From contig CAIXZH010000085.1 of assembly GCA_903923905.1 (NCBI GenBank), positions 1-60,651 on the forward strand: DNA of 60,651 nt. The letters are read 5' to 3'. This stretch comes from an uncultured Bacteroidia bacterium (lineage in GTDB: Bacteria > Bacteroidota > Bacteroidia > Bacteroidales > Prolixibacteraceae). The notes below the pieces were generated by a model. The model searched no databases, was not told the DNA's origin, and was given only the letters and a program-made list of their open reading frames with translations. The translations under genes were made by a program, and so were the position numbers. The first letter of the stretch is position 1, and each line of letters opens with the position of its first letter. Below are positions 1 through 60,651 of the stretch, piece after piece.

Positions 1-1
1 C

Positions 2-3000
2 GGAACCGGAGTTGCTGTTGGGTTGAGCGGCTCAGAAACAGGTATCAGCTACCAGTTACAGGTTGATGCAGTCAATACGGGTTCAGTGGTACCCGGAACC
101 GGTTCGGCGATCAGTTTTGGTTTGCAGACGGCAGCCGGCACCTACACAGTGATAGGCTCCAACGGAACGACGAGTTGCAGCAATACCATGACAGGTAATG
201 TGGCTATAGCTATTGTGGTTTTACCAGCACCGGTTATTTCGGGCACAGCATCAGTATGTGCAGGCGCAACGGGTTCAACCTACAGTGTAACTGCAACAGC
301 TGGAAATAGTTATGTTTGGGCAATTAACGGGGGAACCATTACTTCAGGTGGTGGTACTAATTCGATTAGTGTTACCTGGGGTACAGGATCAACAGGAACT
401 GTAGATGTTACAGAAACTTCTGGCATTTGTTCAACTGCTGCCACTCAATTTGCGGTGACTATTAATACGTTGCCTGTTCCTACAATTACCGGAACAACTT
501 CAGTATGTGCCAGTTCTTCTGGTAATATTTATTCAACTGAAACAGGTATGACCGGCTATTCATGGTCAATAAGTTCAGGTGGCACAATCACAGCAGGTAG
601 CGGAACCAATGCAATAACAGTTACATGGAATACTGCAGGAGCTCAAACTGTTAGTGTTAATTATAATAATACCAATGGATGTGCAGCAGTTTCAGCTACT
701 GTTTATAATATCACAGTTAATCCATTACCGGCTGTTGCCGGGACCATCACAGGTATTGCTTCGGTCTGCCAGGGACAAACGGCAGTTGCCTACACTGTTC
801 CTGCTATTACCAATGCGACAAGTTATGTTTGGGTGTATTCTGGAACAGGTGCTACCATTACAGGCACAACAAATGCTGTTACCATTACTTTTGCTGCCAC
901 AGCAACTTCAGGTAACCTGACTGTTTACGGTTCGAATACCTGCGGAAATGGTGCCATCTCGGCAAATTATGCAGTCACAGTAAATCCGTTACCTTCGGCT
1001 GCAGGAACCATTACGGGCACTGCTACGGTTTGCCAGGGACAAACAGCAGTTGCCTACACAGTTCCGGTCATCGCAAATGCGACAAGCTACGTATGGGCCT
1101 ATTCAGGAACTGGGGCTACCATCACAGGTACAACAAATGCTGTTACCATTGCTTTTGCTGCGGCTGCAACGGCGGGTAACCTGACTGTTTATGGTACGAA
1201 TACGTGCGGCGACGGTGCCACATCGGCAAATTATGCAATCGGTGTAAATCCGTTACCGGCAGCTGCAGGGACCATCACGGGTACAGCAACGGTCTGCCAG
1301 GGACAAACGGCAGTTTCCTACGCTGTTCCGGCCATTACCAATGCAACAAGCTATGTATGGACCTATTCAGGAACCGGTGCAACCATCACCGGAACAACAA
1401 ACACAGTTACCATTACCTTTGCTGCGACAGCAACATCTGGGAACCTGACTGTTAGTGGCTCTAATACATGTGGAAATGGTATTGTTTCTGCAAATTACGC
1501 AGTCACAGTAAATCCGTTGCCGGCTGTAGCAGGGACCATAACAGGTACTGCTTCGGTTTGCCAGGGACAAACGACAATTGCCTATACTGTTCCTGCTATT
1601 ACCAATGCGACGAGCTATGTCTGGGCCTATTCAGGAACAGGTGCGACTATCACCGGTACAACTAATGCTGTTACCATAACTTTTGCTGCCGCAGCAACTT
1701 CAGGTAACCTGACTGTTTACGGTTCGAATACCTGCGGAAATGGTGCCATCTCGGCAAACTATGCAGTCACAGTAAATCCGTTACCGCTGGTGACCTTTAC
1801 TGCCCAGCCAGGTGCAAGTGCCTTTACAACCAGGGATGTGACCTACACAACCCAGGCAGGAATGACCAACTACATATGGGTATTTCCGGGAACTTCAGGG
1901 GTTGATTACACAATAATCTCTGGAGGAACGACTACCAGTAATACAGTTACATTACAATATTTAACGGCTGGCAGTAAGATTGTCACTGTCAATTATTCCA
2001 ATGCAAATGGTTGTACAGCAGCTGCACCAACTTCCTCTACGGCAACAACTGTAAGTGTTCTTCCAACGATAACGATCACTGCAACAGATGTTCACAAGAC
2101 CTATGGTTCAGCACTCACCGGTCCGGTTTCTTCCACTTCATTTACAATTACCGGAACCCTGCAGGCAGGCGACAATATTACTGCGGTTATTATCAATTAC
2201 GGAACAGGGGCCACTGCAGCCAGTGTGGTCGGAACCTATACCGGTTCTGTGACACCATCGGCTGCTTCAGGAACTTTTAATGCGGCTAACTATAATGTGG
2301 TATATGTCAGCGGAAATTTAATTGTAGATCCAGCGCAGCTAACCATTACCGCCAATAATGTCACCAAAAACTTTGGCACCACCATAACCGGCGGAGCGGG
2401 TTCTACTGCCTTCACCTCAATAGGATTGCAGAATGGCCAGACTATTGGCTCGGTCACAATTGCGTATGGTACAGGTGCTGCGGCAGCAGCTGCAGTCGGA
2501 ACGTATACGGGGTCTGTGACGGCATCCGCTGCTACCGGCGGAACGTTTACTGCGGGCAACTATACAATAGTTTATGTTGCCGGAAATATTATTGTCAATC
2601 CGGCCGGTACACTAACAATCACAGCCACAAATGTGACCAAAACCTACGGTACAGCTATTACGGGTAGTGCAGGTTCGACGGCGTTTACTGCTGTGGGGCT
2701 TCTGAATGGCGAAACCATTGGTTCAGTTACGATCACCTATGGTACCGGAGCTGCAGCAACAGCTGCAGTAGGGACCTATACCGGTTCAGTCACTCCATCA
2801 GCCGCATCAGGAGGTACATTTAACCCTGCTAATTACACCTCAATCGTGTATGCTTTAGGTAATATAATTGTTAATCCGGCCCAACTGACCATCACAGCCA
2901 ATACGGTGACCAAGAATTTTGGCACAACTATTACCGGCGGGCCTGGTTCAACAGCCTTTACGGCAGCCGGGTTACAGAATGGTCAGACTATTGGCTCAGT

Positions 3001-6000
3001 TACGGTCGCCTATGGCACAGGATCTGCTGCTTCAGCAGTTGTCGGAATCTATGCAGGTTCTGTGGCTGCCTCTGCACCTACTGGTGGAACCTTTACGGCA
3101 AGCAACTATACAATTTCCTACGTTTCTGGAAATATTGTTGTTAATGCGGCTGGCACATTGACTATTACTGCTACCGATGCGACTAAGACCTACGGTACTC
3201 TCCTTGCGGGTGGAGCGGGTTCAGCTGCATTTACGGCTGAGGGCTTGCTAAACGGCGAGACTGTTGGATCAGTGACAATCGCCTATGGTTCAGGTGCTTC
3301 AGCAACTGATGCTGTAGGAACCTATACCGGTTCAATCACACCATCTGCCGCGATAGGGGGTACTTTTAACCCTGGTAACTATACATCAATCGTTTATGTA
3401 GTTGGTAATCTGATTGTGAATCCGGCTCAACTCACTGTCACTGCCAATAATGTGTTCAAGAACTTTGGAACCTCCATTACCGGGAGTACAGGTTCAACTG
3501 CCTTTACATCTACCGGGTTACAGAACGGTGAGGCTATTGGTTCGGTTACTATTGGTTATGGTGTCGGAGCGGCCGCTACAGCTGCCGTAGGAACCTATAC
3601 CGGTTCAGTAACCGCGTCAGCGGCAACAGGTGGAACATTTATGGCCGGCAATTATACTATTAACTATGCTGCCGGAAATGTAATTGTTAATCCTTCCGGT
3701 ACACTTACCATTACAGCCACTGATGTCACGAAGACATACGGTTCTGCCCTTTCAGGAGGTGCGGGTTCAACTGCCTTTACTGCAATAGGCTTACTGAACG
3801 GTGAAACAATTGGTACAGTGACGATCAATTTTGGTTCCGGAGCTGCTGCTACAGCGGCTGTAGGGTCTTATTCCGGTTCGGTTATACCATCAGCTCCGTC
3901 CGGAGGAACCTTTAATCCCGCCAACTATTCAATTGTATTTGTTTCCGGGAATCTGGTTGTTAATCCGGCACCATTGAATATCACTGCGACTGACGTCCAT
4001 AAGCCCTTAGGTGATGTACTCACAGGAGGTACAGGTTCAACAGCTTTTACCTCAGTTGGTTTACAAAACGGACAGACCATTGGTTCAGTCACTATTGCCT
4101 ATGGAATTGGTTCCGCAGCTACGGATCCTGTTGGTACTTATCCATCCTCTGTGATGCCATCGGCGGTTACTGGCGGTTCATTTATTACCAGTAATTATAC
4201 CATTACCTATACTAACGGAGACATTATCGTGGATCCAGCAGGTACTTTGACCATCATCGCAAAAAATAAAAACAAGACCTATGGTGATGTACTTACCGGC
4301 TCAGAAGGTTCCACAGATTTTACCGTTTCCGGTTTGGTAAATGGCGAGACGATCAGTTCTGTGACAGTCGCTTATGGAACAGGAGCCGCCGGAGCAGCTG
4401 TTGTGGGTACCTACACTGGTTCTGTAACGGTTTCGTATCCCGTGGGTACTTTTAACTCTGCCAACTATACCGCAATAAACTTTGTTCCGGGTAACATCAT
4501 TGTTGGTATGGCTCCTCTGACAGTAACAGCAAATAGCCGGAGTCACGTTTACGGTACAACCCTTACCGGAGATGGTGCAGGTTCCACTGCTTACACTTCG
4601 GCGGGCCTGCAAAACGGAGAAACAATTGTCTGGGTTACGACAGCTTATGGCGCAGGCAAGCTTGCTACTGCAGCCGTTGGAACCTATTCGGGATCAGTGG
4701 CTATTTCCGCTGCAGTCGGAACGTTTAATCCGGCTAACTATGCGGTTACCTACAACAATGGAGACATCACAGTTATACCGGCCCAATTGACTATTACCGC
4801 CAACGATGTGGTTAAAAATTTCGGTTCTACACTGACCAATGGCCTAACCTCAACGGCTTTCAACTCTGTTGGATTACAGAATGGCGAAACCATTGGATCT
4901 GCATCGATTGTTTATGGCAACGGAGCCCAGGCTTACTCTCCATCCGGAACCTATTCAGGTCAGGTTGGGATATCAGCTGCGACAGGCGGAACATTTATTG
5001 CCGGCAACTACCAGATCGCATATGTGGCCGGAACAATCTTTGTCGGTTTACCACCTTGGCTGACGGTTACCGCTGACGCCCAAAGCAAATGTGCAGATGG
5101 AGCACCCTTTGCCGCCAATGGTTACACAGTGACCTACAGCGGATTTACTGACGGAGATACTCCTGCAGTTTTGGGTGGTACCGTATCCTATAGCGGGAAT
5201 GCAATAGGTGCTACAAATGCGGGCAGTTATATCATTATACCCGGAGGATTAAGTTCGGCAAAATATTCCTTCATTTATGTCAATGGAACCTTAACAATTA
5301 ATCCGGGGCCAGTAGTCATCATAAATAACCCTGCACTAGTCTGCTCGACTACGACGGTTGATCTTACTGCAGCAGCAGTAACGGCCGGTAGTTCCTCAGG
5401 ATTAATGTTTACCTATTGGATGGATGCAGGTGCAACTATTGCCATGGAGACACCATCGGAAGCAGCAGCGCCTGGCACTTATTATATAAAAGGAACTGCT
5501 ACCGGAGGATGTTCAACAACCAAACCGGTTATAATAACAGCCAATCCTGCCCCAACGCTGATCATTAGTAATCCGGCAGCAGTTTGTACACCGGCGACAG
5601 TGAATATTACTTCAGGCGAAGTGACAGCTGGGAGTACACCAGGATTAGTTTATACCTACTGGACTGATCCGGATGCTACGGTAAGGTATAACACACCTTC
5701 TGCTGCAACAAACGGTACTTATTACATCAAAGGGACTACCTCTTTGGGATGTTCCGATATTAAGCCGGTTAAGGTAAAAATTAATCCAATTCCTGATCCG
5801 ACAATCGATGGAGATGCAAATCCTTGCATCGGGTCAACCCAAATTTATAAAACGGAATCTGAAAGGAGCGGGTATGAATGGATTGTATCTGGAGGTGGTC
5901 AAATAATTGCTGGCGGAACAGCAACTGACAGCACTGTGACGGTAACCTGGAATGGAGGAGGTAACCAAACAGTATCTGTGAATTATTCCAATGGCTCCAA

Positions 6001-6838
6001 TTGTAAAGGTACAACTGCAAGAGTAAAAAATGTTATTGTGACCAATAATCCTGCTGCTGCCGGACCAATCACCGGTGAGCGTTCTGTATGTGCCGGATCT
6101 CAGAATGTTGTCTATACTGTTCCTCCTGTTGCCAATGCTACTTCCTATGCCTGGTCTATCCCTTCAACTGTAGCAACCATTGTACAAGGGGACGGGACAC
6201 CTGGCATTACAGTAAATTTTGCATCCGATGCAGAGTCAGGAAATATATCGGTTTCCGGAGTGGGATGTACCAATGGTACTCCTTCAAATCTTGCAATTTC
6301 AGTAACTCAACGTCCAGGAGATGCTGGAAGCATAACCGGAGAACATACTTTTAGCATTGGAACTAGTGGAGCGGTCTATACTGTCGATCCGATAGCAAAC
6401 GCTACAAGTTATAACTGGTCTTTGCCTCCAGGTGCAACAATTGCTTCCGGCGCTAACACCGATAGCATTTCTGTTGATTTCGGAGAATCAGCTGTTGCCG
6501 GTAATTTGTCAGTTTATGGATCAAACGTTTCCAGTTGTCCCAATGGTGCTGCTTCACCGGACTTTGCATTAACAATACCAGAGAAATCGTTTGGAATCTA
6601 TCCTGTCCCCAGCAATGGAGTTTTTACAGCTTCAATTACATTCCCGGTCGAATCGACTTTCACTCTTAGAATATATGACCATTTGGGAAATAAAATTATG
6701 GAGATAGTGGATGCCCGGACAGTCGGCGGATCCTGGGAAAAGATCATTGATCTGGGATCCGTTTCCAATGGCCTCTATTTTGTAGAATTCTATAACGCCT
6801 CATTTCAGGAGGTTCTCAAGTTAATAATTAATAGATAG
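2..6838 (+). CDS. Giant surface protein with PKD/Ig-like and MBG repeats and a T9SS sorting domain (5' end outside window)
   Basis: The frame is open to the left edge, so the start and signal peptide are missing; at least 2,279 residues are visible. From the N-terminus it has Cys-containing PKD/Ig-like modules, four nearly identical 88-residue copies carrying a TVCQGQT core, about 12 MBG-type domains (TYG or NFG near the start of each, then GTYTGSV), two modules ending in TYYIKG, and more PKD-like modules with VCAGS. The last ~80 residues start at FGIYPVPSNG and end in LKLIINR, the pattern of a type A T9SS sorting domain. The protein should be exported through the outer membrane and anchored on the surface or released. 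Such proteins act as adhesins or surface scaffolds; no enzymatic domain is visible. Ligand unknown. Confidence 0.93.
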   Translation, partial: GTGVAVGLSGSETGISYQLQVDAVNTGSVVPGTGSAISFGLQTAAGTYTVIGSNGTTSCSNTMTGNVAIAIVVLPAPVISGTASVCAGATGSTYSVTATAGNSYVWAINGGTITSGGGTNSISVTWGTGSTGTVDVTETSGICSTAATQFAVTINTLPVPTITGTTSVCASSSGNIYSTETGMTGYSWSISSGGTITAGSGTNAITVTWNTAGAQTVSVNYNNTNGCAAVSATVYNITVNPLPAVAGTITGIASVCQGQTAVAYTVPAITNATSYVWVYSGTGATITGTTNAVTITFAATATSGNLTVYGSNTCGNGAISANYAVTVNPLPSAAGTITGTATVCQGQTAVAYTVPVIANATSYVWAYSGTGATITGTTNAVTIAFAAAATAGNLTVYGTNTCGDGATSANYAIGVNPLPAAAGTITGTATVCQGQTAVSYAVPAITNATSYVWTYSGTGATITGTTNTVTITFAATATSGNLTVSGSNTCGNGIVSANYAVTVNPLPAVAGTITGTASVCQGQTTIAYTVPAITNATSYVWAYSGTGATITGTTNAVTITFAAAATSGNLTVYGSNTCGNGAISANYAVTVNPLPLVTFTAQPGASAFTTRDVTYTTQAGMTNYIWVFPGTSGVDYTIISGGTTTSNTVTLQYLTAGSKIVTVNYSNANGCTAAAPTSSTATTVSVLPTITITATDVHKTYGSALTGPVSSTSFTITGTLQAGDNITAVIINYGTGATAASVVGTYTGSVTPSAASGTFNAANYNVVYVSGNLIVDPAQLTITANNVTKNFGTTITGGAGSTAFTSIGLQNGQTIGSVTIAYGTGAAAAAAVGTYTGSVTASAATGGTFTAGNYTIVYVAGNIIVNPAGTLTITATNVTKTYGTAITGSAGSTAFTAVGLLNGETIGSVTITYGTGAAATAAVGTYTGSVTPSAASGGTFNPANYTSIVYALGNIIVNPAQLTITANTVTKNFGTTITGGPGSTAFTAAGLQNGQTIGSVTVAYGTGSAASAVVGIYAGSVAASAPTGGTFTASNYTISYVSGNIVVNAAGTLTITATDATKTYGTLLAGGAGSAAFTAEGLLNGETVGSVTIAYGSGASATDAVGTYTGSITPSAAIGGTFNPGNYTSIVYVVGNLIVNPAQLTVTANNVFKNFGTSITGSTGSTAFTSTGLQNGEAIGSVTIGYGVGAAATAAVGTYTGSVTASAATGGTFMAGNYTINYAAGNVIVNPSGTLTITATDVTKTYGSALSGGAGSTAFTAIGLLNGETIGTVTINFGSGAAATAAVGSYSGSVIPSAPSGGTFNPANYSIVFVSGNLVVNPAPLNITATDVHKPLGDVLTGGTGSTAFTSVGLQNGQTIGSVTIAYGIGSAATDPVGTYPSSVMPSAVTGGSFITSNYTITYTNGDIIVDPAGTLTIIAKNKNKTYGDVLTGSEGSTDFTVSGLVNGETISSVTVAYGTGAAGAAVVGTYTGSVTVSYPVGTFNSANYTAINFVPGNIIVGMAPLTVTANSRSHVYGTTLTGDGAGSTAYTSAGLQNGETIVWVTTAYGAGKLATAAVGTYSGSVAISAAVGTFNPANYAVTYNNGDITVIPAQLTITANDVVKNFGSTLTNGLTSTAFNSVGLQNGETIGSASIVYGNGAQAYSPSGTYSGQVGISAATGGTFIAGNYQIAYVAGTIFVGLPPWLTVTADAQSKCADGAPFAANGYTVTYSGFTDGDTPAVLGGTVSYSGNAIGATNAGSYIIIPGGLSSAKYSFIYVNGTLTINPGPVVIINNPALVCSTTTVDLTAAAVTAGSSSGLMFTYWMDAGATIAMETPSEAAAPGTYYIKGTATGGCSTTKPVIITANPAPTLIISNPAAVCTPATVNITSGEVTAGSTPGLVYTYWTDPDATVRYNTPSAATNGTYYIKGTTSLGCSDIKPVKVKINPIPDPTIDGDANPCIGSTQIYKTESERSGYEWIVSGGGQIIAGGTATDSTVTVTWNGGGNQTVSVNYSNGSNCKGTTARVKNVIVTNNPAAAGPITGERSVCAGSQNVVYTVPPVANATSYAWSIPSTVATIVQGDGTPGITVNFASDAESGNISVSGVGCTNGTPSNLAISVTQRPGDAGSITGEHTFSIGTSGAVYTVDPIANATSYNWSLPPGATIASGANTDSISVDFGESAVAGNLSVYGSNVSSCPNGAASPDFALTIPEKSFGIYPVPSNGVFTASITFPVESTFTLRIYDHLGNKIMEIVDARTVGGSWEKIIDLGSVSNGLYFVEFYNASFQEVLKLIINR
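716..1771 (+). repeat. Four tandem 264-bp repeats (88-residue PKD/Ig-like units)
   Basis: Units begin at 716, 980, 1244 and 1508, each at a V-N-P-L-P codon run; the spacing is exactly 264 bp, and the same start recurs at 1772 before the sequence diverges. The core encoding CQGQT falls at the same phase in all four. The copies are very similar at the DNA level, which suggests recent duplication or gene conversion and makes copy number likely to vary between strains and assemblies. Confidence 0.9.
2069..5308 (+). repeat. Array of 12 MBG-type domains with 270/273-bp period
   Basis: Equivalent first-strand codons fall at 2069, 2339, 2612, 2885, 3158, 3431, 3704, 3974, 4247, 4517, 4787 and 5060, a period of 90 or 91 codons. 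From the second to the seventh domain the type alternates: KNFG domains, each following a VNPAQ-like linker, and KTYG domains, each following a VNP-GT linker. The effective duplicated unit is therefore about 546 bp. The last domain (from 5060) is more divergent and carries a Cys. Confidence 0.85.
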
Positions 6839-6908
6839 CATTAGATATAAAATAAAAAAATTAGAGTATTGTATTTTGTGTCTGTAAGGAATTCAACGGA
6901 ACAGTCAA

Positions 6909-6970
6909 ATGAAATAGCCATGATGAAATATTCATTTCGTGGGGTAATATCTTTATCAGGGCTATTTCAT
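6909..6970. repeat. Inverted repeat between the adhesin gene and the DUF3313 pseudogene
   Basis: ATGAAATAGCC at 6909-6919 is the exact reverse complement of 6960-6970, with a 40-base centre. It lies 70 bp past the adhesin stop and 75 bp past the DUF3313 stop on the other strand. It could be a shared 3' hairpin, although there is no clean T-run. The rest of 6839-7044 shows nothing recognisable. Confidence 0.4.
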
Positions 6971-7044
6971 ATATATCCACCGGCTTTGAAGAACGCCATG
7001 CACAATCGGCTGTATTCGGATGTTGGGACAGTTCCAATCCTCAT

Positions 7045-7776
7045 TTATAGCCCGGTCTTTGACTCCGTCTGGCTAGCCTTCTCTTCCGCCAGTCGGGTCT
7101 CCAGACGTTCTGCCCACCATTGGAATGACTTCTCGATATCACCAAAGGTGGTGGTGAACTTGCTGCAAATTGCCAACGTTCCGGACCGAGCGTCCAGCAC
7201 AGCGGCAAGACGATCATTGGTTTCGCCATCCAACAGCTCGGCCTCGATAGTCACTGAACCCACTCCGATAGCCGTTCCTTGAAGAGTCTGCTTCACAAGG
7301 CTTAGGAGTTTGAAGGGAACGTAAATGGCAGAGATCCCCCCGATAACGGGTTTAGATCTCATGAAGTCCGTAATTGCTGCATGGATAATCAAGACATCCG
7401 GTCCATCCTTTTCAACTATTGTATAGTTGTTGGACAATTTATTAAACAGTGCGGTGTGAAACAGTTCAATTAGCTTTTGCCGGTTCTCGGGCGAAACCTT
7501 GTTCATGGGAGATTTCGGGTTATCCGACATCCACAGTTCAATTGGCTTAATCCAAATCTTCGCATATTTAGTCCAGTTTACCTTGTGCCGAAAGTAAACC
7601 AGATTGGCTTGGCCATTGGTCCCCTGTCTCATCTGTGAGTAATCTCCAAGAAAGCCAGAAGGCTGATTGCGATTTTTATTTTGCAGCTTGCGTGTTGCTT
7701 TACAAGCGGTTAAACCGATTAGCTAACAGACTGCCAGACCTGCTGTCAGAAGTATTTGGATGGAGGTTCTTTTCAT
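7045..7776 (-). pseudogene. DUF3313-type lipoprotein gene with an amber codon in the signal peptide
   Basis: The body (ATG at 7632 to stop at 7047-7045) resembles DUF3313 lipoproteins: an FLGDYS-like start, a K-W-T-K-Y..W.KPIELW segment, then A.TD......V, and a glycine-rich G.A.GVGSVTIEAELLD segment. That reading frame continues upstream of 7632 through SGFLGDYS and a clear lipobox LTAC to an ATG at 7776 followed by a normal signal-peptide start (MKRTSIQILL). One TAG at 7725-7723 interrupts it, 17 codons after the ATG. As written, the gene cannot make the lipoprotein; initiation at 7632 would yield a protein without an export signal. Base composition is richer in GC than the neighbours and the family is mostly proteobacterial, so transfer is likely (inference). 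A sequencing error at the TAG is possible. Confidence 0.75.
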
Positions 7777-7945
7777 TTAGGTTGCTTTTTATTGTTTGCC
7801 TTTCAATTTGCGTTTCTTAGTCTTATTTCCCTTTCGCATCCTGCACATTGCAGCAAGGTTCTTTTGAGGCCAGGATCAATTCAATCTTTCGAGCCATTCC
7901 GACGGTTTACCATTATTCCGGAGGCAGGCGGGAAGATAGTCCGCA

Positions 7946-8170
7946 ATGACGAAACTGATTATTCAAAATTCGTATAGTGTGATAAAGGGAATAGACCCAG
8001 AGCTCAAGGACAGGATCGCTCGCAATGCGGCGAAAAAAGCAAAAGCCCCAATAAAGGGATTAAGCGACTTCCCAGACAAGGCCCCTAATCCGGTACTCGG
8101 ATGGCCGGAACCCACAAAGCCAAACAATACAGGTGCGAACGTATCACATGGCGGTAAAATGCGGTTTTAA
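7946..8170 (+). CDS. Small hypothetical protein (74 aa)
   Basis: I do not recognise this frame. It encodes a basic, Pro/Lys-rich peptide (AKKAKAP, DKAPNPVLGWPEP) without signal peptide or membrane segment. Upstream GGAGGCAGGCGGGA is purine-rich, but no ribosome site is well placed. It lies in the decayed island between the DUF3313 pseudogene and a hairpin terminator at 8224. It could be a real small gene, a fragment of a larger lost gene, or chance. Confidence 0.3.
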   Translation: MTKLIIQNSYSVIKGIDPELKDRIARNAAKKAKAPIKGLSDFPDKAPNPVLGWPEPTKPNNTGANVSHGGKMRF

Positions 8171-8223
8171 CGGTAAGTGTTTGCAATACGTACACCTTTA
8201 CAATGGACGAAAAATAATTTTAT

Positions 8224-8261
8224 AAAACGCTGACAAATAACATTCTAAGGTCAGCGTTTTT
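8224..8261 (+). terminator. Rho-independent terminator
   Basis: AAAACGCTGAC at 8224-8234 pairs perfectly with 8250-8260 across a 15-base loop, followed by a T-run. It closes whatever transcript crosses the small frame ending at 8170 and insulates the gene starting at 8290. Confidence 0.75.
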
Positions 8262-8289
8262 GCTTTACAGAAAATAACCTAAAAAGGAA

Positions 8290-8598
8290 ATGAAATCAAC
8301 AGTACAAATATTCAACGAACAAGAGGCCGAACGGCAAAAGGCCGTCGAAATAAAGAACAGTTATTTGATCGAGAGCATCGCCGGTTTTGTAGAGCGAGCC
8401 GACCCCTTCGATGTTTTGCGCTCACTGGCCCGGGTAAAAGTGGAATGGCTAATCCCGGAAACAGCCAACAGCAAGGATGCCCAAAAAATAATTTTAAGAA
8501 ACCTCGATGCCTTGGAAGAGCTGCTCCTCGATATAGCAGAGGCAAGCGCGAAGGGCAACCAGCTCCTCCTTGAGAGTTACGAGCAGGCCCCGGATTAA
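8290..8598 (+). CDS. Hypothetical protein (102 aa) of the island
   Basis: Well-formed small gene: AAAAAGGAA precedes the ATG by a few bases, and it is flanked by terminators at 8224 and 8633. The product is acidic and predicted to be almost entirely helical, with heptad-like leucines in the C-terminal half (ILRNLDALEELLLDIAEA). No signal peptide and no family I recognise. Position just before the methyltransferase/nuclease fusion is compatible with an accessory or regulatory role in that module, but nothing in the sequence shows this. Confidence 0.6.
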   Translation: MKSTVQIFNEQEAERQKAVEIKNSYLIESIAGFVERADPFDVLRSLARVKVEWLIPETANSKDAQKIILRNLDALEELLLDIAEASAKGNQLLLESYEQAPD

Positions 8599-8632
8599 AG
8601 GACCCGGAGAAAGACCCAGCGAACGAAAACAC

Positions 8633-8661
8633 AAGCCCGGAATTTTAAGCCCGGGCTTTTT
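8633..8661 (+). terminator. Rho-independent terminator
   Basis: AAGCCCGG at 8633-8640 pairs with CCGGGCTT at 8651-8658 and runs into TTTTT. It ends the transcript of the 102-residue gene, so the following methyltransferase has its own promoter, perhaps the TATATTTG about 30 bases before its ATG. Confidence 0.75.
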
Positions 8662-8738
8662 CGTATCTTTAAAAAACAAACCATGTCTGCCCTTATCAAA
8701 CAAATAATTATATTTGAGAAAATATTTGAATCCCTACC

Positions 8739-10445
8739 ATGACCAGCACCGTAAACCGCCTAATTTTAGGAGACAACCTCGAAATTTTAAGACAAACTGA
8801 AAGCGAATCCGTAGACCTAATTTATTTAGACCCGCCGTTTTTTAGTAACCGAAATTATGAGGTAATCTGGGGAGATGAAGGCGAGGTGCGCAGCTTTGTA
8901 GACCGATGGAGCGGGGGCGTAGACCACTATGTTGGGTGGCTAAAAGAAAGAGTAATCGAAATGCACCGGGTTTTGAAACCGACGGGCTCAATTTTCCTGC
9001 ATTGCGATTGGCACGCAAACGCATACATACGAATTGAAATTTTAGATAAAATATTTGGTTACGGTAATTTTAGGGGTGAAATTATCTGGCAAAGGACAAA
9101 TGCGCATAATGATGCAAAGAGAAAATTAGCGGTACTAACTGACACAATTTGGTACTACACCAAAAGTGACAAAATAATCTATAATCCGATATACAGCAAA
9201 CATTCAGACGAATACATAAATGATTTTTATACAAAAGACGACAACCATGGCAGAGGACTCTATCGATTAGACAACATGGCAAGTCCAAATCCTCGACCAA
9301 ACATGATGTATGAATGGAAAGGATATTCATACCCAGATAAAGGTTGGAGATACGAAAAGGAATCAATGCAGCGCTTGGATGACGAAAAAAAAATCTATTA
9401 TCCCACAGACAAAAACGGCAACCCAGATTATACAAAACGGCTTGCTTTAAAACGTTTTATCGAGGAACAAAAAGGTCAACTTCTTGGTAATTTATGAATA
9501 GATATCCAGAATGTACAAGCTCTTGCAGCCGAACGAATTGGATACCCAACAAAAAAGCCGGAAGCCCTAATTCGTCGAATAATAGAAATGGCATCAAGTG
9601 AGGGCGACACGGTACTCAACCCATTTGTTGGAGGTGGAACAACAGCCGCGGTCGCTGACAAACTAAACCGGTGCTGGATAGGGATCGACCAATCGGTGCA
9701 GGCGATAAAAGTAACCGAAATGAGGCTGCAGAACCAGCAGGATTTATTTTCAAAACCGTTCGTTTTACAGTTACATAAATACGATTACGACACCTTGCTA
9801 TTTAAAGACGCCTTCGAATTTGAGAGCTGGATTGTAGTACAATACGGAGGAACAGCAAACACCAAACAGTTGGGAGATTTAGGGCTCGACGGGAAAACCC
9901 GGGACAATACGCCAATTCAAGTCAAACGGAGCGACAACATAGGGCGCAACGTAATCGGCAATTTCCACTCGGCTGTTTTGAGATACGATAAAACCCTGTA
10001 CGAAAAAAACAAGGCTGCAAACAAGCCGGTAGGCTACATTATAGCCTTTTCATTCGGCAAAGGCGCCATTCAAGAGGTCGCGAGGCTGCATAATACAGAG
10101 GCGGTACACATTCAGCTGGTCTCAGTAGACGAAATTGTGCCAATAGCCAAAAGGCCGAAATTAACGGTCGATATTTCAGATAAAGGGAAAACAACCAAAG
10201 GGCTCCGGGAAATTGAATTTAAAGCCACCGGGGAGAGCGCCGCCGGGATAGAATTTTATTCTTGGGATTTTGATTACGATGGAAGAATTTTCAAAGCAGA
10301 AATACTCCTCGACAGGGCAGGAGAGGCAGCATGGAAATTTAAACCCGGGCTCCATACAATAGCGATTAAAGTAATAGATAACGACGGGCTGGAAGGGATC
10401 GAAATAATGAAACTAAAGGTAAACGGCAGCATTGAGCGGCAGTAA
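8739..10445 (+). pseudogene. Beta-class DNA methyltransferase / Mrr-like nuclease / PKD fusion, interrupted by UGA
   Basis: Read through the TGA at 9495-9497, this is one frame of 568 codons. Motif IV DPPF is at residues 31-34 and the SAM-binding FxGxG-type motif (NPFVGGGTT) starts at residue 294; that order indicates a beta-class amino-methyltransferase with the target-recognition region between. The segment around the stop reads GNL-stop-IDIQNVQALA, and the family usually has Trp there, so TGG to TGA is the simplest explanation. Residues ~345-460 look like an Mrr-type nuclease domain: D384, nine residues, then Q394-V-K396. The last ~90 residues are PKD-like (FYSWDFDYDG). UGA is an ordinary stop elsewhere in this window, so recoding is unlikely. 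The first part alone lacks the SAM motif. The usual first Asp of the DPF motif is also Asn here. Probably a decaying restriction-modification gene. Confidence 0.8.
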
Positions 10446-10473
10446 AAAGTTCAATATAAACACGATAGAATAG

Positions 10474-10496
10474 AATCCGGTTAGCGCCGGATTTTT
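10474..10496 (+). terminator. Rho-independent terminator after the methyltransferase fusion
   Basis: AATCCGG at 10474-10480 pairs with CCGGATT at 10487-10493 over a 6-base loop, followed by five T. It lies about 30 bp after the stop codon at 10445. Confidence 0.75.
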
Positions 10497-10520
10497 GCAT
10501 TTAGCAGGGTATCTCCCACG

Positions 10521-10542
10521 AAAACGGCGCAAAAACGGCGCA
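10521..10542. repeat. Two tandem 11-bp iterons next to the tRNA-Pro 3' end
   Basis: AAAACGGCGCA occurs at 10521-10531 and 10532-10542 head to tail, about 55 bp from the tRNA 3' end. Short GC-rich repeats at this position fit arm-type integrase sites left by an element that used the tRNA as attachment site. No integrase gene remains here, so this is inference. Confidence 0.4.
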
Positions 10543-10597
10543 ATGCCCAAAAAACAAGGGTCAGACCTTTCAGTCCAACCCTTTGATTTTCAATCCG

Positions 10598-10671
10598 TCG
10601 GGGTGACAAGATTTGAACTTGCGACCCCTCGCCCCCCAGACGAGTACGCTACCAGGCTGCGCTACACCCCG
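10598..10671 (-). tRNA. tRNA-Pro (anticodon GGG)
   Basis: The minus strand folds as a complete cloverleaf: acceptor CGGGGTG with CACCCCG, D-stem GCGC/GCGT, anticodon stem CTCGT/GCGAG with loop CTGGGGG (anticodon GGG at positions 34-36), T-arm GCAAG/CTTGT with loop TTCAAAT. The discriminator is A at 10598; CCA is not encoded. The 3' end faces the decayed island on the left, the usual side for tRNA-targeting integrative elements. Confidence 0.95.
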
Positions 10672-10735
10672 AATTAAACATCTCTCTTTTGATATGAATG
10701 CAAAAGTAATATTTTTTCCTCAATTAACTTACAAA

Positions 10736-12316
10736 TTAAGGTTTGTTCAATGCTACCTCTCCTGAAAATAGTTCATTAGATACATTCGATTTTATTTGCC
10801 AGAAATATTTCCCGCGATGCTTCAGACGAACCCTGACTACCGGGATTGTTTTATTATTGTGTACCGTGATGCTTAGGGCTGAATTATCGCTGCCCGTTTG
10901 TTTCAAATGAATATCTACGCGTACTATTCCGGAAGGGGTCAGAACCGGCCAATTCTGTGCTTCGTATCCTGTCCACGATATCGGGCAACGCGGAATAATT
11001 ATTGTGGTATCTGCCTGACGATCGTCGATGCCAACCATGAGACGTGCACTCTTCATTGATTCTGAAACATTAACCAGGTTGAGTGCCCCACATCCGCGAG
11101 TACCATCATTTTGCAACGGAGGGATACTCCACGATTCAAAAAAATGATAAGGAGAATATCTTTGACCCCGGTTGTAGGTATAAAAAGCCAATGAGCGTAC
11201 TGCCTTATCCGCCAGAGTGTCCATATCAAAAATCAACATGGTTTGAAGGGCGTATCCCTGATCATATGCAGGACTACACTGATTCAGCGCGCCAAGTATA
11301 AACAATCCATAAGAATTCCAGGCTTTGGCCCGCGTGGGATATTTTAAAAGTTTCTTAAAGGTGTTAAGGCCGATATTGATTCCTTCCCAGTGAAATTGCT
11401 TAGGTTCAAGGCCCATTACATCAGAGTAATGACTCAGACATCCATTGATTCCGGCGAAATTTTCAGATCCAACAACATTAGGTAGGTTAACCGGAGCTAA
11501 TGTTCCGGGATCGAGTGTCCAATACCATGAACTATCTGCCGGATTAGTAAAGTTCTTGATAATTGTGTCACGCAGCCTTTGGGCATATTCGCGATAGCTT
11601 CGTGCAGTTGCGGTATCACCATGGAAATACTCCATTTTTGCCGCTGCTTCGATGGCCATCCAGGCCTGATTATTCTGTACCACATTACAAACAGGCTGGT
11701 ATGGACCGCAGCACCCCTGGCCGAATTCTCCTGTTCCTGTGATGAGCTTGTTCTTCTCAATCTGATAACAGAGACCACGTACAGGCGATGTCGCCTGATG
11801 CAGAAAATCGTATATTTTCTGCCTGAATGGACTTTCGGGAATACGATGCCAAAGGGCAGCCAAGGACATAATGATGGTTGAAGTTCCATCTAATTCGCTT
11901 CCGGTTGCAATTGATCGGCTTCGGAAGTATTCCGGAAACGCATAAAACCCATCTGCGTTTTTATCTACCAGTTTCATTAGGGCATCGGCTGATGCGCCTG
12001 CATGTTCGTAACTTCCTCTCAGTACCTGCTCCCGAATAAACGTTCCTCCGTCACGCGTCCACCATGTTCCACTCCATCCCTGGTCCGGAGGCGAGGCATG
12101 GACAAACCCTATCGGAGTGAAACTGTTCGGTGTGCTGATATAGCTGTAGGTAAGAATACCATAATATGATTCCGATAATTCACGTGTAAACAAATCTGCA
12201 AGTGAATCTCCTGTAAACGATAGGATTGCTTGTGAATCTGCCGCCAAATTGAAGGTCGAAACCTGCCCATTCGAACTCAATGAAAATAAAAACGGGATCA
12301 GTAGAAGTTTTTTCAT
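10736..12316 (-). CDS. Secreted (alpha/alpha)6-type glycosidase-like protein
   Basis: A start at ATG 12316 (MKKLLLIPFLFSL) gives a clean signal peptide ending near SSNGQ; an in-frame TTG nine bases upstream is less likely. The 526-residue product has the repeated long helices and loops with aromatic and acidic residues (WWTRDGG, DKNADGFYAFPEYF, ELDGTS, NNQAW, ENFAGINGC) typical of six-hairpin glycosidases, but I cannot place it in a numbered family. Cys are frequent, consistent with a periplasmic protein. The ~80 C-terminal residues look like a beta-sandwich. It is transcribed alone. Substrate unknown; a role in polysaccharide breakdown is inference from fold. Confidence 0.7.
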   Translation of the reverse strand: MKKLLLIPFLFSLSSNGQVSTFNLAADSQAILSFTGDSLADLFTRELSESYYGILTYSYISTPNSFTPIGFVHASPPDQGWSGTWWTRDGGTFIREQVLRGSYEHAGASADALMKLVDKNADGFYAFPEYFRSRSIATGSELDGTSTIIMSLAALWHRIPESPFRQKIYDFLHQATSPVRGLCYQIEKNKLITGTGEFGQGCCGPYQPVCNVVQNNQAWMAIEAAAKMEYFHGDTATARSYREYAQRLRDTIIKNFTNPADSSWYWTLDPGTLAPVNLPNVVGSENFAGINGCLSHYSDVMGLEPKQFHWEGINIGLNTFKKLLKYPTRAKAWNSYGLFILGALNQCSPAYDQGYALQTMLIFDMDTLADKAVRSLAFYTYNRGQRYSPYHFFESWSIPPLQNDGTRGCGALNLVNVSESMKSARLMVGIDDRQADTTIIIPRCPISWTGYEAQNWPVLTPSGIVRVDIHLKQTGSDNSALSITVHNNKTIPVVRVRLKHRGKYFWQIKSNVSNELFSGEVALNKP

Positions 12317-12510
12317 TGTTATCAATTTTCAATCACGTAAATTTATCAATATATTTTATGTAAATTTCTAACCGATTTATTTACCGCAGCACCGATAAAC
12401 TCCAACTATTTTCTATTGGTATTAAACAAAAGCTAATTTTTCATGTTTTATTTTGGACGGGAACTTACTTTCGTCCAACAAAAATTCAGAATTAATTTAC
12501 ACTAGCAATT

Positions 12511-12541
12511 ATTGCTGATGTGAAAATTAAAATTAACTTTG
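12511..12541 (+). promoter_or_regulatory. Promoter of trxB
   Basis: ATTG at 12511-12514, 19 bases, then TAACTTTG at 12534-12541, matching the Bacteroidota TTTG-n-TAnnTTTG consensus. The ATG is 18 bases downstream, so the leader is very short. A separate inverted pair TGGACG...CGTCCA lies further upstream around 12453-12476. Confidence 0.6.
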
Positions 12542-12558
12542 AAGGAACATAAAATAAA

Positions 12559-13566
12559 ATGAATATGGAATTATTTAAACCTATGAATATATCAGATTAT
12601 CAGCCTATAAGCGCTAATATTAACGAAGAATCAGAACACGTAAAATGCTTAATTGTCGGTTCGGGCCCGGCAGGTTTTACTGCGGCTATTTATGCGGCAA
12701 GGGCAAATCTCACTCCTGTTTTATATGAAGGATTACAACCTGGAGGGCAATTAACCACAACAACTGAGGTTGAAAATTTTCCCGGATACCCGCAAGGAAT
12801 TACTGGACCGGAAATGATGGAGGATTTGAAGAAACAGGCACAACGTTTTGGAACAGATGTACGCTGGGGCCTTGTTACGGCAGCCGATTTCAGTGGCAGT
12901 GTTCATCGTATTACTATTGATAGTGTGAAAACAATAACTGCAGATACAGTAATTATTGCCACAGGCGCAACTGCTCAATATCTGGGAATCGAGGATGAGT
13001 CGAAATATGCAGGATCGGGTGTTTCCGCCTGTGCCACTTGCGATGGTTTTTTCTATCGGGGAAAAGATGTCGCAGTTGTTGGAGGAGGTGATACTGCCTG
13101 CGAGGAGGCCATCTATCTTGCCGGGCTTTGCCGCAAGGTTTACCTGATTGTGCGCCGCGATGTTTTAAGAGCTTCAAAAGTGATGCAGGAAAGAACCTTA
13201 AAAACTCCCAATATTGAAATTTTATGGAAACATCAGACTAAAGGGTTATTTGGTGATGGAGTTGTCGAAGGGGTGACACTCATAAAACACAAAGGTGAGT
13301 CCGATGAATCGGAAGTAAAGATCAATGTCGACGGATTCTTTCTGGCTATTGGTCATATACCTAATTCTGCCATATTCAAACCGTTTATTGAAACGAACGA
13401 AGTGGGATATATCAAAACAATAGGTGATTCCTCAAAGACAAATGTTGAAGGTGTATTTGCCTGTGGCGATGTAATGGATCATGTTTACCGGCAGGCGGTT
13501 ACAGCTGCAGGATCCGGATGTAAGGCGGCAATCGATGCAGAACGGTATCTCTCTGAAAAACAATGA
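12559..13566 (+). CDS. trxB: Thioredoxin-disulfide reductase
   Basis: FAD/NADPH-dependent enzyme that reduces thioredoxin in the cytoplasm. The 335-residue protein shows the FAD motif GSGPAGFTAAIYAAR near residue 35, the redox pair C158-A-T-C161 in a SACATCDG segment, the NADPH motif GGGDTACEEA, and the C-terminal FAD motif EGVFACGDVMD. It has about 25 extra N-terminal residues compared with E. coli TrxB; an internal start would remove them, but the promoter placement favours this ATG. Single-gene transcript, closed by the hairpin at 13572. Confidence 0.97.
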   Translation: MNMELFKPMNISDYQPISANINEESEHVKCLIVGSGPAGFTAAIYAARANLTPVLYEGLQPGGQLTTTTEVENFPGYPQGITGPEMMEDLKKQAQRFGTDVRWGLVTAADFSGSVHRITIDSVKTITADTVIIATGATAQYLGIEDESKYAGSGVSACATCDGFFYRGKDVAVVGGGDTACEEAIYLAGLCRKVYLIVRRDVLRASKVMQERTLKTPNIEILWKHQTKGLFGDGVVEGVTLIKHKGESDESEVKINVDGFFLAIGHIPNSAIFKPFIETNEVGYIKTIGDSSKTNVEGVFACGDVMDHVYRQAVTAAGSGCKAAIDAERYLSEKQ

Positions 13567-13571
13567 TATAT

Positions 13572-13610
13572 ATAGCCGTGGCAGGGTTCCAAATCCTGTC
13601 ACGGCTATTT
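13572..13610 (+). terminator. Rho-independent terminator of trxB
   Basis: A 14-bp stem (13572-13585 with 13595-13608, one G-T wobble) and a 9-base loop ending in TTT, six bases after the trxB stop. Confidence 0.8.
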
Positions 13611-13629
13611 TGGTGCAAATATTGGTCAT

Positions 13630-13661
13630 AAAAAATGCCTCCTGGATGGGAGGCATTTTTT
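13630..13661. terminator. Bidirectional terminator between trxB and the oxoamine synthase gene
   Basis: AAAAAATGCCTCC at 13630-13642 is the exact reverse complement of 13649-13661. With A and T runs on both sides it can terminate both the rightward trxB transcript and the leftward transcript ending at 13681. Confidence 0.8.
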
Positions 13662-13680
13662 ATGAGATTATAGGAATTGA

Positions 13681-14925
13681 TCAGGAAACCTGAGCAAATT
13701 TGTTTGTTGCATATTTCCCTGCCTCGAGATTTTTACGCACCGCTGAAAAAGCCTGGATTGTATATTCAACATCCTCTATCGTGTGGATTGCTGTAGGAAT
13801 AAGCCGCAATAATAACTGACCTTTCGGAATAACCGGATAGACCACGATTGAACAGAAAATATTGTAATTCTCACGCAGATCCATCACCACATTTGTTCCC
13901 TCGGGCACACTACCGGATAAATAAACCGGTGTAACAGGTGAATTGGTGACTCCTAAGTCGAAATTTTCTGCTTTCAGACCTGACTGAAGTGCACTGACAA
14001 TATTCCAAAGATTTTCCCGTAATTGGGGCTCTGTCCGGATAAGTTCAAGGCGTTTAAGTAATCCGATGACCATTGCCATTGGAAGAGATTTGGCAAAAGT
14101 CTGGGAACGCATATTATAACGCAAAAAGTCACACACCTCTTCGCTGCTGGCAATGAAAGCACCTATTCCGGCCATCGCTTTGGCAAAGGTTCCAAAATAC
14201 ATGTCGATTTGATCCTGAACGCCAAAATGTTCACCAACACCTGCGCCCGTGGCACCCATCGTTCCAAAACCGTGGGCATCGTCCACCAGAAGCCGGAAGT
14301 CAAATTCATTTTTAAATGCAACTATTTCATCCAGTTTTCCAAGGTCACCTGCCATACCAAAAACACCTTCGGTTATGACAAGTATTCCACCCCCTGTTTT
14401 TTGGGCCAAGGTTGTTGCATGTTCAAGTTGCTTACGAAGGCTATCCATATCGTTATGTAGGAACACAAACCGTTTACCCATATGCAATCTGACTCCATCC
14501 AGAATACACGCATGAGCCTCAGCATCATAAACAATAACATCGTTGCGTCCGCAGACGGCATCAATAATTGATATCATACCCTGATAACCAAAGTTGAGCA
14601 GAAACGCATCCGGTTTGTTTACAAAACTGGCAAGTTGTCTTTCCAGTTCTTCGTGCATACTGGTTTGCCCCGACATCATTCTGGCACCCATCGGGTAGGC
14701 AAGACCATACTGAGCGGCAGCACTCGCGTCAGCTTTTCTGACTTCAGGATGATTAGCCAAGCCGCAATAATTATTCAAACTCCAGTTAAGCACCTCTTTT
14801 CCTCTGAATTTCATTCGGGATCCAATGTCTCCCTCTAATTTAGGAAAAGAAAAATAACCATGAGCCTCTTTCTGATATTGACCTAAATTGCCCTTGTCAG
14901 TTTTAAATTTTTCAAAAATATCCAC
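13681..14925 (-). CDS. PLP-dependent alpha-oxoamine synthase family protein (lipid-base synthase candidate)
   Basis: A 414-residue class II aminotransferase-fold enzyme of the family that joins an acyl thioester to an amino acid (serine palmitoyltransferase, KBL, BioF, cysteate acyltransferase). Visible features are SLNNYCGLANHP, the GARMMSGQTSMHEELE segment, the aspartate region VDDAHGFGTMGATG, and the PLP-lysine region GTFAKAMAGIGAFI; the usual form is TFSKSxxxxGG, so the two small residues next to Lys are unusual. Three genes for phosphatidylserine, phosphatidylethanolamine and CDP-diacylglycerol synthesis lie immediately upstream, which favours a sphingolipid- or sulfonolipid-base role over threonine degradation. 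The acyl acceptor cannot be read from sequence alone. It has its own promoter at 14954. Confidence 0.8.
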   Translation of the reverse strand: MDIFEKFKTDKGNLGQYQKEAHGYFSFPKLEGDIGSRMKFRGKEVLNWSLNNYCGLANHPEVRKADASAAAQYGLAYPMGARMMSGQTSMHEELERQLASFVNKPDAFLLNFGYQGMISIIDAVCGRNDVIVYDAEAHACILDGVRLHMGKRFVFLHNDMDSLRKQLEHATTLAQKTGGGILVITEGVFGMAGDLGKLDEIVAFKNEFDFRLLVDDAHGFGTMGATGAGVGEHFGVQDQIDMYFGTFAKAMAGIGAFIASSEEVCDFLRYNMRSQTFAKSLPMAMVIGLLKRLELIRTEPQLRENLWNIVSALQSGLKAENFDLGVTNSPVTPVYLSGSVPEGTNVVMDLRENYNIFCSIVVYPVIPKGQLLLRLIPTAIHTIEDVEYTIQAFSAVRKNLEAGKYATNKFAQVS

Positions 14926-14953
14926 GATTGGTTTGATTTTATTTTAAACTATG

Positions 14954-14981
14954 CAAAAGTATACTTTTTTATTTTGTCAAA
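14954..14981 (-). promoter_or_regulatory. Promoter of the oxoamine synthase gene
   Basis: On the minus strand, TTTG (14981-14978), 16 bases, then TACTTTTG (14961-14954), 28 bases before the ATG. It separates this gene from pssA, whose stop is just upstream. Confidence 0.5.
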
Positions 14982-14996
14982 AAAACGGAATTAAAA

Positions 14997-15731
14997 TTAC
15001 TTTTTTAATTTCAAAAGGAGTGATATCAGGATGAAAATCATAATGCAAGCCGCTATCCCATAAATATTTAAAGCTAAAATCAGGGCTGCCGAGATGCCAA
15101 GAAAAATAAACCGAACACTATTATCCTTCCATGTCAGGCTTTTGAATTTAAGAGAGAACATAGGTAGTTCTGAAATAAGGAGCAGTGACAATCCAATTGT
15201 GATCACCAATAAAACCCAAGGCTGAAGAATAATAGTGTCAATGAATTGATATTTGCCATGAATCATAATCAGGGCCAGGGCAGAAATAAAGATGGCATTA
15301 GCCGGGACTGGTAGTCCAATGAAAGAATCGGTCTGTCGCGTATCCAGGTTGAATTTTGCGAGCCTCAATGCAGAAGTAACAGGTATGAGTAGTGATGATG
15401 AGATACAGATTATTTCCCAAATTGACAAAGCCGATATATTATCTATCTTTACATTGATTCCAAAGAGTGAAGATTCCTGCATAACCATCATCACCATTCC
15501 TGGTGCCAGGCCAAATGAGATCATATCCGCCAATGAATCAAGCTCTTTGCCCATGGGTGAATAAGCCTTAAGCAAACGTGCAGCCATCCCATCCAGAAAA
15601 TCAAAAATGGCGGCAAGAAAAATAAAAAAAACAGCAATAGTCAATTCCCCTTTGATCGCGAAAAGTACGCCAAGACTTCCTGATACAATGTTTAAACAGG
15701 TAATAAAATTGGGGATATGTTTGCGAATCAT
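14997..15731 (-). CDS. pssA: CDP-diacylglycerol-serine O-phosphatidyltransferase
   Basis: Integral membrane enzyme making phosphatidylserine from CDP-diacylglycerol and serine. The CDP-alcohol phosphotransferase motif is complete: D-x2-D-G-x2-A-R-x8-G-x3-D-x3-D in the DFLDGMAARLL...GKELDSLAD segment. Several hydrophobic spans follow, ending in a Lys-rich tail. I chose ATG 15731 (MIRKHIPNFIT), one base after the psd stop codon (15735-15733), rather than an upstream ATG inside psd. Translational coupling with psd is likely; its product is the next enzyme's substrate. Confidence 0.93.
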   Translation of the reverse strand: MIRKHIPNFITCLNIVSGSLGVLFAIKGELTIAVFFIFLAAIFDFLDGMAARLLKAYSPMGKELDSLADMISFGLAPGMVMMVMQESSLFGINVKIDNISALSIWEIICISSSLLIPVTSALRLAKFNLDTRQTDSFIGLPVPANAIFISALALIMIHGKYQFIDTIILQPWVLLVITIGLSLLLISELPMFSLKFKSLTWKDNSVRFIFLGISAALILALNIYGIAACIMIFILISLLLKLKK

Positions 15732-15732
15732 C

Positions 15733-16395
15733 TCAGATAATGTGTTGTAAATCAGCGATAATTGTCTGACTTCCAATTACCTTCTGGCATAATTCCACAT
15801 TTACTTTTGTTCCGACAGGAAGGAATAGATCGACACGCGAGCCAAAACGGATAAATCCAAGCTCATTTTGTTGATTCACTGCCGAATTAATTTTTGAATA
15901 AGAAATAATCCTTTTGGCAACTGCACCTGCAATCTGACGGACCAGAATTTCCGTTCCGTTTTCCATCTCAATAACTGTGGTTGCTCTTTCATTCTCAGTG
16001 GAGGATTTAGGCAAATAGGCCGCCATATAATTACCCCGGTGATGTTTGAAATATTTAACGATTCCCGGAACAGGAATCCAGTTGATATGGACGTTGTAAA
16101 CGGACATGAAAACGGAGACCTGAAGTCTGCGATCACCAAAGTATTCCGGTTCAAAGGTCTCTTCAATAACAACGATCTGGCCATCGCAGGGCGATAGAAC
16201 ACATTGGGGATTTAAATCAATTGTACGTCGTGGATAACGGAAAAACCGTAAAACAAAAATCAGTATCGGAGTGGTAGCCAGAAAAGTAAAACAGCGAAAA
16301 TAAAGCTCTTCAGTCATTCCGACAGCAAAATTGAGAGATAGCCATATCAGGAATGCTACCGCAATAACCAGAAACCCTTCTTTGTGAATTCTCAT
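15733..16395 (-). CDS. psd: Phosphatidylserine decarboxylase (short type)
   Basis: Converts phosphatidylserine to phosphatidylethanolamine. The 220-residue protein matches the short bacterial family: two hydrophobic N-terminal spans, LSPCDGQIVVIEE, the VHINWIPVPG segment, and the C-terminal self-cleavage site F-G-S in IRFGSRVDLFLP, where the serine becomes the pyruvoyl group. It immediately precedes pssA and follows cdsA in transcription order, so the phosphatidylethanolamine branch is encoded together. Confidence 0.93.
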   Translation of the reverse strand: MRIHKEGFLVIAVAFLIWLSLNFAVGMTEELYFRCFTFLATTPILIFVLRFFRYPRRTIDLNPQCVLSPCDGQIVVIEETFEPEYFGDRRLQVSVFMSVYNVHINWIPVPGIVKYFKHHRGNYMAAYLPKSSTENERATTVIEMENGTEILVRQIAGAVAKRIISYSKINSAVNQQNELGFIRFGSRVDLFLPVGTKVNVELCQKVIGSQTIIADLQHII

Positions 16396-16415
16396 AAGTT
16401 TGAACTATTGTTGCG

Positions 16416-16423
16416 CAAATTTA
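16416..16423 (-). promoter_or_regulatory. Promoter -7 element of psd-pssA
   Basis: Minus-strand TAAATTTG at 16423-16416, a full match to TAnnTTTG, 21 bases before the psd ATG. It would allow psd-pssA to be transcribed separately from cdsA. Confidence 0.45.
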
Positions 16424-16435
16424 AGAAAATAATGA

Positions 16436-17257
16436 TCAGAGAAAAAACCGGAATACAAAATAAATCACGGGGGAGGCGAGTAGTATGCTGTCAAAACGGT
16501 CGAGCAGACCACCGTGACCAGGCATAAACCTCCCTGAATCTTTCACTCCGATACTTCGTTTGATCATTGACTCTACCAAATCACCAACAGTACCCGCGAT
16601 AACGACCAGAATAGCCATAATTGCAAGTAAAAGAGGGCTGTACTGTGGAAATATAAAAGTAAGAATCCAGGCAGCAATCAAAGCGGTGAATACCCCTCCA
16701 AACAATCCTTCCCATGATTTTTTCGGAGATATTCGTTCGAATAAACGGTGACGGCCGAACCTGACGCCCAAAATATAGGCTCCCGAATCACTTGCCCAGA
16801 CAAATATAAAGAGGCTGATTAACAGTTCGTAATGATAATTGACCACTCCCTCAATTTCGTGGAATGCCAAAAAATTGAGCAAAGAAAAAGGGACCGTAAC
16901 ATAAATAAGACCAAATCCGGTCAGGGCAAGATTGGCTATCGGTTCTTTCTTTTTTCGAAAGAGCTCGTAAACCGGGAAGGCATAAATTACAGGCAAGATA
17001 TAATAAAAGGCGGTGTAATTGATTGTTTGGTTAGCAGTGAAAAACGATAGAATGAAAAGAAATATACCTGCAACCAAACCGGGATACACTTGTGGCGAGT
17101 AACCTGCCTCCCGGCATAAAGCGTAAAACTCGCGAAGTGCAAAAACCGAAATAATCAGAAAAAGTACCCCAAACCAGACAGCCCCTAAAAGAATGGCCGC
17201 AGTAAGTACGGTTGCAAAGAGAAAACCCCAAATGGTACGCGTATGCAACTCTTTCAA
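16436..17257 (-). CDS. cdsA: Phosphatidate cytidylyltransferase
   Basis: Makes CDP-diacylglycerol from CTP and phosphatidate in the inner membrane, the substrate for PssA next door. The 273-residue polytopic protein carries the family signature near its C-terminus: K-R-S-I-G-V-K-D, then PGHGGLLDRFDS. It starts two bases after the stop of the DUF2007 gene, so it belongs to the rsfS-ftsH-DUF2007-cdsA transcript. Confidence 0.95.
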   Translation of the reverse strand: MKELHTRTIWGFLFATVLTAAILLGAVWFGVLFLIISVFALREFYALCREAGYSPQVYPGLVAGIFLFILSFFTANQTINYTAFYYILPVIYAFPVYELFRKKKEPIANLALTGFGLIYVTVPFSLLNFLAFHEIEGVVNYHYELLISLFIFVWASDSGAYILGVRFGRHRLFERISPKKSWEGLFGGVFTALIAAWILTFIFPQYSPLLLAIMAILVVIAGTVGDLVESMIKRSIGVKDSGRFMPGHGGLLDRFDSILLASPVIYFVFRFFL

Positions 17258-17259
17258 TG

Positions 17260-17469
17260 TCAGCCCTTTTTTAATTGTTCAAGAATCACGATTGCCTGCA
17301 TTTCATTTTCATCCCTGACATATATCTCCGCTTCTCCCCACATCACATAGGAGGAATCTTTATGATTGATAACTACAGATTCAATCCCGTTATCCTGTAG
17401 AATATCGCTCGCCATTGAAACGAGGTAATCCTCAGCAGTAACAAATACTTTTGTCCATCCTTTTTCCAT
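17260..17469 (-). CDS. DUF2007-type small protein
   Basis: A 69-residue cytoplasmic protein of the ferredoxin-like DUF2007 family (putative signal-transducing protein): beta-alpha start KVFVTAEDYLVSMASDILQDNGIES, then VINHKD, and the EIYVRDENEMQAIVILEQL helix. Molecular role unknown. It is tightly packed between ftsH (12 bp) and cdsA (2 bp), a placement that suggests a tie to membrane or envelope upkeep, but only by context. Confidence 0.8.
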   Translation of the reverse strand: MEKGWTKVFVTAEDYLVSMASDILQDNGIESVVINHKDSSYVMWGEAEIYVRDENEMQAIVILEQLKKG

Positions 17470-17481
17470 GGTGATAATTAA

Positions 17482-19512
17482 TTAGAGTTCGGGTTCCGAT
17501 TCTTTGGATAAAATTGCTGGCTCGGTCACGGGAGCCTCTTCTTCTTTCTTTTTCCCCCATGGTCGTACTCCAAAGATTTTCTCCAGGTCCTCGGTAAAGA
17601 TCACTTCACGTTCGAGGAGCAGTTCTGCTAATTGTTTATGCCCTTCAGCATTTTTGCGCAAGATATCTTTGGCTCTGATGAAAGCGGTATCGATTAATTC
17701 TTTGATTTCCGAGTCAATCAGTTCGGCTGTTTTTTCGCTGTATGGTTTATTAAAACTATAATCGCTCTGTCCTGTTGAGTCGTAATAACTAACATTTCCT
17801 ACTTTTTCACTCATTCCAAAATAGCAGACCATGGAATAGGTAGTCTTGGTCACTTTCTCAAGATCGTTCTGTGCTCCGGAGGAAATTTTGTTAAAAACAA
17901 GTTCCTCTGCAGCTCTGCCTCCTAACGTAGCGCATACTTCATCGAGCATCTGATCGCGGGTGGTAATCTGACGCTCCTCAGGTAAATACCAGGCAGCACC
18001 CAATGATTTTCCCCTTGGCACAATGGTTACTTTTACAAGTGGATGCGCATGCTCCAGTAACCAGCTGACCGTAGCATGACCTGCTTCGTGATAGGCAATA
18101 ATTGCCTTTTCATCAGCTGTAATAATTTTATTCTTCTTTTCAAGGCCACCTACGATCCGGTCGACAGCATCCAGGAAATCCTGTTTCTCGACCTTTGTTT
18201 TTTGTTTACGTGCAGCGATAAGGGCCGCTTCATTACAAACATTGGCAATATCTGCTCCTGAAAATCCGGGAGTTTGTTTGGCAAGAAATTGAACATTCAC
18301 ATCATCAGACAAGGTTAGTGGTCTGAGATGAACCAAAAAGATCTCTTTACGATCAACCACATCAGGTAGTTCCACGTGAATCTGACGGTCGAACCGACCC
18401 GCGCGCATCAGGGCCCGGTCGAGGATATCAGCCCTGTTAGTAGCACCTAAAATAATTACTCCGGAATTGGTATCAAACCCGTCCATTTCAGTAAGTAATT
18501 GATTTAGTGTATTCTCACGCTCATCGTTTGATCCCATGTTCGGATTACGACCTCTTGCGCGGCCAATGGCATCAATTTCGTCAATAAAAACAATACATGG
18601 AGCTTTCTCCTTGGCTTGTTTGAAGAGGTCACGAACCCTTGATGCACCCACTCCAACGAACATCTCCACAAAATCGGAACCTGACATCGAGAAAAACGGA
18701 ACATCTGCCTCTCCTGCAACAGCTTTGGCTAACAGCGTCTTTCCGGTACCCGGAGGTCCTACCAGCAATGCACCTTTGGGGATTTTCCCGCCAAGCTTCG
18801 TATATCTTTCAGGATTCTTGAGAAATTCCACAATCTCTTCAATCTCCTGTTTCGCCTCGGCCAAACCGGCAACCTCTTTAAAACTAGTACTTACCCTTGA
18901 CTCCTTATCAAAAATTTTAGCCTGTGACTTGCCGACATTGAAAATATTGCCGCCGGCGCCACCACCTTTACTCATCCTTCTAAAAACCCAAAACCAAACG
19001 GCGAGCAAGAGAAGCGGGAAAAATAGCCAGCCCAGAATCTCACTGAAATAGTCGTGCCTGATTTCGTAAGTTAAAGTAATTTTAGCGTTATCCCCAAACT
19101 CAGCCTGAGCATTTTCGAGATTTTTCTCGAAAACGTCCACTGACCCGATTGTAAAGAAGAAATGGGGCCCTGTTTTTGTAGGTGCTCCAAAGTTTTGATT
19201 GAACTTACTTTTATATTTTTCGTAAGAACTCTCTTTTAGGTAAATGTCCGATTGTGATTTATTAACAACAACTATTTTTTCGATGTCGCCATTTTTAAGC
19301 ATCGTATTTTTAACCTCCTGCCAGCTGGTTTCAACCGGTGAACCGCTGGAAGTATAATATTGGATTGCAATAAATGCAATCACCAAAATCCCATAAATAT
19401 ACATAATGTTGAACTTTGGCGTAAGCTTTGCTCCGCCACCAACCGGTTTTTTAGGTCCACGCGGGAGATTTCCGCCGCTATTCCCACTATTTGTTGTATC
19501 CTTTTCAGCCAT
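17482..19512 (-). CDS. ftsH: ATP-dependent zinc metalloprotease FtsH
   Basis: Membrane-anchored AAA+ protease that degrades misassembled membrane proteins and regulators. The 676-residue protein shows a first membrane span at ~35-50, a periplasmic domain, a second span at ~160-180, Walker A GPPGTGKT at residues 252-259, Walker [12 protein letters not shown], the second region of homology ([19 protein letters not shown]), and the zinc site H475-E-A-G-H479. The C-terminus is acidic and low in complexity. It lies 6 bp after rsfS and is co-transcribed with it. Confidence 0.97.
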
Positions 19513-19518
19513 AATTAA

Positions 19519-19896
19519 TTAAATGTCAGCATCTATATTGTAAATTTTTCCGTCGGCCCATAAACTTTCAAGGTCGTATAATTTCCGAATAGGTTCCTGA
19601 AATACATGAACCATGATATTTGCATAGTCAAGTAAAATCCATTGCGCCTGATTATAACCATCGCGATGCCATGCAGGTTCATTTTTTAGCTCTTCTACGG
19701 TCTCTTCGACAGAATGAGCAATCGCATCGACATGGGTATTGGAAGTCCCATGGCAAATAATGTAATGATCACATTCTGTATTACTAAGTGTCTGAAGATC
19801 AATATCTATAATATCAAGCCCTTTTTTGCGTTGGATACCTTCAATTATCGCTTCTATTAAATCGACTGAGCCATCTAGAATGGCGGAATTAACCAT
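19519..19896 (-). CDS. rsfS: Ribosomal silencing factor RsfS
   Basis: The 125-residue protein binds ribosomal protein uL14 and blocks subunit joining under starvation. Recognised by KGLDIIDIDL, the CDHYIICHGTSNTHVDAIAHSVEE segment (family core D-x-F/Y-x-I...G-x-S/T-x-x-H), and W-I-L-L-D-Y-A-N-I-M-V-H-V-F. It is the first gene of the leftward rsfS-ftsH-DUF2007-cdsA operon and is divergent from birA. Confidence 0.95.
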   Translation of the reverse strand: MVNSAILDGSVDLIEAIIEGIQRKKGLDIIDIDLQTLSNTECDHYIICHGTSNTHVDAIAHSVEETVEELKNEPAWHRDGYNQAQWILLDYANIMVHVFQEPIRKLYDLESLWADGKIYNIDADI

Positions 19897-19913
19897 ATTG
19901 AAATTTTAAAGTA

Positions 19914-19921
19914 CAAAGATA
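19914..19921 (-). promoter_or_regulatory. Promoter -7 element of the rsfS-ftsH operon
   Basis: Minus-strand TATCTTTG at 19921-19914, a full TAnnTTTG match, 18 bases before the rsfS ATG, in the rsfS-birA divergent region. No good TTTG is seen at the -33 position. Confidence 0.5.
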
Positions 19922-20024
19922 ATTCTTTTGCCCGATAGATAAATAAAGAAATGATCTTGTAATCTTCTGAAATAATAGTTTTTACTTTTACCTCATTAAT
20001 TTATCAGGAAAACTATAGAACGAA

Positions 20025-20762
20025 ATGATCGGATCAATTGTTCATCGAATCCATGAGACAGATTCAACCAATAACTATGCCGCGAATCAGTTACTGACAA
20101 AACGTCTGCCGGAAGGAGTTGTTTTTATTGCTGACAGTCAGATTGTCGGAAGAGGACAAGCTTCCAGCAGTTGGGAAAGCGAGCCGAATAAGAATTTAAC
20201 CTTCAGTATCCTTCTTTATCCCGATTTTTTGGCAATTAGCAGGCAATTTGAGCTTTCCAAGGCGATATCACTTGGTGTGGCCGATTTTCTGAATGGCCAG
20301 ACTCAACGTGTCTCTATCAAATGGCCAAACGATATTTACCTTGAAAACAGGAAGGTGGCAGGAATATTAATAGAAAATTCGATTAGAATCAATAAAATAT
20401 CTTCATCAATTATCGGCATTGGCCTGAATATCAATCAGCAAATGTTCCTAAGCGATGCCCCTAACCCGGTTTCTTTGAGTCAGATGACAGGCAAGACCTA
20501 TAATCTGAACGAATCACTTTCGGACTTGTGCCTGAAAATAAATATTCGGTATAGTCAGCTATTCAATGGTGAATTCAATCGGATTGATCAGGATTATACC
20601 CAAATGTTATTCAGAAGAGGAACCTGGTCCCTTTATTCTGACGAAAATGGTGATTTTGAAGGAAAAATCTTAGGAGTCGATTCTATCGGTCGGTTACGGA
20701 TTGAAACCAAATCCGGAAAAATCAATAACTATCAGTTTAAAGAGGTTTCATTTAGGCTGTAG
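20025..20762 (+). CDS. birA: Biotin-[acetyl-CoA-carboxylase] ligase (BirA catalytic type)
   Basis: Attaches biotin to carboxyl-carrier proteins through biotinyl-AMP. The 245-residue protein has the start DSTNNYA, the GRGQASSSWESEPNKN biotin/ATP-binding segment (GRGRxGRxW family motif with changes), SIKWPNDIY and KVAGILIE. It lacks the N-terminal DNA-binding domain of E. coli BirA, so it is a ligase without repressor function. Its last codons (GGCTGTAG) already belong to a low-complexity array filling the space to the next gene. Confidence 0.94.
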   Translation: MIGSIVHRIHETDSTNNYAANQLLTKRLPEGVVFIADSQIVGRGQASSSWESEPNKNLTFSILLYPDFLAISRQFELSKAISLGVADFLNGQTQRVSIKWPNDIYLENRKVAGILIENSIRINKISSSIIGIGLNINQQMFLSDAPNPVSLSQMTGKTYNLNESLSDLCLKINIRYSQLFNGEFNRIDQDYTQMLFRRGTWSLYSDENGDFEGKILGVDSIGRLRIETKSGKINNYQFKEVSFRL

Positions 20763-21092
20763 ACTTTTAGGCTGTAGACTTTTAGGCTATTTGTTTGCAG
20801 TAGTTTAGATATGTAGGCTTTAAATTGCCAGGCTTCAAAAAATATCAGAGAGAGTGTAACGAGCGATCTTTGTAAAAGGGCAATCGTCTTATACATAAAG
20901 GCGCAGTATACCGAAAAATTTGAATATTAATTCAGTTATTATCAGAAATCATATTCAGTTAAAAATTAGAGTCAAGAATACAGCAACTCAAATTGCTCAT
21001 TACGTACTTGATTTATTTGCGAATAAAGATACACTAAAATCAAACCTAAGATCAAACTCCCAGACCTATAGCCTAACGGCCTACAGCCTATC
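20751..21092. repeat. Inverted-arm low-complexity element filling the birA/SRPBCC gap
   Basis: The left arm (20751-20792) repeats TTTTAGGCTGTAGAC-like words; the right arm (21061-21092) repeats the complement (CTATAGCC, CCTACAGCCTAT). The stop codons of the two convergent genes are inside the arms: TAG of birA in GGCTGTAG, and TAG of the SRPBCC gene in the complement of AGCCTATCC. The 270 bases between the arms show no gene that I trust. It may act as a shared 3' hairpin. Confidence 0.65.
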
Positions 21093-21549
21093 CTTCGAAC
21101 TGCATCTTACTAAGTGCATCGACAATATGATCAACTCCATCCTTCAGATGTTTTCCGACAAGCATTTTAATCATTGGATTCAAATCTGCATGCAGGGTAA
21201 CTCTGACTTTACAATTGCTTACGTCAACCGGTAAAAGCTGGATCCAGCAATTCACCTGAAAAGGAAGAGATTGGTTCCCGGTTAGCTTAATGAGTTTGGA
21301 TGGTTCACGCTCAACAATCTGAACCCCAATATTACCAATTGGGTTGATTGAAAAGCTGCATTCATCAGCTGTTGCCCTAAAGTTATCAAGTTTTATATCC
21401 GGTGTATTCGGATATTGATTTTTTATCTCTTCCAACCGGTTTGGTTCAAAAAGCGGCTCCAGATTCTTCAGGTTCGAGAGATGGTTATACACAGACTCCT
21501 GAGGTGAAGCAATAAATTTTACTTCACTGATATACTTTTCAATTCCCAT
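21088..21549 (-). CDS. SRPBCC-fold protein
   Basis: A 153-residue cytoplasmic protein with the START/Bet v1-like pattern: VKFIASPQESVYNHLSNLKNLEPLF at the start, beta-strand pairs in the middle (IGVQIVEREPSKLIKL), NCWIQLLPV, and the long C-terminal helix LVGKHLKDGVDHIVDALSKM. Such folds bind hydrophobic ligands; the ligand is unknown. It lies 32 bp downstream of pyrE on the same strand and is probably co-transcribed. No catalytic motif is visible. Confidence 0.85.
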   Translation of the reverse strand: MGIEKYISEVKFIASPQESVYNHLSNLKNLEPLFEPNRLEEIKNQYPNTPDIKLDNFRATADECSFSINPIGNIGVQIVEREPSKLIKLTGNQSLPFQVNCWIQLLPVDVSNCKVRVTLHADLNPMIKMLVGKHLKDGVDHIVDALSKMQFEG

Positions 21550-21580
21550 ATTCCGGTTATTAAACGAAGATCAATCTTAC

Positions 21581-22213
21581 CTATTTTCCCCAGGTTTCAG
21601 GACTTTTTCTCCAGTTATTCAGGCTCTCAAGTTGTGAATCGGTAATATCACCTGAGTCATAGGCCAGTTTAAGAAGAATATTGTAATTACTCAGGGTTGT
21701 AAGTTCGATATTAGCATCCTCGAAATTTTGAGTTGCCAGTGGAAAATTATAGGTGAAAATTGCCAGCATACCAAGAACTTCGGCACCAAAATTGCGAATT
21801 GCCTCTGCTGCACTAATCGAGCTTCCTCCTGTTGAAATAAGGTCTTCAATAATTACCACTTTGGTACCCGGCTGAATATCACCTTCAATAAGATTTTCAA
21901 GTCCATGTCCTTTGGGTTTTGACCTGACGTAAATAAATGGAAGTTGCAATGCTTCAGCGACTAAGACTCCATGTGCGATGGCTCCTGTAGCTACGCCGGC
22001 AATTGCTTCCGCATTGGGATATTTTTCCTGAATCAGTTTCACAAACTGACTGCAGATAAAAGTTCTGGTTTCAGGAAATGAGAGGACCTTTCGGTTATCG
22101 CAATAAATAGGAGATTTCCATCCGGATGCCCAGGTAAAGGGAATATTGGGCTGTATTTTAATGGTATCAATCGCTAACAGACGTTTAGCTACCTCAATTT
22201 GAGCGTTTTCCAT
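21581..22213 (-). CDS. pyrE: Orotate phosphoribosyltransferase
   Basis: Pyrimidine biosynthesis enzyme joining orotate to PRPP. The 210-residue protein has the substrate segment SGWKSPIYCDNRK, the YVRSKPKGHG loop, and the PRPP-binding motif VVIIEDLISTGGSS. Length and motifs fit the family. A promoter element TATTTTTG lies ~27 bases upstream; no attenuator structure is obvious. Confidence 0.96.
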   Translation of the reverse strand: MENAQIEVAKRLLAIDTIKIQPNIPFTWASGWKSPIYCDNRKVLSFPETRTFICSQFVKLIQEKYPNAEAIAGVATGAIAHGVLVAEALQLPFIYVRSKPKGHGLENLIEGDIQPGTKVVIIEDLISTGGSSISAAEAIRNFGAEVLGMLAIFTYNFPLATQNFEDANIELTTLSNYNILLKLAYDSGDITDSQLESLNNWRKSPETWGK

Positions 22214-22239
22214 AATTTCTGTGACTTTTCAATTTTATG

Positions 22240-22247
22240 CAAAAATA
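22240..22247 (-). promoter_or_regulatory. Promoter -7 element of pyrE
   Basis: Minus-strand TATTTTTG at 22247-22240, a full TAnnTTTG match 27 bases before the pyrE ATG. Confidence 0.4.
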
Positions 22248-22399
22248 AGAAGATTTTTGGCTTCAGGCTAATTAATTCTACGGCAATATCTTAATAAAAC
22301 ATTAAATTGAGATTATATCAAAACTGTAATCTTACAGAATTGAAATTTGTAATAGGCAGATATATAATAACATAATATGAGGGATGACTGAATTGCCTT

Positions 22400-23845
22400 T
22401 CATCTGAGATCTCCGGGTTTGAATTGACGTGGTTTATGTTTGAAATTGTAATCCCGTAATAATTTTAAAAATGCAGGTTCAAATCCGTGCGATGGGGAAG
22501 GAGCCTGCGAGAGGAGAAGGGTTCCTTCGGGGCCAATAAGGTAAAAGACGGGTGTAAATGAAGCATTATAGTTGACAATCAATTGATTTTGCCGGGATCC
22601 ATTGAGTAATTCCCAGGAGTACATTTTTGTTTTCCAGAGGTTGGAAGCATGAGAGAAATCATCGTCAACTGCAACGGATACGACGGTCAGAATTTGCCGC
22701 AATCTTTTTTCAAGTGATACAATCGAGTCTGTTTCAACCCTGCAGTCTGAACTAGCGCTGTTAAAAAAGGAGAGATAGACAAACTTTCCCTTAAATTGAT
22801 CAATTGAAACCATTTCCTTCTTCAAGTTGTAAAGACGTAAAATAGGCGCTTTTTCTCCTACTGCCAGGAGTTTAAGTTTATTCTTTACCTGCTCTGCAAT
22901 TGGTTGAATTAGACGTGATAACGTTTCGGATTGCATCATTTCTATTGCTTCCAAAACTCCTTCCTTTGAAAAACTGGAGGTATAATAACTTTCATACAAG
23001 CCTTTTAGTACTACCAATCCGGCAAATTCCTTTTTAAACCCTTTTGTTTCAAAAAAGGCAACGAGACTATTATAATCTCCCGAATTAATGAAGGTGGTAA
23101 TCTTCCTGTTCTGAGTATCCTGTGATTGCTTCCTCAGAAAATCGGTAAAGAGTAGTTCGAAAGCTCTTTGGTAAGCCGGATGACCCGGGTGGATGGATTG
23201 AGTGGCGAAATATTTCTGAATTACGGGATCTTCATTTTTCTGATATACAGCAAATTCCAATTCGGCAAAAGTATATTTCTTTAAAGTTGTAAAATAGGGG
23301 TTCTGAATGGAAGCGTACTTTTTTTCGAGTCGGTCAATAATTTCATTGGCTACCTCTTTAGATTGCTGCCGATAAATCGGTGTTGTATTTTTAATGGTTT
23401 CAAGGTTATAATCGGTCAGAAATGAGCGAACTGCAAAATTCAGATCAATATTGTCCAGACCAGGCAATCCAAACCAATAGGGTGTTGGTTTGAAGTAGAT
23501 ACTATGGGCCTCTGCGGAAGTTCTTGGAGAAAAAGGGGGAAGTGCCACCTGATAATTTTTCCCCGGTTCGACGACCATCGTTCCGCAGAATTTCTCAAGG
23601 TCGGAGTAGATTTCTGTTGTTTCATTGACAGGGAGAAGGAGCGAAAAGGCTCCGTCACTGGCAACTTTTGTGGTGGCTAACTCTTGTTTCTGATGAAGAA
23701 TCGGATCGGTTATGGTATAAAATGAGATCTCTTTGGTCGCGTAATCGGCCGCTTTGCCATATATTAATATCATCTGGGCGTTAAGCTGAACTGTGATAAG
23801 AGCGAGAATCATCACAGATAAAATCTTTTTCATCATTAATTGCAT
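22400..23845 (-). CDS. Secreted thioredoxin-fold protein with degenerate active site
   Basis: A 481-residue protein with a signal peptide (MKKILSVMILALITVQLNAQ; MKK at 23833 is the alternative start). The N-terminal half resembles the DUF4369-like and helical regions found before TlpA domains in Bacteroidota. The C-terminal ~150 residues have the TlpA/AhpC layout: VGEKAPILRLYNL, F-K-G-K-F-V-Y-L-S-F-F, and a cis-proline-like FTPVFYLIGPEG. Where a CxxC should follow, the sequence is SASSDC, so only the second Cys remains and disulfide exchange by the normal mechanism is unlikely. It starts 6 bp after coaD. Confidence 0.8.
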   Translation of the reverse strand: MQLMMKKILSVMILALITVQLNAQMILIYGKAADYATKEISFYTITDPILHQKQELATTKVASDGAFSLLLPVNETTEIYSDLEKFCGTMVVEPGKNYQVALPPFSPRTSAEAHSIYFKPTPYWFGLPGLDNIDLNFAVRSFLTDYNLETIKNTTPIYRQQSKEVANEIIDRLEKKYASIQNPYFTTLKKYTFAELEFAVYQKNEDPVIQKYFATQSIHPGHPAYQRAFELLFTDFLRKQSQDTQNRKITTFINSGDYNSLVAFFETKGFKKEFAGLVVLKGLYESYYTSSFSKEGVLEAIEMMQSETLSRLIQPIAEQVKNKLKLLAVGEKAPILRLYNLKKEMVSIDQFKGKFVYLSFFNSASSDCRVETDSIVSLEKRLRQILTVVSVAVDDDFSHASNLWKTKMYSWELLNGSRQNQLIVNYNASFTPVFYLIGPEGTLLLSQAPSPSHGFEPAFLKLLRDYNFKHKPRQFKPGDLR

Positions 23846-23851
23846 TGGATT

Positions 23852-24328
23852 TTATTCGTCATAGAATTCCGAAATATCCAAACAGGTTGGGAGAAACTGC
23901 GACGCGTCACCCTTATGGCGCAGAATATCTCTGACAATTGTCGAAGATATTGAGGTTGTCTCTGGGGTTGTCAGTAAAAAGACTGTTTCTACTTCAGGAT
24001 ACATCCTTTTATTAATCTGGGCAATAGCTCGTTCATATTCAAAATCGGAAGAAGTTCGCAACCCTCTCAAAATATACTGGGCATGGACTCTTTTACAGTA
24101 ATCGACGGTCAATCCATCATACTTGCCTACCTTTATCTTCGGCTCGTTTTCGAATACCCGCTTTATCCATTCTTTCCTTTTTGCCAGAGGGTAATATGGT
24201 TTCTTATCTGAGTTGTAACCGATCATGACGATGATTTCATCAAACATAGGCAATGCACGTCTGATAATTGACTCATGTCCCAGAGTAAATGGGTCAAAGG
24301 AACCCGGAAATATCGCAATTCTGTCCAT
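23852..24328 (-). CDS. coaD: Pantetheine-phosphate adenylyltransferase
   Basis: Fourth step of coenzyme A synthesis. The 158-residue protein shows the nucleotidyltransferase start FPGSFDPFTLGHESII (T/HxGH motif), RGLRTSSDFEYE, and the second motif ISSTIVRDI. Length and motifs are canonical. First gene of a two-gene leftward unit with the secreted thioredoxin-fold gene. Confidence 0.97.
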   Translation of the reverse strand: MDRIAIFPGSFDPFTLGHESIIRRALPMFDEIIVMIGYNSDKKPYYPLAKRKEWIKRVFENEPKIKVGKYDGLTVDYCKRVHAQYILRGLRTSSDFEYERAIAQINKRMYPEVETVFLLTTPETTSISSTIVRDILRHKGDASQFLPTCLDISEFYDE

Positions 24329-24346
24329 ATCAAATGAATTATCTTA

Positions 24347-24354
24347 CAAATCTA
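24347..24354 (-). promoter_or_regulatory. Promoter -7 element of coaD
   Basis: Minus-strand TAGATTTG at 24354-24347, a full TAnnTTTG match, 19 bases before the ATG. Confidence 0.45.
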
Positions 24355-24363
24355 ATAAGAAAA

Positions 24364-24590
24364 TTGGGAGAATTAGACAATTAGGTAATTAGGCTATTAG
24401 ACTATGAGGTTATTAAAAATGATTAACTCTAATTACTGGTGTTATATTTGGCAGCTTGCATTTGGCTGTTGGCGTTGAGCCTGAAGGCATGTAACTAATT
24501 GGCTCTTATTCTTAATCCTGGTCTGTGTAATACGACTGTCTTCAGGATAAAACCCGCCAGCAGCCAGTTGTTAATTGCCAGCTGCTTCAT
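24364..24590. repeat. Low-complexity arrays in the coaD-hydF gap, with inverted arms
   Basis: This 374-bp divergent gap has no gene. First comes an AATTAGG/CTATTAG word array (24371-24408). Then a left arm (GGCAGCT...GGCTGTTGGCG, 24450-24474) and a right arm (CGCCAGCAGCCAG...GCCAGCTGC, 24555-24585) that are rough reverse complements around an 80-base centre. The last ~110 bases before hydF should hold its promoter, but no consensus is clear. Confidence 0.5.
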
Positions 24591-24702
24591 TAGCAATGAT
24601 ATATACTGAATGTACCGTCCGTCATAAAACTGAAAATTCCAACATATATCAGTTTAAAAAACGTATTTTTTTGTTTTCTTTACACTACCAGTAGAAATCA
24701 AG

Positions 24703-25950
24703 ATGACAGAGCGCGATATTATTGGAATTTTTGGGAAGATGAATTCCGGGAAGAGTTCTCTGATGAACCTTCTTACCCAACAGGAGACTTCCATTGTCGA
24801 TCCTACACCCGGTACGACTACGGATACAAAAATTACCCTGGCAGAAATTCATGGACTTGGGCCTGCGAAAATTATGGATACTGCAGGTTTTGATGAGCAG
24901 CTTCAGCTGGGCGATAAGAAGCGGAAAAAAAGCATTGCGGCATTAAAGGAGTGCGATCTTGTTTTATTAGTGATCGATCCATCCACTTCAGACTTTGAAC
25001 CTGAACAATCCATTGTTTCAGAAGCCCGGAAGCTGGATAAGCAAATTATAACCGTGTATAATCTTTTCAGGGAAAGTGACCGGAAAAATGTCCCTGAGAG
25101 TGAGGGTATGATTGATAAATTGGGAAGCTACCCTAAAATTATTTTAAATGCCCTGGACATCGGGTATCGCCAGCCGTTACTCGAAACGGTACTGAACAAT
25201 TACATCCCCAGAAATCTGACGGTTGAGCTTTTACCTTTTGTGGAACCGGGCGAATTCTATATCCTGAATATTCCGATGGATGAAGAGACTCCTCCGGGCA
25301 GATATCTGCGTCCCCAGGCTATGGCCGAAGAGTATATTACCCGGCATTGGGCATTCCCGGTTTCCTACCGGATGAATCTGACCAAAGCCAGGGCAGGTGA
25401 TCCTGCAGAACGGGCAAGATGGAACGACTTCATAAATAACTTCACAAGAAGGCCGAAAGCCATTATTACCGACTCTCAGGCCATGGATATCATGAAAGAT
25501 TGGGCACCGGACGACATGGCTTTAACGACCTTTTCGATCATGATGATCAACTATATGAGCCGGGGAAGGCTATCGGAATTTGTGAACGGAATCATGGCAC
25601 TAAATACGCTGAAACCCGGAGACCATATCTTAATAGCCGAAGCCTGCAATCACTCCCGGATCAAGGAGGACATTGGTACGGTTCAAATCCCAAAACTTCT
25701 GCGGAAATTTTATCCGGATATTCTGATTGATCATGCCTTTGGGCGGGAATTTGTGGATGATCTCGATATTCAGCACTTTAAACTGGTGATTCATTGCGGC
25801 GGATGCATGATATCGAATCAACGCATGGTGGCCCGGCTTCGGGATCTTAATTCCACCGGCGTACCAATCACCAATTACGGTATTTTTCTCTCTTTTATGC
25901 AAGGAGAAAAAACCCTTGAAAGGGTGATTCGGCCATGGATAAATTATTGA
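24703..25950 (+). CDS. hydF: [FeFe]-hydrogenase maturation GTPase HydF
   Basis: Scaffold that carries and delivers the 2Fe subcluster to HydA. The 415-residue protein has an N-terminal GTPase domain (P-loop GKMNSGKSS at residues 11-19, TPGTTTD, DTAGFDE), a dimerisation domain, and a C-terminal iron-sulfur domain with the family ligands C315-N-H317 and H364-C365-G-G-C368. This pattern separates HydF from other TrmE-like GTPases. HydE, HydG and the hydrogenase are not in the window. It implies that the organism makes [FeFe]-hydrogenase, that is, fermentative hydrogen metabolism. Confidence 0.93.
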   Translation: MTERDIIGIFGKMNSGKSSLMNLLTQQETSIVDPTPGTTTDTKITLAEIHGLGPAKIMDTAGFDEQLQLGDKKRKKSIAALKECDLVLLVIDPSTSDFEPEQSIVSEARKLDKQIITVYNLFRESDRKNVPESEGMIDKLGSYPKIILNALDIGYRQPLLETVLNNYIPRNLTVELLPFVEPGEFYILNIPMDEETPPGRYLRPQAMAEEYITRHWAFPVSYRMNLTKARAGDPAERARWNDFINNFTRRPKAIITDSQAMDIMKDWAPDDMALTTFSIMMINYMSRGRLSEFVNGIMALNTLKPGDHILIAEACNHSRIKEDIGTVQIPKLLRKFYPDILIDHAFGREFVDDLDIQHFKLVIHCGGCMISNQRMVARLRDLNSTGVPITNYGIFLSFMQGEKTLERVIRPWINY

Positions 25951-25988
25951 ATGATAATGATCTACACTTTGGACCGCGGACTCAGAAA

Positions 25989-26110
25989 ATAAGTTCAAAC
26001 TGGAAAGTGAAAAATGCAAAAATTAAATTGTCTCTACTCTATGAGAAATGTCTCAGTGAAACTTAATTTGAACTTTGAATTTGAACCTTTCATTTTGAAA
26101 TTTTAATTAT
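25989..26110. repeat. Inverted-arm low-complexity element before the isochorismatase gene
   Basis: The left arm (25989-26030) is rich in GTTCAAA and GAAA words; the right arm (26060-26110) is rich in TTTGAA, TTTCA and AATTTTAA words, roughly the complement, around a 30-base centre. It fills most of the 173-bp gap between hydF and the next ATG. Confidence 0.45.
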
Positions 26111-26123
26111 TAAATATCATATT

Positions 26124-26687
26124 ATGACCAATTTGCTGAATGAGGAAACCGCTCTTATCCTGATTGATCTTCAAAAAGGATTTGACAATATCGAATTTTG
26201 GGGAGGCAGCCGGAACAACCCGGAGGCCGAGGGAAACGCGGCCAAATTATTGGAATTATGGAGGGAGCATTCTTTACCTGTCTTTCATATTCAGCATTGC
26301 TCTACAAATCCCAATTCGCTTCTTGCTGTCGGAAATCCCGGGAATGATTTTAAGGAGATGGTTTTACCTCGTCCGGGAGAGACCATTATCCGGAAAAATG
26401 TAAACAGTGCTTTTATCGGCACCGATCTGAAACAGCAACTCGAAAAATCGGGAATAAGGAAAGTTGTGATTATTGGCCTTACTACCGACCAATGTGTTTC
26501 GACATCAGTTCGAATGGCCGCAAATTATGGCTTCGAAACCTATGTCGTTTACGATGCGACTGCAACCTTCAACAAAAAAGGATTCAAAGGAGAAGAATAC
26601 TCTGCGGAACTGATTCACAACACGGCAATGGCAAGTCTGAATGGTGAATTTGCGACCATTATCAAGACTTATCAGTTATTTTTTTAA
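26124..26687 (+). CDS. Isochorismatase-family cysteine hydrolase
   Basis: A 187-residue single-domain protein of the isochorismatase/nicotinamidase fold. The catalytic set is visible: Asp in LILIDLQKGFDN, a Lys in RKNVNSAF, and the nucleophile C124 in TTDQCVSTSVRMA. The HIQHCSTNPNSLL segment and the GNPGNDFK loop are typical of uncharacterised members. The substrate cannot be told from sequence; the metal-binding residues of true nicotinamidases are not evident. Its 3' end overlaps the convergent SEC-C gene by 12 bp. Confidence 0.9.
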   Translation: MTNLLNEETALILIDLQKGFDNIEFWGGSRNNPEAEGNAAKLLELWREHSLPVFHIQHCSTNPNSLLAVGNPGNDFKEMVLPRPGETIIRKNVNSAFIGTDLKQQLEKSGIRKVVIIGLTTDQCVSTSVRMAANYGFETYVVYDATATFNKKGFKGEEYSAELIHNTAMASLNGEFATIIKTYQLFF

Positions 26688-27509
26688 ACAGCAATTCTTA
26701 TATTTCTTTCCTGATCCGCAGCGACACAGATCGTTTCTTCCGACATTATTGAAGATATTGGCAAGCATTGGATTTTCCTGGTCGAAAAGCTGTTCCGCAC
26801 TTTTATAATGGGCTTTCCATTCACCCCGCTGATGATGATAACAGCCAGGCTCATGGGTCTCATCATCAAATAATTCCAGTGCATATTGAAGCTCCTCACG
26901 AATAAGGTTTTCGTTGGTCCCCTTTTGAGTATACTGAAGGAATGATTCGTGGAGTTTTTGCACCTCACCACGGCATGAATATAGCCGCCGTTCAGCCACG
27001 TGTAAGGCCAGCAAAGGTTTCCAGCCGGTATCGGGATGACTTAGCAGTCGTGAGATCTGGTCTCCATGGGTCGTGTTATCAGCAAAATAGATTGAATCAT
27101 AAAGGAAAAGATAGGGGGCATTGCTTTTCTTTGACACCTGCTTTTCGATGGCGTCAAGAAAGGAAGTCACCTTTTCGGGATATCTTTCTGAAAGCATTCC
27201 CACCAGAAAAAGACCCTGCTCATCAAGTAAATCCCAGTCTGGAGAATCCGGGGTGGTAAAAAGATTGATCACCGAAGGGACCATCCGTTTCGAAGCGTGT
27301 GTCTCAGCCAGTATCGCATACCACAACGGGAGATTGGGCAGACTCTGATTCAGCATTGTAACGCGTTCATCATAGGCATTATCCAGATGAAAGATGATCT
27401 TGTTCTCAATGTCTTCATCATATGGAAGTGCGGATAAAAATTCAAGTGCCTCAAATGGAACCCCAAAAATCCGGGAATGGAGAATTGCCAATGCTTCAGT
27501 TTTTGTCAT
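26676..27509 (-). CDS. DUF1186-like protein with C-terminal SEC-C zinc motif
   Basis: A 277-residue cytoplasmic protein. The body is helical and looks like DUF1186 (LPLWYAILAETHASKRMVPSVINLF, DEQGLFLVGMLSERYPE). The last 22 residues, GRNDLCRCGSGKKYKNCC, are a complete SEC-C zinc-binding motif with C-x-C-x8-C-C, also found at the C-terminus of SecA. Role unknown; SEC-C tails often bind ribosomes or SecB. The gene stands alone, with a TATCTTTG promoter element at 27535-27528. Confidence 0.85.
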   Translation of the reverse strand: MTKTEALAILHSRIFGVPFEALEFLSALPYDEDIENKIIFHLDNAYDERVTMLNQSLPNLPLWYAILAETHASKRMVPSVINLFTTPDSPDWDLLDEQGLFLVGMLSERYPEKVTSFLDAIEKQVSKKSNAPYLFLYDSIYFADNTTHGDQISRLLSHPDTGWKPLLALHVAERRLYSCRGEVQKLHESFLQYTQKGTNENLIREELQYALELFDDETHEPGCYHHQRGEWKAHYKSAEQLFDQENPMLANIFNNVGRNDLCRCGSGKKYKNCCLKK

Positions 27510-27527
27510 GTTTTTTTATTTTGGGTG

Positions 27528-27535
27528 CAAAGATA
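27528..27535 (-). promoter_or_regulatory. Promoter -7 element of the SEC-C gene
   Basis: Minus-strand TATCTTTG at 27535-27528, a full TAnnTTTG match 18 bases before the ATG. Confidence 0.45.
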
Positions 27536-27722
27536 CGGGTTATCTGCAGAGAATTATTGAAACAATAATTTTCCTGACCCTAAAGACAAAGGGCATTCCG
27601 GACAAATAATCTCAATAGAATTGTTCCATTTTACAATTATTTAATTCTATGATAAACAAATTTATATAAATATTTGTCATCTTTGTACCACAATTCTAGT
27701 GGATTAATGTCGGACTCTTTGA

Positions 27723-28142
27723 ATGAAGAAACTATTATCCATATCGTTTGCACTGCTCATCCTCCTTGCGGGGATGCATATTTCAATAGCCACCCATTAT
27801 TGCGGTGATAAGATCTCTGCAACCAAATTCTCTGTTTCGGGTGAATTGGCATCTTGTGGTATGGAAGGTTCAATTGAAAAATGTTCTTTCCCAGTAAAAC
27901 TGAAAGGGACCAGTTGCTGTAAGGATAAACTTGCGGCGTTTGTTGTTGATACTAATTATAATCCGACTTTTTCTGTATTTAAGGCATTCTCTCAAAATCT
28001 TTTACAGATTTTTATTCTTCCTGCATTTCTTACAAACCAGTCACAAACCAGTTTAAAACTTATTTGCACAAATGTGAGTCCGCCCGGGCATTTTCAGGTG
28101 AGCGATGTGAGCTTGCCCTACATTTGTGTATTCAGAAATTGA
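27723..28142 (+). CDS. Secreted Cys-rich HYC_CC_PP-type protein
   Basis: A 139-residue protein with a signal peptide (MKKLLSISFALLILLAGMHISIA) followed by HYCGDK, a CGMEG...KCSF pair, the double cysteine SCCKDK, and a Pro-Pro near the C-terminus (SPPGHF). That order of HYC, CC and PP matches a small Bacteroidota family often found at metal-resistance loci. It is the first gene of the copper-type region; His and Cys suggest periplasmic metal binding, not demonstrated. Confidence 0.8.
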   Translation: MKKLLSISFALLILLAGMHISIATHYCGDKISATKFSVSGELASCGMEGSIEKCSFPVKLKGTSCCKDKLAAFVVDTNYNPTFSVFKAFSQNLLQIFILPAFLTNQSQTSLKLICTNVSPPGHFQVSDVSLPYICVFRN

Positions 28143-28245
28143 TTTTTAATGTTTTTTACCATTTTGACAGAAAGGTGGCTGACGCTTTTTTGTCAATAGA
28201 TTCTTATTGCCATTACAAAAACATTAAAAATTAATCTCTTATATC

Positions 28246-28599
28246 ATGAAAACTGTAAAAATTATTCTATTTGCCTTATTGACAATCGTTTTAAGTACAA
28301 CTTCCAATGGCCAGATGCATGACCATTCCAAAATAGCAGCTACAAAAACCGAAAAACTCAAAGTTTCTGGGAATTGTGAATCGTGTAAAGCCCGCATTGA
28401 GAAAGCCGCCAAACTCGATGGCGTCTCAAAAGCCGAATGGGATATCCCGAGTAAGATGCTTGCGGTTACCTATGATCCTTCGAAAACCAATCTCGATCTG
28501 ATCAGCAAGAAAATAGCTGCGGCCGGACACGACACCGAAAAGTTAAAAGCCGACGAAAAGGCGTATGCCGGTTTGCCTGGCTGCTGCAAGTACCGGTAA
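28246..28599 (+). CDS. Periplasmic heavy-metal-associated (HMA) protein
   Basis: A 117-residue protein with a signal peptide (to SNGQ) and one HMA domain, with metal-binding Cys in SGNCESCKARIEKA. After the HMA fold comes a conserved tail, GHDTEKLKADEKAY...LPGCCKYR, with a second Cys pair. The same HMA-plus-tail unit forms the C-terminus of the CusB-type adaptor at 34805-36319, so the two are paralogous modules. It probably hands metal to the RND pump in the periplasm (inference). Confidence 0.88.
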   Translation: MKTVKIILFALLTIVLSTTSNGQMHDHSKIAATKTEKLKVSGNCESCKARIEKAAKLDGVSKAEWDIPSKMLAVTYDPSKTNLDLISKKIAAAGHDTEKLKADEKAYAGLPGCCKYR

Positions 28600-28606
28600 A
28601 CAATAA

Positions 28607-28887
28607 ATGTGCTAAAGTGCAAATGTGGCAATTTGATAATGCTACAATTTTTAGGTAATAATTAAGATTGAATAATTGAATGTTCCATAATTTAAGTGCA
28701 GAATTGATGTGTTCTCTGATATTCAGTTATTTATGTCAATTTCCTGACATGGATATCAGAACTGCAATCCTTTACCTCTAAATTGTCTCATTATCTCATT
28801 ATCTCATTGCCTCATTATCTCATTGCCTCATTAGCACATTGTCTCATTAGCACATTGTCTCATTACCTTTCATCTTACTTCAATTTC
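28607..28887. repeat. Inverted-arm low-complexity element upstream of cusA
   Basis: The left arm (28607-28650) carries ATGTGCTAAAG-like words; the right arm (28783-28872) is an array of CTCATTATCTCATTGCCTC words plus two TTAGCACATT, the complement of the left-arm word. The right arm can be translated in frame with cusA (giving a repetitive SHYLI peptide), but it is intergenic: the conserved pump sequence starts at the ATG at 28888. The 288-bp gap has no other feature that I can see. Confidence 0.6.
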
Positions 28888-31800
28888 ATGTTTAACAGAC
28901 TTGTCAGATATTTTCTTGAAAACAGGCTGATTACCTTTATTTTCCTGATCACCTTTGTGGTGTTGGGAATGGTTTACATGCCGTTTAACTGGAAGCCGGA
29001 CCTCTTTCCACGTGATCCTATTGCGGTAGACGCTATCCCTGATATCGGTGAAAATCAGCAGATTGTGGCCACTGAATGGATGGGGCGTTCACCCAAAGAC
29101 ATTCAGGACCAGGTGACCTATCCATTAACTACGGCACTTCTGGGAATTCCGGGTGTTCAAACGGTGCGAAGTACATCCATGTTTGGGATGTCGTTCATCT
29201 ATATTATTTTTAAGGATAACATTGAATTTTACTGGAGTCGCTCCCGAATCCTCGAAAAGCTGAATTCGCTTCCATCGGGCACCTTACCTGTTGGTGTTCA
29301 GCCAACCCTGGGCCCTGATGCCACGGCGTTGGGTCAGATTTACTGGTACACGCTCGAGGGTCGTGACCCGAAAACCGGTCAGCCAAGCGGAGGGTGGAAT
29401 CCGCAGGAATTGCGAAGTATTCAGGATTTCTATGTAAAATATGGCCTGGCAACGGCTGAAGGGGTTTCTGAAGTGGCATCAGTAGGTGGATTTATTAAGG
29501 AATACCAGATAGACCTTAATCCTGAAGCGCTCAAAGCTTTTAAAGTTTCCGTTATGGATGTCATGAATGCGGTCCGGAAAAGCAACCTGGATGTCGGGGC
29601 GGAGACCATGGAGCTGAATAATGTGGAATATATCATCCGTGGATTGGGCTATGTGAAAAACCTCAGTGATCTTGAGGTTTCCGTTGTGGCAGTCCGGAAT
29701 AATGTACCGGTGAGGATAAAAGATGTTGCCCATGTGAACTTTGGACCCGCTACCCGTCGTGGCGGACTTGACAGGGGTGGTGCTGAAGCAGTCGGGGCCG
29801 TAGTGGTGGCCCGGTATGGATCGAATCCCATGGAGGTAATCAATAATGTAAAAGACAAAATCAAAGAGATTGAAGGTGCCCTTCCACAGAAAACCTTGCC
29901 TGATGGCTCGGTTTCCAAAGTCACGATTGTCCCTTTCTATGACCGGACAGGACTCATTAAAGAGACCATTGGCACGCTGGAATCAGCCCTTTCGCATGAG
30001 ATACTTATCAGCATCATTGTCATCATTATCCTGGTAATGAATCTGCGGGCATCGCTGATTGTCGCCGGATTATTGCCGATCGGGGTATTAATGACCTTCA
30101 TTCTGATGCGACTTTTTGGAGTCGAAGCCAATATTGTGGCGCTTTCGGGTATTGCAATTGCCATCGGGGTGATGGTTGATATCGGGATTGTGGATGTGGA
30201 GAATATTCTGCGCCATTTGGAAATGCCCGAAAATAAAGGAATCCGCGGAAAACAACTAATCGCCATGATTTATAAGGCAACAACCGAAGTGCGGGATGCT
30301 GTTGTAACTTCTATCGCTACAACAATAGTCAGTTTCCTACCAGTGTTCGCCATGGAGGCAGCTGAAGGAAAGCTGTTCCATCCATTGGCTTTTACCAAGA
30401 CTTTTGCCTTGCTGGCAGCATTTATCCTCGGGATCGTGGTCTTGCCAACCCTCACTTACCTTTTCTTTTCAGTCAGGATTGATACCAAAAGAATACGTAA
30501 GATCTGGAATGGTTTATTGATGATCCTTGGTTTATTATTTGTTGTTTTCTGGCATACCTGGCCGGCGATGGCTCTGGTAGCAATAGGAATCAATAACCTG
30601 TTGGATTTCCGCTGGCCTGAGCAACGAAAGGAATTTCCGAACCAGATCAATATCGGAATTACTGTTCTTGTGGCCTCGTGGTACCTCACAAAGGAGTGGC
30701 TTCCGCTGGGTGCTCACAACAATATAGTCATTAACTTTCTGTTTGTAGCCGGAATAATTGCTGTTATCCTGACAGCATTGATGGCTATGGTTAGCTATTA
30801 TGAACTAATTATTCGCTGGGCACTGGCAAACAAACGTAAGTTCCTGATTATACCTGCAGTTACCTTGCTCTTTGGAATTCTGGTCTGGCTCGGATTTGAT
30901 CGGACTTTTGGTTTAATGGCTTCCGGGGCTGAAAAACTGGGTTGGAAGAGTATTCGTCAGAGTGCTTTCTGGCAGACACCCGGAAGAACGTTTCCCGGAA
31001 CAGGGAAAGAGTTCATGCCATCGCTGAATGAAGGCTCATTCCTTTTGATGCCAACCAGCATGCCTCATTCGAGCATTGAAAAAAATCTGCAATATATCGA
31101 AACACTCGATAAAAGGCTCTCTGCGATTCCGGAAGTTGATGTGGCTGTCGGCAAGTGGGGACGCGTAAACTCTGCGCTCGACCCAGCTCCGGTTCAGATG
31201 TTTGAAAATACCATTAACTACCGTCCGGAATATATTCTTGATGAGAATGGGCAACGTGAAAAGTTTAAAGTGGACAGGGATGGAAATTTTGTAATGAATA
31301 TCCGGGAAATCCGAAATACGATAGAAACAAATGGAAATGGAGAAGTTGAAATAAATAGAAATAAAGTTTATATTGAAAGTCTTAAAGAAGTTAGGTATAT
31401 TAAAGATAAAGAGGCGTTTTTGGTTAATATTGATAATCAGTCATATGTAATCAATAAGCCATATATCAATATTCCTGCCAATATCTCCCAATTTCAATTC
31501 ATTTCCCCCAATTTCAATGTCTTTCAATCTATCTCCGCCAATTTCCATCCGTTTCTTATTAAAGATGATAACGGAGATTATTTCCGTCAGTGGAGGCCCG
31601 GGATAAAATCACCCGATGATATCTGGAAGGAGATCGTGAAGGTGACCAATATCCCAGGGCTCACTTCGGCGCCAAAACTTCAGCCTATCGAAACCCGTCT
31701 TGTGATGCTTTCAACAGGAATGCGGGCTCCCATAGGGTTGAAAGTTTACGGTCCGGACCTTGAAACCATCGAGAAGGCAGGTTTACAGCTTGAGCAGGCC

Positions 31801-32904
31801 TTAAAGGAAGTTCCCTCGGTGAATGCCGCCTCTGTTTTTTATGACCGGGCAGTTGGAGCTCCATATCTTGAAATTAAACTAAATCGCGAGTCGATGGCGC
31901 GCTACGGCATGACGGTCAGCGATATTCAGGAAGTTCTTCAGGTGGCCGTAGGTGGCATGGCACTCACCTCGTCGGTCGAAGGGCGTGAACGGTTCCCGAT
32001 CAGGGTTCGCTATGCCCGCGAATTACGCGACAATCCAGACGATATTAAACGGATCCTTATTCCGGCTGCAACTGGAGTACAGGTTCCGCTGGGTGAGATT
32101 GCCGATATCGATTATACACGCGGAGCACAGATGATCCGAAGTGAAAACACGTTTCTTAACGGCTATATCATTTTCGATAAAAACGAAGGGAAAGCTGAAG
32201 TTGATGTGGTGGAAGAAGCCGCTAAAGTTCTAAAACAGAAGATATCCTCGGGTCAGCTCACCCTCGCACCGGGAGTTTCCTACAGATTTGCAGGCAATTA
32301 CGAACACCAGTTAAGAGCCACAAAAAGATTGGCAATTGTGATCCCCATAAGTTTACTCCTTATTTTGTTTCTCCTTTATTTTCAATTCCGCACGGTAACA
32401 GCTTCATTGATACATTTTTCAGGGGTATTTGTAGCCTTCGCGGGCGGATTTATCATGCTTTGGCTTTACGGACAAGGGTGGTTTATGAATTTCGCGGTTG
32501 CCGGTGTCAATCTTCGGGACCTGTTCCAGATGCACCCCATAAACCTGAGTGTGGCAGTTTGGGTAGGGTTTATTGCGCTGTTTGGAATTGCCACCAACGA
32601 TGGGGTGATCATGGGAACCTATATTCACCAGGTTTTTGAAGCCCGGAAACCCGGTACCGTCGATGAAGTCCGTGAGGCTGTTGTTGCTGCCGGATTAAAA
32701 CGCGTCAGACCTGCCATGATGACAACAGCGGTGGCCGTGATCGCCCTTTTGCCGGTTTTATCCTCCTCCGGAAAGGGATCAGATATTATGATTCCCATGG
32801 CAATCCCTATGTTTGGAGGTATGGTAATCCAGGTGATGACAGTATTTGTCGTTCCGCTATTTCAGGCAATGTGGAGGGAAAGTGAAGTAAGAAGAAATAA
32901 CTGA
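28888..32904 (+). CDS. cusA: CusA/CzcA-type RND heavy-metal efflux pump
   Basis: Inner-membrane proton-driven pump of 1,338 residues (MFNRLVRYFLENRL start). Two halves with RND layout are visible: MVDIGIVDVENILRHLEM carries the heavy-metal RND proton-relay acidic residues in the first half, and GIATNDGVIMGTY in the second. It is longer than usual. About 85 residues (~805-890, nt 31300-31560) between DRDGNFV and DNGDYFRQWRP are rich in Ile/Asn/Phe and are encoded by GAAAT words on the left and ATTTC words on the right. They look like an in-frame insertion of the intergenic repeat family. An extra hydrophobic region lies at ~520-620. Operon partners: TolC-type, CusB-type. Confidence 0.93.
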   Translation: MFNRLVRYFLENRLITFIFLITFVVLGMVYMPFNWKPDLFPRDPIAVDAIPDIGENQQIVATEWMGRSPKDIQDQVTYPLTTALLGIPGVQTVRSTSMFGMSFIYIIFKDNIEFYWSRSRILEKLNSLPSGTLPVGVQPTLGPDATALGQIYWYTLEGRDPKTGQPSGGWNPQELRSIQDFYVKYGLATAEGVSEVASVGGFIKEYQIDLNPEALKAFKVSVMDVMNAVRKSNLDVGAETMELNNVEYIIRGLGYVKNLSDLEVSVVAVRNNVPVRIKDVAHVNFGPATRRGGLDRGGAEAVGAVVVARYGSNPMEVINNVKDKIKEIEGALPQKTLPDGSVSKVTIVPFYDRTGLIKETIGTLESALSHEILISIIVIIILVMNLRASLIVAGLLPIGVLMTFILMRLFGVEANIVALSGIAIAIGVMVDIGIVDVENILRHLEMPENKGIRGKQLIAMIYKATTEVRDAVVTSIATTIVSFLPVFAMEAAEGKLFHPLAFTKTFALLAAFILGIVVLPTLTYLFFSVRIDTKRIRKIWNGLLMILGLLFVVFWHTWPAMALVAIGINNLLDFRWPEQRKEFPNQINIGITVLVASWYLTKEWLPLGAHNNIVINFLFVAGIIAVILTALMAMVSYYELIIRWALANKRKFLIIPAVTLLFGILVWLGFDRTFGLMASGAEKLGWKSIRQSAFWQTPGRTFPGTGKEFMPSLNEGSFLLMPTSMPHSSIEKNLQYIETLDKRLSAIPEVDVAVGKWGRVNSALDPAPVQMFENTINYRPEYILDENGQREKFKVDRDGNFVMNIREIRNTIETNGNGEVEINRNKVYIESLKEVRYIKDKEAFLVNIDNQSYVINKPYINIPANISQFQFISPNFNVFQSISANFHPFLIKDDNGDYFRQWRPGIKSPDDIWKEIVKVTNIPGLTSAPKLQPIETRLVMLSTGMRAPIGLKVYGPDLETIEKAGLQLEQALKEVPSVNAASVFYDRAVGAPYLEIKLNRESMARYGMTVSDIQEVLQVAVGGMALTSSVEGRERFPIRVRYARELRDNPDDIKRILIPAATGVQVPLGEIADIDYTRGAQMIRSENTFLNGYIIFDKNEGKAEVDVVEEAAKVLKQKISSGQLTLAPGVSYRFAGNYEHQLRATKRLAIVIPISLLLILFLLYFQFRTVTASLIHFSGVFVAFAGGFIMLWLYGQGWFMNFAVAGVNLRDLFQMHPINLSVAVWVGFIALFGIATNDGVIMGTYIHQVFEARKPGTVDEVREAVVAAGLKRVRPAMMTTAVAVIALLPVLSSSGKGSDIMIPMAIPMFGGMVIQVMTVFVVPLFQAMWRESEVRRNN
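31300..31562. repeat. GAAAT/ATTTC inverted-arm element inside cusA
   Basis: The left arm (31305-31365) has about seven GAAAT or GAAAC words; the right arm (31480-31560) has AATTTC, CATTTC, CTTTC and TTTCTT words, about a 115-base centre between them. The frame stays open throughout, adding ~85 residues. The same words form the intergenic arrays at 32905 and 34580 in this operon. Confidence 0.6.
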
Positions 32905-32977
32905 ATTGAAATAAAGGAAATAAATTGAAATACTTTGAAATGAAATAGGGAAATAAATAGAAATTCTTTGGAAGCAG
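32900..32977. repeat. GAAAT word array after cusA
   Basis: About six GAAAT words at 7-13-base spacing begin at the cusA stop codon. Only the left arm is seen; the four-helix-bundle relic follows about 70 bp later. The 261-bp gap to the TolC gene has nothing else. Confidence 0.6.
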
Positions 32978-33049
32978 TATTGATGTAAATTGACTTTACT
33001 TTCTTTAAATTTAAGCTGTTACAGAGTATTTACTAAAAAACTTAACAGC

Positions 33050-33148
33050 ATGGAAAATCACCAATACATCGAATTAAAGGATCTGGAAGTTTATCAATTA
33101 TCCAGAAAGTTATCCGCAACTGAACAATTTTATTACCGTTACCACTAA
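33050..33148 (+). pseudogene. Relic of a four-helix-bundle (23S IVS / S23-type) ORF
   Basis: ATG at 33050 opens a 32-codon frame whose first 22 residues (IELKDLEVYQLSRKLS) resemble the N-terminus of four-helix-bundle proteins encoded by 23S rRNA intervening sequences; those are ~120 residues long. It then diverges and stops at 33148. A short remnant beside a GAAAT array is the best reading; a chance frame is possible. Confidence 0.45.
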
Positions 33149-33165
33149 AAAAGGGAGGGAAAATC

Positions 33166-34581
33166 ATGATAAATCATAAAAACAAAATATTTCTACTAAT
33201 TTCAATTAGTTTCCTTTTATCTGTTTCTGCCTATTCCCAGGATTCTTTATTCTATTACCTGAATATAGCTTGCAAAAATAATCCGGCGGTATTGCAGAAA
33301 TTCAATGAATACAAGGCTTCACTGCAGAAAATTCCCCAGGTTGGCAGTCTGCCCGATCCTGAGCTAAGCACAGGTGTTTTTCTTAGCCCAATGGAACTGG
33401 TTGCCGGTAAGCAGGTTGCTGACATTCGGTTAATGCAGATGTTCCCCTGGTTTGGGGTATTGAAAAATGCCAGGGATGAGATGAGTCTGATGGCGAAGGC
33501 AAAATATGAATCTTTCAGGGAATCGAGGCTTCAACTGTTTTACAGCGTTCAGCGGACGTGGAATGAACTTCAAAAGGTCCGGCAAACCATCCGGATTAAT
33601 GAAGAGAACCTCAAAATACTGCAATCGCTTGAACGGCTTTCTGTGTCCCGATTTAAAGCGGCCCCGCCAATCGGCGGTTCATCTTCCGGCAGTCAGGTTT
33701 TTAAGGGAAATTCTGCCTCTCCTGTAACAGGGTCATCCGGAATGAACAGTATGGGTGGCAATCCGGAGGCCGTTACCAAAACCTCTGCACCTCCAATGCC
33801 TTCCAGCCCGATGGGCTCATCCGGAGGTTCCGGCCTGGCTGAAGTATACCGGATTCAGATGGAAATAGGGGAACTTGAAAACAACCTGAGCCTTTTAAAA
33901 AGTCAGCAACAGACTATTTCAGTAAGGTTTAACAGTTACCTGAACCGCTCTCCGAGGCTGGAAGTGAATGTTCCTGAAGTGTTGAGTGCAGATTCTCTGA
34001 CAAATTCACTCTCAGCTGTTTCAGACAGTATGTTTCGCCAGAGTCCAATGCTTGAGATGTTGAGATACGAAGAACAATCGCTGGAGTCGCGCAAAAAAAT
34101 GGTTTCACGAATGGGGTACCCGATGGTTGGTGTCGGATTGAATTATTCGGTCATTCAGAAAAATCAGATGCCAACCTCCGGCATGAATGGCAGCGATATG
34201 ATTATGCCCATGATGACCATAACCCTTCCCATTTACCGGAAGAAATACAAGGCAATGCGGGAGGAAGTGAGCCTGTTGCAGGAATCGACAAAAAAAGGTA
34301 TTCAGCAGACGGCCAATTCTTTACAAAACGAATACTATGAGGCGATTCAATTTTACCAGGATGCCCGGCGGCGCCTGAAGCTTTATCAGAATCAATCGGC
34401 ACTGGCTGGCAAAACGCTGAATATCCTGATGAAAAGTTATTCGGCTTCAGGATCTGACCTGTCCGAATTGCTTCGGATCAGACAGCAAACCCTCGACTAC
34501 GAGCTTAAACAAATTGAAGCAATAACCGATAATAACATGGCAATTGCCTGGTTGAAAAAATTAAGTTGTGGGGAGAGATGA
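33166..34581 (+). CDS. TolC/CusC-family outer-membrane efflux protein
   Basis: Outer-membrane channel of the metal efflux tripartite system. The 471-residue protein has a signal peptide (to AYSQ), the CusC-like start N-N-P-A-V-L-Q-K-F, LPDPELSTGVFLSPMEL, two long helical hairpin regions and the repeat-half pattern of TolC. A low-complexity Ser/Gly/Met stretch (~170-225: GGSSSGSQ, SSGMNSMGG, PMPSSPMGSSGG) sits in the first half, where metal-binding Met would be plausible. A Met-rich NGSDMIMPMMTITLP segment follows. The stop codon TGA begins the TGAAAT word of the next array. Confidence 0.9.
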   Translation: MINHKNKIFLLISISFLLSVSAYSQDSLFYYLNIACKNNPAVLQKFNEYKASLQKIPQVGSLPDPELSTGVFLSPMELVAGKQVADIRLMQMFPWFGVLKNARDEMSLMAKAKYESFRESRLQLFYSVQRTWNELQKVRQTIRINEENLKILQSLERLSVSRFKAAPPIGGSSSGSQVFKGNSASPVTGSSGMNSMGGNPEAVTKTSAPPMPSSPMGSSGGSGLAEVYRIQMEIGELENNLSLLKSQQQTISVRFNSYLNRSPRLEVNVPEVLSADSLTNSLSAVSDSMFRQSPMLEMLRYEEQSLESRKKMVSRMGYPMVGVGLNYSVIQKNQMPTSGMNGSDMIMPMMTITLPIYRKKYKAMREEVSLLQESTKKGIQQTANSLQNEYYEAIQFYQDARRRLKLYQNQSALAGKTLNILMKSYSASGSDLSELLRIRQQTLDYELKQIEAITDNNMAIAWLKKLSCGER

Positions 34582-34797
34582 AATATATAGAAATACATTG
34601 AAATAATGGGAAATGTGAAGAAATACGTTGAAATACATTGAAATACATTGAAATGAAGGGAAATAAGAAGAAATAATTTGAAATTAAGGGAAATGAGAAG
34701 AAATAAATTTTCCCCAATTTTCCCTTATACCTATTTATTTCCCGCTATTTCTACCTATTTCTATTTATATTATTTCCATTTAATTATCTTAAAATTA
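34578..34797. repeat. GAAAT/ATTTC inverted-arm element between the TolC and CusB genes
   Basis: The left arm (34578-34706) has over a dozen GAAAT words; the right arm (34712-34790) has ATTTC and CTATTTC words; the arms nearly touch at CCCCAATTTTCCC. It occupies almost the whole 223-bp gap and could fold into a long imperfect hairpin in mRNA. Confidence 0.7.
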
Positions 34798-34804
34798 AAA
34801 TCTT

Positions 34805-36319
34805 ATGAAAAAAAAAATAGTATTGTACTTCGTGATCCTCATTCTGGGTATCTTCCTGGGATGGTTGTTTTTTCATGCTCCCCAAAGCGGCAATGAAAAG
34901 CATGATCACGTTGCGGAAGCTTTGAAATCCAAAATCTGGACCTGTGCGATGCATCCTCAAATCAGGATGGATAAGCCGGGGAAATGCCCGATTTGTGCAA
35001 TGGACTTAATTCCGCTTAATCTGAATAACGGCATTGGGCAGGATGCTGGAGCTTTACACATGTCAAAAGAAGCCGTCCAGCTTGCAAATGTAATGACATC
35101 AGTGGTCTCTGCCCGGAACCCGGTAAAAGAGGTGCGTCTCTACGGCAAGGTGCAGGCTGATGAGCGGTTATTGCAAAACCAGGTAACCCACCTTACGGGG
35201 AGAATTGAGAAATTATTGGTCAATTTTACCGGTGAACCGGTTCGTAAAGGACAAAAACTCGCACAAATCTACTCTCCTGAACTGGTGACCGCCCAACAGG
35301 AATTACTCGAAGCGGTGAGATCGAAACAATCTCAACCTGAAATCTATGAAGCAGCCCGCGAAAAACTTCACCAATGGAAGTTGACCGATGAGCAAATTTC
35401 TGACCTCGAACATTCGGGTCAGGTTCAAACAAATATAGACATCCTATCCAATACCGGCGGCGTTGTTACTGCCAGGCGGGTAAATGTTGGAGATTATGTT
35501 AGCCAGGGTTCGGTTTTATACGAAATTTCCGACCTTTCGCGTGTGTGGTTGCTCTTTGATGCGTATGAAAGTGATCTTCCCTTTCTGAAAACCGGTGATA
35601 AGATTGATTTTATGATCCAGTCATTGCCCGAATCGTCCTTTTCGGGAATTGTGAAGTTTATCGATCCGGTAATCGACCCTGTTAACCGGGTGGCAAAAGT
35701 CCGTGTCGAGATTGGTAATCCAGGTGCAAAACTGAAACCAGAGATGTTTGCAACCGGCCTTTTAAAAGCAAATCTTCAGGAGTACCGAAATAAACTCGTA
35801 ATTCCCCGGTCAGCTGTGCTATGGACCGGAAAACGCTCCATCGTTTATATCAGGGAGGCAAAAACAGACGAACCGGTCTTCAGCATTCGGGAGATTGAAC
35901 TTGGTCCCGTCATTGGGGATAGCTATGTTGTTACGGATGGGTTAAAGGCGGGAGAGGAGATCGTTGTTCAGGGGGCTTTCAGCGTAGATGCAGCCTCTCA
36001 GCTCGAAGGTAAACCCAGTATGATGAATCAGAAAGAAAAAGTGATGCCCGAAGTTTCTGAAAATAGTATATTTGGTGTTTCAGGGAATTGTGATTTGTGC
36101 AAGGAACGTATTGAAAAAGCGGCAAAATCGGTTGATGGAGTTCAAAATGCCATTTGGGATATAAAGACTAAAAAAATCTGTGTAACCTATGCGAAATCCC
36201 GGACCACCTCTGAAACGATTCAGAAAGCGATTGGCGGTGTTGGTCATGATACTGAAAAATTCAAAGCGGCAGATAAAGCTTACAATCAACTTCCTGGTTG
36301 TTGCTTATACCGGAAATAG
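34805..36319 (+). CDS. cusB: CusB-type RND periplasmic adaptor with HMBD and C-terminal HMA domain
   Basis: A 504-residue membrane-fusion protein linking pump and channel. It starts with one N-terminal membrane anchor, then a heavy-metal-binding domain (WTCAMHPQIRMDKPGKCPICAMDL), HlyD-like barrel-sandwich and hairpin (LTGRIEKLLVNFTGEPVRKGQKLAQIYSPEL), and beta-barrel (VKFIDPVIDPVNRVAKVRVEI). The last ~75 residues are an HMA domain with SGNCDLCKERIEKA and a GHDTEKFKAADKAY...LPGCCLYR tail, matching the separate HMA protein at 28246. This adds metal-capture modules at both ends. RBS is weak, start clear. Confidence 0.93.
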   Translation: MKKKIVLYFVILILGIFLGWLFFHAPQSGNEKHDHVAEALKSKIWTCAMHPQIRMDKPGKCPICAMDLIPLNLNNGIGQDAGALHMSKEAVQLANVMTSVVSARNPVKEVRLYGKVQADERLLQNQVTHLTGRIEKLLVNFTGEPVRKGQKLAQIYSPELVTAQQELLEAVRSKQSQPEIYEAAREKLHQWKLTDEQISDLEHSGQVQTNIDILSNTGGVVTARRVNVGDYVSQGSVLYEISDLSRVWLLFDAYESDLPFLKTGDKIDFMIQSLPESSFSGIVKFIDPVIDPVNRVAKVRVEIGNPGAKLKPEMFATGLLKANLQEYRNKLVIPRSAVLWTGKRSIVYIREAKTDEPVFSIREIELGPVIGDSYVVTDGLKAGEEIVVQGAFSVDAASQLEGKPSMMNQKEKVMPEVSENSIFGVSGNCDLCKERIEKAAKSVDGVQNAIWDIKTKKICVTYAKSRTTSETIQKAIGGVGHDTEKFKAADKAYNQLPGCCLYRK

Positions 36320-36335
36320 AATATAAAGGAATTGG

Positions 36336-36899
36336 ATGCATTATTTTATTAAAAATATGGTTTGCAACCGGTGTATCATGGTGGTACAACAGGTTTTTGA
36401 AGAGCTGGGTAATCCTCCGGTTCACCTGTCTCTGGGTGATGTGGAAACTGCATTTTCATTTCAGGAGAATGAGGTTGAGGAACTTCGGTCAAAACTTCAC
36501 CATTTCGGATTTGAGCTTATTGACGATATTCGAAGCCAGTTAATCGACAAAATCAAAACCATCATCATCGAAATGATCCGGTATAAGAAAGAGGAGCAAA
36601 CCCGGGTCAACCACTCACGATACATTGAATCGAAGCTGATCCGCGATTACACTTACCTGAGTAACCTTTTTTCAGAAGTGACGGGAGTTACCATTGAGAA
36701 GTACATCATCAACCAGAAAATTGAACTAGTCAAGGAACTTTTGGTCTATGATGAACTTACTCTCAGCCAAATCGCTGATGAGCTTGGATATAGCAGTGTA
36801 GCTTATCTTTCGGCGCAATTTAAAAAAGTAACCGGCCTTACTCCGGGACATTTTAAACTGGTCAGGGACAATAAGCGCAAACCATTGGACGAGGTGTGA
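36336..36899 (+). CDS. AraC-type regulator with an N-terminal HMA-like domain
   Basis: A 187-residue protein. The first ~65 residues have an HMA-like pattern: IKNMVCNRCIMVVQQVFEELG (metal-type C-x-x-C after Met), strands, then VEELRSKLHHFGFELIDD. The C-terminal ~100 residues are an AraC DNA-binding domain (YLSNLFSEVTGVTIEKYIINQKIELVKELL, LSQIADELGYSSVAYLSAQFKKVTGLTPGHF) with both HTH motifs. Fused this way it would sense copper or a similar ion directly. AAAGGA lies 8 bases before the ATG; the gene starts 16 bp after cusB. A candidate operator lies just downstream, at 36906-36936. Confidence 0.88.
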   Translation: MHYFIKNMVCNRCIMVVQQVFEELGNPPVHLSLGDVETAFSFQENEVEELRSKLHHFGFELIDDIRSQLIDKIKTIIIEMIRYKKEEQTRVNHSRYIESKLIRDYTYLSNLFSEVTGVTIEKYIINQKIELVKELLVYDELTLSQIADELGYSSVAYLSAQFKKVTGLTPGHFKLVRDNKRKPLDEV

Positions 36900-36905
36900 C
36901 CTGTA

Positions 36906-36936
36906 AATTGTATAATCTATTCCCGGAATTGTATAA
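36906..36936. promoter_or_regulatory. Candidate AraC operator: two AATTGTATAA direct repeats 21 bp apart
   Basis: AATTGTATAA at 36906-36915 and again at 36927-36936, exactly 21 bp start to start, two helical turns, as for AraC-family half-sites. The second copy ends 22 bp before the TAACTTTG element, covering the -33 position where TTTG is absent, as expected for an activated promoter. Confidence 0.55.
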
Positions 36937-36958
36937 CGAACTTCTGATCCAGGTATTT

Positions 36959-36966
36959 TAACTTTG
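36959..36966 (+). promoter_or_regulatory. Promoter -7 element of copA
   Basis: TAACTTTG at 36959-36966 is a full TAnnTTTG match 17 bases before the copA ATG. No TTTG lies at the -33 position. Confidence 0.55.
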
Positions 36967-36983
36967 CATCCAAATAAAAAGTT

Positions 36984-39209
36984 ATGTCCACTACTGTCAG
37001 GAAAAATTACCCGGTTTCGGGATTGAGCTGTGCCTCTTGTGCCGCAAATGTTGAAAAAACGCTGAACAATCAACCGGGGGTGAAAAGCGCTTCGGTCAAT
37101 TTTGCCTCCTCTACAGTTTGGGTCGAATATAATACCGAGGCTACCAGCCCGAATAGTCTTCGGAATGCCGTCCGGTCATCCGGTTATGATATTATTACCG
37201 ATCAACAGGAGGCAACCCAGCAAGCAGAGGTGATTCTACGGGAATCAGAGATCCTGAAAAGAAAAACCTGGAGTGCAGCTACCCTCACACTTCCAATTGT
37301 GGTTCTGGGGATGTTTTTTATGGATCTCCCATATGCTAACTGGGTCATGCTGATACTCGCAACACCTGTCGTATTCTGGTTTGGCAGAGCCTTTTATGTC
37401 AATGCGTTCAAACAACTGAAGCACAGATCAACCAATATGGATACCCTGGTTGCTCTAAGCACCGGCATAGGTTATCTTTTTAGCCTGATTAATACTGTTT
37501 TCCCCCATTTTTTAATTACCGCTTCGGGTCATGCTCCGGTATATTTCGAAGCTTCAGCAGTTATTATTGTGTTTATTCTGCTTGGGAAGTTGCTTGAAGA
37601 GAAGGCTAAATCGAATACTTCTTCCGCTATCAAAAAACTGATGGGTTTACAACCCGATTCAGTCACTTTCGTCAGCGAGGATGGCAGCGAATCGATTATG
37701 ACAGTTTCACTGGTGCAGATCGGTCATTTGTTAAGGGTTAAACCGGGTGAACGCATTCCGGTTGACGGTGAGATTACGGAAGGCGGATCATTCGTTGACG
37801 AAAGTTCCATTACGGGAGAACCTGTACCGGTTGAAAAGCTTCCGGGCAGCAAAGTCTATGCCGGGACTATCAATCAAAGGGGGAGTTTTGTTTTCAAGGC
37901 TCAGAAAGTTGGGAGCGAGACTCTTCTGGCACGAATTATCCGGATGGTCCAGGAAGCCCAGGGGAGCAAGCCACCCGTTCAAAAACTGGTCGACAAGGTG
38001 GCTTCGGTTTTTGTACCAGTAGTGATCGGCTTATCGATAATCACTTTTATAACCTGGATGGTTTTCGGAGGAGTTCAGCCTTTGCCACAAGCCCTCCTTG
38101 CTATGGTTTCAGTATTGATTATTGCCTGTCCATGCGCGCTTGGCCTTGCAACACCTACAGCGATAATGGTGGGAATCGGTAAAGGGGCGGAACATGGAAT
38201 TTTAATTAAAGATGCTGATGGATTGGAGTTGGCCCATAAGATAGATGTGCTCGTTTTAGATAAAACGGGCACAATCACCCAGGGAAAGCCTGCTGTAACC
38301 GATTGGATCTGGCATACAGACGACTTGTCGTTGTTAAGGCAGGTTGTCCTGAGTCTTGAATCTCAATCGGAACACCCATTGGCAGAGGCAATTGCGGTTG
38401 ATTTGAGAAACGAAAAAGCAGATACGGTTCCGGTTGCCGATTTTAAAAGCATTACAGGAAGAGGTGTAGCCGGATCTTGCCAGGGTATTAAATATTTCAT
38501 TGGCAATGAGCTGCTGATGAGTGAATCGGGAATAAGTATCCCGGAGGAAGACAAAAAAATCGCGGTAGGACTGGAAAAGCAGTCAAAAACAGTCCTTTTT
38601 GTTGGGAAAAACGACCAGGTTCTGTCGGTTATTGCTATTGCAGACCCCATCAAGCCGTCGTCCATCAAGGCAATTCAACGGTTAAAAAGGAGTGGTATTG
38701 AAATTCACATGTTAACCGGAGACAATGAGCATACTGCAGGTTCAATTGCAGGGCAAACCGGAATCATCCATTATAAAGCCGGTTTACTGCCGGAGGATAA
38801 GGCCAACTACATCAGAGATCTTCAGCAACAAGGGAAGGTGATAGCGATGGTGGGTGACGGTATCAATGATTCATTGGCCATGGCGCAGGCCGATGTGAGC
38901 ATTGCGATGGGAAATGGATCGGATATTGCCATGGATGTTGCCAGGATGACCATTGTATCCTCCAATCTTGATACAATCTCTGCTGCTATTGAGCTCTCAA
39001 AACAAACGATCAGGACGATTAAACAGAACCTGTTCTGGGCATTTATCTACAATCTGATCGGGATTCCGATCGCGGCAGGGGTTCTCTATCCGTTCACCGG
39101 TTTTATGCTCAATCCTATGATTGCAGGAGGTGCTATGGCGCTAAGCTCAGTTTCCGTGGTGAGCAACTCACTTCGGCTCAAATTAAAAAAAATGAGTGTT
39201 AATCATTAA
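36984..39209 (+). CDS. copA: Copper-translocating P1B-type ATPase
   Basis: Cytoplasm-to-periplasm copper exporter, 741 residues. One N-terminal HMA domain (GLSC16ASC19AANVEKT), the P1B helices, the actuator motif TGEPVPVEK, transmembrane metal site C382-P-C384, phosphorylated D426 in DKTGTIT, the SEHPLAEA motif of the nucleotide-binding domain, and GDGINDSLAMAQADVSIAMG. The CPC and the C-terminal membrane motifs fit Cu(I)/Ag(I). The gene has its own promoter after the AraC-type regulator and is followed by an HMA chaperone. Confidence 0.96.
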   Translation: MSTTVRKNYPVSGLSCASCAANVEKTLNNQPGVKSASVNFASSTVWVEYNTEATSPNSLRNAVRSSGYDIITDQQEATQQAEVILRESEILKRKTWSAATLTLPIVVLGMFFMDLPYANWVMLILATPVVFWFGRAFYVNAFKQLKHRSTNMDTLVALSTGIGYLFSLINTVFPHFLITASGHAPVYFEASAVIIVFILLGKLLEEKAKSNTSSAIKKLMGLQPDSVTFVSEDGSESIMTVSLVQIGHLLRVKPGERIPVDGEITEGGSFVDESSITGEPVPVEKLPGSKVYAGTINQRGSFVFKAQKVGSETLLARIIRMVQEAQGSKPPVQKLVDKVASVFVPVVIGLSIITFITWMVFGGVQPLPQALLAMVSVLIIACPCALGLATPTAIMVGIGKGAEHGILIKDADGLELAHKIDVLVLDKTGTITQGKPAVTDWIWHTDDLSLLRQVVLSLESQSEHPLAEAIAVDLRNEKADTVPVADFKSITGRGVAGSCQGIKYFIGNELLMSESGISIPEEDKKIAVGLEKQSKTVLFVGKNDQVLSVIAIADPIKPSSIKAIQRLKRSGIEIHMLTGDNEHTAGSIAGQTGIIHYKAGLLPEDKANYIRDLQQQGKVIAMVGDGINDSLAMAQADVSIAMGNGSDIAMDVARMTIVSSNLDTISAAIELSKQTIRTIKQNLFWAFIYNLIGIPIAAGVLYPFTGFMLNPMIAGGAMALSSVSVVSNSLRLKLKKMSVNH

Positions 39210-39220
39210 AATAATTAAAC

Positions 39221-39433
39221 ATGAAAACGTTAAAATTTAAGACCAATGTAAATTGCGGGGGATGTATTGCCACCGTTACACCCTATTTGAATAAGCTTTC
39301 CGGCATAGACAAGTGGAGCGTGGACACCACAAACCCGAATAAGATACTGACGGTGGAAACCTCTGATCTTGATCCTGTTGCGATTATTTGTGCATTAAAG
39401 GAGGCCGGGTATAAAGCGGAAATTATTATTTAA
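39221..39433 (+). CDS. CopZ-like HMA metallochaperone
   Basis: A 70-residue cytoplasmic single HMA domain with N-C-G-G-C and a terminal AGYKAEII strand. The ligand motif CGGC differs from the CxxC of the other HMA domains here. It starts 11 bp after copA and is co-transcribed, so it likely delivers copper to CopA. The transcript is closed by a hairpin at 39480. Confidence 0.88.
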   Translation: MKTLKFKTNVNCGGCIATVTPYLNKLSGIDKWSVDTTNPNKILTVETSDLDPVAIICALKEAGYKAEIII

Positions 39434-39479
39434 CTATCGGTTCTCTTCATGAATTAGTGATGGCTTCACTTAAAGAGAT

Positions 39480-39521
39480 AGTGATAGTTTCACTCAAAGT
39501 AAAGCTATCACTTATTTTTTT
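39480..39521 (+). terminator. Terminator of the copA-chaperone operon
   Basis: AGTGATAG at 39480-39487 pairs with CTATCACT at 39505-39512, followed by a T-run to 39521. Confidence 0.7.
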
Positions 39522-39524
39522 AAA

Positions 39525-39562
39525 AGAATACCCTGAAAGTTTCTGAACCTTCAGGGTATTCT
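39525..39562. terminator. Hairpin between the copA operon and the POT transporter gene
   Basis: AGAATACCCTGAA at 39525-39537 is the exact reverse complement of 39550-39562; on the minus strand it runs into TTTTA, so it can terminate the leftward transporter transcript ending at 39588. Confidence 0.75.
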
Positions 39563-39587
39563 GCAAGTATTGTATTATCCTGCAAAT

Positions 39588-41255
39588 TTAGGCATTCCCG
39601 GTTGCTGTTTCAAGGCGTTTTAATATGCTGAAAATAAAGGTGGCAGATAACAGGCACATCACAACCAGTATTGAGAAGAACTGCCAAAGTTCAATTTTGT
39701 CCCAAAGCACGCCGATCAAGCCAGCTGCCAGGTTCCCGAACGCAGTTGCTCCAAGCCAGGCTCCCTGAGCCAATCCCTTGTATTTTGGTGGTGCCACTTT
39801 GGATACAAACGAAATTCCGATAGGGCTGAGAAAAAGTTCGGCCACAGTTAGTACCAGGTAGCAGTTTATGAGCCAAAAGGGTGAAACGAGATTCTCAGAT
39901 CCGCCGCCATTGAGGTGTCCTGGTGAGGTAAGTCCCATGGAGGCCGCAATCAGCAGACCAAAACCAATCGCGGTAAAGAGCATTCCAAAACCAATCTTCT
40001 TTGGTGCTGAAGGTTCTTTCCCATTACTCCGTAACCAACTGAAAAATCCTATAATTACAGGGGTTAGGAAAACAATAAAAATCGGGTTGAATTGCTGAAA
40101 TTTCTGCGGTGTGATGGTGTAATCACCGGTAAAAGAACTGATCATATACCAGGCAAGCGCTACACTGGCCATAAAAACCCCTCCACCGATTAATTTCAGA
40201 TTGCGTCCTTTTCCAATGAAAACCAATATTGAGCCGATTATGGCAAAAAGCACGGGTAACAGTTGACTTAAGTCGAAAAGTACATAGGTGCTTGGTTTTA
40301 CATGTCCAAGTTGGGTGTAGTCACGGGCAAAGATGGTCATGGTAAAGCCATTCTGATGGAAGGCCATCCAGAAGAAAATAACCACAAAGAAAACCAGTCC
40401 AAGAGCAATCAGCCGTTCGCGGGTTTGCTGAGGAGTAAGGACGATCATCTTGCTTTTCAGATCGTCTGATTTCGATTTCTGCTTTTCAGTAACGTCAGCC
40501 AGTTTGTAATATTTTTTAAATCCGATAAAAATCAGGAATGAAACAATCATACTTACAGCGGCAACTGCGAAACCGGCATTGTACGAGCTGGCGAGTGTTT
40601 CGATATAAGTTTTTGAAAATGTAGTCAAATCGGTAAAATGAGTCCCCATTTGTGCATGTGCCAGCTGGGTTAATTTGGTTATGTCCTCCAGTTTGCCATT
40701 CAGAAACTGATGCGCCATATGCGGAATAGAAGAATCGTAAGTGAGCCCTTTGCCTTTCAGAACCCAGTTTCCAACGGCTCCGGCAGCCGATGGTGCAAAG
40801 AACGCCCCGATATTAATACCCATATAGAATATATTGAAGGCATTGTCACGGTTTGAGCTGTATTTTGGGTCATCATACATGTTCCCGACTAGTGCCTGCA
40901 AATTTCCTTTGAAAAAACCCGTTCCAAGTGAGATGATCGCAAGGGCTGAATAAACTACTGCAATTCCCAGACCGGGCATTGCCAGAAGGGTATATCCCAA
41001 AAACATAATAACCAGACCCAGGGTTATTGTTCTTCCGTACCCCAGCACATTGTCTGCCACATATCCACCCAGAATGGGTAAGAAATAGATTCCAAACAGG
41101 AAACTGCCATATATTCCACCAGCTTCAGCAGTGGAAAAACCAAATTTAGCCTGAAGATAAAGCACAAAAATGGCCAGCATAGTGTAATATCCGAACCGCT
41201 CACCCATGTTGGCAAAAAAAGCTACCAATAGCCCTTTGGGATGTCCTTTAAGCAT
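39588..41255 (-). CDS. POT-family proton-dependent oligopeptide transporter
   Basis: Inner-membrane di-/tripeptide-proton symporter of 555 residues. The family motif is complete at the N-terminus (ERFGYYTMLAIFVLYL, then GGYVADNVLGYGRTITLG) with FYMGINIGAFFAP and a later transmembrane set; ~12-14 hydrophobic spans. An extra charged loop with KQKSKSDDLKSK lies mid-protein. Stand-alone leftward gene. POT members in Bacteroidota take up peptides; the specificity is not visible. Confidence 0.93.
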   Translation of the reverse strand: MLKGHPKGLLVAFFANMGERFGYYTMLAIFVLYLQAKFGFSTAEAGGIYGSFLFGIYFLPILGGYVADNVLGYGRTITLGLVIMFLGYTLLAMPGLGIAVVYSALAIISLGTGFFKGNLQALVGNMYDDPKYSSNRDNAFNIFYMGINIGAFFAPSAAGAVGNWVLKGKGLTYDSSIPHMAHQFLNGKLEDITKLTQLAHAQMGTHFTDLTTFSKTYIETLASSYNAGFAVAAVSMIVSFLIFIGFKKYYKLADVTEKQKSKSDDLKSKMIVLTPQQTRERLIALGLVFFVVIFFWMAFHQNGFTMTIFARDYTQLGHVKPSTYVLFDLSQLLPVLFAIIGSILVFIGKGRNLKLIGGGVFMASVALAWYMISSFTGDYTITPQKFQQFNPIFIVFLTPVIIGFFSWLRSNGKEPSAPKKIGFGMLFTAIGFGLLIAASMGLTSPGHLNGGGSENLVSPFWLINCYLVLTVAELFLSPIGISFVSKVAPPKYKGLAQGAWLGATAFGNLAAGLIGVLWDKIELWQFFSILVVMCLLSATFIFSILKRLETATGNA

Positions 41256-41295
41256 AAGATTATAGTTTTAAGGGGTTAAAATTCTCTAATTGCGG

Positions 41296-41303
41296 CAAAT
41301 ATA
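41296..41303 (-). promoter_or_regulatory. Promoter -7 element of the POT gene
   Basis: Minus-strand TATATTTG at 41303-41296, a full TAnnTTTG match 40 bases before the ATG. Confidence 0.45.
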
Positions 41304-41419
41304 GCGAACTTTTTTGGAGCCCTGATCATGTCAAAATTTATGCTTGAGGACTAAAAATGAAATTGGGATAAAAAAAGGTTGTTCATCCATTTGTCAGGGA
41401 TTTGGCTTCCGCCTTTTGT

Positions 41420-41568
41420 CCGCTGGCTGCCGGCCGGAACCTCCGGATAAATTTGCCAAATATCCTTAAAAGAATCTATAAAAGTATAGTTTTAAGCAGT
41501 GCATAATATCTGCCAGCCGCTAGTCGCCAGTTGCCAGCCACTAGTTGGCCGCAAGCCACCAGCTGCCC
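41420..41568. repeat. Inverted-arm low-complexity element in the POT-nnr gap
   Basis: The left arm (CCGCTGGCTGCCGGCCGG, 41420-41437) is roughly complementary to a GCCAG-rich array (41512-41568: GCCAGCCGC, CGCCAGTTGCCAGCC). The 437-bp gap holds these, the POT promoter and the promoter at 41641-41671; no gene. Confidence 0.5.
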
Positions 41569-41640
41569 CAATATCTCATGACCACCAAAATAGATGAAAC
41601 CCAGGTTATACCCACATCCTGAGAAATATGCTGCTTCTGG

Positions 41641-41671
41641 TTTGACATAAGCCCATTTCTTTGTAACTTTG
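41641..41671 (+). promoter_or_regulatory. Promoter of the NAD(P)HX repair gene
   Basis: TTTG at 41641-41644, 19 bases, TAACTTTG at 41664-41671: a perfect Bacteroidota promoter, 21 bases before the ATG at 41693. It also rules out the in-frame TTG at 41669 as start, since that lies inside the -7 element. Confidence 0.75.
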
Positions 41672-41692
41672 AGTGATTCAACACAAAACGGC

Positions 41693-43246
41693 ATGAAAAT
41701 TTTTAGTACGGCACAAGTTTCTGAACTGGATAGGTATACCATTGTAAATGAGCCTATCGCATCCATCGATTTAATGGAGCGGGCGTCGGAAAAGCTGGCT
41801 GACTGGATCGGTGATCACTTTGATTTCAGTCAGCGAATGGCCTTTTTTGCCGGTCCGGGGAACAATGGGGGAGATGCCCTCGCAGTTGCCCGCATGCTCG
41901 CCTTAAAAAACTATCGGGTCGATGTATTTATTCCCGATGCTGAAAGCCGATACTCCGATTGTTTTCTGATAAATCTTGAGCGGTTAAAAGATCATTTGAA
42001 TGTTTCAACTATCAATTGGTGGAACGATGATGATCCGCTTCCGGAACTTATCAGTTATTCGCTATTGGTGGATGGTCTTTTTGGGACAGGGTTAACCCGT
42101 CCGCTTTCGGGTTTTCCGGCACAGCTAGTCAAATACCTGAATCAATCAGGTATTCCGATTCTCTCGATCGATATTCCCTCGGGTTTGATGGGGGAAGATA
42201 ATTGCAGTAATGATCCGGAGGCAATCATCCGGGCAACATATACCCTGACCTTTGAATTTCCTAAATTAAGCTTCTTATTTAAAGAAAATGAGCAATTTAC
42301 AGGAAGATGGGAAGTTCTTCCAATCGGATTACATCCGGATGGAAAAAATCAAACGATAACACCCTGGTACTTTTCTGACCGCCAGACAATGGCTGAAATT
42401 CTGAAGCCAAGAGGAAAGTTTTCCCATAAAGGAACATATGGGCATGCACTATTGGTGGCAGGAAGCTATGGGAAAATAGGTGCTGCCATCCTCGTAGCCA
42501 AAGGTTGCCTCAGATCCGGTGTCGGACTGTTGACAGTTCATCTTCCGAAAACAGGGAACCAGATTATGCAGACGGCTATACCTGAAGCCATGGTCTCACT
42601 CGATGAGATGGAAAATATGATTTCTCGGGTAAAACTATCTGTGGCCTATCAGGCTGTAGGTATCGGACCAGGTATAGGGAAGGCTCCTGAAACAGTAAAT
42701 GCCTTCAGAATGCTTTTGACAAACTATCAGGCCCCCATGGTCATAGATGCAGACGGGCTCAATATTCTCTCGGAAAATCCGGAAATGATTCAACTCATCC
42801 CCGCCAATTCGATTCTTACTCCGCATCCGTTAGAGTTTGAACGATTAGCGGGGAAAGCTGATTCCGATTCTGAAAGGATATCACTTGCCCGTAGATTTGC
42901 CCAAACGTATAATATTATATTGATCCTTAAAGGTGCATATACAGCCATGGCATTGCCAGATGGCAGCTGCTGGTTCAATAGTACTGGTAATCCGGGCATG
43001 GGTACTGCTGGCAGCGGAGATGTATTGACCGGAATTTTGACCGGACTAATCGCCCAGGGTTATCAGCCCAATGAAGCTGCTTTGCTTGGAGTTTACCTGC
43101 ACGGACTTTCGGGCGATATAGCTCTTGCCGGTTCGTCTGAAGAGGCCTTGCTGGCAGGTGATATTGCTGATCATTTGGGCATGGCTTTTTCCATACTGAA
43201 AAGTGATCTGAATTTTGGGAAAGCCAAAAAAAAGAGTCACTTTTGA
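41693..43246 (+). CDS. nnr: Bifunctional NAD(P)H-hydrate epimerase / ADP-dependent dehydratase
   Basis: Repairs damaged NADHX and NADPHX. The 517-residue protein fuses the YjeF N-terminal epimerase domain (FAGPGNNGGDALAVARML, VDGLFGTGLTRPL, SIDIPSG) with the carbohydrate-kinase-like dehydratase domain (KGTYGHALLVAGSYGKIGAAILVA, ADGLNIL, LTPHPLEFERL, GNPGMGTAGSGDVLTGILTGL). I start at ATG 41693 (MKIFSTAQ) because the upstream TTG lies in the promoter. Likely monocistronic or followed by the DUF4831 gene 36 bp later. Confidence 0.96.
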   Translation: MKIFSTAQVSELDRYTIVNEPIASIDLMERASEKLADWIGDHFDFSQRMAFFAGPGNNGGDALAVARMLALKNYRVDVFIPDAESRYSDCFLINLERLKDHLNVSTINWWNDDDPLPELISYSLLVDGLFGTGLTRPLSGFPAQLVKYLNQSGIPILSIDIPSGLMGEDNCSNDPEAIIRATYTLTFEFPKLSFLFKENEQFTGRWEVLPIGLHPDGKNQTITPWYFSDRQTMAEILKPRGKFSHKGTYGHALLVAGSYGKIGAAILVAKGCLRSGVGLLTVHLPKTGNQIMQTAIPEAMVSLDEMENMISRVKLSVAYQAVGIGPGIGKAPETVNAFRMLLTNYQAPMVIDADGLNILSENPEMIQLIPANSILTPHPLEFERLAGKADSDSERISLARRFAQTYNIILILKGAYTAMALPDGSCWFNSTGNPGMGTAGSGDVLTGILTGLIAQGYQPNEAALLGVYLHGLSGDIALAGSSEEALLAGDIADHLGMAFSILKSDLNFGKAKKKSHF

Positions 43247-43282
43247 ATGGTCAGATTTTTTTGATGGTTTAACTAAAAATTA

Positions 43283-44398
43283 ATGAGAATGAAACTGTTC
43301 GGAATTCTATTATTATCTGCTTTTACCCTTGCCGGAAGTTTTACCGGAACTGCGAAAGAGGACAAAAAGAAAGGGGCCAATGAACTGGGTGCTTTTCAGG
43401 GTGGGGTGATCTATTCACTTCCTCGCACAGGAATACGTATCCTGGCTGAAGTTTCGCAGGAGAAATTCTTTCATGGGCCATATTATGAATATGCATCAAA
43501 ATATTTAGGGATAAAAAATGCCTCTTTTTCGGATGGTGAGAGCTGGAAAATCACTGATTTGAAATTGGAAACTTTCGGCACACCTGACCCTGCAGAAGTT
43601 CATAAAGCAAATGGAGCCATCGCTTCGATGGTAAGCCTTTCAGATGAGGGCGTTTTGCTCGGAATTAACAGTCCGGTTAAGGGAGACCCGACTAAGAATT
43701 ATACTACGGACTTTACCCCGACTGTCGAGATCCCCCGTGAATTATGGTCAGAATTGTCTCTGCATTCGTTTCTGGAAAAGAAAGACTCCGTTAAACATTC
43801 AGGAGACAAGGTTAAATCTTTTGAAGAAAAGGCGGCCGAAGCTGCCCAGGATATTATGAAGCTACGAAAACGTAAAGCAATGTTACTGGCCGCCAAATAT
43901 GATAAACTCCCTCCTGACGGTGAAGCTTATAAAGTGGTGGTTGATGAACTCAATAAAATTATAGCTAATTACGAAAGCCTTTTTATCGGAAAGACGTTTA
44001 GCGTTATGCATAAGTATGTATTTGAAGTGGTCCCTGATGCAAAAGCAAATAAAGCATTGGTGGCATTCAGGTTCTCAGCGGTCGCCGGAATTTTGCCTGA
44101 AAGTAATGTTTCCGGAAAACCAATATTGCTGGAGCTGGACCCAAATTCTGATCTTACGCACGCCATTGAACAGAAAGCTGTTACTGCTTTAGGGGAAACT
44201 TCGACAAATGGGCTGTTTTACAGAACTCCCGGCACTGTTGTAGCCCGATTACTCAACGGCAGCGATGTTCTTGCTCAGACGCGCCTTTCAATGGCCCAAT
44301 TTGGGATTGTTTCCCCCTTTCCTGATGGACTATTAAATGGAGAATATTCTATTGAAATTCATCCTGTTACCGGGGCAATAAAACGAATTGGTAATTAA
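43283..44398 (+). CDS. DUF4831-family secreted protein
   Basis: A 371-residue protein with signal peptide (MRMKLFGILLLSAFTLAGSF; an ATG two codons later is also possible). The segment GGVIYSLPRTGIRILAEVSQEKFFHGPYYEYASKYLGI is characteristic of DUF4831, a Bacteroidota family of unknown function. A helix-rich middle (KKDSVKHSGDKVKSFEEKAAEAAQDIMKLRKRKAMLLAAKYD) and a beta-rich C-terminal half follow. No catalytic residues recognised. Confidence 0.85.
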   Translation: MRMKLFGILLLSAFTLAGSFTGTAKEDKKKGANELGAFQGGVIYSLPRTGIRILAEVSQEKFFHGPYYEYASKYLGIKNASFSDGESWKITDLKLETFGTPDPAEVHKANGAIASMVSLSDEGVLLGINSPVKGDPTKNYTTDFTPTVEIPRELWSELSLHSFLEKKDSVKHSGDKVKSFEEKAAEAAQDIMKLRKRKAMLLAAKYDKLPPDGEAYKVVVDELNKIIANYESLFIGKTFSVMHKYVFEVVPDAKANKALVAFRFSAVAGILPESNVSGKPILLELDPNSDLTHAIEQKAVTALGETSTNGLFYRTPGTVVARLLNGSDVLAQTRLSMAQFGIVSPFPDGLLNGEYSIEIHPVTGAIKRIGN

Positions 44399-44411
44399 TT
44401 TTAATTCAATG

Positions 44412-44488
44412 TGTAGAGACAAGGCATGCCTTGTCTCATTATTCAAGTCAATGAATATTTATAGAGACAAGGCATGCCTTGTCTCTAC
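44412..44488. repeat. Two copies of a near-perfect palindrome (AGACAAGGCAT half-site)
   Basis: A 22-bp perfect palindrome at 44416-44437 and a 24-bp version at 44463-44486, each built from GAGACAAGGCA and its complement. The outer bases TGTAGAGAC and GTCTCTACA make the pair a larger inverted repeat. A T-run follows at 44490, so it may end the DUF4831 transcript; it also resembles repetitive palindromes seen in many copies in Bacteroidota. Confidence 0.7.
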
Positions 44489-44594
44489 ATTTTTTAATGA
44501 TTTTCAAACAATATTATATCACCGGTTTTTAACTATATTGCCACACTAAAATCAATAATAATTTACCCTTTTTATCCATCCTTACCCATTTAAA

Positions 44595-46013
44595 ATGCAA
44601 GAACTTAAAAAATCCCTTCGCGACTCGAAGTCAGCACGTTGGTTGATGCTTGGACTAGTGTCATTTACCATGATGTGTATGTATTATCTGACTGATGCCA
44701 TGGCACCTTTACAGGAAAGGTTACAGGCCAGTTTATCATGGACGGCATCAGACTATGGTTTGTTTACCAGTGGTTATGGCTGGTTCAACGTGTTTTTGCT
44801 GATGCTGGTCTTCAGCGGGATGATCCTTGACAAAATGGGAGTCCGGTTCACCGGAATTTTAGCAATTGCTATCATGTTGATTGGGGGATTCATCAAATAC
44901 CTTGCTATTTCAGGCCATTTTCATGGTATGTTTGAGTTCACCATTGGTTCCTGGCAAATGATTGCTCCAACCACAAAATCGGCGGTAGTGGCCGGATTTG
45001 GATTTGCCATTTTTGGCGTAGGATGTGAGATGTTTGGTATTGCTGCTAACAAGGCTGTTGTGCGCTGGTTCCGTGGAAAAGAGATGGCATTGGCCATTGG
45101 GCTTAACACTTCAACAGGTCGTATCGGAACAGCCTTGGCAATGTTTACCCCAATACCATTGATTAAGTTGACCGGTGATATCAGCATGCCTGTTATTGTT
45201 TCTCTTTTCCTCCTCGGAATTGGGATGCTCGTGTTTGTGCTGTTTACTTTCATGGATCGCCAGTTGGACCAGGAAGATGCTGATGCAGGGGTTCCTGATG
45301 ATGAAGAGTTTAAGTTTGCAGATATTCTGGAAATAGGAAAAAACCGCGCGTTTTGGTACATTACGATCTTATGCGTTTTGTTTTATTCAGCCGTTTTCCC
45401 TTTTATTAAGTATGCGACAAATATGATTGTCCAGAAATTTGGAATTTCTGATTCCTTTGCAGGATATATTCCCGCTTTATTGCCATTCAGCGCATTACTG
45501 TTAACACCGGTTTTTGGCAGTATGTTCGACAAAAAGGGGAAAGGTGCAACGATCATGATCATTGGTTCTATTCTCCTGGTTTGCGTCCATTTATTGTTCT
45601 CGATTCCATCATTGAACAGCTTCCCGATCGCGATCGGTTTGGTGATGGTGTTGGGAATTGCCTTCTCCATGGTCCCGTCCGCGATGTGGCCATCGATTGC
45701 TAAAATTATTCCTGAGCACAAACTTGGAACAGCTTATGCCATGACATTCTGGGTTCAGAACTGGGGACTGATGGGTGTTCCCTTATTGATTGGAGTTGTA
45801 CTGGATAAATATTGTATTACAGGGACTATCCATAAAATTGTTGATGGCAAAGATCAAGTTATAACTTTGTACAATTATACCATCCCGATGTTGATATTTG
45901 CCTGTTTTGGGGCATTGGCCATTGTATTTTCATTTTTATTGAAAAAGGAAGACCGTATTAAAGGGTATGAATTGGAATTGCCAAATATCGAACACCGAAA
46001 AACTACTGTATAA
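44595..46013 (+). CDS. MFS transporter, MFSD1-like
   Basis: A 472-residue 12-span carrier. The start (YYLTDAMAPLQERLQ), G-F-A-I-F-G-V-G-C-E-M, and the cytoplasmic loop DQEDADAGVPDDEEF, with NWGLMGVPLLIGVVLDK near the end, recall the MFSD1-type branch of the major facilitator family. Substrate not proven. It is directly followed (19 bp) by the dipeptidase PepD, which suggests uptake of dipeptides. Confidence 0.85.
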   Translation: MQELKKSLRDSKSARWLMLGLVSFTMMCMYYLTDAMAPLQERLQASLSWTASDYGLFTSGYGWFNVFLLMLVFSGMILDKMGVRFTGILAIAIMLIGGFIKYLAISGHFHGMFEFTIGSWQMIAPTTKSAVVAGFGFAIFGVGCEMFGIAANKAVVRWFRGKEMALAIGLNTSTGRIGTALAMFTPIPLIKLTGDISMPVIVSLFLLGIGMLVFVLFTFMDRQLDQEDADAGVPDDEEFKFADILEIGKNRAFWYITILCVLFYSAVFPFIKYATNMIVQKFGISDSFAGYIPALLPFSALLLTPVFGSMFDKKGKGATIMIIGSILLVCVHLLFSIPSLNSFPIAIGLVMVLGIAFSMVPSAMWPSIAKIIPEHKLGTAYAMTFWVQNWGLMGVPLLIGVVLDKYCITGTIHKIVDGKDQVITLYNYTIPMLIFACFGALAIVFSFLLKKEDRIKGYELELPNIEHRKTTV

Positions 46014-46032
46014 TATTTAAAATCATAAAGTT

Positions 46033-47493
46033 ATGAGTAATGAAATAGTTGGTCTTGAACCAAAGGCAGTTTGGGAAAATTTTTACAAACTGACCCAGGT
46101 CCCACGCCCCTCCAAAAAGGAGGAAAAAATCCAGGCGTTTATGGTGAATTTTGGAAAAAATCTTGGGCTGGTCACCGAAAAAGATAGTGTTGGAAATGTA
46201 TTAATTCGTAAACCTGCCACCCCAGGCATGGAGAACCGAAAAGGGATTATTTTTCAGGGCCATCTCGATATGGTTCCTCAAAAGAATAATGGAACTGTCC
46301 ACGATTTCGAGAATGATCCCATCGATGCCTGGATAGATGGAGAATGGGTTCGTGCCCGCGGAACCACCCTAGGTGCAGATAATGGTATGGGTGTTGCTTG
46401 CGCAATGACTGTCCTTGCTGCCAAAGATTTGGTACACGGACCTTTGGAGGCACTTTTTACCTGTGACGAAGAAACTGGCATGACCGGGGCTATGGGATTA
46501 AAACCCAATTGGCTGAAAGGCGAAATTTTGCTGAATATGGATTCTGAAGAAGAGGGCGAACTGTATGTGGGTTGTGCCGGCGGAGTCAATGCAGATATTG
46601 AATTCGAATATGATGAGGTTATTGTTCCTCAGGGAGTAACACCACTGAAACTGGTGATCTCCGGTTTGAGAGGAGGGCATTCCGGTCTTGAAATCAATCA
46701 GGGAAGAGGTAATGCCAATAAACTGATAATCCGTTTTTTAAAATATGCGACCAGGGAACTCGATGCCCGGCTTGCAGAAATTAATGGCGGAGGTATGAGG
46801 AATGCCATTCCACGTGAAGCGTATGCCGTTGTACTTGTCCCTGATGAAAATGTTGCACAATTGAAAAGTGCAGTTTCAAAATACCAATCTATCTACAAAT
46901 ATGAATTGGGTGCCATTGAACCAAACCTGAGCTTTACGATTAATGAAACCGAAATTCCCGAATCACTGATCGAAGAACGGGTGCAGGATGACCTTATCGA
47001 CTCAGTATATGCCTGCCCGAACGGAGTAATCCGGATGAGTGATGCAATGGCAGGATTGGTTGAAACTTCGACAAATCTTTCGACCGTTAAATCCCGTAAA
47101 GGGGTGATTTTTGTGAAATGCTTGCTGCGAAGCTCTGTGGAATCAGCAAAAAATGATCTTGTCGAAATGGTTGATAGTGTTTTTGCATTGGGTGGCGCTA
47201 TGGTGTCTTTCGATGGCGATTACCCGGGTTGGAAACCCAATATGAATTCGCCGATTCTGGCCTCAATGAAGGAGATTTATCAGAATAAATTTGGGAAGAC
47301 TCCTGAAATTTTAGGAATCCATGCCGGATTGGAGTGCGGAATTCTTGGTGCTGCCTACCCGAATTGGGATATGATTTCATTCGGACCAACAATGCGCTCT
47401 CCTCATTCACCGGACGAGCGGCTTTTTATCCCTTCAGTGCAGAAATTCTGGGATTTTCTGGTTGAGGTATTAAAGAATTCACCATTGAAATAG
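46033..47493 (+). CDS. pepD: Aminoacyl-histidine dipeptidase (M20 family)
   Basis: Cytoplasmic zinc dipeptidase of 486 residues. Metal and catalytic residues are visible: GHLDMVPQ, GTTLGADNGMGVA, FTCDEETGMTGA, DSEEEGELYVGCAGG; the dimerisation domain starts near GLRGGHSGLEINQGRGNA and the C-terminal IHAGLECG, TMRSPHSPDE closes the active site. Same direction as the MFS gene upstream, probably one operon. Confidence 0.96.
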   Translation: MSNEIVGLEPKAVWENFYKLTQVPRPSKKEEKIQAFMVNFGKNLGLVTEKDSVGNVLIRKPATPGMENRKGIIFQGHLDMVPQKNNGTVHDFENDPIDAWIDGEWVRARGTTLGADNGMGVACAMTVLAAKDLVHGPLEALFTCDEETGMTGAMGLKPNWLKGEILLNMDSEEEGELYVGCAGGVNADIEFEYDEVIVPQGVTPLKLVISGLRGGHSGLEINQGRGNANKLIIRFLKYATRELDARLAEINGGGMRNAIPREAYAVVLVPDENVAQLKSAVSKYQSIYKYELGAIEPNLSFTINETEIPESLIEERVQDDLIDSVYACPNGVIRMSDAMAGLVETSTNLSTVKSRKGVIFVKCLLRSSVESAKNDLVEMVDSVFALGGAMVSFDGDYPGWKPNMNSPILASMKEIYQNKFGKTPEILGIHAGLECGILGAAYPNWDMISFGPTMRSPHSPDERLFIPSVQKFWDFLVEVLKNSPLK

Positions 47494-47520
47494 GAAACCT
47501 TATTTATAATTCAAATTAGT

Positions 47521-47552
47521 CCCCGAAGGTTTCAAAAACCTTCGGGGTCTTT
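47521..47552 (+). terminator. Hairpin terminator of pepD
   Basis: CCCCGAAGGTTT at 47521-47532 pairs perfectly with 47536-47547 over a 3-base loop, followed by TCTTT. Half of it (CCAAAACCTTCGGGGTCTTTT) is repeated at 47570-47590. Confidence 0.75.
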
Positions 47553-47609
47553 GCTTTTCCGGAGTGCTTCCAAAACCTTCGGGGTCTTTTGATATTAAAC
47601 CTAAATGTG

Positions 47610-47617
47610 TATATTTG
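47610..47617 (+). promoter_or_regulatory. Promoter -7 element of the PUL regulator
   Basis: TATATTTG at 47610-47617, a full TAnnTTTG match; the leader to the ATG at 47724 would be about 100 bases. Confidence 0.45.
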
Positions 47618-47723
47618 TAGTATTCCAAAGCTAAATTATAAAACATACTAAGTGACTGTTTGAAATTTATCTCCTGTATAGAAATTTAAGCAGTATCTCA
47701 AACCTATATTTTTCATATTCAAT

Positions 47724-50639
47724 ATGATAAAAAGTACCCTCTTTATCCTAATTTTCTTTCAGGTTCTATTGAATACCGGGTATTCCCAGATCAAGAATAT
47801 CGGGGTTCCGTTTATTCGAAATTACCCAAAAAGGGAATACAAGGCTGGCACCCAGAACTGGGGGATTGCTCAGGATCAGAAGGGATTTATGTATTTTGCA
47901 AATAATGAAGGGCTTTTGGTCTTCGATGGTGTAACCTGGCATTTATCTAAAATGCCGAATTCTTCCCTTACCCGTTCCGTTTATATCCATGAAACCGAAG
48001 GAATCTTTGTCGGGGCCTATAATGAGTTAGGTAAAATGGAATATGGAACTAACGGAAAGTTAGAATTTAAATCACTGAAAAAATATATTCCAGCTGATTC
48101 CCAGAATTTTGATGATATCTGGAACATCCACGATTTTAACGGAAAAATTATTTTCCAATCCTACTTTAAGGCATTCATTTTTGACAATGATTCTACCATG
48201 ACAGTGCTTAAGGCACCTGTCAGATTTCAAAATTCCTTTAAAATCAGGGAAAAATTGTATTTTAATGATATTGAAACCGGGATGTATGAATTGTCAGGCG
48301 ATAAACTCATTGAATTGCCGGGATGTCAAAGTCTGAGAGGGGAGGAGATTTGCTCCGTTCTGCCATTTTCTGAAGGGGATGAAGAGCTCATTTGCACATT
48401 AAACAAAGGTATCTTTGTATATGATGGCAAACAATTAAAAGAATGGAAAGTTCCTGTAAATGAATATCTTAGAAAAAATCAAATATTTTGTGCGACACTT
48501 ATTCAGAATGGCAATTATGCTTTTGGTACCATAAAGGATGGAGCCATAATCGGTGACCCATTGGGTGAGATTGTTCAGATTATTGACAGAAATAAGGGAT
48601 TACAAAATAATACTGTTCTTAAGATCTTTGCAGACCGTTCAGGCGATTTATGGTTAGGTCTGGACAATGGAATTGATTATATCAACATTAATTCTCCAAT
48701 TACTTTTTTAAAGCAATCCGAAGAAATTGGTGCAGGATATACCTCATTCATCTTTAAAGGGAAGCTCTATCTGGGTACAAACCAGGGACTTTATGTTAAG
48801 AATTGGGCGAAAGGTGATCAGAATGGTATTGCCCGCATGATACCTGGAACCTCCGGACAGGTATGGTATCTTGGAGTTCATGATGGAATCTTGATTTGCG
48901 GTCATAATGTGGGTACATTTATTGTTGAAGGAGAATCAGCGCGTCAGATCAGTAATATTCCGGGAGGATGGAAATATCACACTTTAAAACGATTTCCCAA
49001 CTATTTAGTCGGGGGGACCTACAGCGGTCTGATTTATTTTAAAAAGGAAAACGGTGCATGGAAATATGTTGACCGCATAAAGGGATTTAATGAGTCTTTC
49101 CGAATATTCGAAGAGGACAAAGAGGGCAATCTTTGGATGAGTCATGGATTCAAAGGTATTTTTAAAATAAGTTTAGGCTCTACTCTGGATCGTGTAAAAT
49201 CATTTCGGTATTATACCACCAGGGATGGATTACCTACCAACTACAACCTCAATGTTTTTCAAATCAAAGATCAAATTGTTTTTGCTACCAACGTAGGAAT
49301 ATTTAATTATAACGCTCAAAATGACCGATTTGAAAAATCAGTCTATTTTAATCAGCTGTTTAATCCAGTTGTTGACTTTACCTACCTTAAAGAGGATGAA
49401 AATGGGAATATTTGGTATATTGCCTGGTTAAACTCAACCCATAAAGCCGGAGTTTTTCGAATCCAGGAGGATGGGACTTTCAAACAAGTTAGTGCCTCGT
49501 TCATTTTATTAAATGGTAAATTTATCAGTGGTTTTGAATCGATCTACCCCTATTCCAGTGACCATCTATTTCTGAGTACCGAGGATGGTTTTGTTCACTA
49601 TTCCTCCACTGCCCATTTCAGTTATAATCCTGAATTTTCGGCCTTTATCACACAGGCGATTGCGCTAAACCTGGACAGTACCTTTTATTATGGAAATTCT
49701 TACCATCCTGCAAAAGGCCAACCTCTTCAAAAATACGTGTTTAAGTATGCAAAGAATGCCTTTAAGTTCTATTTTGCTTCCCCGATATATGACAATTCCG
49801 GAAGTGTAGAATATAGTTTTAAATTATCCGGATTAAATAACGATTGGAGCAGTTGGAGTAGTTCCGCAACTGTTGAATTTGCCCTTTTACCTGAAGGAGA
49901 CTATGGATTAAGTGTCAAGGCTAGAAATTCTCTGGGAGTAGAAAGTAGAAGTGACGAACTTCTGTTTACAGTAAAACCCCCCTGGTACAGATCCGGAATT
50001 GCATACTTCTTTTATATCCTGGTTATCCTGATTCTTGTAATATTCTCTATTTGGTTATTTATTAGAAGATTAGAGATATCCCGGCGGAAAGAGCGATTGA
50101 AACATCTCCGTGCGTACCGGCAAAAAGAGAGTGATTACATTCAACAAGCGGCGTTAGCGGAAAAAAAGATTATTAAGCTGAAAAATGAGAAGTTGAAGAA
50201 TGAAATGATCCACCGGGATAAGGAACTGGCTAATCAAACCATGGATCTGATCCATAAAAACAAGTTTTTGGCCAAAATTAAGGAGGATCTTGAAAAGATT
50301 AAAACATCAACGTCTGACGAAACTTTGAAAGGAAAGATCTTATCCCTGATCGGAAGGATTAGTAAGGATGTTGATCATAATAAACAATGGGAAGTTTTTG
50401 AGACGGCATTTGATGAGGTACACGAAGATTTTCTCGTCCGGCTCAAGGGGCGGTATCCATCGCTGACTCCCAATGAACTCCGATTATGTGCTTACCTGCG
50501 GATGAATATCTCAACCAAAGAGATCGCACCATTGATGAATATATCTATTCGTGGCGTCGAGATTTGCCGTTACCGGGTGCGCAAAAAATTGAATATCGAC
50601 CGTGATACCAATTTGACAAGCTTGCTAATTGATTTGTGA
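47724..50639 (+). CDS. Periplasmic propeller sensor with Y_Y_Y, one membrane span and LuxR-type HTH
   Basis: A 971-residue one-component regulator. Signal peptide (to NTGYSQ), a long two-component-propeller region (~30-690), a Y_Y_Y domain (VEYSFKLSGLNNDWSSWSSSATVEFALLPEGDYGLSVKA type), a transmembrane span near residue 760, a charged coiled coil, and a C-terminal LuxR-type HTH (TPNELRLCAYLRMNISTKEIAPLMNISIRGVEICRYRVRKKL). It has no histidine-kinase domain, so the ligand signal passes straight to DNA binding at the membrane, as in SusR-like regulators. It lies directly upstream of susC and probably activates that locus in response to an oligosaccharide. Confidence 0.9.
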   Translation: MIKSTLFILIFFQVLLNTGYSQIKNIGVPFIRNYPKREYKAGTQNWGIAQDQKGFMYFANNEGLLVFDGVTWHLSKMPNSSLTRSVYIHETEGIFVGAYNELGKMEYGTNGKLEFKSLKKYIPADSQNFDDIWNIHDFNGKIIFQSYFKAFIFDNDSTMTVLKAPVRFQNSFKIREKLYFNDIETGMYELSGDKLIELPGCQSLRGEEICSVLPFSEGDEELICTLNKGIFVYDGKQLKEWKVPVNEYLRKNQIFCATLIQNGNYAFGTIKDGAIIGDPLGEIVQIIDRNKGLQNNTVLKIFADRSGDLWLGLDNGIDYININSPITFLKQSEEIGAGYTSFIFKGKLYLGTNQGLYVKNWAKGDQNGIARMIPGTSGQVWYLGVHDGILICGHNVGTFIVEGESARQISNIPGGWKYHTLKRFPNYLVGGTYSGLIYFKKENGAWKYVDRIKGFNESFRIFEEDKEGNLWMSHGFKGIFKISLGSTLDRVKSFRYYTTRDGLPTNYNLNVFQIKDQIVFATNVGIFNYNAQNDRFEKSVYFNQLFNPVVDFTYLKEDENGNIWYIAWLNSTHKAGVFRIQEDGTFKQVSASFILLNGKFISGFESIYPYSSDHLFLSTEDGFVHYSSTAHFSYNPEFSAFITQAIALNLDSTFYYGNSYHPAKGQPLQKYVFKYAKNAFKFYFASPIYDNSGSVEYSFKLSGLNNDWSSWSSSATVEFALLPEGDYGLSVKARNSLGVESRSDELLFTVKPPWYRSGIAYFFYILVILILVIFSIWLFIRRLEISRRKERLKHLRAYRQKESDYIQQAALAEKKIIKLKNEKLKNEMIHRDKELANQTMDLIHKNKFLAKIKEDLEKIKTSTSDETLKGKILSLIGRISKDVDHNKQWEVFETAFDEVHEDFLVRLKGRYPSLTPNELRLCAYLRMNISTKEIAPLMNISIRGVEICRYRVRKKLNIDRDTNLTSLLIDL

Positions 50640-50885
50640 TTAAAATTGATTTTGTTCTAAATGGATCATAAATACCAAAATTTCATCAGGCTAATTAGCC
50701 GGTTATTCGAATCCAACTAAGATGCTGACCTCTAAAATCGATTAACGTTTATTAACATCTCAGGTTTCTTAACCCTCTTTAATCCGTAAATATTCAGTTG
50801 TAGTACTATTTTTATCTTAAAGTGTATTTTTTAATGATTCTAATTAACGTATAAATAACAGTATATTAAATTTATACATAAATTA

Positions 50886-50927
50886 TGATGTATTATTGAT
50901 GTATTTAAAAATTCGGCTTGATGTATT
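50886..50927. promoter_or_regulatory. Three phased TGATGTATT repeats upstream of susC
   Basis: TGATGTATT at 50886-50894, 50897-50905 and 50919-50927, i.e. 11 and 22 bp apart, all on one face of the helix. The last copy ends 21 bp before TATTTTTG (50949-50956). A candidate site for the LuxR-type regulator encoded just upstream. Elsewhere in this 455-bp AT-rich gap I see no gene; a GGCTAATTAGCC palindrome lies at 50689-50700. Confidence 0.55.
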
Positions 50928-50948
50928 TATGTTGTAGAAAAATCATTT

Positions 50949-50956
50949 TATTTTTG
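50949..50956 (+). promoter_or_regulatory. Promoter -7 element of susC
   Basis: TATTTTTG at 50949-50956, full TAnnTTTG match, with a leader of ~130 bases to the susC ATG. A second, weaker candidate (TTATTTTG) is about 20 bp downstream. Confidence 0.4.
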
Positions 50957-51094
50957 AAATGTTATAACTTATTTTGCGACATAAAGTTTAATGTATGATT
51001 AATTAATTGCGAATTAATATTAATAAATCATAAAATTTTTCGTATATTCAAACTTAAATCTTCAATTAACATTTCTAAAATTCAATTAAAATTT

Positions 51095-54000
51095 ATGAAA
51101 AAAACAATTTTAGTTCTTTTAATCAGCGTATGCTCATTGTTCGGGTACGGACAGAGTATACAAGTAAAAGGGGTTGTTTCTTCTGCCGATGATGGACAGC
51201 CGATCCCTGGAGTAGGTGTTGTTCTAAAAGGGACAACCACCGGTATTACTACTAGTATTGACGGGGCTTATTCCTTGACAGTTCCCGCCAATGGTACTTT
51301 GGTATTTTCATTTGTGGGGATGAAGTCTCAGGAGGTGCAGGTGAATCACCGGACCGTAATTAATGTAAAACTAACTTCCTCCTCAGAGAATATTGATGAG
51401 GTTATTGTAGTAGGTTATGGTACTCAAAAGAAAAGTGTAGTAACCGGAGCTATTTCTACGGTGAAAGCATCTGATCTTGAAAACATGCCTACTCCACGCG
51501 TGGAAGATGCACTTAAAGGGAGAACCTCCGGTGTTACTGTTGCGTCAAGTTCAGGTCAACCTGGATCAGATGCTACCGTAAGCATCCGTGGTATCACTTC
51601 CATAAATTATGTATCTCCTCTGTATGTTGTTGACGGAGTTCCTGTCGTTGTTGGGGGAATTGATTATTTGAATCAGTCAGACATTGAATCCATCGAAGTA
51701 TTAAAGGATGCAGCATCTGCTGCAATCTATGGTACACAGGCTGCAGGTGGTGTTATTCTGGTTACAACCAAAAAAGGTAAAGTGGGTACTATGAAAGTCA
51801 ATTACAATGGATATGATGGTACACAAGCTCCTGAAAATACATTGAGACTCGTAAATGCTACCCAGTATGCAACCTTAAGAAATGAATCTTCATTTGCTGC
51901 CGGTCGCGGGATAATTTTCAATAATCCACAATCTCTTGGCGCAGGGACCAACTGGCAAAAAGTTATTTTCAATAATAATGCTATGGTTCAAAACCATAAT
52001 TTGAGTTTTAGCGGTGGTACTGATAAGTCAACCTACTTTGCTTCGTTTGGCTATTTTGAACAGGATGGTATTGCTTCTACAGCAATTTCCGGTTACAAAA
52101 GGTTTACCGCCCGTTTAAATTCAGCGCATAAAATGAAACCATGGCTGAACTTCGGAAATAACATCTCTTATTCCCATATTAAGAGTAAAGGTATTTCGGC
52201 CAACGATTATTTTGGCGCTCCTTTAGCTTCAGCTGTCAACCTTGACCCGGTAACTCCGCTGGTGATCACCGATGCAAATGTATTAGCGACTGAACCCTAT
52301 CATTCTCATTCTGCCTCACTTGTACGGGATGCAAACGGAAATCCTTATGGAATTTCCAGCTATGTAGGCCAGGAAATGTCAAACCCTGCTGCTTTTGCCC
52401 AGACACAAATGGGTAATTATGGATGGAGTGACAATATTGTTGGGAATGTTTACCTGGAACTTACACCTATTAAAGGTCTGAGAATCAAAACAAGTATTGG
52501 CGCAAAACTGGCTTTCTGGGGTTATGCTTCCTATACGCCGGTCTATTTCCTGAGTAACACCATCTCAAATCTGACTCAGAACTCTTATAGCCGCACCCAA
52601 AACAGAGCTGTAGATTGGACCTGGACAAATACCGCTGACTATAATCGCTCATTTGGCAAACATAATTTGAACTTATTGATAGGTACAGAAGCCAGGGATG
52701 AAAGTGATGTGAATATGATTGGTGCTACTTATTTAGGAATACCTGCCACGAGTTTCGGCACGGCATCCATGAATTTTTCAATTCCAGTTGCTAACCGTCA
52801 GGCCTGGGGATCTGAAAATCAACCTTATAAATTATCGTCCCTCTTTTCTCGTCTAACCTACGACTATGATGGAAAATACATGTTTACCGGTATCATTCGC
52901 CGGGATGGATCTTCACATTTTGGTAGCAACAATGTTTACGGATATTTCCCGTCGGCATCCTTTGGCTGGATCGCTTCGAGAGAAGATTTCTGGACCAAAA
53001 ACGATGCAGTTAACCTCTTGAAAATCAGAGCTGGATATGGTGTAAACGGAAATGATAACCTTTCCCCTTTCCTTTATACTTCAACCATCGGTGCCTTAGG
53101 CGGATATGCCTTTGGAAATACGATAAACAGTACTCCACTTACCGGTTATGGTCCGGGTGCACCTGCCAATCCAAACCTGAAATGGGAACAGACCAGCCAG
53201 ATAAACTTCGGAGTTGATGCAATCCTGTTCAAAGATTTTACAGTTACAGCTGAAGTATTCAAAAAGACGACCACCGGGATGTTGATGTCAGTTACTCTGC
53301 CAGGCTATGTGGGAGCTTCAGCCAGTCCATGGGGGAATGTTGCTTCAATGTATAATAAAGGGATCGAATTAGACCTTGGTTATAATAAAAAATTCGGGGA
53401 GATTTCAGTTGGAATAAAAGCGAATGGCTCATTCATTCAGAACAAGGTTACCAATATCGGATCTAATGCCTACCTGACCAATGCAACCATGCAGTCGAGC
53501 GCTTATGAAGTGAGCCGTAAGACAGTGGGTCAGCCGGTCAATGAATTTTACGGATTCAAAAATGCCGGTATTTTCCAGACTCAGGCCGATGTGAATAATT
53601 ATGTCAGCAAATCAGGAACAATGATTCAGCCTAATGCCAAGCCTGGTGATTTCAAGTGGGTGGATACAAACGGTGATGGTGTGATTACTGAGAAAGACCG
53701 GCAATATCTTGGAAACCCAACCCCTGATTTTACTTATGGCATTACCGCTAATGTCGCATACAAGGGATTTGATTTGGTCATATTTGGACAAGGTGTTTCC
53801 GGAAATAAGATTTTCCAGCAGTTACGCCGTCTGGATATTATCGGAGCTAATTATATGAATAAAGCAATGGGTCGCTGGACCGGCAAGGGTACTTCAAACA
53901 CCTTTGCACGGCTATCTGACGATGATCCAAACAATAACTTCTCCTATCCAAGTAACTTCTATTTGGAAAATGGAGCTTATTTCAGAATTAAGACTTTACA

Positions 54001-54208
54001 ACTTGGATACACGTTGCCTAAAGCACTTATGAGTAAGGCGCAGATAGAAAAATGCAGGATCTATGTAAGTGGTAACAACCTCCTTACTCTAACGAAATAT
54101 ACCGGATTTGATCCTGAAATTGGTGGTAGCCAGGGTATTTACAGTATCGACCGTGGCGTTTATCCACAAGCACGGTCTTTCATGGTAGGAATTGACCTCA
54201 CGTTTTAG
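51095..54208 (+). CDS. susC: SusC/RagA-family TonB-linked outer-membrane receptor
   Basis: Imports oligosaccharides across the outer membrane with TonB energy. The 1,037-residue protein has a signal peptide (to GYGQ), the carboxypeptidase-D-like domain (VKGVVSSADDGQPIPGVGVVLKGT), the TonB box/plug (IDEVIVVGYGTQKKS, DATVSIRGITSI, YVVDGVPVV) and a beta-barrel ending in an aromatic residue. First gene of the glucan locus, 21 bp from susD. Confidence 0.96.
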   Translation: MKKTILVLLISVCSLFGYGQSIQVKGVVSSADDGQPIPGVGVVLKGTTTGITTSIDGAYSLTVPANGTLVFSFVGMKSQEVQVNHRTVINVKLTSSSENIDEVIVVGYGTQKKSVVTGAISTVKASDLENMPTPRVEDALKGRTSGVTVASSSGQPGSDATVSIRGITSINYVSPLYVVDGVPVVVGGIDYLNQSDIESIEVLKDAASAAIYGTQAAGGVILVTTKKGKVGTMKVNYNGYDGTQAPENTLRLVNATQYATLRNESSFAAGRGIIFNNPQSLGAGTNWQKVIFNNNAMVQNHNLSFSGGTDKSTYFASFGYFEQDGIASTAISGYKRFTARLNSAHKMKPWLNFGNNISYSHIKSKGISANDYFGAPLASAVNLDPVTPLVITDANVLATEPYHSHSASLVRDANGNPYGISSYVGQEMSNPAAFAQTQMGNYGWSDNIVGNVYLELTPIKGLRIKTSIGAKLAFWGYASYTPVYFLSNTISNLTQNSYSRTQNRAVDWTWTNTADYNRSFGKHNLNLLIGTEARDESDVNMIGATYLGIPATSFGTASMNFSIPVANRQAWGSENQPYKLSSLFSRLTYDYDGKYMFTGIIRRDGSSHFGSNNVYGYFPSASFGWIASREDFWTKNDAVNLLKIRAGYGVNGNDNLSPFLYTSTIGALGGYAFGNTINSTPLTGYGPGAPANPNLKWEQTSQINFGVDAILFKDFTVTAEVFKKTTTGMLMSVTLPGYVGASASPWGNVASMYNKGIELDLGYNKKFGEISVGIKANGSFIQNKVTNIGSNAYLTNATMQSSAYEVSRKTVGQPVNEFYGFKNAGIFQTQADVNNYVSKSGTMIQPNAKPGDFKWVDTNGDGVITEKDRQYLGNPTPDFTYGITANVAYKGFDLVIFGQGVSGNKIFQQLRRLDIIGANYMNKAMGRWTGKGTSNTFARLSDDDPNNNFSYPSNFYLENGAYFRIKTLQLGYTLPKALMSKAQIEKCRIYVSGNNLLTLTKYTGFDPEIGGSQGIYSIDRGVYPQARSFMVGIDLTF

Positions 54209-54229
54209 TAACTTAAAAATTTAGATACA

Positions 54230-55741
54230 ATGAAAATAAAATTTCTATTTTATACATTAGTCTTTGCAGGCTTAATTATTCTGGGTACCTCCTGCAAAAA
54301 GAGCTTCCTTTCAGTTCAACCGATTGCCTTATCACTGGAATCAAATTATTATCAGACTCCTGATCAGGCATTTAATGGTCTCGTTGCTATTTACGATGCG
54401 GTAGCCCCTGAGGCCGGATTTGGCTTAAACTGGTATGCTAATAAACTGGGTCCGTTAAACAGCGCTGCAGACGAATGTTATGCAGGCGGTGGTAGCTCAA
54501 CCGACATGCAGAGTTATCAGGATTGGATGAATTATAATCTTTCTGCAGCAACCGGTCCTTCCCAGTTATTCTGGGATATGGATTATGCCGGCGTATACAG
54601 GGCTAATCTCTTAATTCTCAAACTGGCAAAGCCTGTTTCCGGCTTAAGTTCCGATTTGCAAAACAGGTATGTTGCAGAGGCAAAAGTCCTGAGGGCCTAT
54701 TTCTATTTTGAGCTGGAACGGTTGTTTAAAAACATCGTCCTCATGACAGCTCCTATTACAACTGCCGAAACCTATACTCAGGTTCAGGCTAAACCGGCTG
54801 ATGTTTATGCTCAGATCGAAAAGGACCTGACTGAAGCTATTCCTGCATTACCGGCAACAGTCGTAACCGCCGAGGACGGAAGAATCACCTCTGGAGCAGC
54901 TACTGCTATGCTCGGAAAGGTATATCTTTATGAGGCAAAATGGACTGACGCTGCTTCAGCACTAAATAAGGTGAATACCTCTGGTGTTTATTCGCTGATG
55001 CCCAATTATAAGGACATCTTTAGCCCTGCCCATAAATTCAATTCAGAATCGATCTTCGAAATTGTGCATACCAATGCAGAGGCATCCTGGTGGGGACCTA
55101 GCGATTTCAGGGGAAATGTCTATTGTACCATGGTTGGTCCAAGAAGTTATTCTGCCGGACCTGGTGCGGATGCGGATCATACCTACTATTCAGGCTGGTC
55201 TTTCAATCCGATAACCAAAGCTTTTGCTGTATCTATGCAAGGTGATCCTCGTTATCCATATACCGTTGCTGATCTGGATGGCCTCAAAGCCCTTGGCCAA
55301 GCTAGCTACCAGGCTGGTTTTATGAATACGGGATTTTTCGAACAGAAATGGTGTGCACAATTGAGATGGCTGGCCCCTACAGGTCAGGATGTTTTGAATT
55401 GGCCCAATGATGTTATCGAAATCCGTCTGGCTGACACCTACCTTATGGAAGCAGAAGCTTCAGTACAGGCAGGCGTAACAGGTCGTGCACAGATCCTTCT
55501 GGATGCTGTAAGGGCTCGGGTAGGTCTATCCTCAGTACCTGCCACATTGGATAATATTTATGAAGAACGCAGACTGGAACTGGCAACCGAAGGTCACCGC
55601 TGGTTTGACCTGGTTCGTACTGGTAAGGCTGCTACCGTACTTGCATCCAGAGGATTTAAGGCTGGAATCAACGAAATTTTGCCTATTCCTCTGACCAGTA
55701 TGAACAATACTAAACTTGTTCAAAACCCGGGTTATAATTAA
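54230..55741 (+). CDS. susD: SusD/RagB-family surface lipoprotein
   Basis: Surface lid of the SusC complex that binds glycans. The 503-residue protein has a lipobox ending at C22 (LGTSC), a TPR-like helical core (AEAKVLRAYFYFELERLFKNIVLM) and the SusD C-terminal region (EERRLELATEGHRWFDLVRTG). Co-transcribed with susC. Confidence 0.95.
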   Translation: MKIKFLFYTLVFAGLIILGTSCKKSFLSVQPIALSLESNYYQTPDQAFNGLVAIYDAVAPEAGFGLNWYANKLGPLNSAADECYAGGGSSTDMQSYQDWMNYNLSAATGPSQLFWDMDYAGVYRANLLILKLAKPVSGLSSDLQNRYVAEAKVLRAYFYFELERLFKNIVLMTAPITTAETYTQVQAKPADVYAQIEKDLTEAIPALPATVVTAEDGRITSGAATAMLGKVYLYEAKWTDAASALNKVNTSGVYSLMPNYKDIFSPAHKFNSESIFEIVHTNAEASWWGPSDFRGNVYCTMVGPRSYSAGPGADADHTYYSGWSFNPITKAFAVSMQGDPRYPYTVADLDGLKALGQASYQAGFMNTGFFEQKWCAQLRWLAPTGQDVLNWPNDVIEIRLADTYLMEAEASVQAGVTGRAQILLDAVRARVGLSSVPATLDNIYEERRLELATEGHRWFDLVRTGKAATVLASRGFKAGINEILPIPLTSMNNTKLVQNPGYN

Positions 55742-55776
55742 GTTTTTAATAAAATAACTGATTAAATAGTTTTTAT

Positions 55777-56646
55777 ATGAAAAATAAGATATTAAAATCA
55801 ATAAATTTCGGGGTAATAGCGCTCTTGTTAATAAGCGTTACGCTCATCTATAGCTGTAAAAAAGAAAAAGTAAATACTTTGGGAGCAGTACCAACCGCCA
55901 GTCAGGTTCTGATCCAAAAAACAGCAGGTGTCGATGCCAACCATTGGGTTTTGAAAAATGTGTCAACAACCAACGGCATAGCTTATTGGGACTTAGGTAA
56001 CGGTTCTGTACTTTCCGGAGATTCAGTAGTCGCTTTCTATCCGGACGTAGATACCTATACCATTGCGTTAACACTGGTAACCAGTGGGGGTATGGCTTCT
56101 TCATCAATTACACATTCGCAAACTACGCCCGATCCGAAAGCCGGTAATTTAGTTAAAGGTGGCAAATTGGCAACTGCTGCAGATATTGCACAATGGACTA
56201 TTCAACGAATTAACGATAGTGTTAATTCATCCATAGTGTTTGCAAATGGTTGGGCAACTGTTACTAATGTAGCTGAGTCCTGGGGACAGCTTGCAATTTA
56301 TCAGCCAATTCAGGTAGTTGCTGGTCAGAAATATAAAGTCGATTTAAGTTTTAAAACCGCCGGAGTGAATAATGGTTGGTTCAAGATTTATGCCTGTACA
56401 ACTCAGCCTACTCAAATGGTTGAATATACAGGTGCAATTGAAGTAACTGAGATCGCTATATGGGGCAGTGTTGGTGCAAAATCAGGACTGTTATCGAATA
56501 TCTTTAACCCAACTGCAGGGATTGCGAGCGGTGATATAGTTACCTTTGCTACAAGCGGAACTATTTGGCTCGAAATTCAAGCCGGAGCTGAGAATTTGAT
56601 GGGTGGTGTATCATTTACAAATATTCAGTTCAGAGGGGTTCAATAA
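55777..56646 (+). CDS. PKD-containing surface lipoprotein (putative glycan-binding protein)
   Basis: A 289-residue lipoprotein with Cys27 after IYSC. Residues ~40-120 resemble a PKD-like domain (YWDLGNGSVLSGDSVVAFYPDVDTYTIALTLV type); the C-terminal ~160 residues look like a beta-sandwich carbohydrate-binding module (NGWFKIYACTTQ, GTIWLEIQAG). Third in the SusCD operon, the usual place of a surface glycan-binding protein. No catalytic motif. A terminator pair follows. Confidence 0.8.
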   Translation: MKNKILKSINFGVIALLLISVTLIYSCKKEKVNTLGAVPTASQVLIQKTAGVDANHWVLKNVSTTNGIAYWDLGNGSVLSGDSVVAFYPDVDTYTIALTLVTSGGMASSSITHSQTTPDPKAGNLVKGGKLATAADIAQWTIQRINDSVNSSIVFANGWATVTNVAESWGQLAIYQPIQVVAGQKYKVDLSFKTAGVNNGWFKIYACTTQPTQMVEYTGAIEVTEIAIWGSVGAKSGLLSNIFNPTAGIASGDIVTFATSGTIWLEIQAGAENLMGGVSFTNIQFRGVQ

Positions 56647-56654
56647 GTAATATT

Positions 56655-56691
56655 AAAACAGCCTATTATAAATCTATTTTAGGCTGTTTTT
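56655..56691 (+). terminator. Terminator after the glycan-binding lipoprotein gene
   Basis: AAAACAGCCTA at 56655-56665 pairs exactly with TAGGCTGTTTT at 56680-56690, then T. With the next hairpin it separates the SusCD part from the GH16 genes. Confidence 0.75.
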
Positions 56692-56737
56692 CAATATATT
56701 AGAACTCAGTTATTAATTCTGTTTTTATATAATTTCT

Positions 56738-56774
56738 AAATAGCCGGTCATTTCCACAGATTGGCCGGCTATTT
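56738..56774 (+). terminator. Second hairpin before the GH16 gene
   Basis: AAATAGCCGGTCA (56738-56750) pairs with TGGCCGGCTATTT (56762-56774), one wobble, followed by a T-run. It ends only ~20 bp before the GH16 ATG. Confidence 0.65.
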
Positions 56775-56795
56775 TTATCTTAATCCACAGCCCAA

Positions 56796-57989
56796 ATGAA
56801 TCTTTTACGGGGGATTTCCCTAATTACAATTATAGCAATTCTTTATTGTTCCTGCAGCAAATCGAAAACACCGGTTACACCGGTACCGATCCCTATCTTA
56901 CCAACACTTTCAATACTGGATATTTCTCATACCAGAGATAATAAGATTGCTACAGCATTTCGGTTTTTTATTAGTGTCTCCACTGCGAGCGACAAAGATA
57001 TTAAGGTCAATTATGCAACCTCGGATAGTACAGCAAAAAGCGGCATCGACTATACCGCGGTTTCAGGCACATTGACCATTCCGGCCAGTCAAACCCTCGG
57101 TTATGTGGATGTTAGTGTATCTGGTGACAGTTTACGCCAGCCCGATCAGACATTTTACCTGACCATCAGTAATCCGGTGAATGCAACCATAAAAGGTTCT
57201 GCCAAAGCAATTGGTACGATTACAACGAATGGAACCTATTATCCAAGCGATAATGAAGGTTATTACTCTCCTTCAGCTTATCCCGGGTATACTTTAACCT
57301 GGAGTGATGAATTCAACGATGCTGCCATAAATACCAACAACTGGAATTTCGAAACCGGAGGAGGTGGTTGGGGAAATCATGAACTGGAATATTATACTCC
57401 TGGTAATGCCTTTCTGGCTAATGGTAAATTAGTGATTGAAGCCCGGCAGGAAACTATCGGAAGCAATAATTATACCTCGGCCAGAATGAATACTGCAGGG
57501 AAACAATCCTTTAAATACGGAAGAATTGATATGCGTGCTAAAATTCCGGTATCACACGGGATGTGGCCTGCCCTATGGATGTTGGGGTCTAATTTTTCAA
57601 GTGTGGGTTGGCCTGCATGTGGAGAAACAGATATCATGGAATTAATCGGCAGCTCACCAAACAGAGTGGTCGGTTCAATTCACTGGGCTCAGGCAGATGG
57701 GTCATCAGGTACCGTAAATAATGCCTATTTCTTAAATTCGGGTGATTTTTCCCTGCAATTCCATGTATTTAGCCTGGTCTGGCAAATGAACTATGTCCAA
57801 ATTATCGTGGATGGTATTCCATACATGACAGCAACCAATAGCAGTGTAACTTCCGGCACCTGGCCATTTAATGCCCCATTCTTTTTCATATTTAATGTGG
57901 CAGTCGGAGGTGACTGGCCAGGTTCGCCTGATGCAACTACCATATTTCCGCAACGTATGTATGTTGATTATGTAAGGGTATTTCAATAG
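56796..57989 (+). CDS. Lipoprotein GH16 endo-beta-glucanase with Calx-beta domain
   Basis: A 397-residue secreted protein, probable lipoprotein (Cys18 or 20). Residues ~40-145 form a Calx-beta-type domain (KVNYATSDSTAKSGIDYTAVSGTLTIPA); the rest is a GH16 catalytic domain with the motif E277-T-D279-I-M-E282 and aromatic WGNHELEYYT and GMWPALWML segments. This laminarinase-like subgroup cuts beta-1,3- or mixed beta-1,3/1,4-glucans. It follows terminators, so it may have a separate promoter. Confidence 0.92.
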   Translation: MNLLRGISLITIIAILYCSCSKSKTPVTPVPIPILPTLSILDISHTRDNKIATAFRFFISVSTASDKDIKVNYATSDSTAKSGIDYTAVSGTLTIPASQTLGYVDVSVSGDSLRQPDQTFYLTISNPVNATIKGSAKAIGTITTNGTYYPSDNEGYYSPSAYPGYTLTWSDEFNDAAINTNNWNFETGGGGWGNHELEYYTPGNAFLANGKLVIEARQETIGSNNYTSARMNTAGKQSFKYGRIDMRAKIPVSHGMWPALWMLGSNFSSVGWPACGETDIMELIGSSPNRVVGSIHWAQADGSSGTVNNAYFLNSGDFSLQFHVFSLVWQMNYVQIIVDGIPYMTATNSSVTSGTWPFNAPFFFIFNVAVGGDWPGSPDATTIFPQRMYVDYVRVFQ

Positions 57990-58043
57990 CAGGGAAGAGT
58001 AATTGGGTGTGATTATGTAAAACGTATTTAACAACTAAAAATA

Positions 58044-58901
58044 ATGTTACCAAGGCAACTGGTCATTTGCATCTTCTTAACACTTGCAATTCCCTGCGTA
58101 GGGTTAATTTCAAAAGCGCAGCTTGGATATCCTGATTATACTATACCAATATCTGATGATTTACCACAGAAAAAGATAGCCACAGAGAAGTTAAAATTCT
58201 CCAGATTAGTTTGGTCTGACGAGTTTAATAAACCTGGTTTACCAGACAGTACTAAATGGAGCTATGTGATAGGTACAGGTTGCCCTCAAAACTGTGGATG
58301 GGGAAATAATGAATTGGAATATTACACCAGCAGGCCTGAAAATGGTATTGTGGAGGGAGGTGTGTTAAAACTTAAGGCAATTAAAGAGCATTACCTTGGA
58401 ACAGGATTTACCAGTGCAAAATTACAAACAAAATATAAGTTTGCATTTACCTATGGCAAAGTTGAGGTGAGAGCCAAGCTTCCTTCAGGCGTCGGAACCT
58501 GGCCAGCAATCTGGATGTTGGGAGATCTTCCGGGTTATGGCTCCTGGCCCGCCTGTGGTGAAATTGATATCATGGAGCACCGAGGTTCCGAATTAAATAA
58601 AATATTTGGCACTTTCCATTACCCTGGAAGATCGGGGGGAAATGCGGATGGTGGGAATACCATGATATCAAATGCTCTAAACCAATTTCATACCTATGAT
58701 TTGGTGTGGACCCCATCTTATCTGAAAATTTATGTGGATAAGTTGCTATTTCATTCGGTGAAAAATTCGGAAAACACCCCTTTTAATCATGATTTTTATC
58801 TCATAATGAATCTGGCGATGGGGGGATTCTTTGGTGGGGCAGTAGATCCGGCTTTCACCGACGCAACCATGGAAGTGGATTATATCAGGGTATACCAATA
58901 A
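58044..58901 (+). CDS. Secreted GH16 endo-beta-glucanase (second copy)
   Basis: A 285-residue protein with a signal peptide, no lipobox evident. GH16 catalytic motif E173-I-D175-I-M-E178-H-R-G, with NCGWGNNELEYYTSR and GVGTWPAIWML. Similar to the previous gene but without its Calx-beta domain, so the two enzymes may act at different sites (surface versus periplasm or medium). It starts 54 bp after the first GH16 gene, same operon. Confidence 0.94.
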   Translation: MLPRQLVICIFLTLAIPCVGLISKAQLGYPDYTIPISDDLPQKKIATEKLKFSRLVWSDEFNKPGLPDSTKWSYVIGTGCPQNCGWGNNELEYYTSRPENGIVEGGVLKLKAIKEHYLGTGFTSAKLQTKYKFAFTYGKVEVRAKLPSGVGTWPAIWMLGDLPGYGSWPACGEIDIMEHRGSELNKIFGTFHYPGRSGGNADGGNTMISNALNQFHTYDLVWTPSYLKIYVDKLLFHSVKNSENTPFNHDFYLIMNLAMGGFFGGAVDPAFTDATMEVDYIRVYQ

Positions 58902-58932
58902 ACTAATCATAACCAATTCTACACCGTTTTTT

Positions 58933-60510
58933 ATGCAAAAACAAAAAAGATCGATCGTACTAATTGCTTTGATCATCGCAATGGGTGGGTTTTTAATGGG
59001 TTTTGATGCCTCAGTGATATCCGGGGTAATAAAATTTATTGAGCCTGAGTTTCATCTCTCTAAAATTGAGCTGGGATGGTCGGTGGCCTCCCTATCACTG
59101 GCAGCAACTGCCGCTATGATGTTTGCCGGACCTGTCAGTGACCGTTTTGGAAGACGGATCGTATTGAAATATGCCGCATTATTGTATGCCTTTTCAGCAT
59201 TGCTTTCGGCTGTGGCTCCGACTTTTATAATTTTGGTGATTGCCCGAATGATTGCCGGGGTTGGAGTAGGAACTTCCTTAATATTGGCTCCAATGTATAT
59301 CGCCGAAATCTCTCCTGCAGAGAAACGAGGTAAATTAGTCTCTTTTAATCAGCTAAATATTGTCGTGGGAATTTCGGCAGCATTTTTTACTAATTATCTG
59401 ATTGTTCATTTATCTCAGTCTGATGCCTCCTGGGTACATTCTTTAAAAATCAGGGAATTCAACTGGAGATGGATGCTCGGAATTGAATTTTTCCCTGCCA
59501 CTCTTTACTTTTTCCTTTTGCTAATCGTTCCTCAAAGCCCACGATGGTTGATTATGAAAGGAAGATTTGAAGAAGCTTTGAATATCATGAAACGATTGGG
59601 TGACGAAGAGACTGCGATCAAGGTAGTTGCAGAAATTCAGCAAAGTGTTGAATTGGAGAAGACCTTACAGGAAACCAAAACAAAAGAAAAGGTCTCATTC
59701 AGAGAGTTGTTTGTACCGGCAATGAGACTGGTCCTAATCATCGGGATCGTGATCTCCATTTTACAGCAGATAACAGGGATCAATTCTGTATTCTTTTATG
59801 CCCCAATGATTTTTGAACAATCAGGTATCGGAACCGATGCAGCGTTTATCCAGGCAATCCTTGTCGGCCTCATAAATGTCGTATTTACTATCCTTGCAAT
59901 GGTCCTGATTGACAGATTAGGAAGAAAACCGTTGCTCGCTTTTGGAATCAGCGGTATTGCATTAAGCATGTTCCTGTTAGCATACGGTTTTAATGCGGCT
60001 ACTTATACATTGACTGATGCAACCGTTTCAAAATTACCCGCAGCGATTAATGTTGCCCAACTTGGTCCGCTGAAAAATAAAATGTTTAACAGCGATACCC
60101 AATTTAAGAACGAGGTAACTGCCGCTATTGGAGCTGATATGGAAAAGAAATATGAATCGCAGTTCATTGCAGCTGCAATAAAAATGAATCCAACGCTGAT
60201 TCTGATCGGCATTCTGGGGTTTGTTGCCTCATTTGCTGTTTCTCTGGGACCTGTAATGTGGGTACTGTTTTCTGAGCTTTTCCCAAATTATATCCGGGGT
60301 TTGGCGATCTCTTTTGTCGGCTTCCTGAATTCAGCGGTCAGCTTTATGGTTCAGCTGATATTTCCGTGGGAATTGGCCAAATTAGGGAGTACCGGCACTT
60401 TCCTTTTGTATGGAGTCTTCGCTTTTGTGGGTCTGTTGCTAATGATGAAATTATTACCTGAGACAAAAGGAAAATCTCTGGAAGAACTGGAAGCCATTTT
60501 AGTAAAATAG
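58933..60510 (+). CDS. MFS sugar porter (XylE-like)
   Basis: A 525-residue inner-membrane sugar symporter. Sugar-porter signatures: SDRFGRR, GVGVGTSLILAPMYIAEISPAEKRGKLVSFNQL, PQSPRWL, DRLGRKPLL, and PETKGKSLEELE. Between hydrophobic spans at ~350-420 lies a non-membrane insertion (ATVSKLPAAINVAQLGPLKN...EKKYESQ) that sugar porters of E. coli type lack. It presumably takes up the sugar released by the GH16 enzymes. After it, 60511-60651 shows nothing. Confidence 0.94.
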   Translation: MQKQKRSIVLIALIIAMGGFLMGFDASVISGVIKFIEPEFHLSKIELGWSVASLSLAATAAMMFAGPVSDRFGRRIVLKYAALLYAFSALLSAVAPTFIILVIARMIAGVGVGTSLILAPMYIAEISPAEKRGKLVSFNQLNIVVGISAAFFTNYLIVHLSQSDASWVHSLKIREFNWRWMLGIEFFPATLYFFLLLIVPQSPRWLIMKGRFEEALNIMKRLGDEETAIKVVAEIQQSVELEKTLQETKTKEKVSFRELFVPAMRLVLIIGIVISILQQITGINSVFFYAPMIFEQSGIGTDAAFIQAILVGLINVVFTILAMVLIDRLGRKPLLAFGISGIALSMFLLAYGFNAATYTLTDATVSKLPAAINVAQLGPLKNKMFNSDTQFKNEVTAAIGADMEKKYESQFIAAAIKMNPTLILIGILGFVASFAVSLGPVMWVLFSELFPNYIRGLAISFVGFLNSAVSFMVQLIFPWELAKLGSTGTFLLYGVFAFVGLLLMMKLLPETKGKSLEELEAILVK

Positions 60511-60651
60511 GTATTCAATTTTTTTGAAATACTATATATCAATAGTTCGTTCAAAACTTAGTTATTTATCTGATTTACAGTAAAATAACTCATTATTTAT
60601 TAGGTTAAAACCGCGGGAATTTGTATCTTTAAAGTATTAATTACCAGTTAA

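Follow-up and report, generated by a model that had tools for sequence, protein, structure and literature searches.

The window analysed here, a stretch of 60,651 nucleotides from an uncultured member of the Prolixibacteraceae, carries degenerate arrays of short words that share one architecture and differ in their word from locus to locus, and the question is what such arrays are. A preliminary description had counted about eight of them, nearly all with a left arm and a roughly complementary right arm in gaps between genes, and had offered long mRNA hairpins or the remains of a mobile element as explanations. We conclude that these arrays probably form the arms of small elements based on S23 genes.

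Short-word arrays in the window

Direct word repetition went beyond chance in all eight regions, at most 3 of 100 dinucleotide shuffles reaching the self-match score (none in six regions, one at 41420 and three at 25989), so that the arrays are real; the notion of one architecture with a separate word per locus also holds. Inverted complementarity was scored by local alignment of a region to its own reverse complement, with 300 shuffles per region. The score was clear at 20751 (reached by 6 of 300 shuffles), 25989 (13/300), 31305 (1/300) and 34578 (4/300), weak at 28607 (31/300), and not significant by this measure at 24450 (region 24345–24610; 73/300) and 41420 (88/300); complementary arms, at first described for every array except that at 32900, are therefore clear at four of the eight. 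The region tested at 32900 contained the left arm alone, and 265 of 300 shuffles equalled its score. This array is not single-armed as had been supposed, since 32913–32941 pairs with 33189–33217 (79%) and a deleted S23 gene lies in between. Tandem Repeats Finder gave periods of 15, 13, 8/16/24 and 10 nt in the window, and an Rfam search of the window returned a single tRNA and nothing else.

The left arm of the first array (20751–20840; word TAGGCTG, TAGACTTT) contains a 15-nt tandem array at 20751–20788 and overlaps the stop codon of a biotin/lipoate-ligase-type gene (20025–20762). It forms an inverted pair with 21061–21090 (80%), within a right arm of TAGGCTG complement (21055–21095) that ends at the stop of a convergent gene (21088–21549), and its best word match is the S23 locus L100. 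The GCCAG pair consists of a left arm with the word GGC(A)GCT (24450–24485), whose alignment to its partner is the non-significant one given above, and a right arm with the word GCCAGCTG (24550–24592), whose best word match is L090, an S23 locus of the same genome. Beside it an unpaired array of TTAG(G/A)C type was recognised by eye (24366–24410), and no shuffle out of 100 reached the direct repetition of 24345–24610; among the relatives read by eye, the GCCAG pair occurs in genome G000 only. A GTTCAAA left arm (25989–26020) is followed by a TTTGAAC right arm (26060–26110) with a 13-nt array at 26065–26108, just upstream of the next gene's ATG at 26124; judged by eye, the same gap holds a pair of this type in G002 and G014 and none in G004, G006, G007 and G016. 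After a stop at 28599 comes a left arm with GTGC(A)AAT and GATAATG words (28607–28660), and its right arm (28780–28868), an array of the words CATTGTCT and CATTAGCA that includes an 8/16-nt tandem array at 28782–28865, lies just upstream of a CusA-type gene. The array at 41420 has a weak left arm with the word GCTGGCTGCC (41418–41442) and a right arm built of GCCAG(C/T)TGCC (41508–41568), whose best word match is the S23 locus L147, followed by L090 of the same genome, the best control gene scoring 0.13. The controls of this comparison between window arrays and S23 loci included window genes that touch arrays, with scores up to 0.85; these scores are self-matches, and the control is therefore unusable for the words of 24370, 24450L, 25989L and 28607.

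The remaining arrays use GAAAT and its complement. A GAAAT left arm (31305–31400) and an ATTTC right arm (31485–31555), both on the forward strand and recognised by their inverted score and by comparison of an insert in relatives, sit in frame and with no stop (31305–31555) within the CusA-type ORF 28783–32904, an exception to the description of arrays as filling gaps between genes. A second GAAAT left arm with a period of about 10 (32902–32970) overlaps the CusA-type stop codon, and its ATTTC right arm (33186–33232, forward strand; 33189–33217 pairs with 32913–32941) lies inside the start of the outer-membrane-factor gene 33166–34581, where it occupies a signal-peptide-like part. Between the two, on the forward strand, an S23 (23S_rRNA_IVP) gene survives as a remnant (33050–33176) that has lost much of its interior and whose two pieces match both ends of an intact relative (tblastn of L119: residues 3–24 at 82% identity, 115–134 at 75%). 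L117 and L119 were the only ones among all gathered S23 and GxxExxY proteins to match the window, and only at 33050–33176; the same search with all gathered proteins found no S23 or GxxExxY trace at the other seven arrays. At the outer-membrane-factor stop codon begins a left arm of about 12 GAAAT words at 10-nt spacing (34575–34705), followed by ATTTC words (34715–34785) just upstream of a CusB-type gene with its ATG at 34805.

S23 genes between inverted word arrays

We know of no function for S23/IVP proteins, which occur in many phyla, or for GxxExxY proteins. The window's genome has seven PF05635 matches, six of them above the cut-off, and, as judged by eye, inverted arrays lie on either side of all four full-length S23 genes and of one of the two fragments. 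PF05635 matches were present in 16 of 18 genomes of the genus and 85 of 119 of the order, from which 31 and 29 S23 loci were read, mostly the best per genome. In an arm test, the 260-nt upstream flank of a gene was aligned locally to its reverse-complemented 260-nt downstream flank, with mismatched loci as the null; one genus locus was left out because of a short flank. Inverted arms exceeded the 95th percentile of the mismatched pairs at 16 of 30 genus and 21 of 29 order loci (37/59), direct-sense matches at 5 and 7, and control genes at 1 of 58, a conservative result given that window genes touching arrays were kept among the controls. Among the matches listed there were 80 named S23 loci, 79 of them testable, and 41 of these passed the inverted test and 12 the direct one. 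The passes came from Bacteroidota (28/49), Acidobacteria (3/4), Poribacteria (2/2), Proteobacteria (2/3), Chloroflexi (2/5), Planctomycetes (2/4), Fibrobacter (1/3) and Verrucomicrobia (1/2), and there was none in seven groups represented by one listed locus each. Six cyanobacterial plasmid loci, read by eye, all have an upstream array; four of them also show a clear inverted downstream array, and in the other two that array is short. In general, then, S23 genes have inverted arrays on both sides, each locus with its own word, and G is enriched on the upstream arm (G exceeds C at 65 of 72 informative loci and falls short of it at 7); 60 of the 138 loci in the genus, order and listed named sets fail the arm test.

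GxxExxY genes (PF13366), which are unrelated to S23 and occur in 17 of 18 genomes of the genus and 61 of 118 of the order, also have word arrays in their flanks. There, direct matches are as frequent as inverted ones (17 vs 16 of 29 and 13 vs 14 of 28 loci), and the upstream arm has no G bias (G>C in 11, fewer in 19). Word length was taken as the dominant autocorrelation lag of the flanks in the range of 5–12 nt. Of 138 S23 loci, 97 had a lag of 7–8 nt (17/30, 26/29, 28/49 and 26/30) and 4 a lag of 9–10 nt; of 57 GxxExxY loci, 33 had a lag of 9–10 nt (17/29 and 16/28) and 4 a lag of 7–8 nt; the corresponding numbers for 58 control genes were three at 7–8 nt and two at 9–10 nt. The split between the two families recurred when the genus, order and named sets were taken one by one, and unit length therefore goes with the protein family, at 7–8 nt for S23 and 9–10 nt for GxxExxY. 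About 30% of S23 loci are without a dominant 7–8 nt period, and the window's GAAAT clade, with its 10 nt, departs from the S23 pattern.

The relation between word and protein was evaluated over 9409 non-orthologous pairs of the 138 S23 loci. Mean word cosine was 0.143 in the top bin of protein similarity (n = 94) and 0.040–0.058 in the other bins, and none of 200 permutations reached the mean word similarity observed at a protein score of at least 0.5; at unrelated sites, words are more alike between close S23 homologues than between other pairs. The idea that the word changes smoothly with protein distance was rejected, as the Spearman coefficient over all pairs was −0.044, which is no signal.

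Words were also sought across whole genomes, using sixteen listed named loci picked by eye, eight because their word is of TCAGC type and eight because it is not. The TCAGC-type array had 20–101 genome-wide matches in seven of the first eight genomes and none in one, with a reversed control of 0 in six of the seven and 6 in one; six of the other-word genomes had no TCAGC-type match, and two had 49 against 27 and 10 against 96 in the reversed control. Triple matches of GAAAT numbered 175 in G012, 24 each in G000 and G002, 15 in G015, 10 in G014, 8 in G003, 6 in G008, 3 each in G010 and G011, 2 in G001, 1 in G009 and 0 in seven genomes (reversed control 0, once 1). All seven genomes with a GAAAT-type S23 gene, intact or broken, carry GAAAT matches, where typing within the genus covers the loci read, a part of all S23 matches. 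A strict dependence of arrays on an S23 gene of the same word in the same genome is contradicted by G012, whose three S23 matches are all of non-GAAAT types; the 14 GAAAT array loci read in that genome are mostly one-armed and near stop codons.

Filled and empty gaps in related genomes

Compared across relatives, the orthologous gaps are filled with arrays in some species and empty in others. The gap between CusA and the outer-membrane factor, which holds the remnant in the window, contains an uninterrupted S23 gene beside GAAAT arrays in G003, G011, G014 and G015, an S23 gene with other internal deletions in G010 and G002 (by eye), and no S23 gene in eight other genomes. Of the 13 same-genus genomes in the comparison, 8 carry the in-frame insert in CusA, at 275–329 nt, and its site measures 77 nt in the 5 other genomes of the genus and in 3 of the order. 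Seven of the eight genomes with the insert have 5–9 GAAAT and 4–7 ATTTC words in it; the insert of G005 has 0 and 2, and no PF05635 match was found in G005, a single case rather than a trend. Read by eye, the gap of 34575–34785 holds paired arrays in G000, G002, G003 and G014 and one arm in G010, and the words in the HMA-to-CusA gap differ from species to species.

Gaps around the GDP-fucose synthase gene vary likewise, with S23 and GxxExxY genes. The gap before it measures 1 nt in G012, 551 nt with an S23 gene in G003 and 553 nt with a GxxExxY gene in G008, and it holds GxxExxY fragments in G001 and an S23 gene in G009 (contig end). The gap after it holds an S23 gene in G003, a GxxExxY gene in G009, G000, G012 and G001, and, by eye, the start of a GxxExxY gene at a contig end in G008. 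As S23 or GxxExxY is found at these gaps depending on the species, different elements occupy one gap, and the contrast between filled and empty gaps among relatives amounts to insertion polymorphism. A search of 12 genomes for a near-identical unit (a DNA copy of at least 120 nt) at an unrelated site found none, and the candidates for recent transposition were discarded, the G093 pair resembling one region assembled twice and the G090 and G103 copies being in tandem. The suggestion that the arrays are remains of a mobile element thus comes close, in that they are probably arms of elements that hold S23 in relatives, at gaps that are filled or empty; no transposed copy was found in the 12 genomes.

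Explanations and known systems

On balance it seems probable that the arrays are the arms of intercistronic S23 elements that resemble the intervening sequence (IVS) of 23S rRNA, with arms that are candidate recognition words for the encoded protein, and that the copies seen here are mostly gene-less. Such an element would consist of an S23 gene (PF05635, a four-helix-bundle protein) between two inverted short-word arrays whose word varies by locus, and in the window the gene would have been lost everywhere save for the deleted remnant 33050–33176. Judging from the sequences, the S23 protein may bind its own word array, and the ring-shaped RNA-binding protein TRAP is a comparison for how an S23 ring could do so. 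The S23 relative from Xanthomonas with a solved structure (2gsc) matches the S23 profile and is described, in the portion of PMC4990558 consulted, as a ring of five four-helix bundles. Because of this five-fold ring we propose one word per ring subunit; one subunit, or some constant portion of the ring, would contact one word, such that length stays fixed and letters drift along with the protein. By analogy with the terminal repeats of the 23S IVS, two inverted arrays might bring two rings, or both element ends, together, and gene-less arrays could be derivatives that are bound in trans or are decaying. Several observations weigh against the S23-element reading: only one of the window's eight arrays has S23 remains, a sizeable share of S23 loci have no dominant 7–8 nt period (about 30%) or fail the arm test (60 of 138), G012 has its 175 GAAAT matches with no GAAAT type among three S23 matches, there is no overall word–protein correlation, no sense wobble excess and no recent transposed copy, and GxxExxY flanks score equally direct and inverted.

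One may postulate instead that the arms act as RNA, pairing in the transcript such that RNase III excises the hairpin and S23 or the hairpin tunes operon expression, a scenario that we consider unlikely. RNase III cuts the 23S IVS according to the consulted part of PMC4990558, at 86 of 109 loci the S23 gene reads in the same direction as both its neighbours, and own arms beat the median mismatched pair in RNA pairing at 112 of 138 loci. In the window, 34575–34790 (z −2.99; 1 of 200 shuffles as good) and 31290–31570 (z −1.75; 12 of 200) fold better than most shuffles. However, 6 S23 loci are antisense to both neighbours, many arrays are one-armed, mismatches in the sense RNA of 74 loci that keep a G–U pair number 71 against 90 that do not (p 0.16), and sense pairing exceeds antisense pairing in 68 of 138 loci, which is no difference. 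Selection on the arms in sense mRNA is not supported by either measure, and the long mRNA hairpins first proposed are likewise unsupported as the selected feature. DNA transposon-like units (MITE-like when the gene is absent), with arrays as subterminal binding sites and movement by an unknown enzyme, would account for the 1-nt gap of G012 against 551 and 553 nt at the same place, for the presence or absence of the CusA insert and array gaps between species, and for inverted arms of one fixed polarity. We nevertheless regard them as rather improbable, given that the unit has neither a conserved end sequence nor a transposase, that no recent copy was found in 12 genomes and that filled and empty sites differ too much in their flanks for a target duplication to be read. 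Neutral slippage with template switching at short palindromes, S23 and GxxExxY genes being merely carried in permissive gaps, fits the variable copy number, the one-armed cases and the perfect runs, yet leaves unexplained a word length that follows protein family, array-poor control genes (1/58) and the fixed polarity, and appears very improbable to us.

Known classes of repeat were compared with the S23-element reading. REP/BIME repeats and MITEs are short intergenic repeats with inverted symmetry and one conserved sequence per family, whereas the window arrays conserve only architecture and word length. A MITE or insertion sequence derivative fits poorly, as conserved shared terminal repeats are missing and the words of the arms differ by locus, and so does REP/BIME, as there is no conserved palindrome of 20–40 nt in many copies and both words and arms differ. 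The accessory protein Avd of diversity-generating retroelements belongs to a related fold family by weak NCBIfam DivGenRetAVD matches of S23; three of five S23 proteins match, at 21.5–31.8 bits, and stay below the family cut-off of 80. The closest likeness is to the 23S IVS of Coxiella and Leptospira, in which, as far as the consulted portion of PMC4990558 describes, an S23 ORF lies between terminal inverted repeats, with heptameric, variable-number repeats before the ORF in Coxiella. An S23 ORF inside is likewise found for the family in relatives and in the deleted remnant, and terminal inverted repeats are present, degenerate and significant in four of eight window regions. The 23S IVS, however, lies in helix 45 of 23S rRNA and has one near-perfect 28-bp stem and one word (PMC4990558, in part), whereas the window elements lie between protein genes, once inside one, and have degenerate arms, a new word per locus and mostly no gene.

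In the openly licensed full text searched, as far as the retrieved portions go, there was no paper that made a general connection between word arrays and the genes for S23 or GxxExxY, and no relevant paper on GxxExxY with repeats. Intergenic heptamer repeats have been reported in bacteria for decades, to our knowledge with no explanation. The Xanthomonas GGGAATC and Nostoc GGGGA(C/T)T repeats are 7-nt arrays that, like most arrays of the window, are intergenic, with 70 convergent inverted pairs of GGGAATC in X. campestris; they are reported as quadruplex-forming, and the consulted excerpts of PMC4692102 do not mention S23 or a helix bundle. TAACTGA repeats occur in Beggiatoaceae, Cyanobacteria and five Bacteroidetes and resemble the window arrays as intergenic arrays, here of a heptamer, that are missing in close relatives with the same neighbours, but use one word, chiefly in direct arrays upstream of start codons, and have no S23 link in the excerpts of PMC4679880. 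More tentatively, S23 rings may read one 7–8 nt word per subunit and GxxExxY proteins words of 9–10 nt, with the word drifting with the protein, and many unexplained 7-nt repeats (Xanthomonas, Nostoc, Beggiatoa and others) might then be gene-less arms. If this were true, they would form a class of element with free sequence and a word length fixed by the encoded protein, and tying S23 and GxxExxY to heptamer repeats, with length set by family, would reduce the matter to one testable question, whether the protein reads the word. A tie between S23 and heptamers would also explain S23 genes within unrelated operons. S23 genes inside cas loci, one of them between cmr3 and cmr2, are listed as possible partners in the consulted part of PMC3936711, and S23 appears in a list of CRISPR-linked proteins (PMC10910872, likewise in part); such genes in CRISPR/cas loci may be insertions of this kind. 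As a side observation, STRR-type heptamer repeats have a 7-nt word, periods in the window are 8/16, 10, 13 and 15 nt, and S23-linked arrays are generally of 7–8 nt.

Downstream arm and the outer-membrane-factor protein

The outer-membrane-factor protein seems to take its hydrophobic start from the downstream arm of the element, both in the window (33186-33232) and downstream of position 1872 in L119, the locus carrying the intact relative of the window's S23 remnant.

S23 elements and other genes

Within the window's own genome, a helicase-like gene contains an S23 element (L087, C47; 3-2171 and 1474-1854); the reading frame of the host gene continues without a stop for 722 codons, running through the element, and S23 is read in a different frame from that of its host. 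On a Nostoc plasmid (L343), an antisense S23 element lies between two ribonucleotide reductase genes.

Word arrays and other repeats

The 7.6-Mb genome of a relative, G012, holds 175 GAAAT-array matches (for example at L316, L321 and L320), those at the loci read being mostly one-armed, and at L320 GCCAG and ATTTC arrays occur together in a single gap. Differing from the window's word arrays are two near-identical GAGACAAGGCATGCCTTGTCTC palindromes, both in the same gap (44399-44594). The window also carries a 264-nt tandem repeat of 4.1 copies (711-1786) within a 2271-aa ORF (23-6838).
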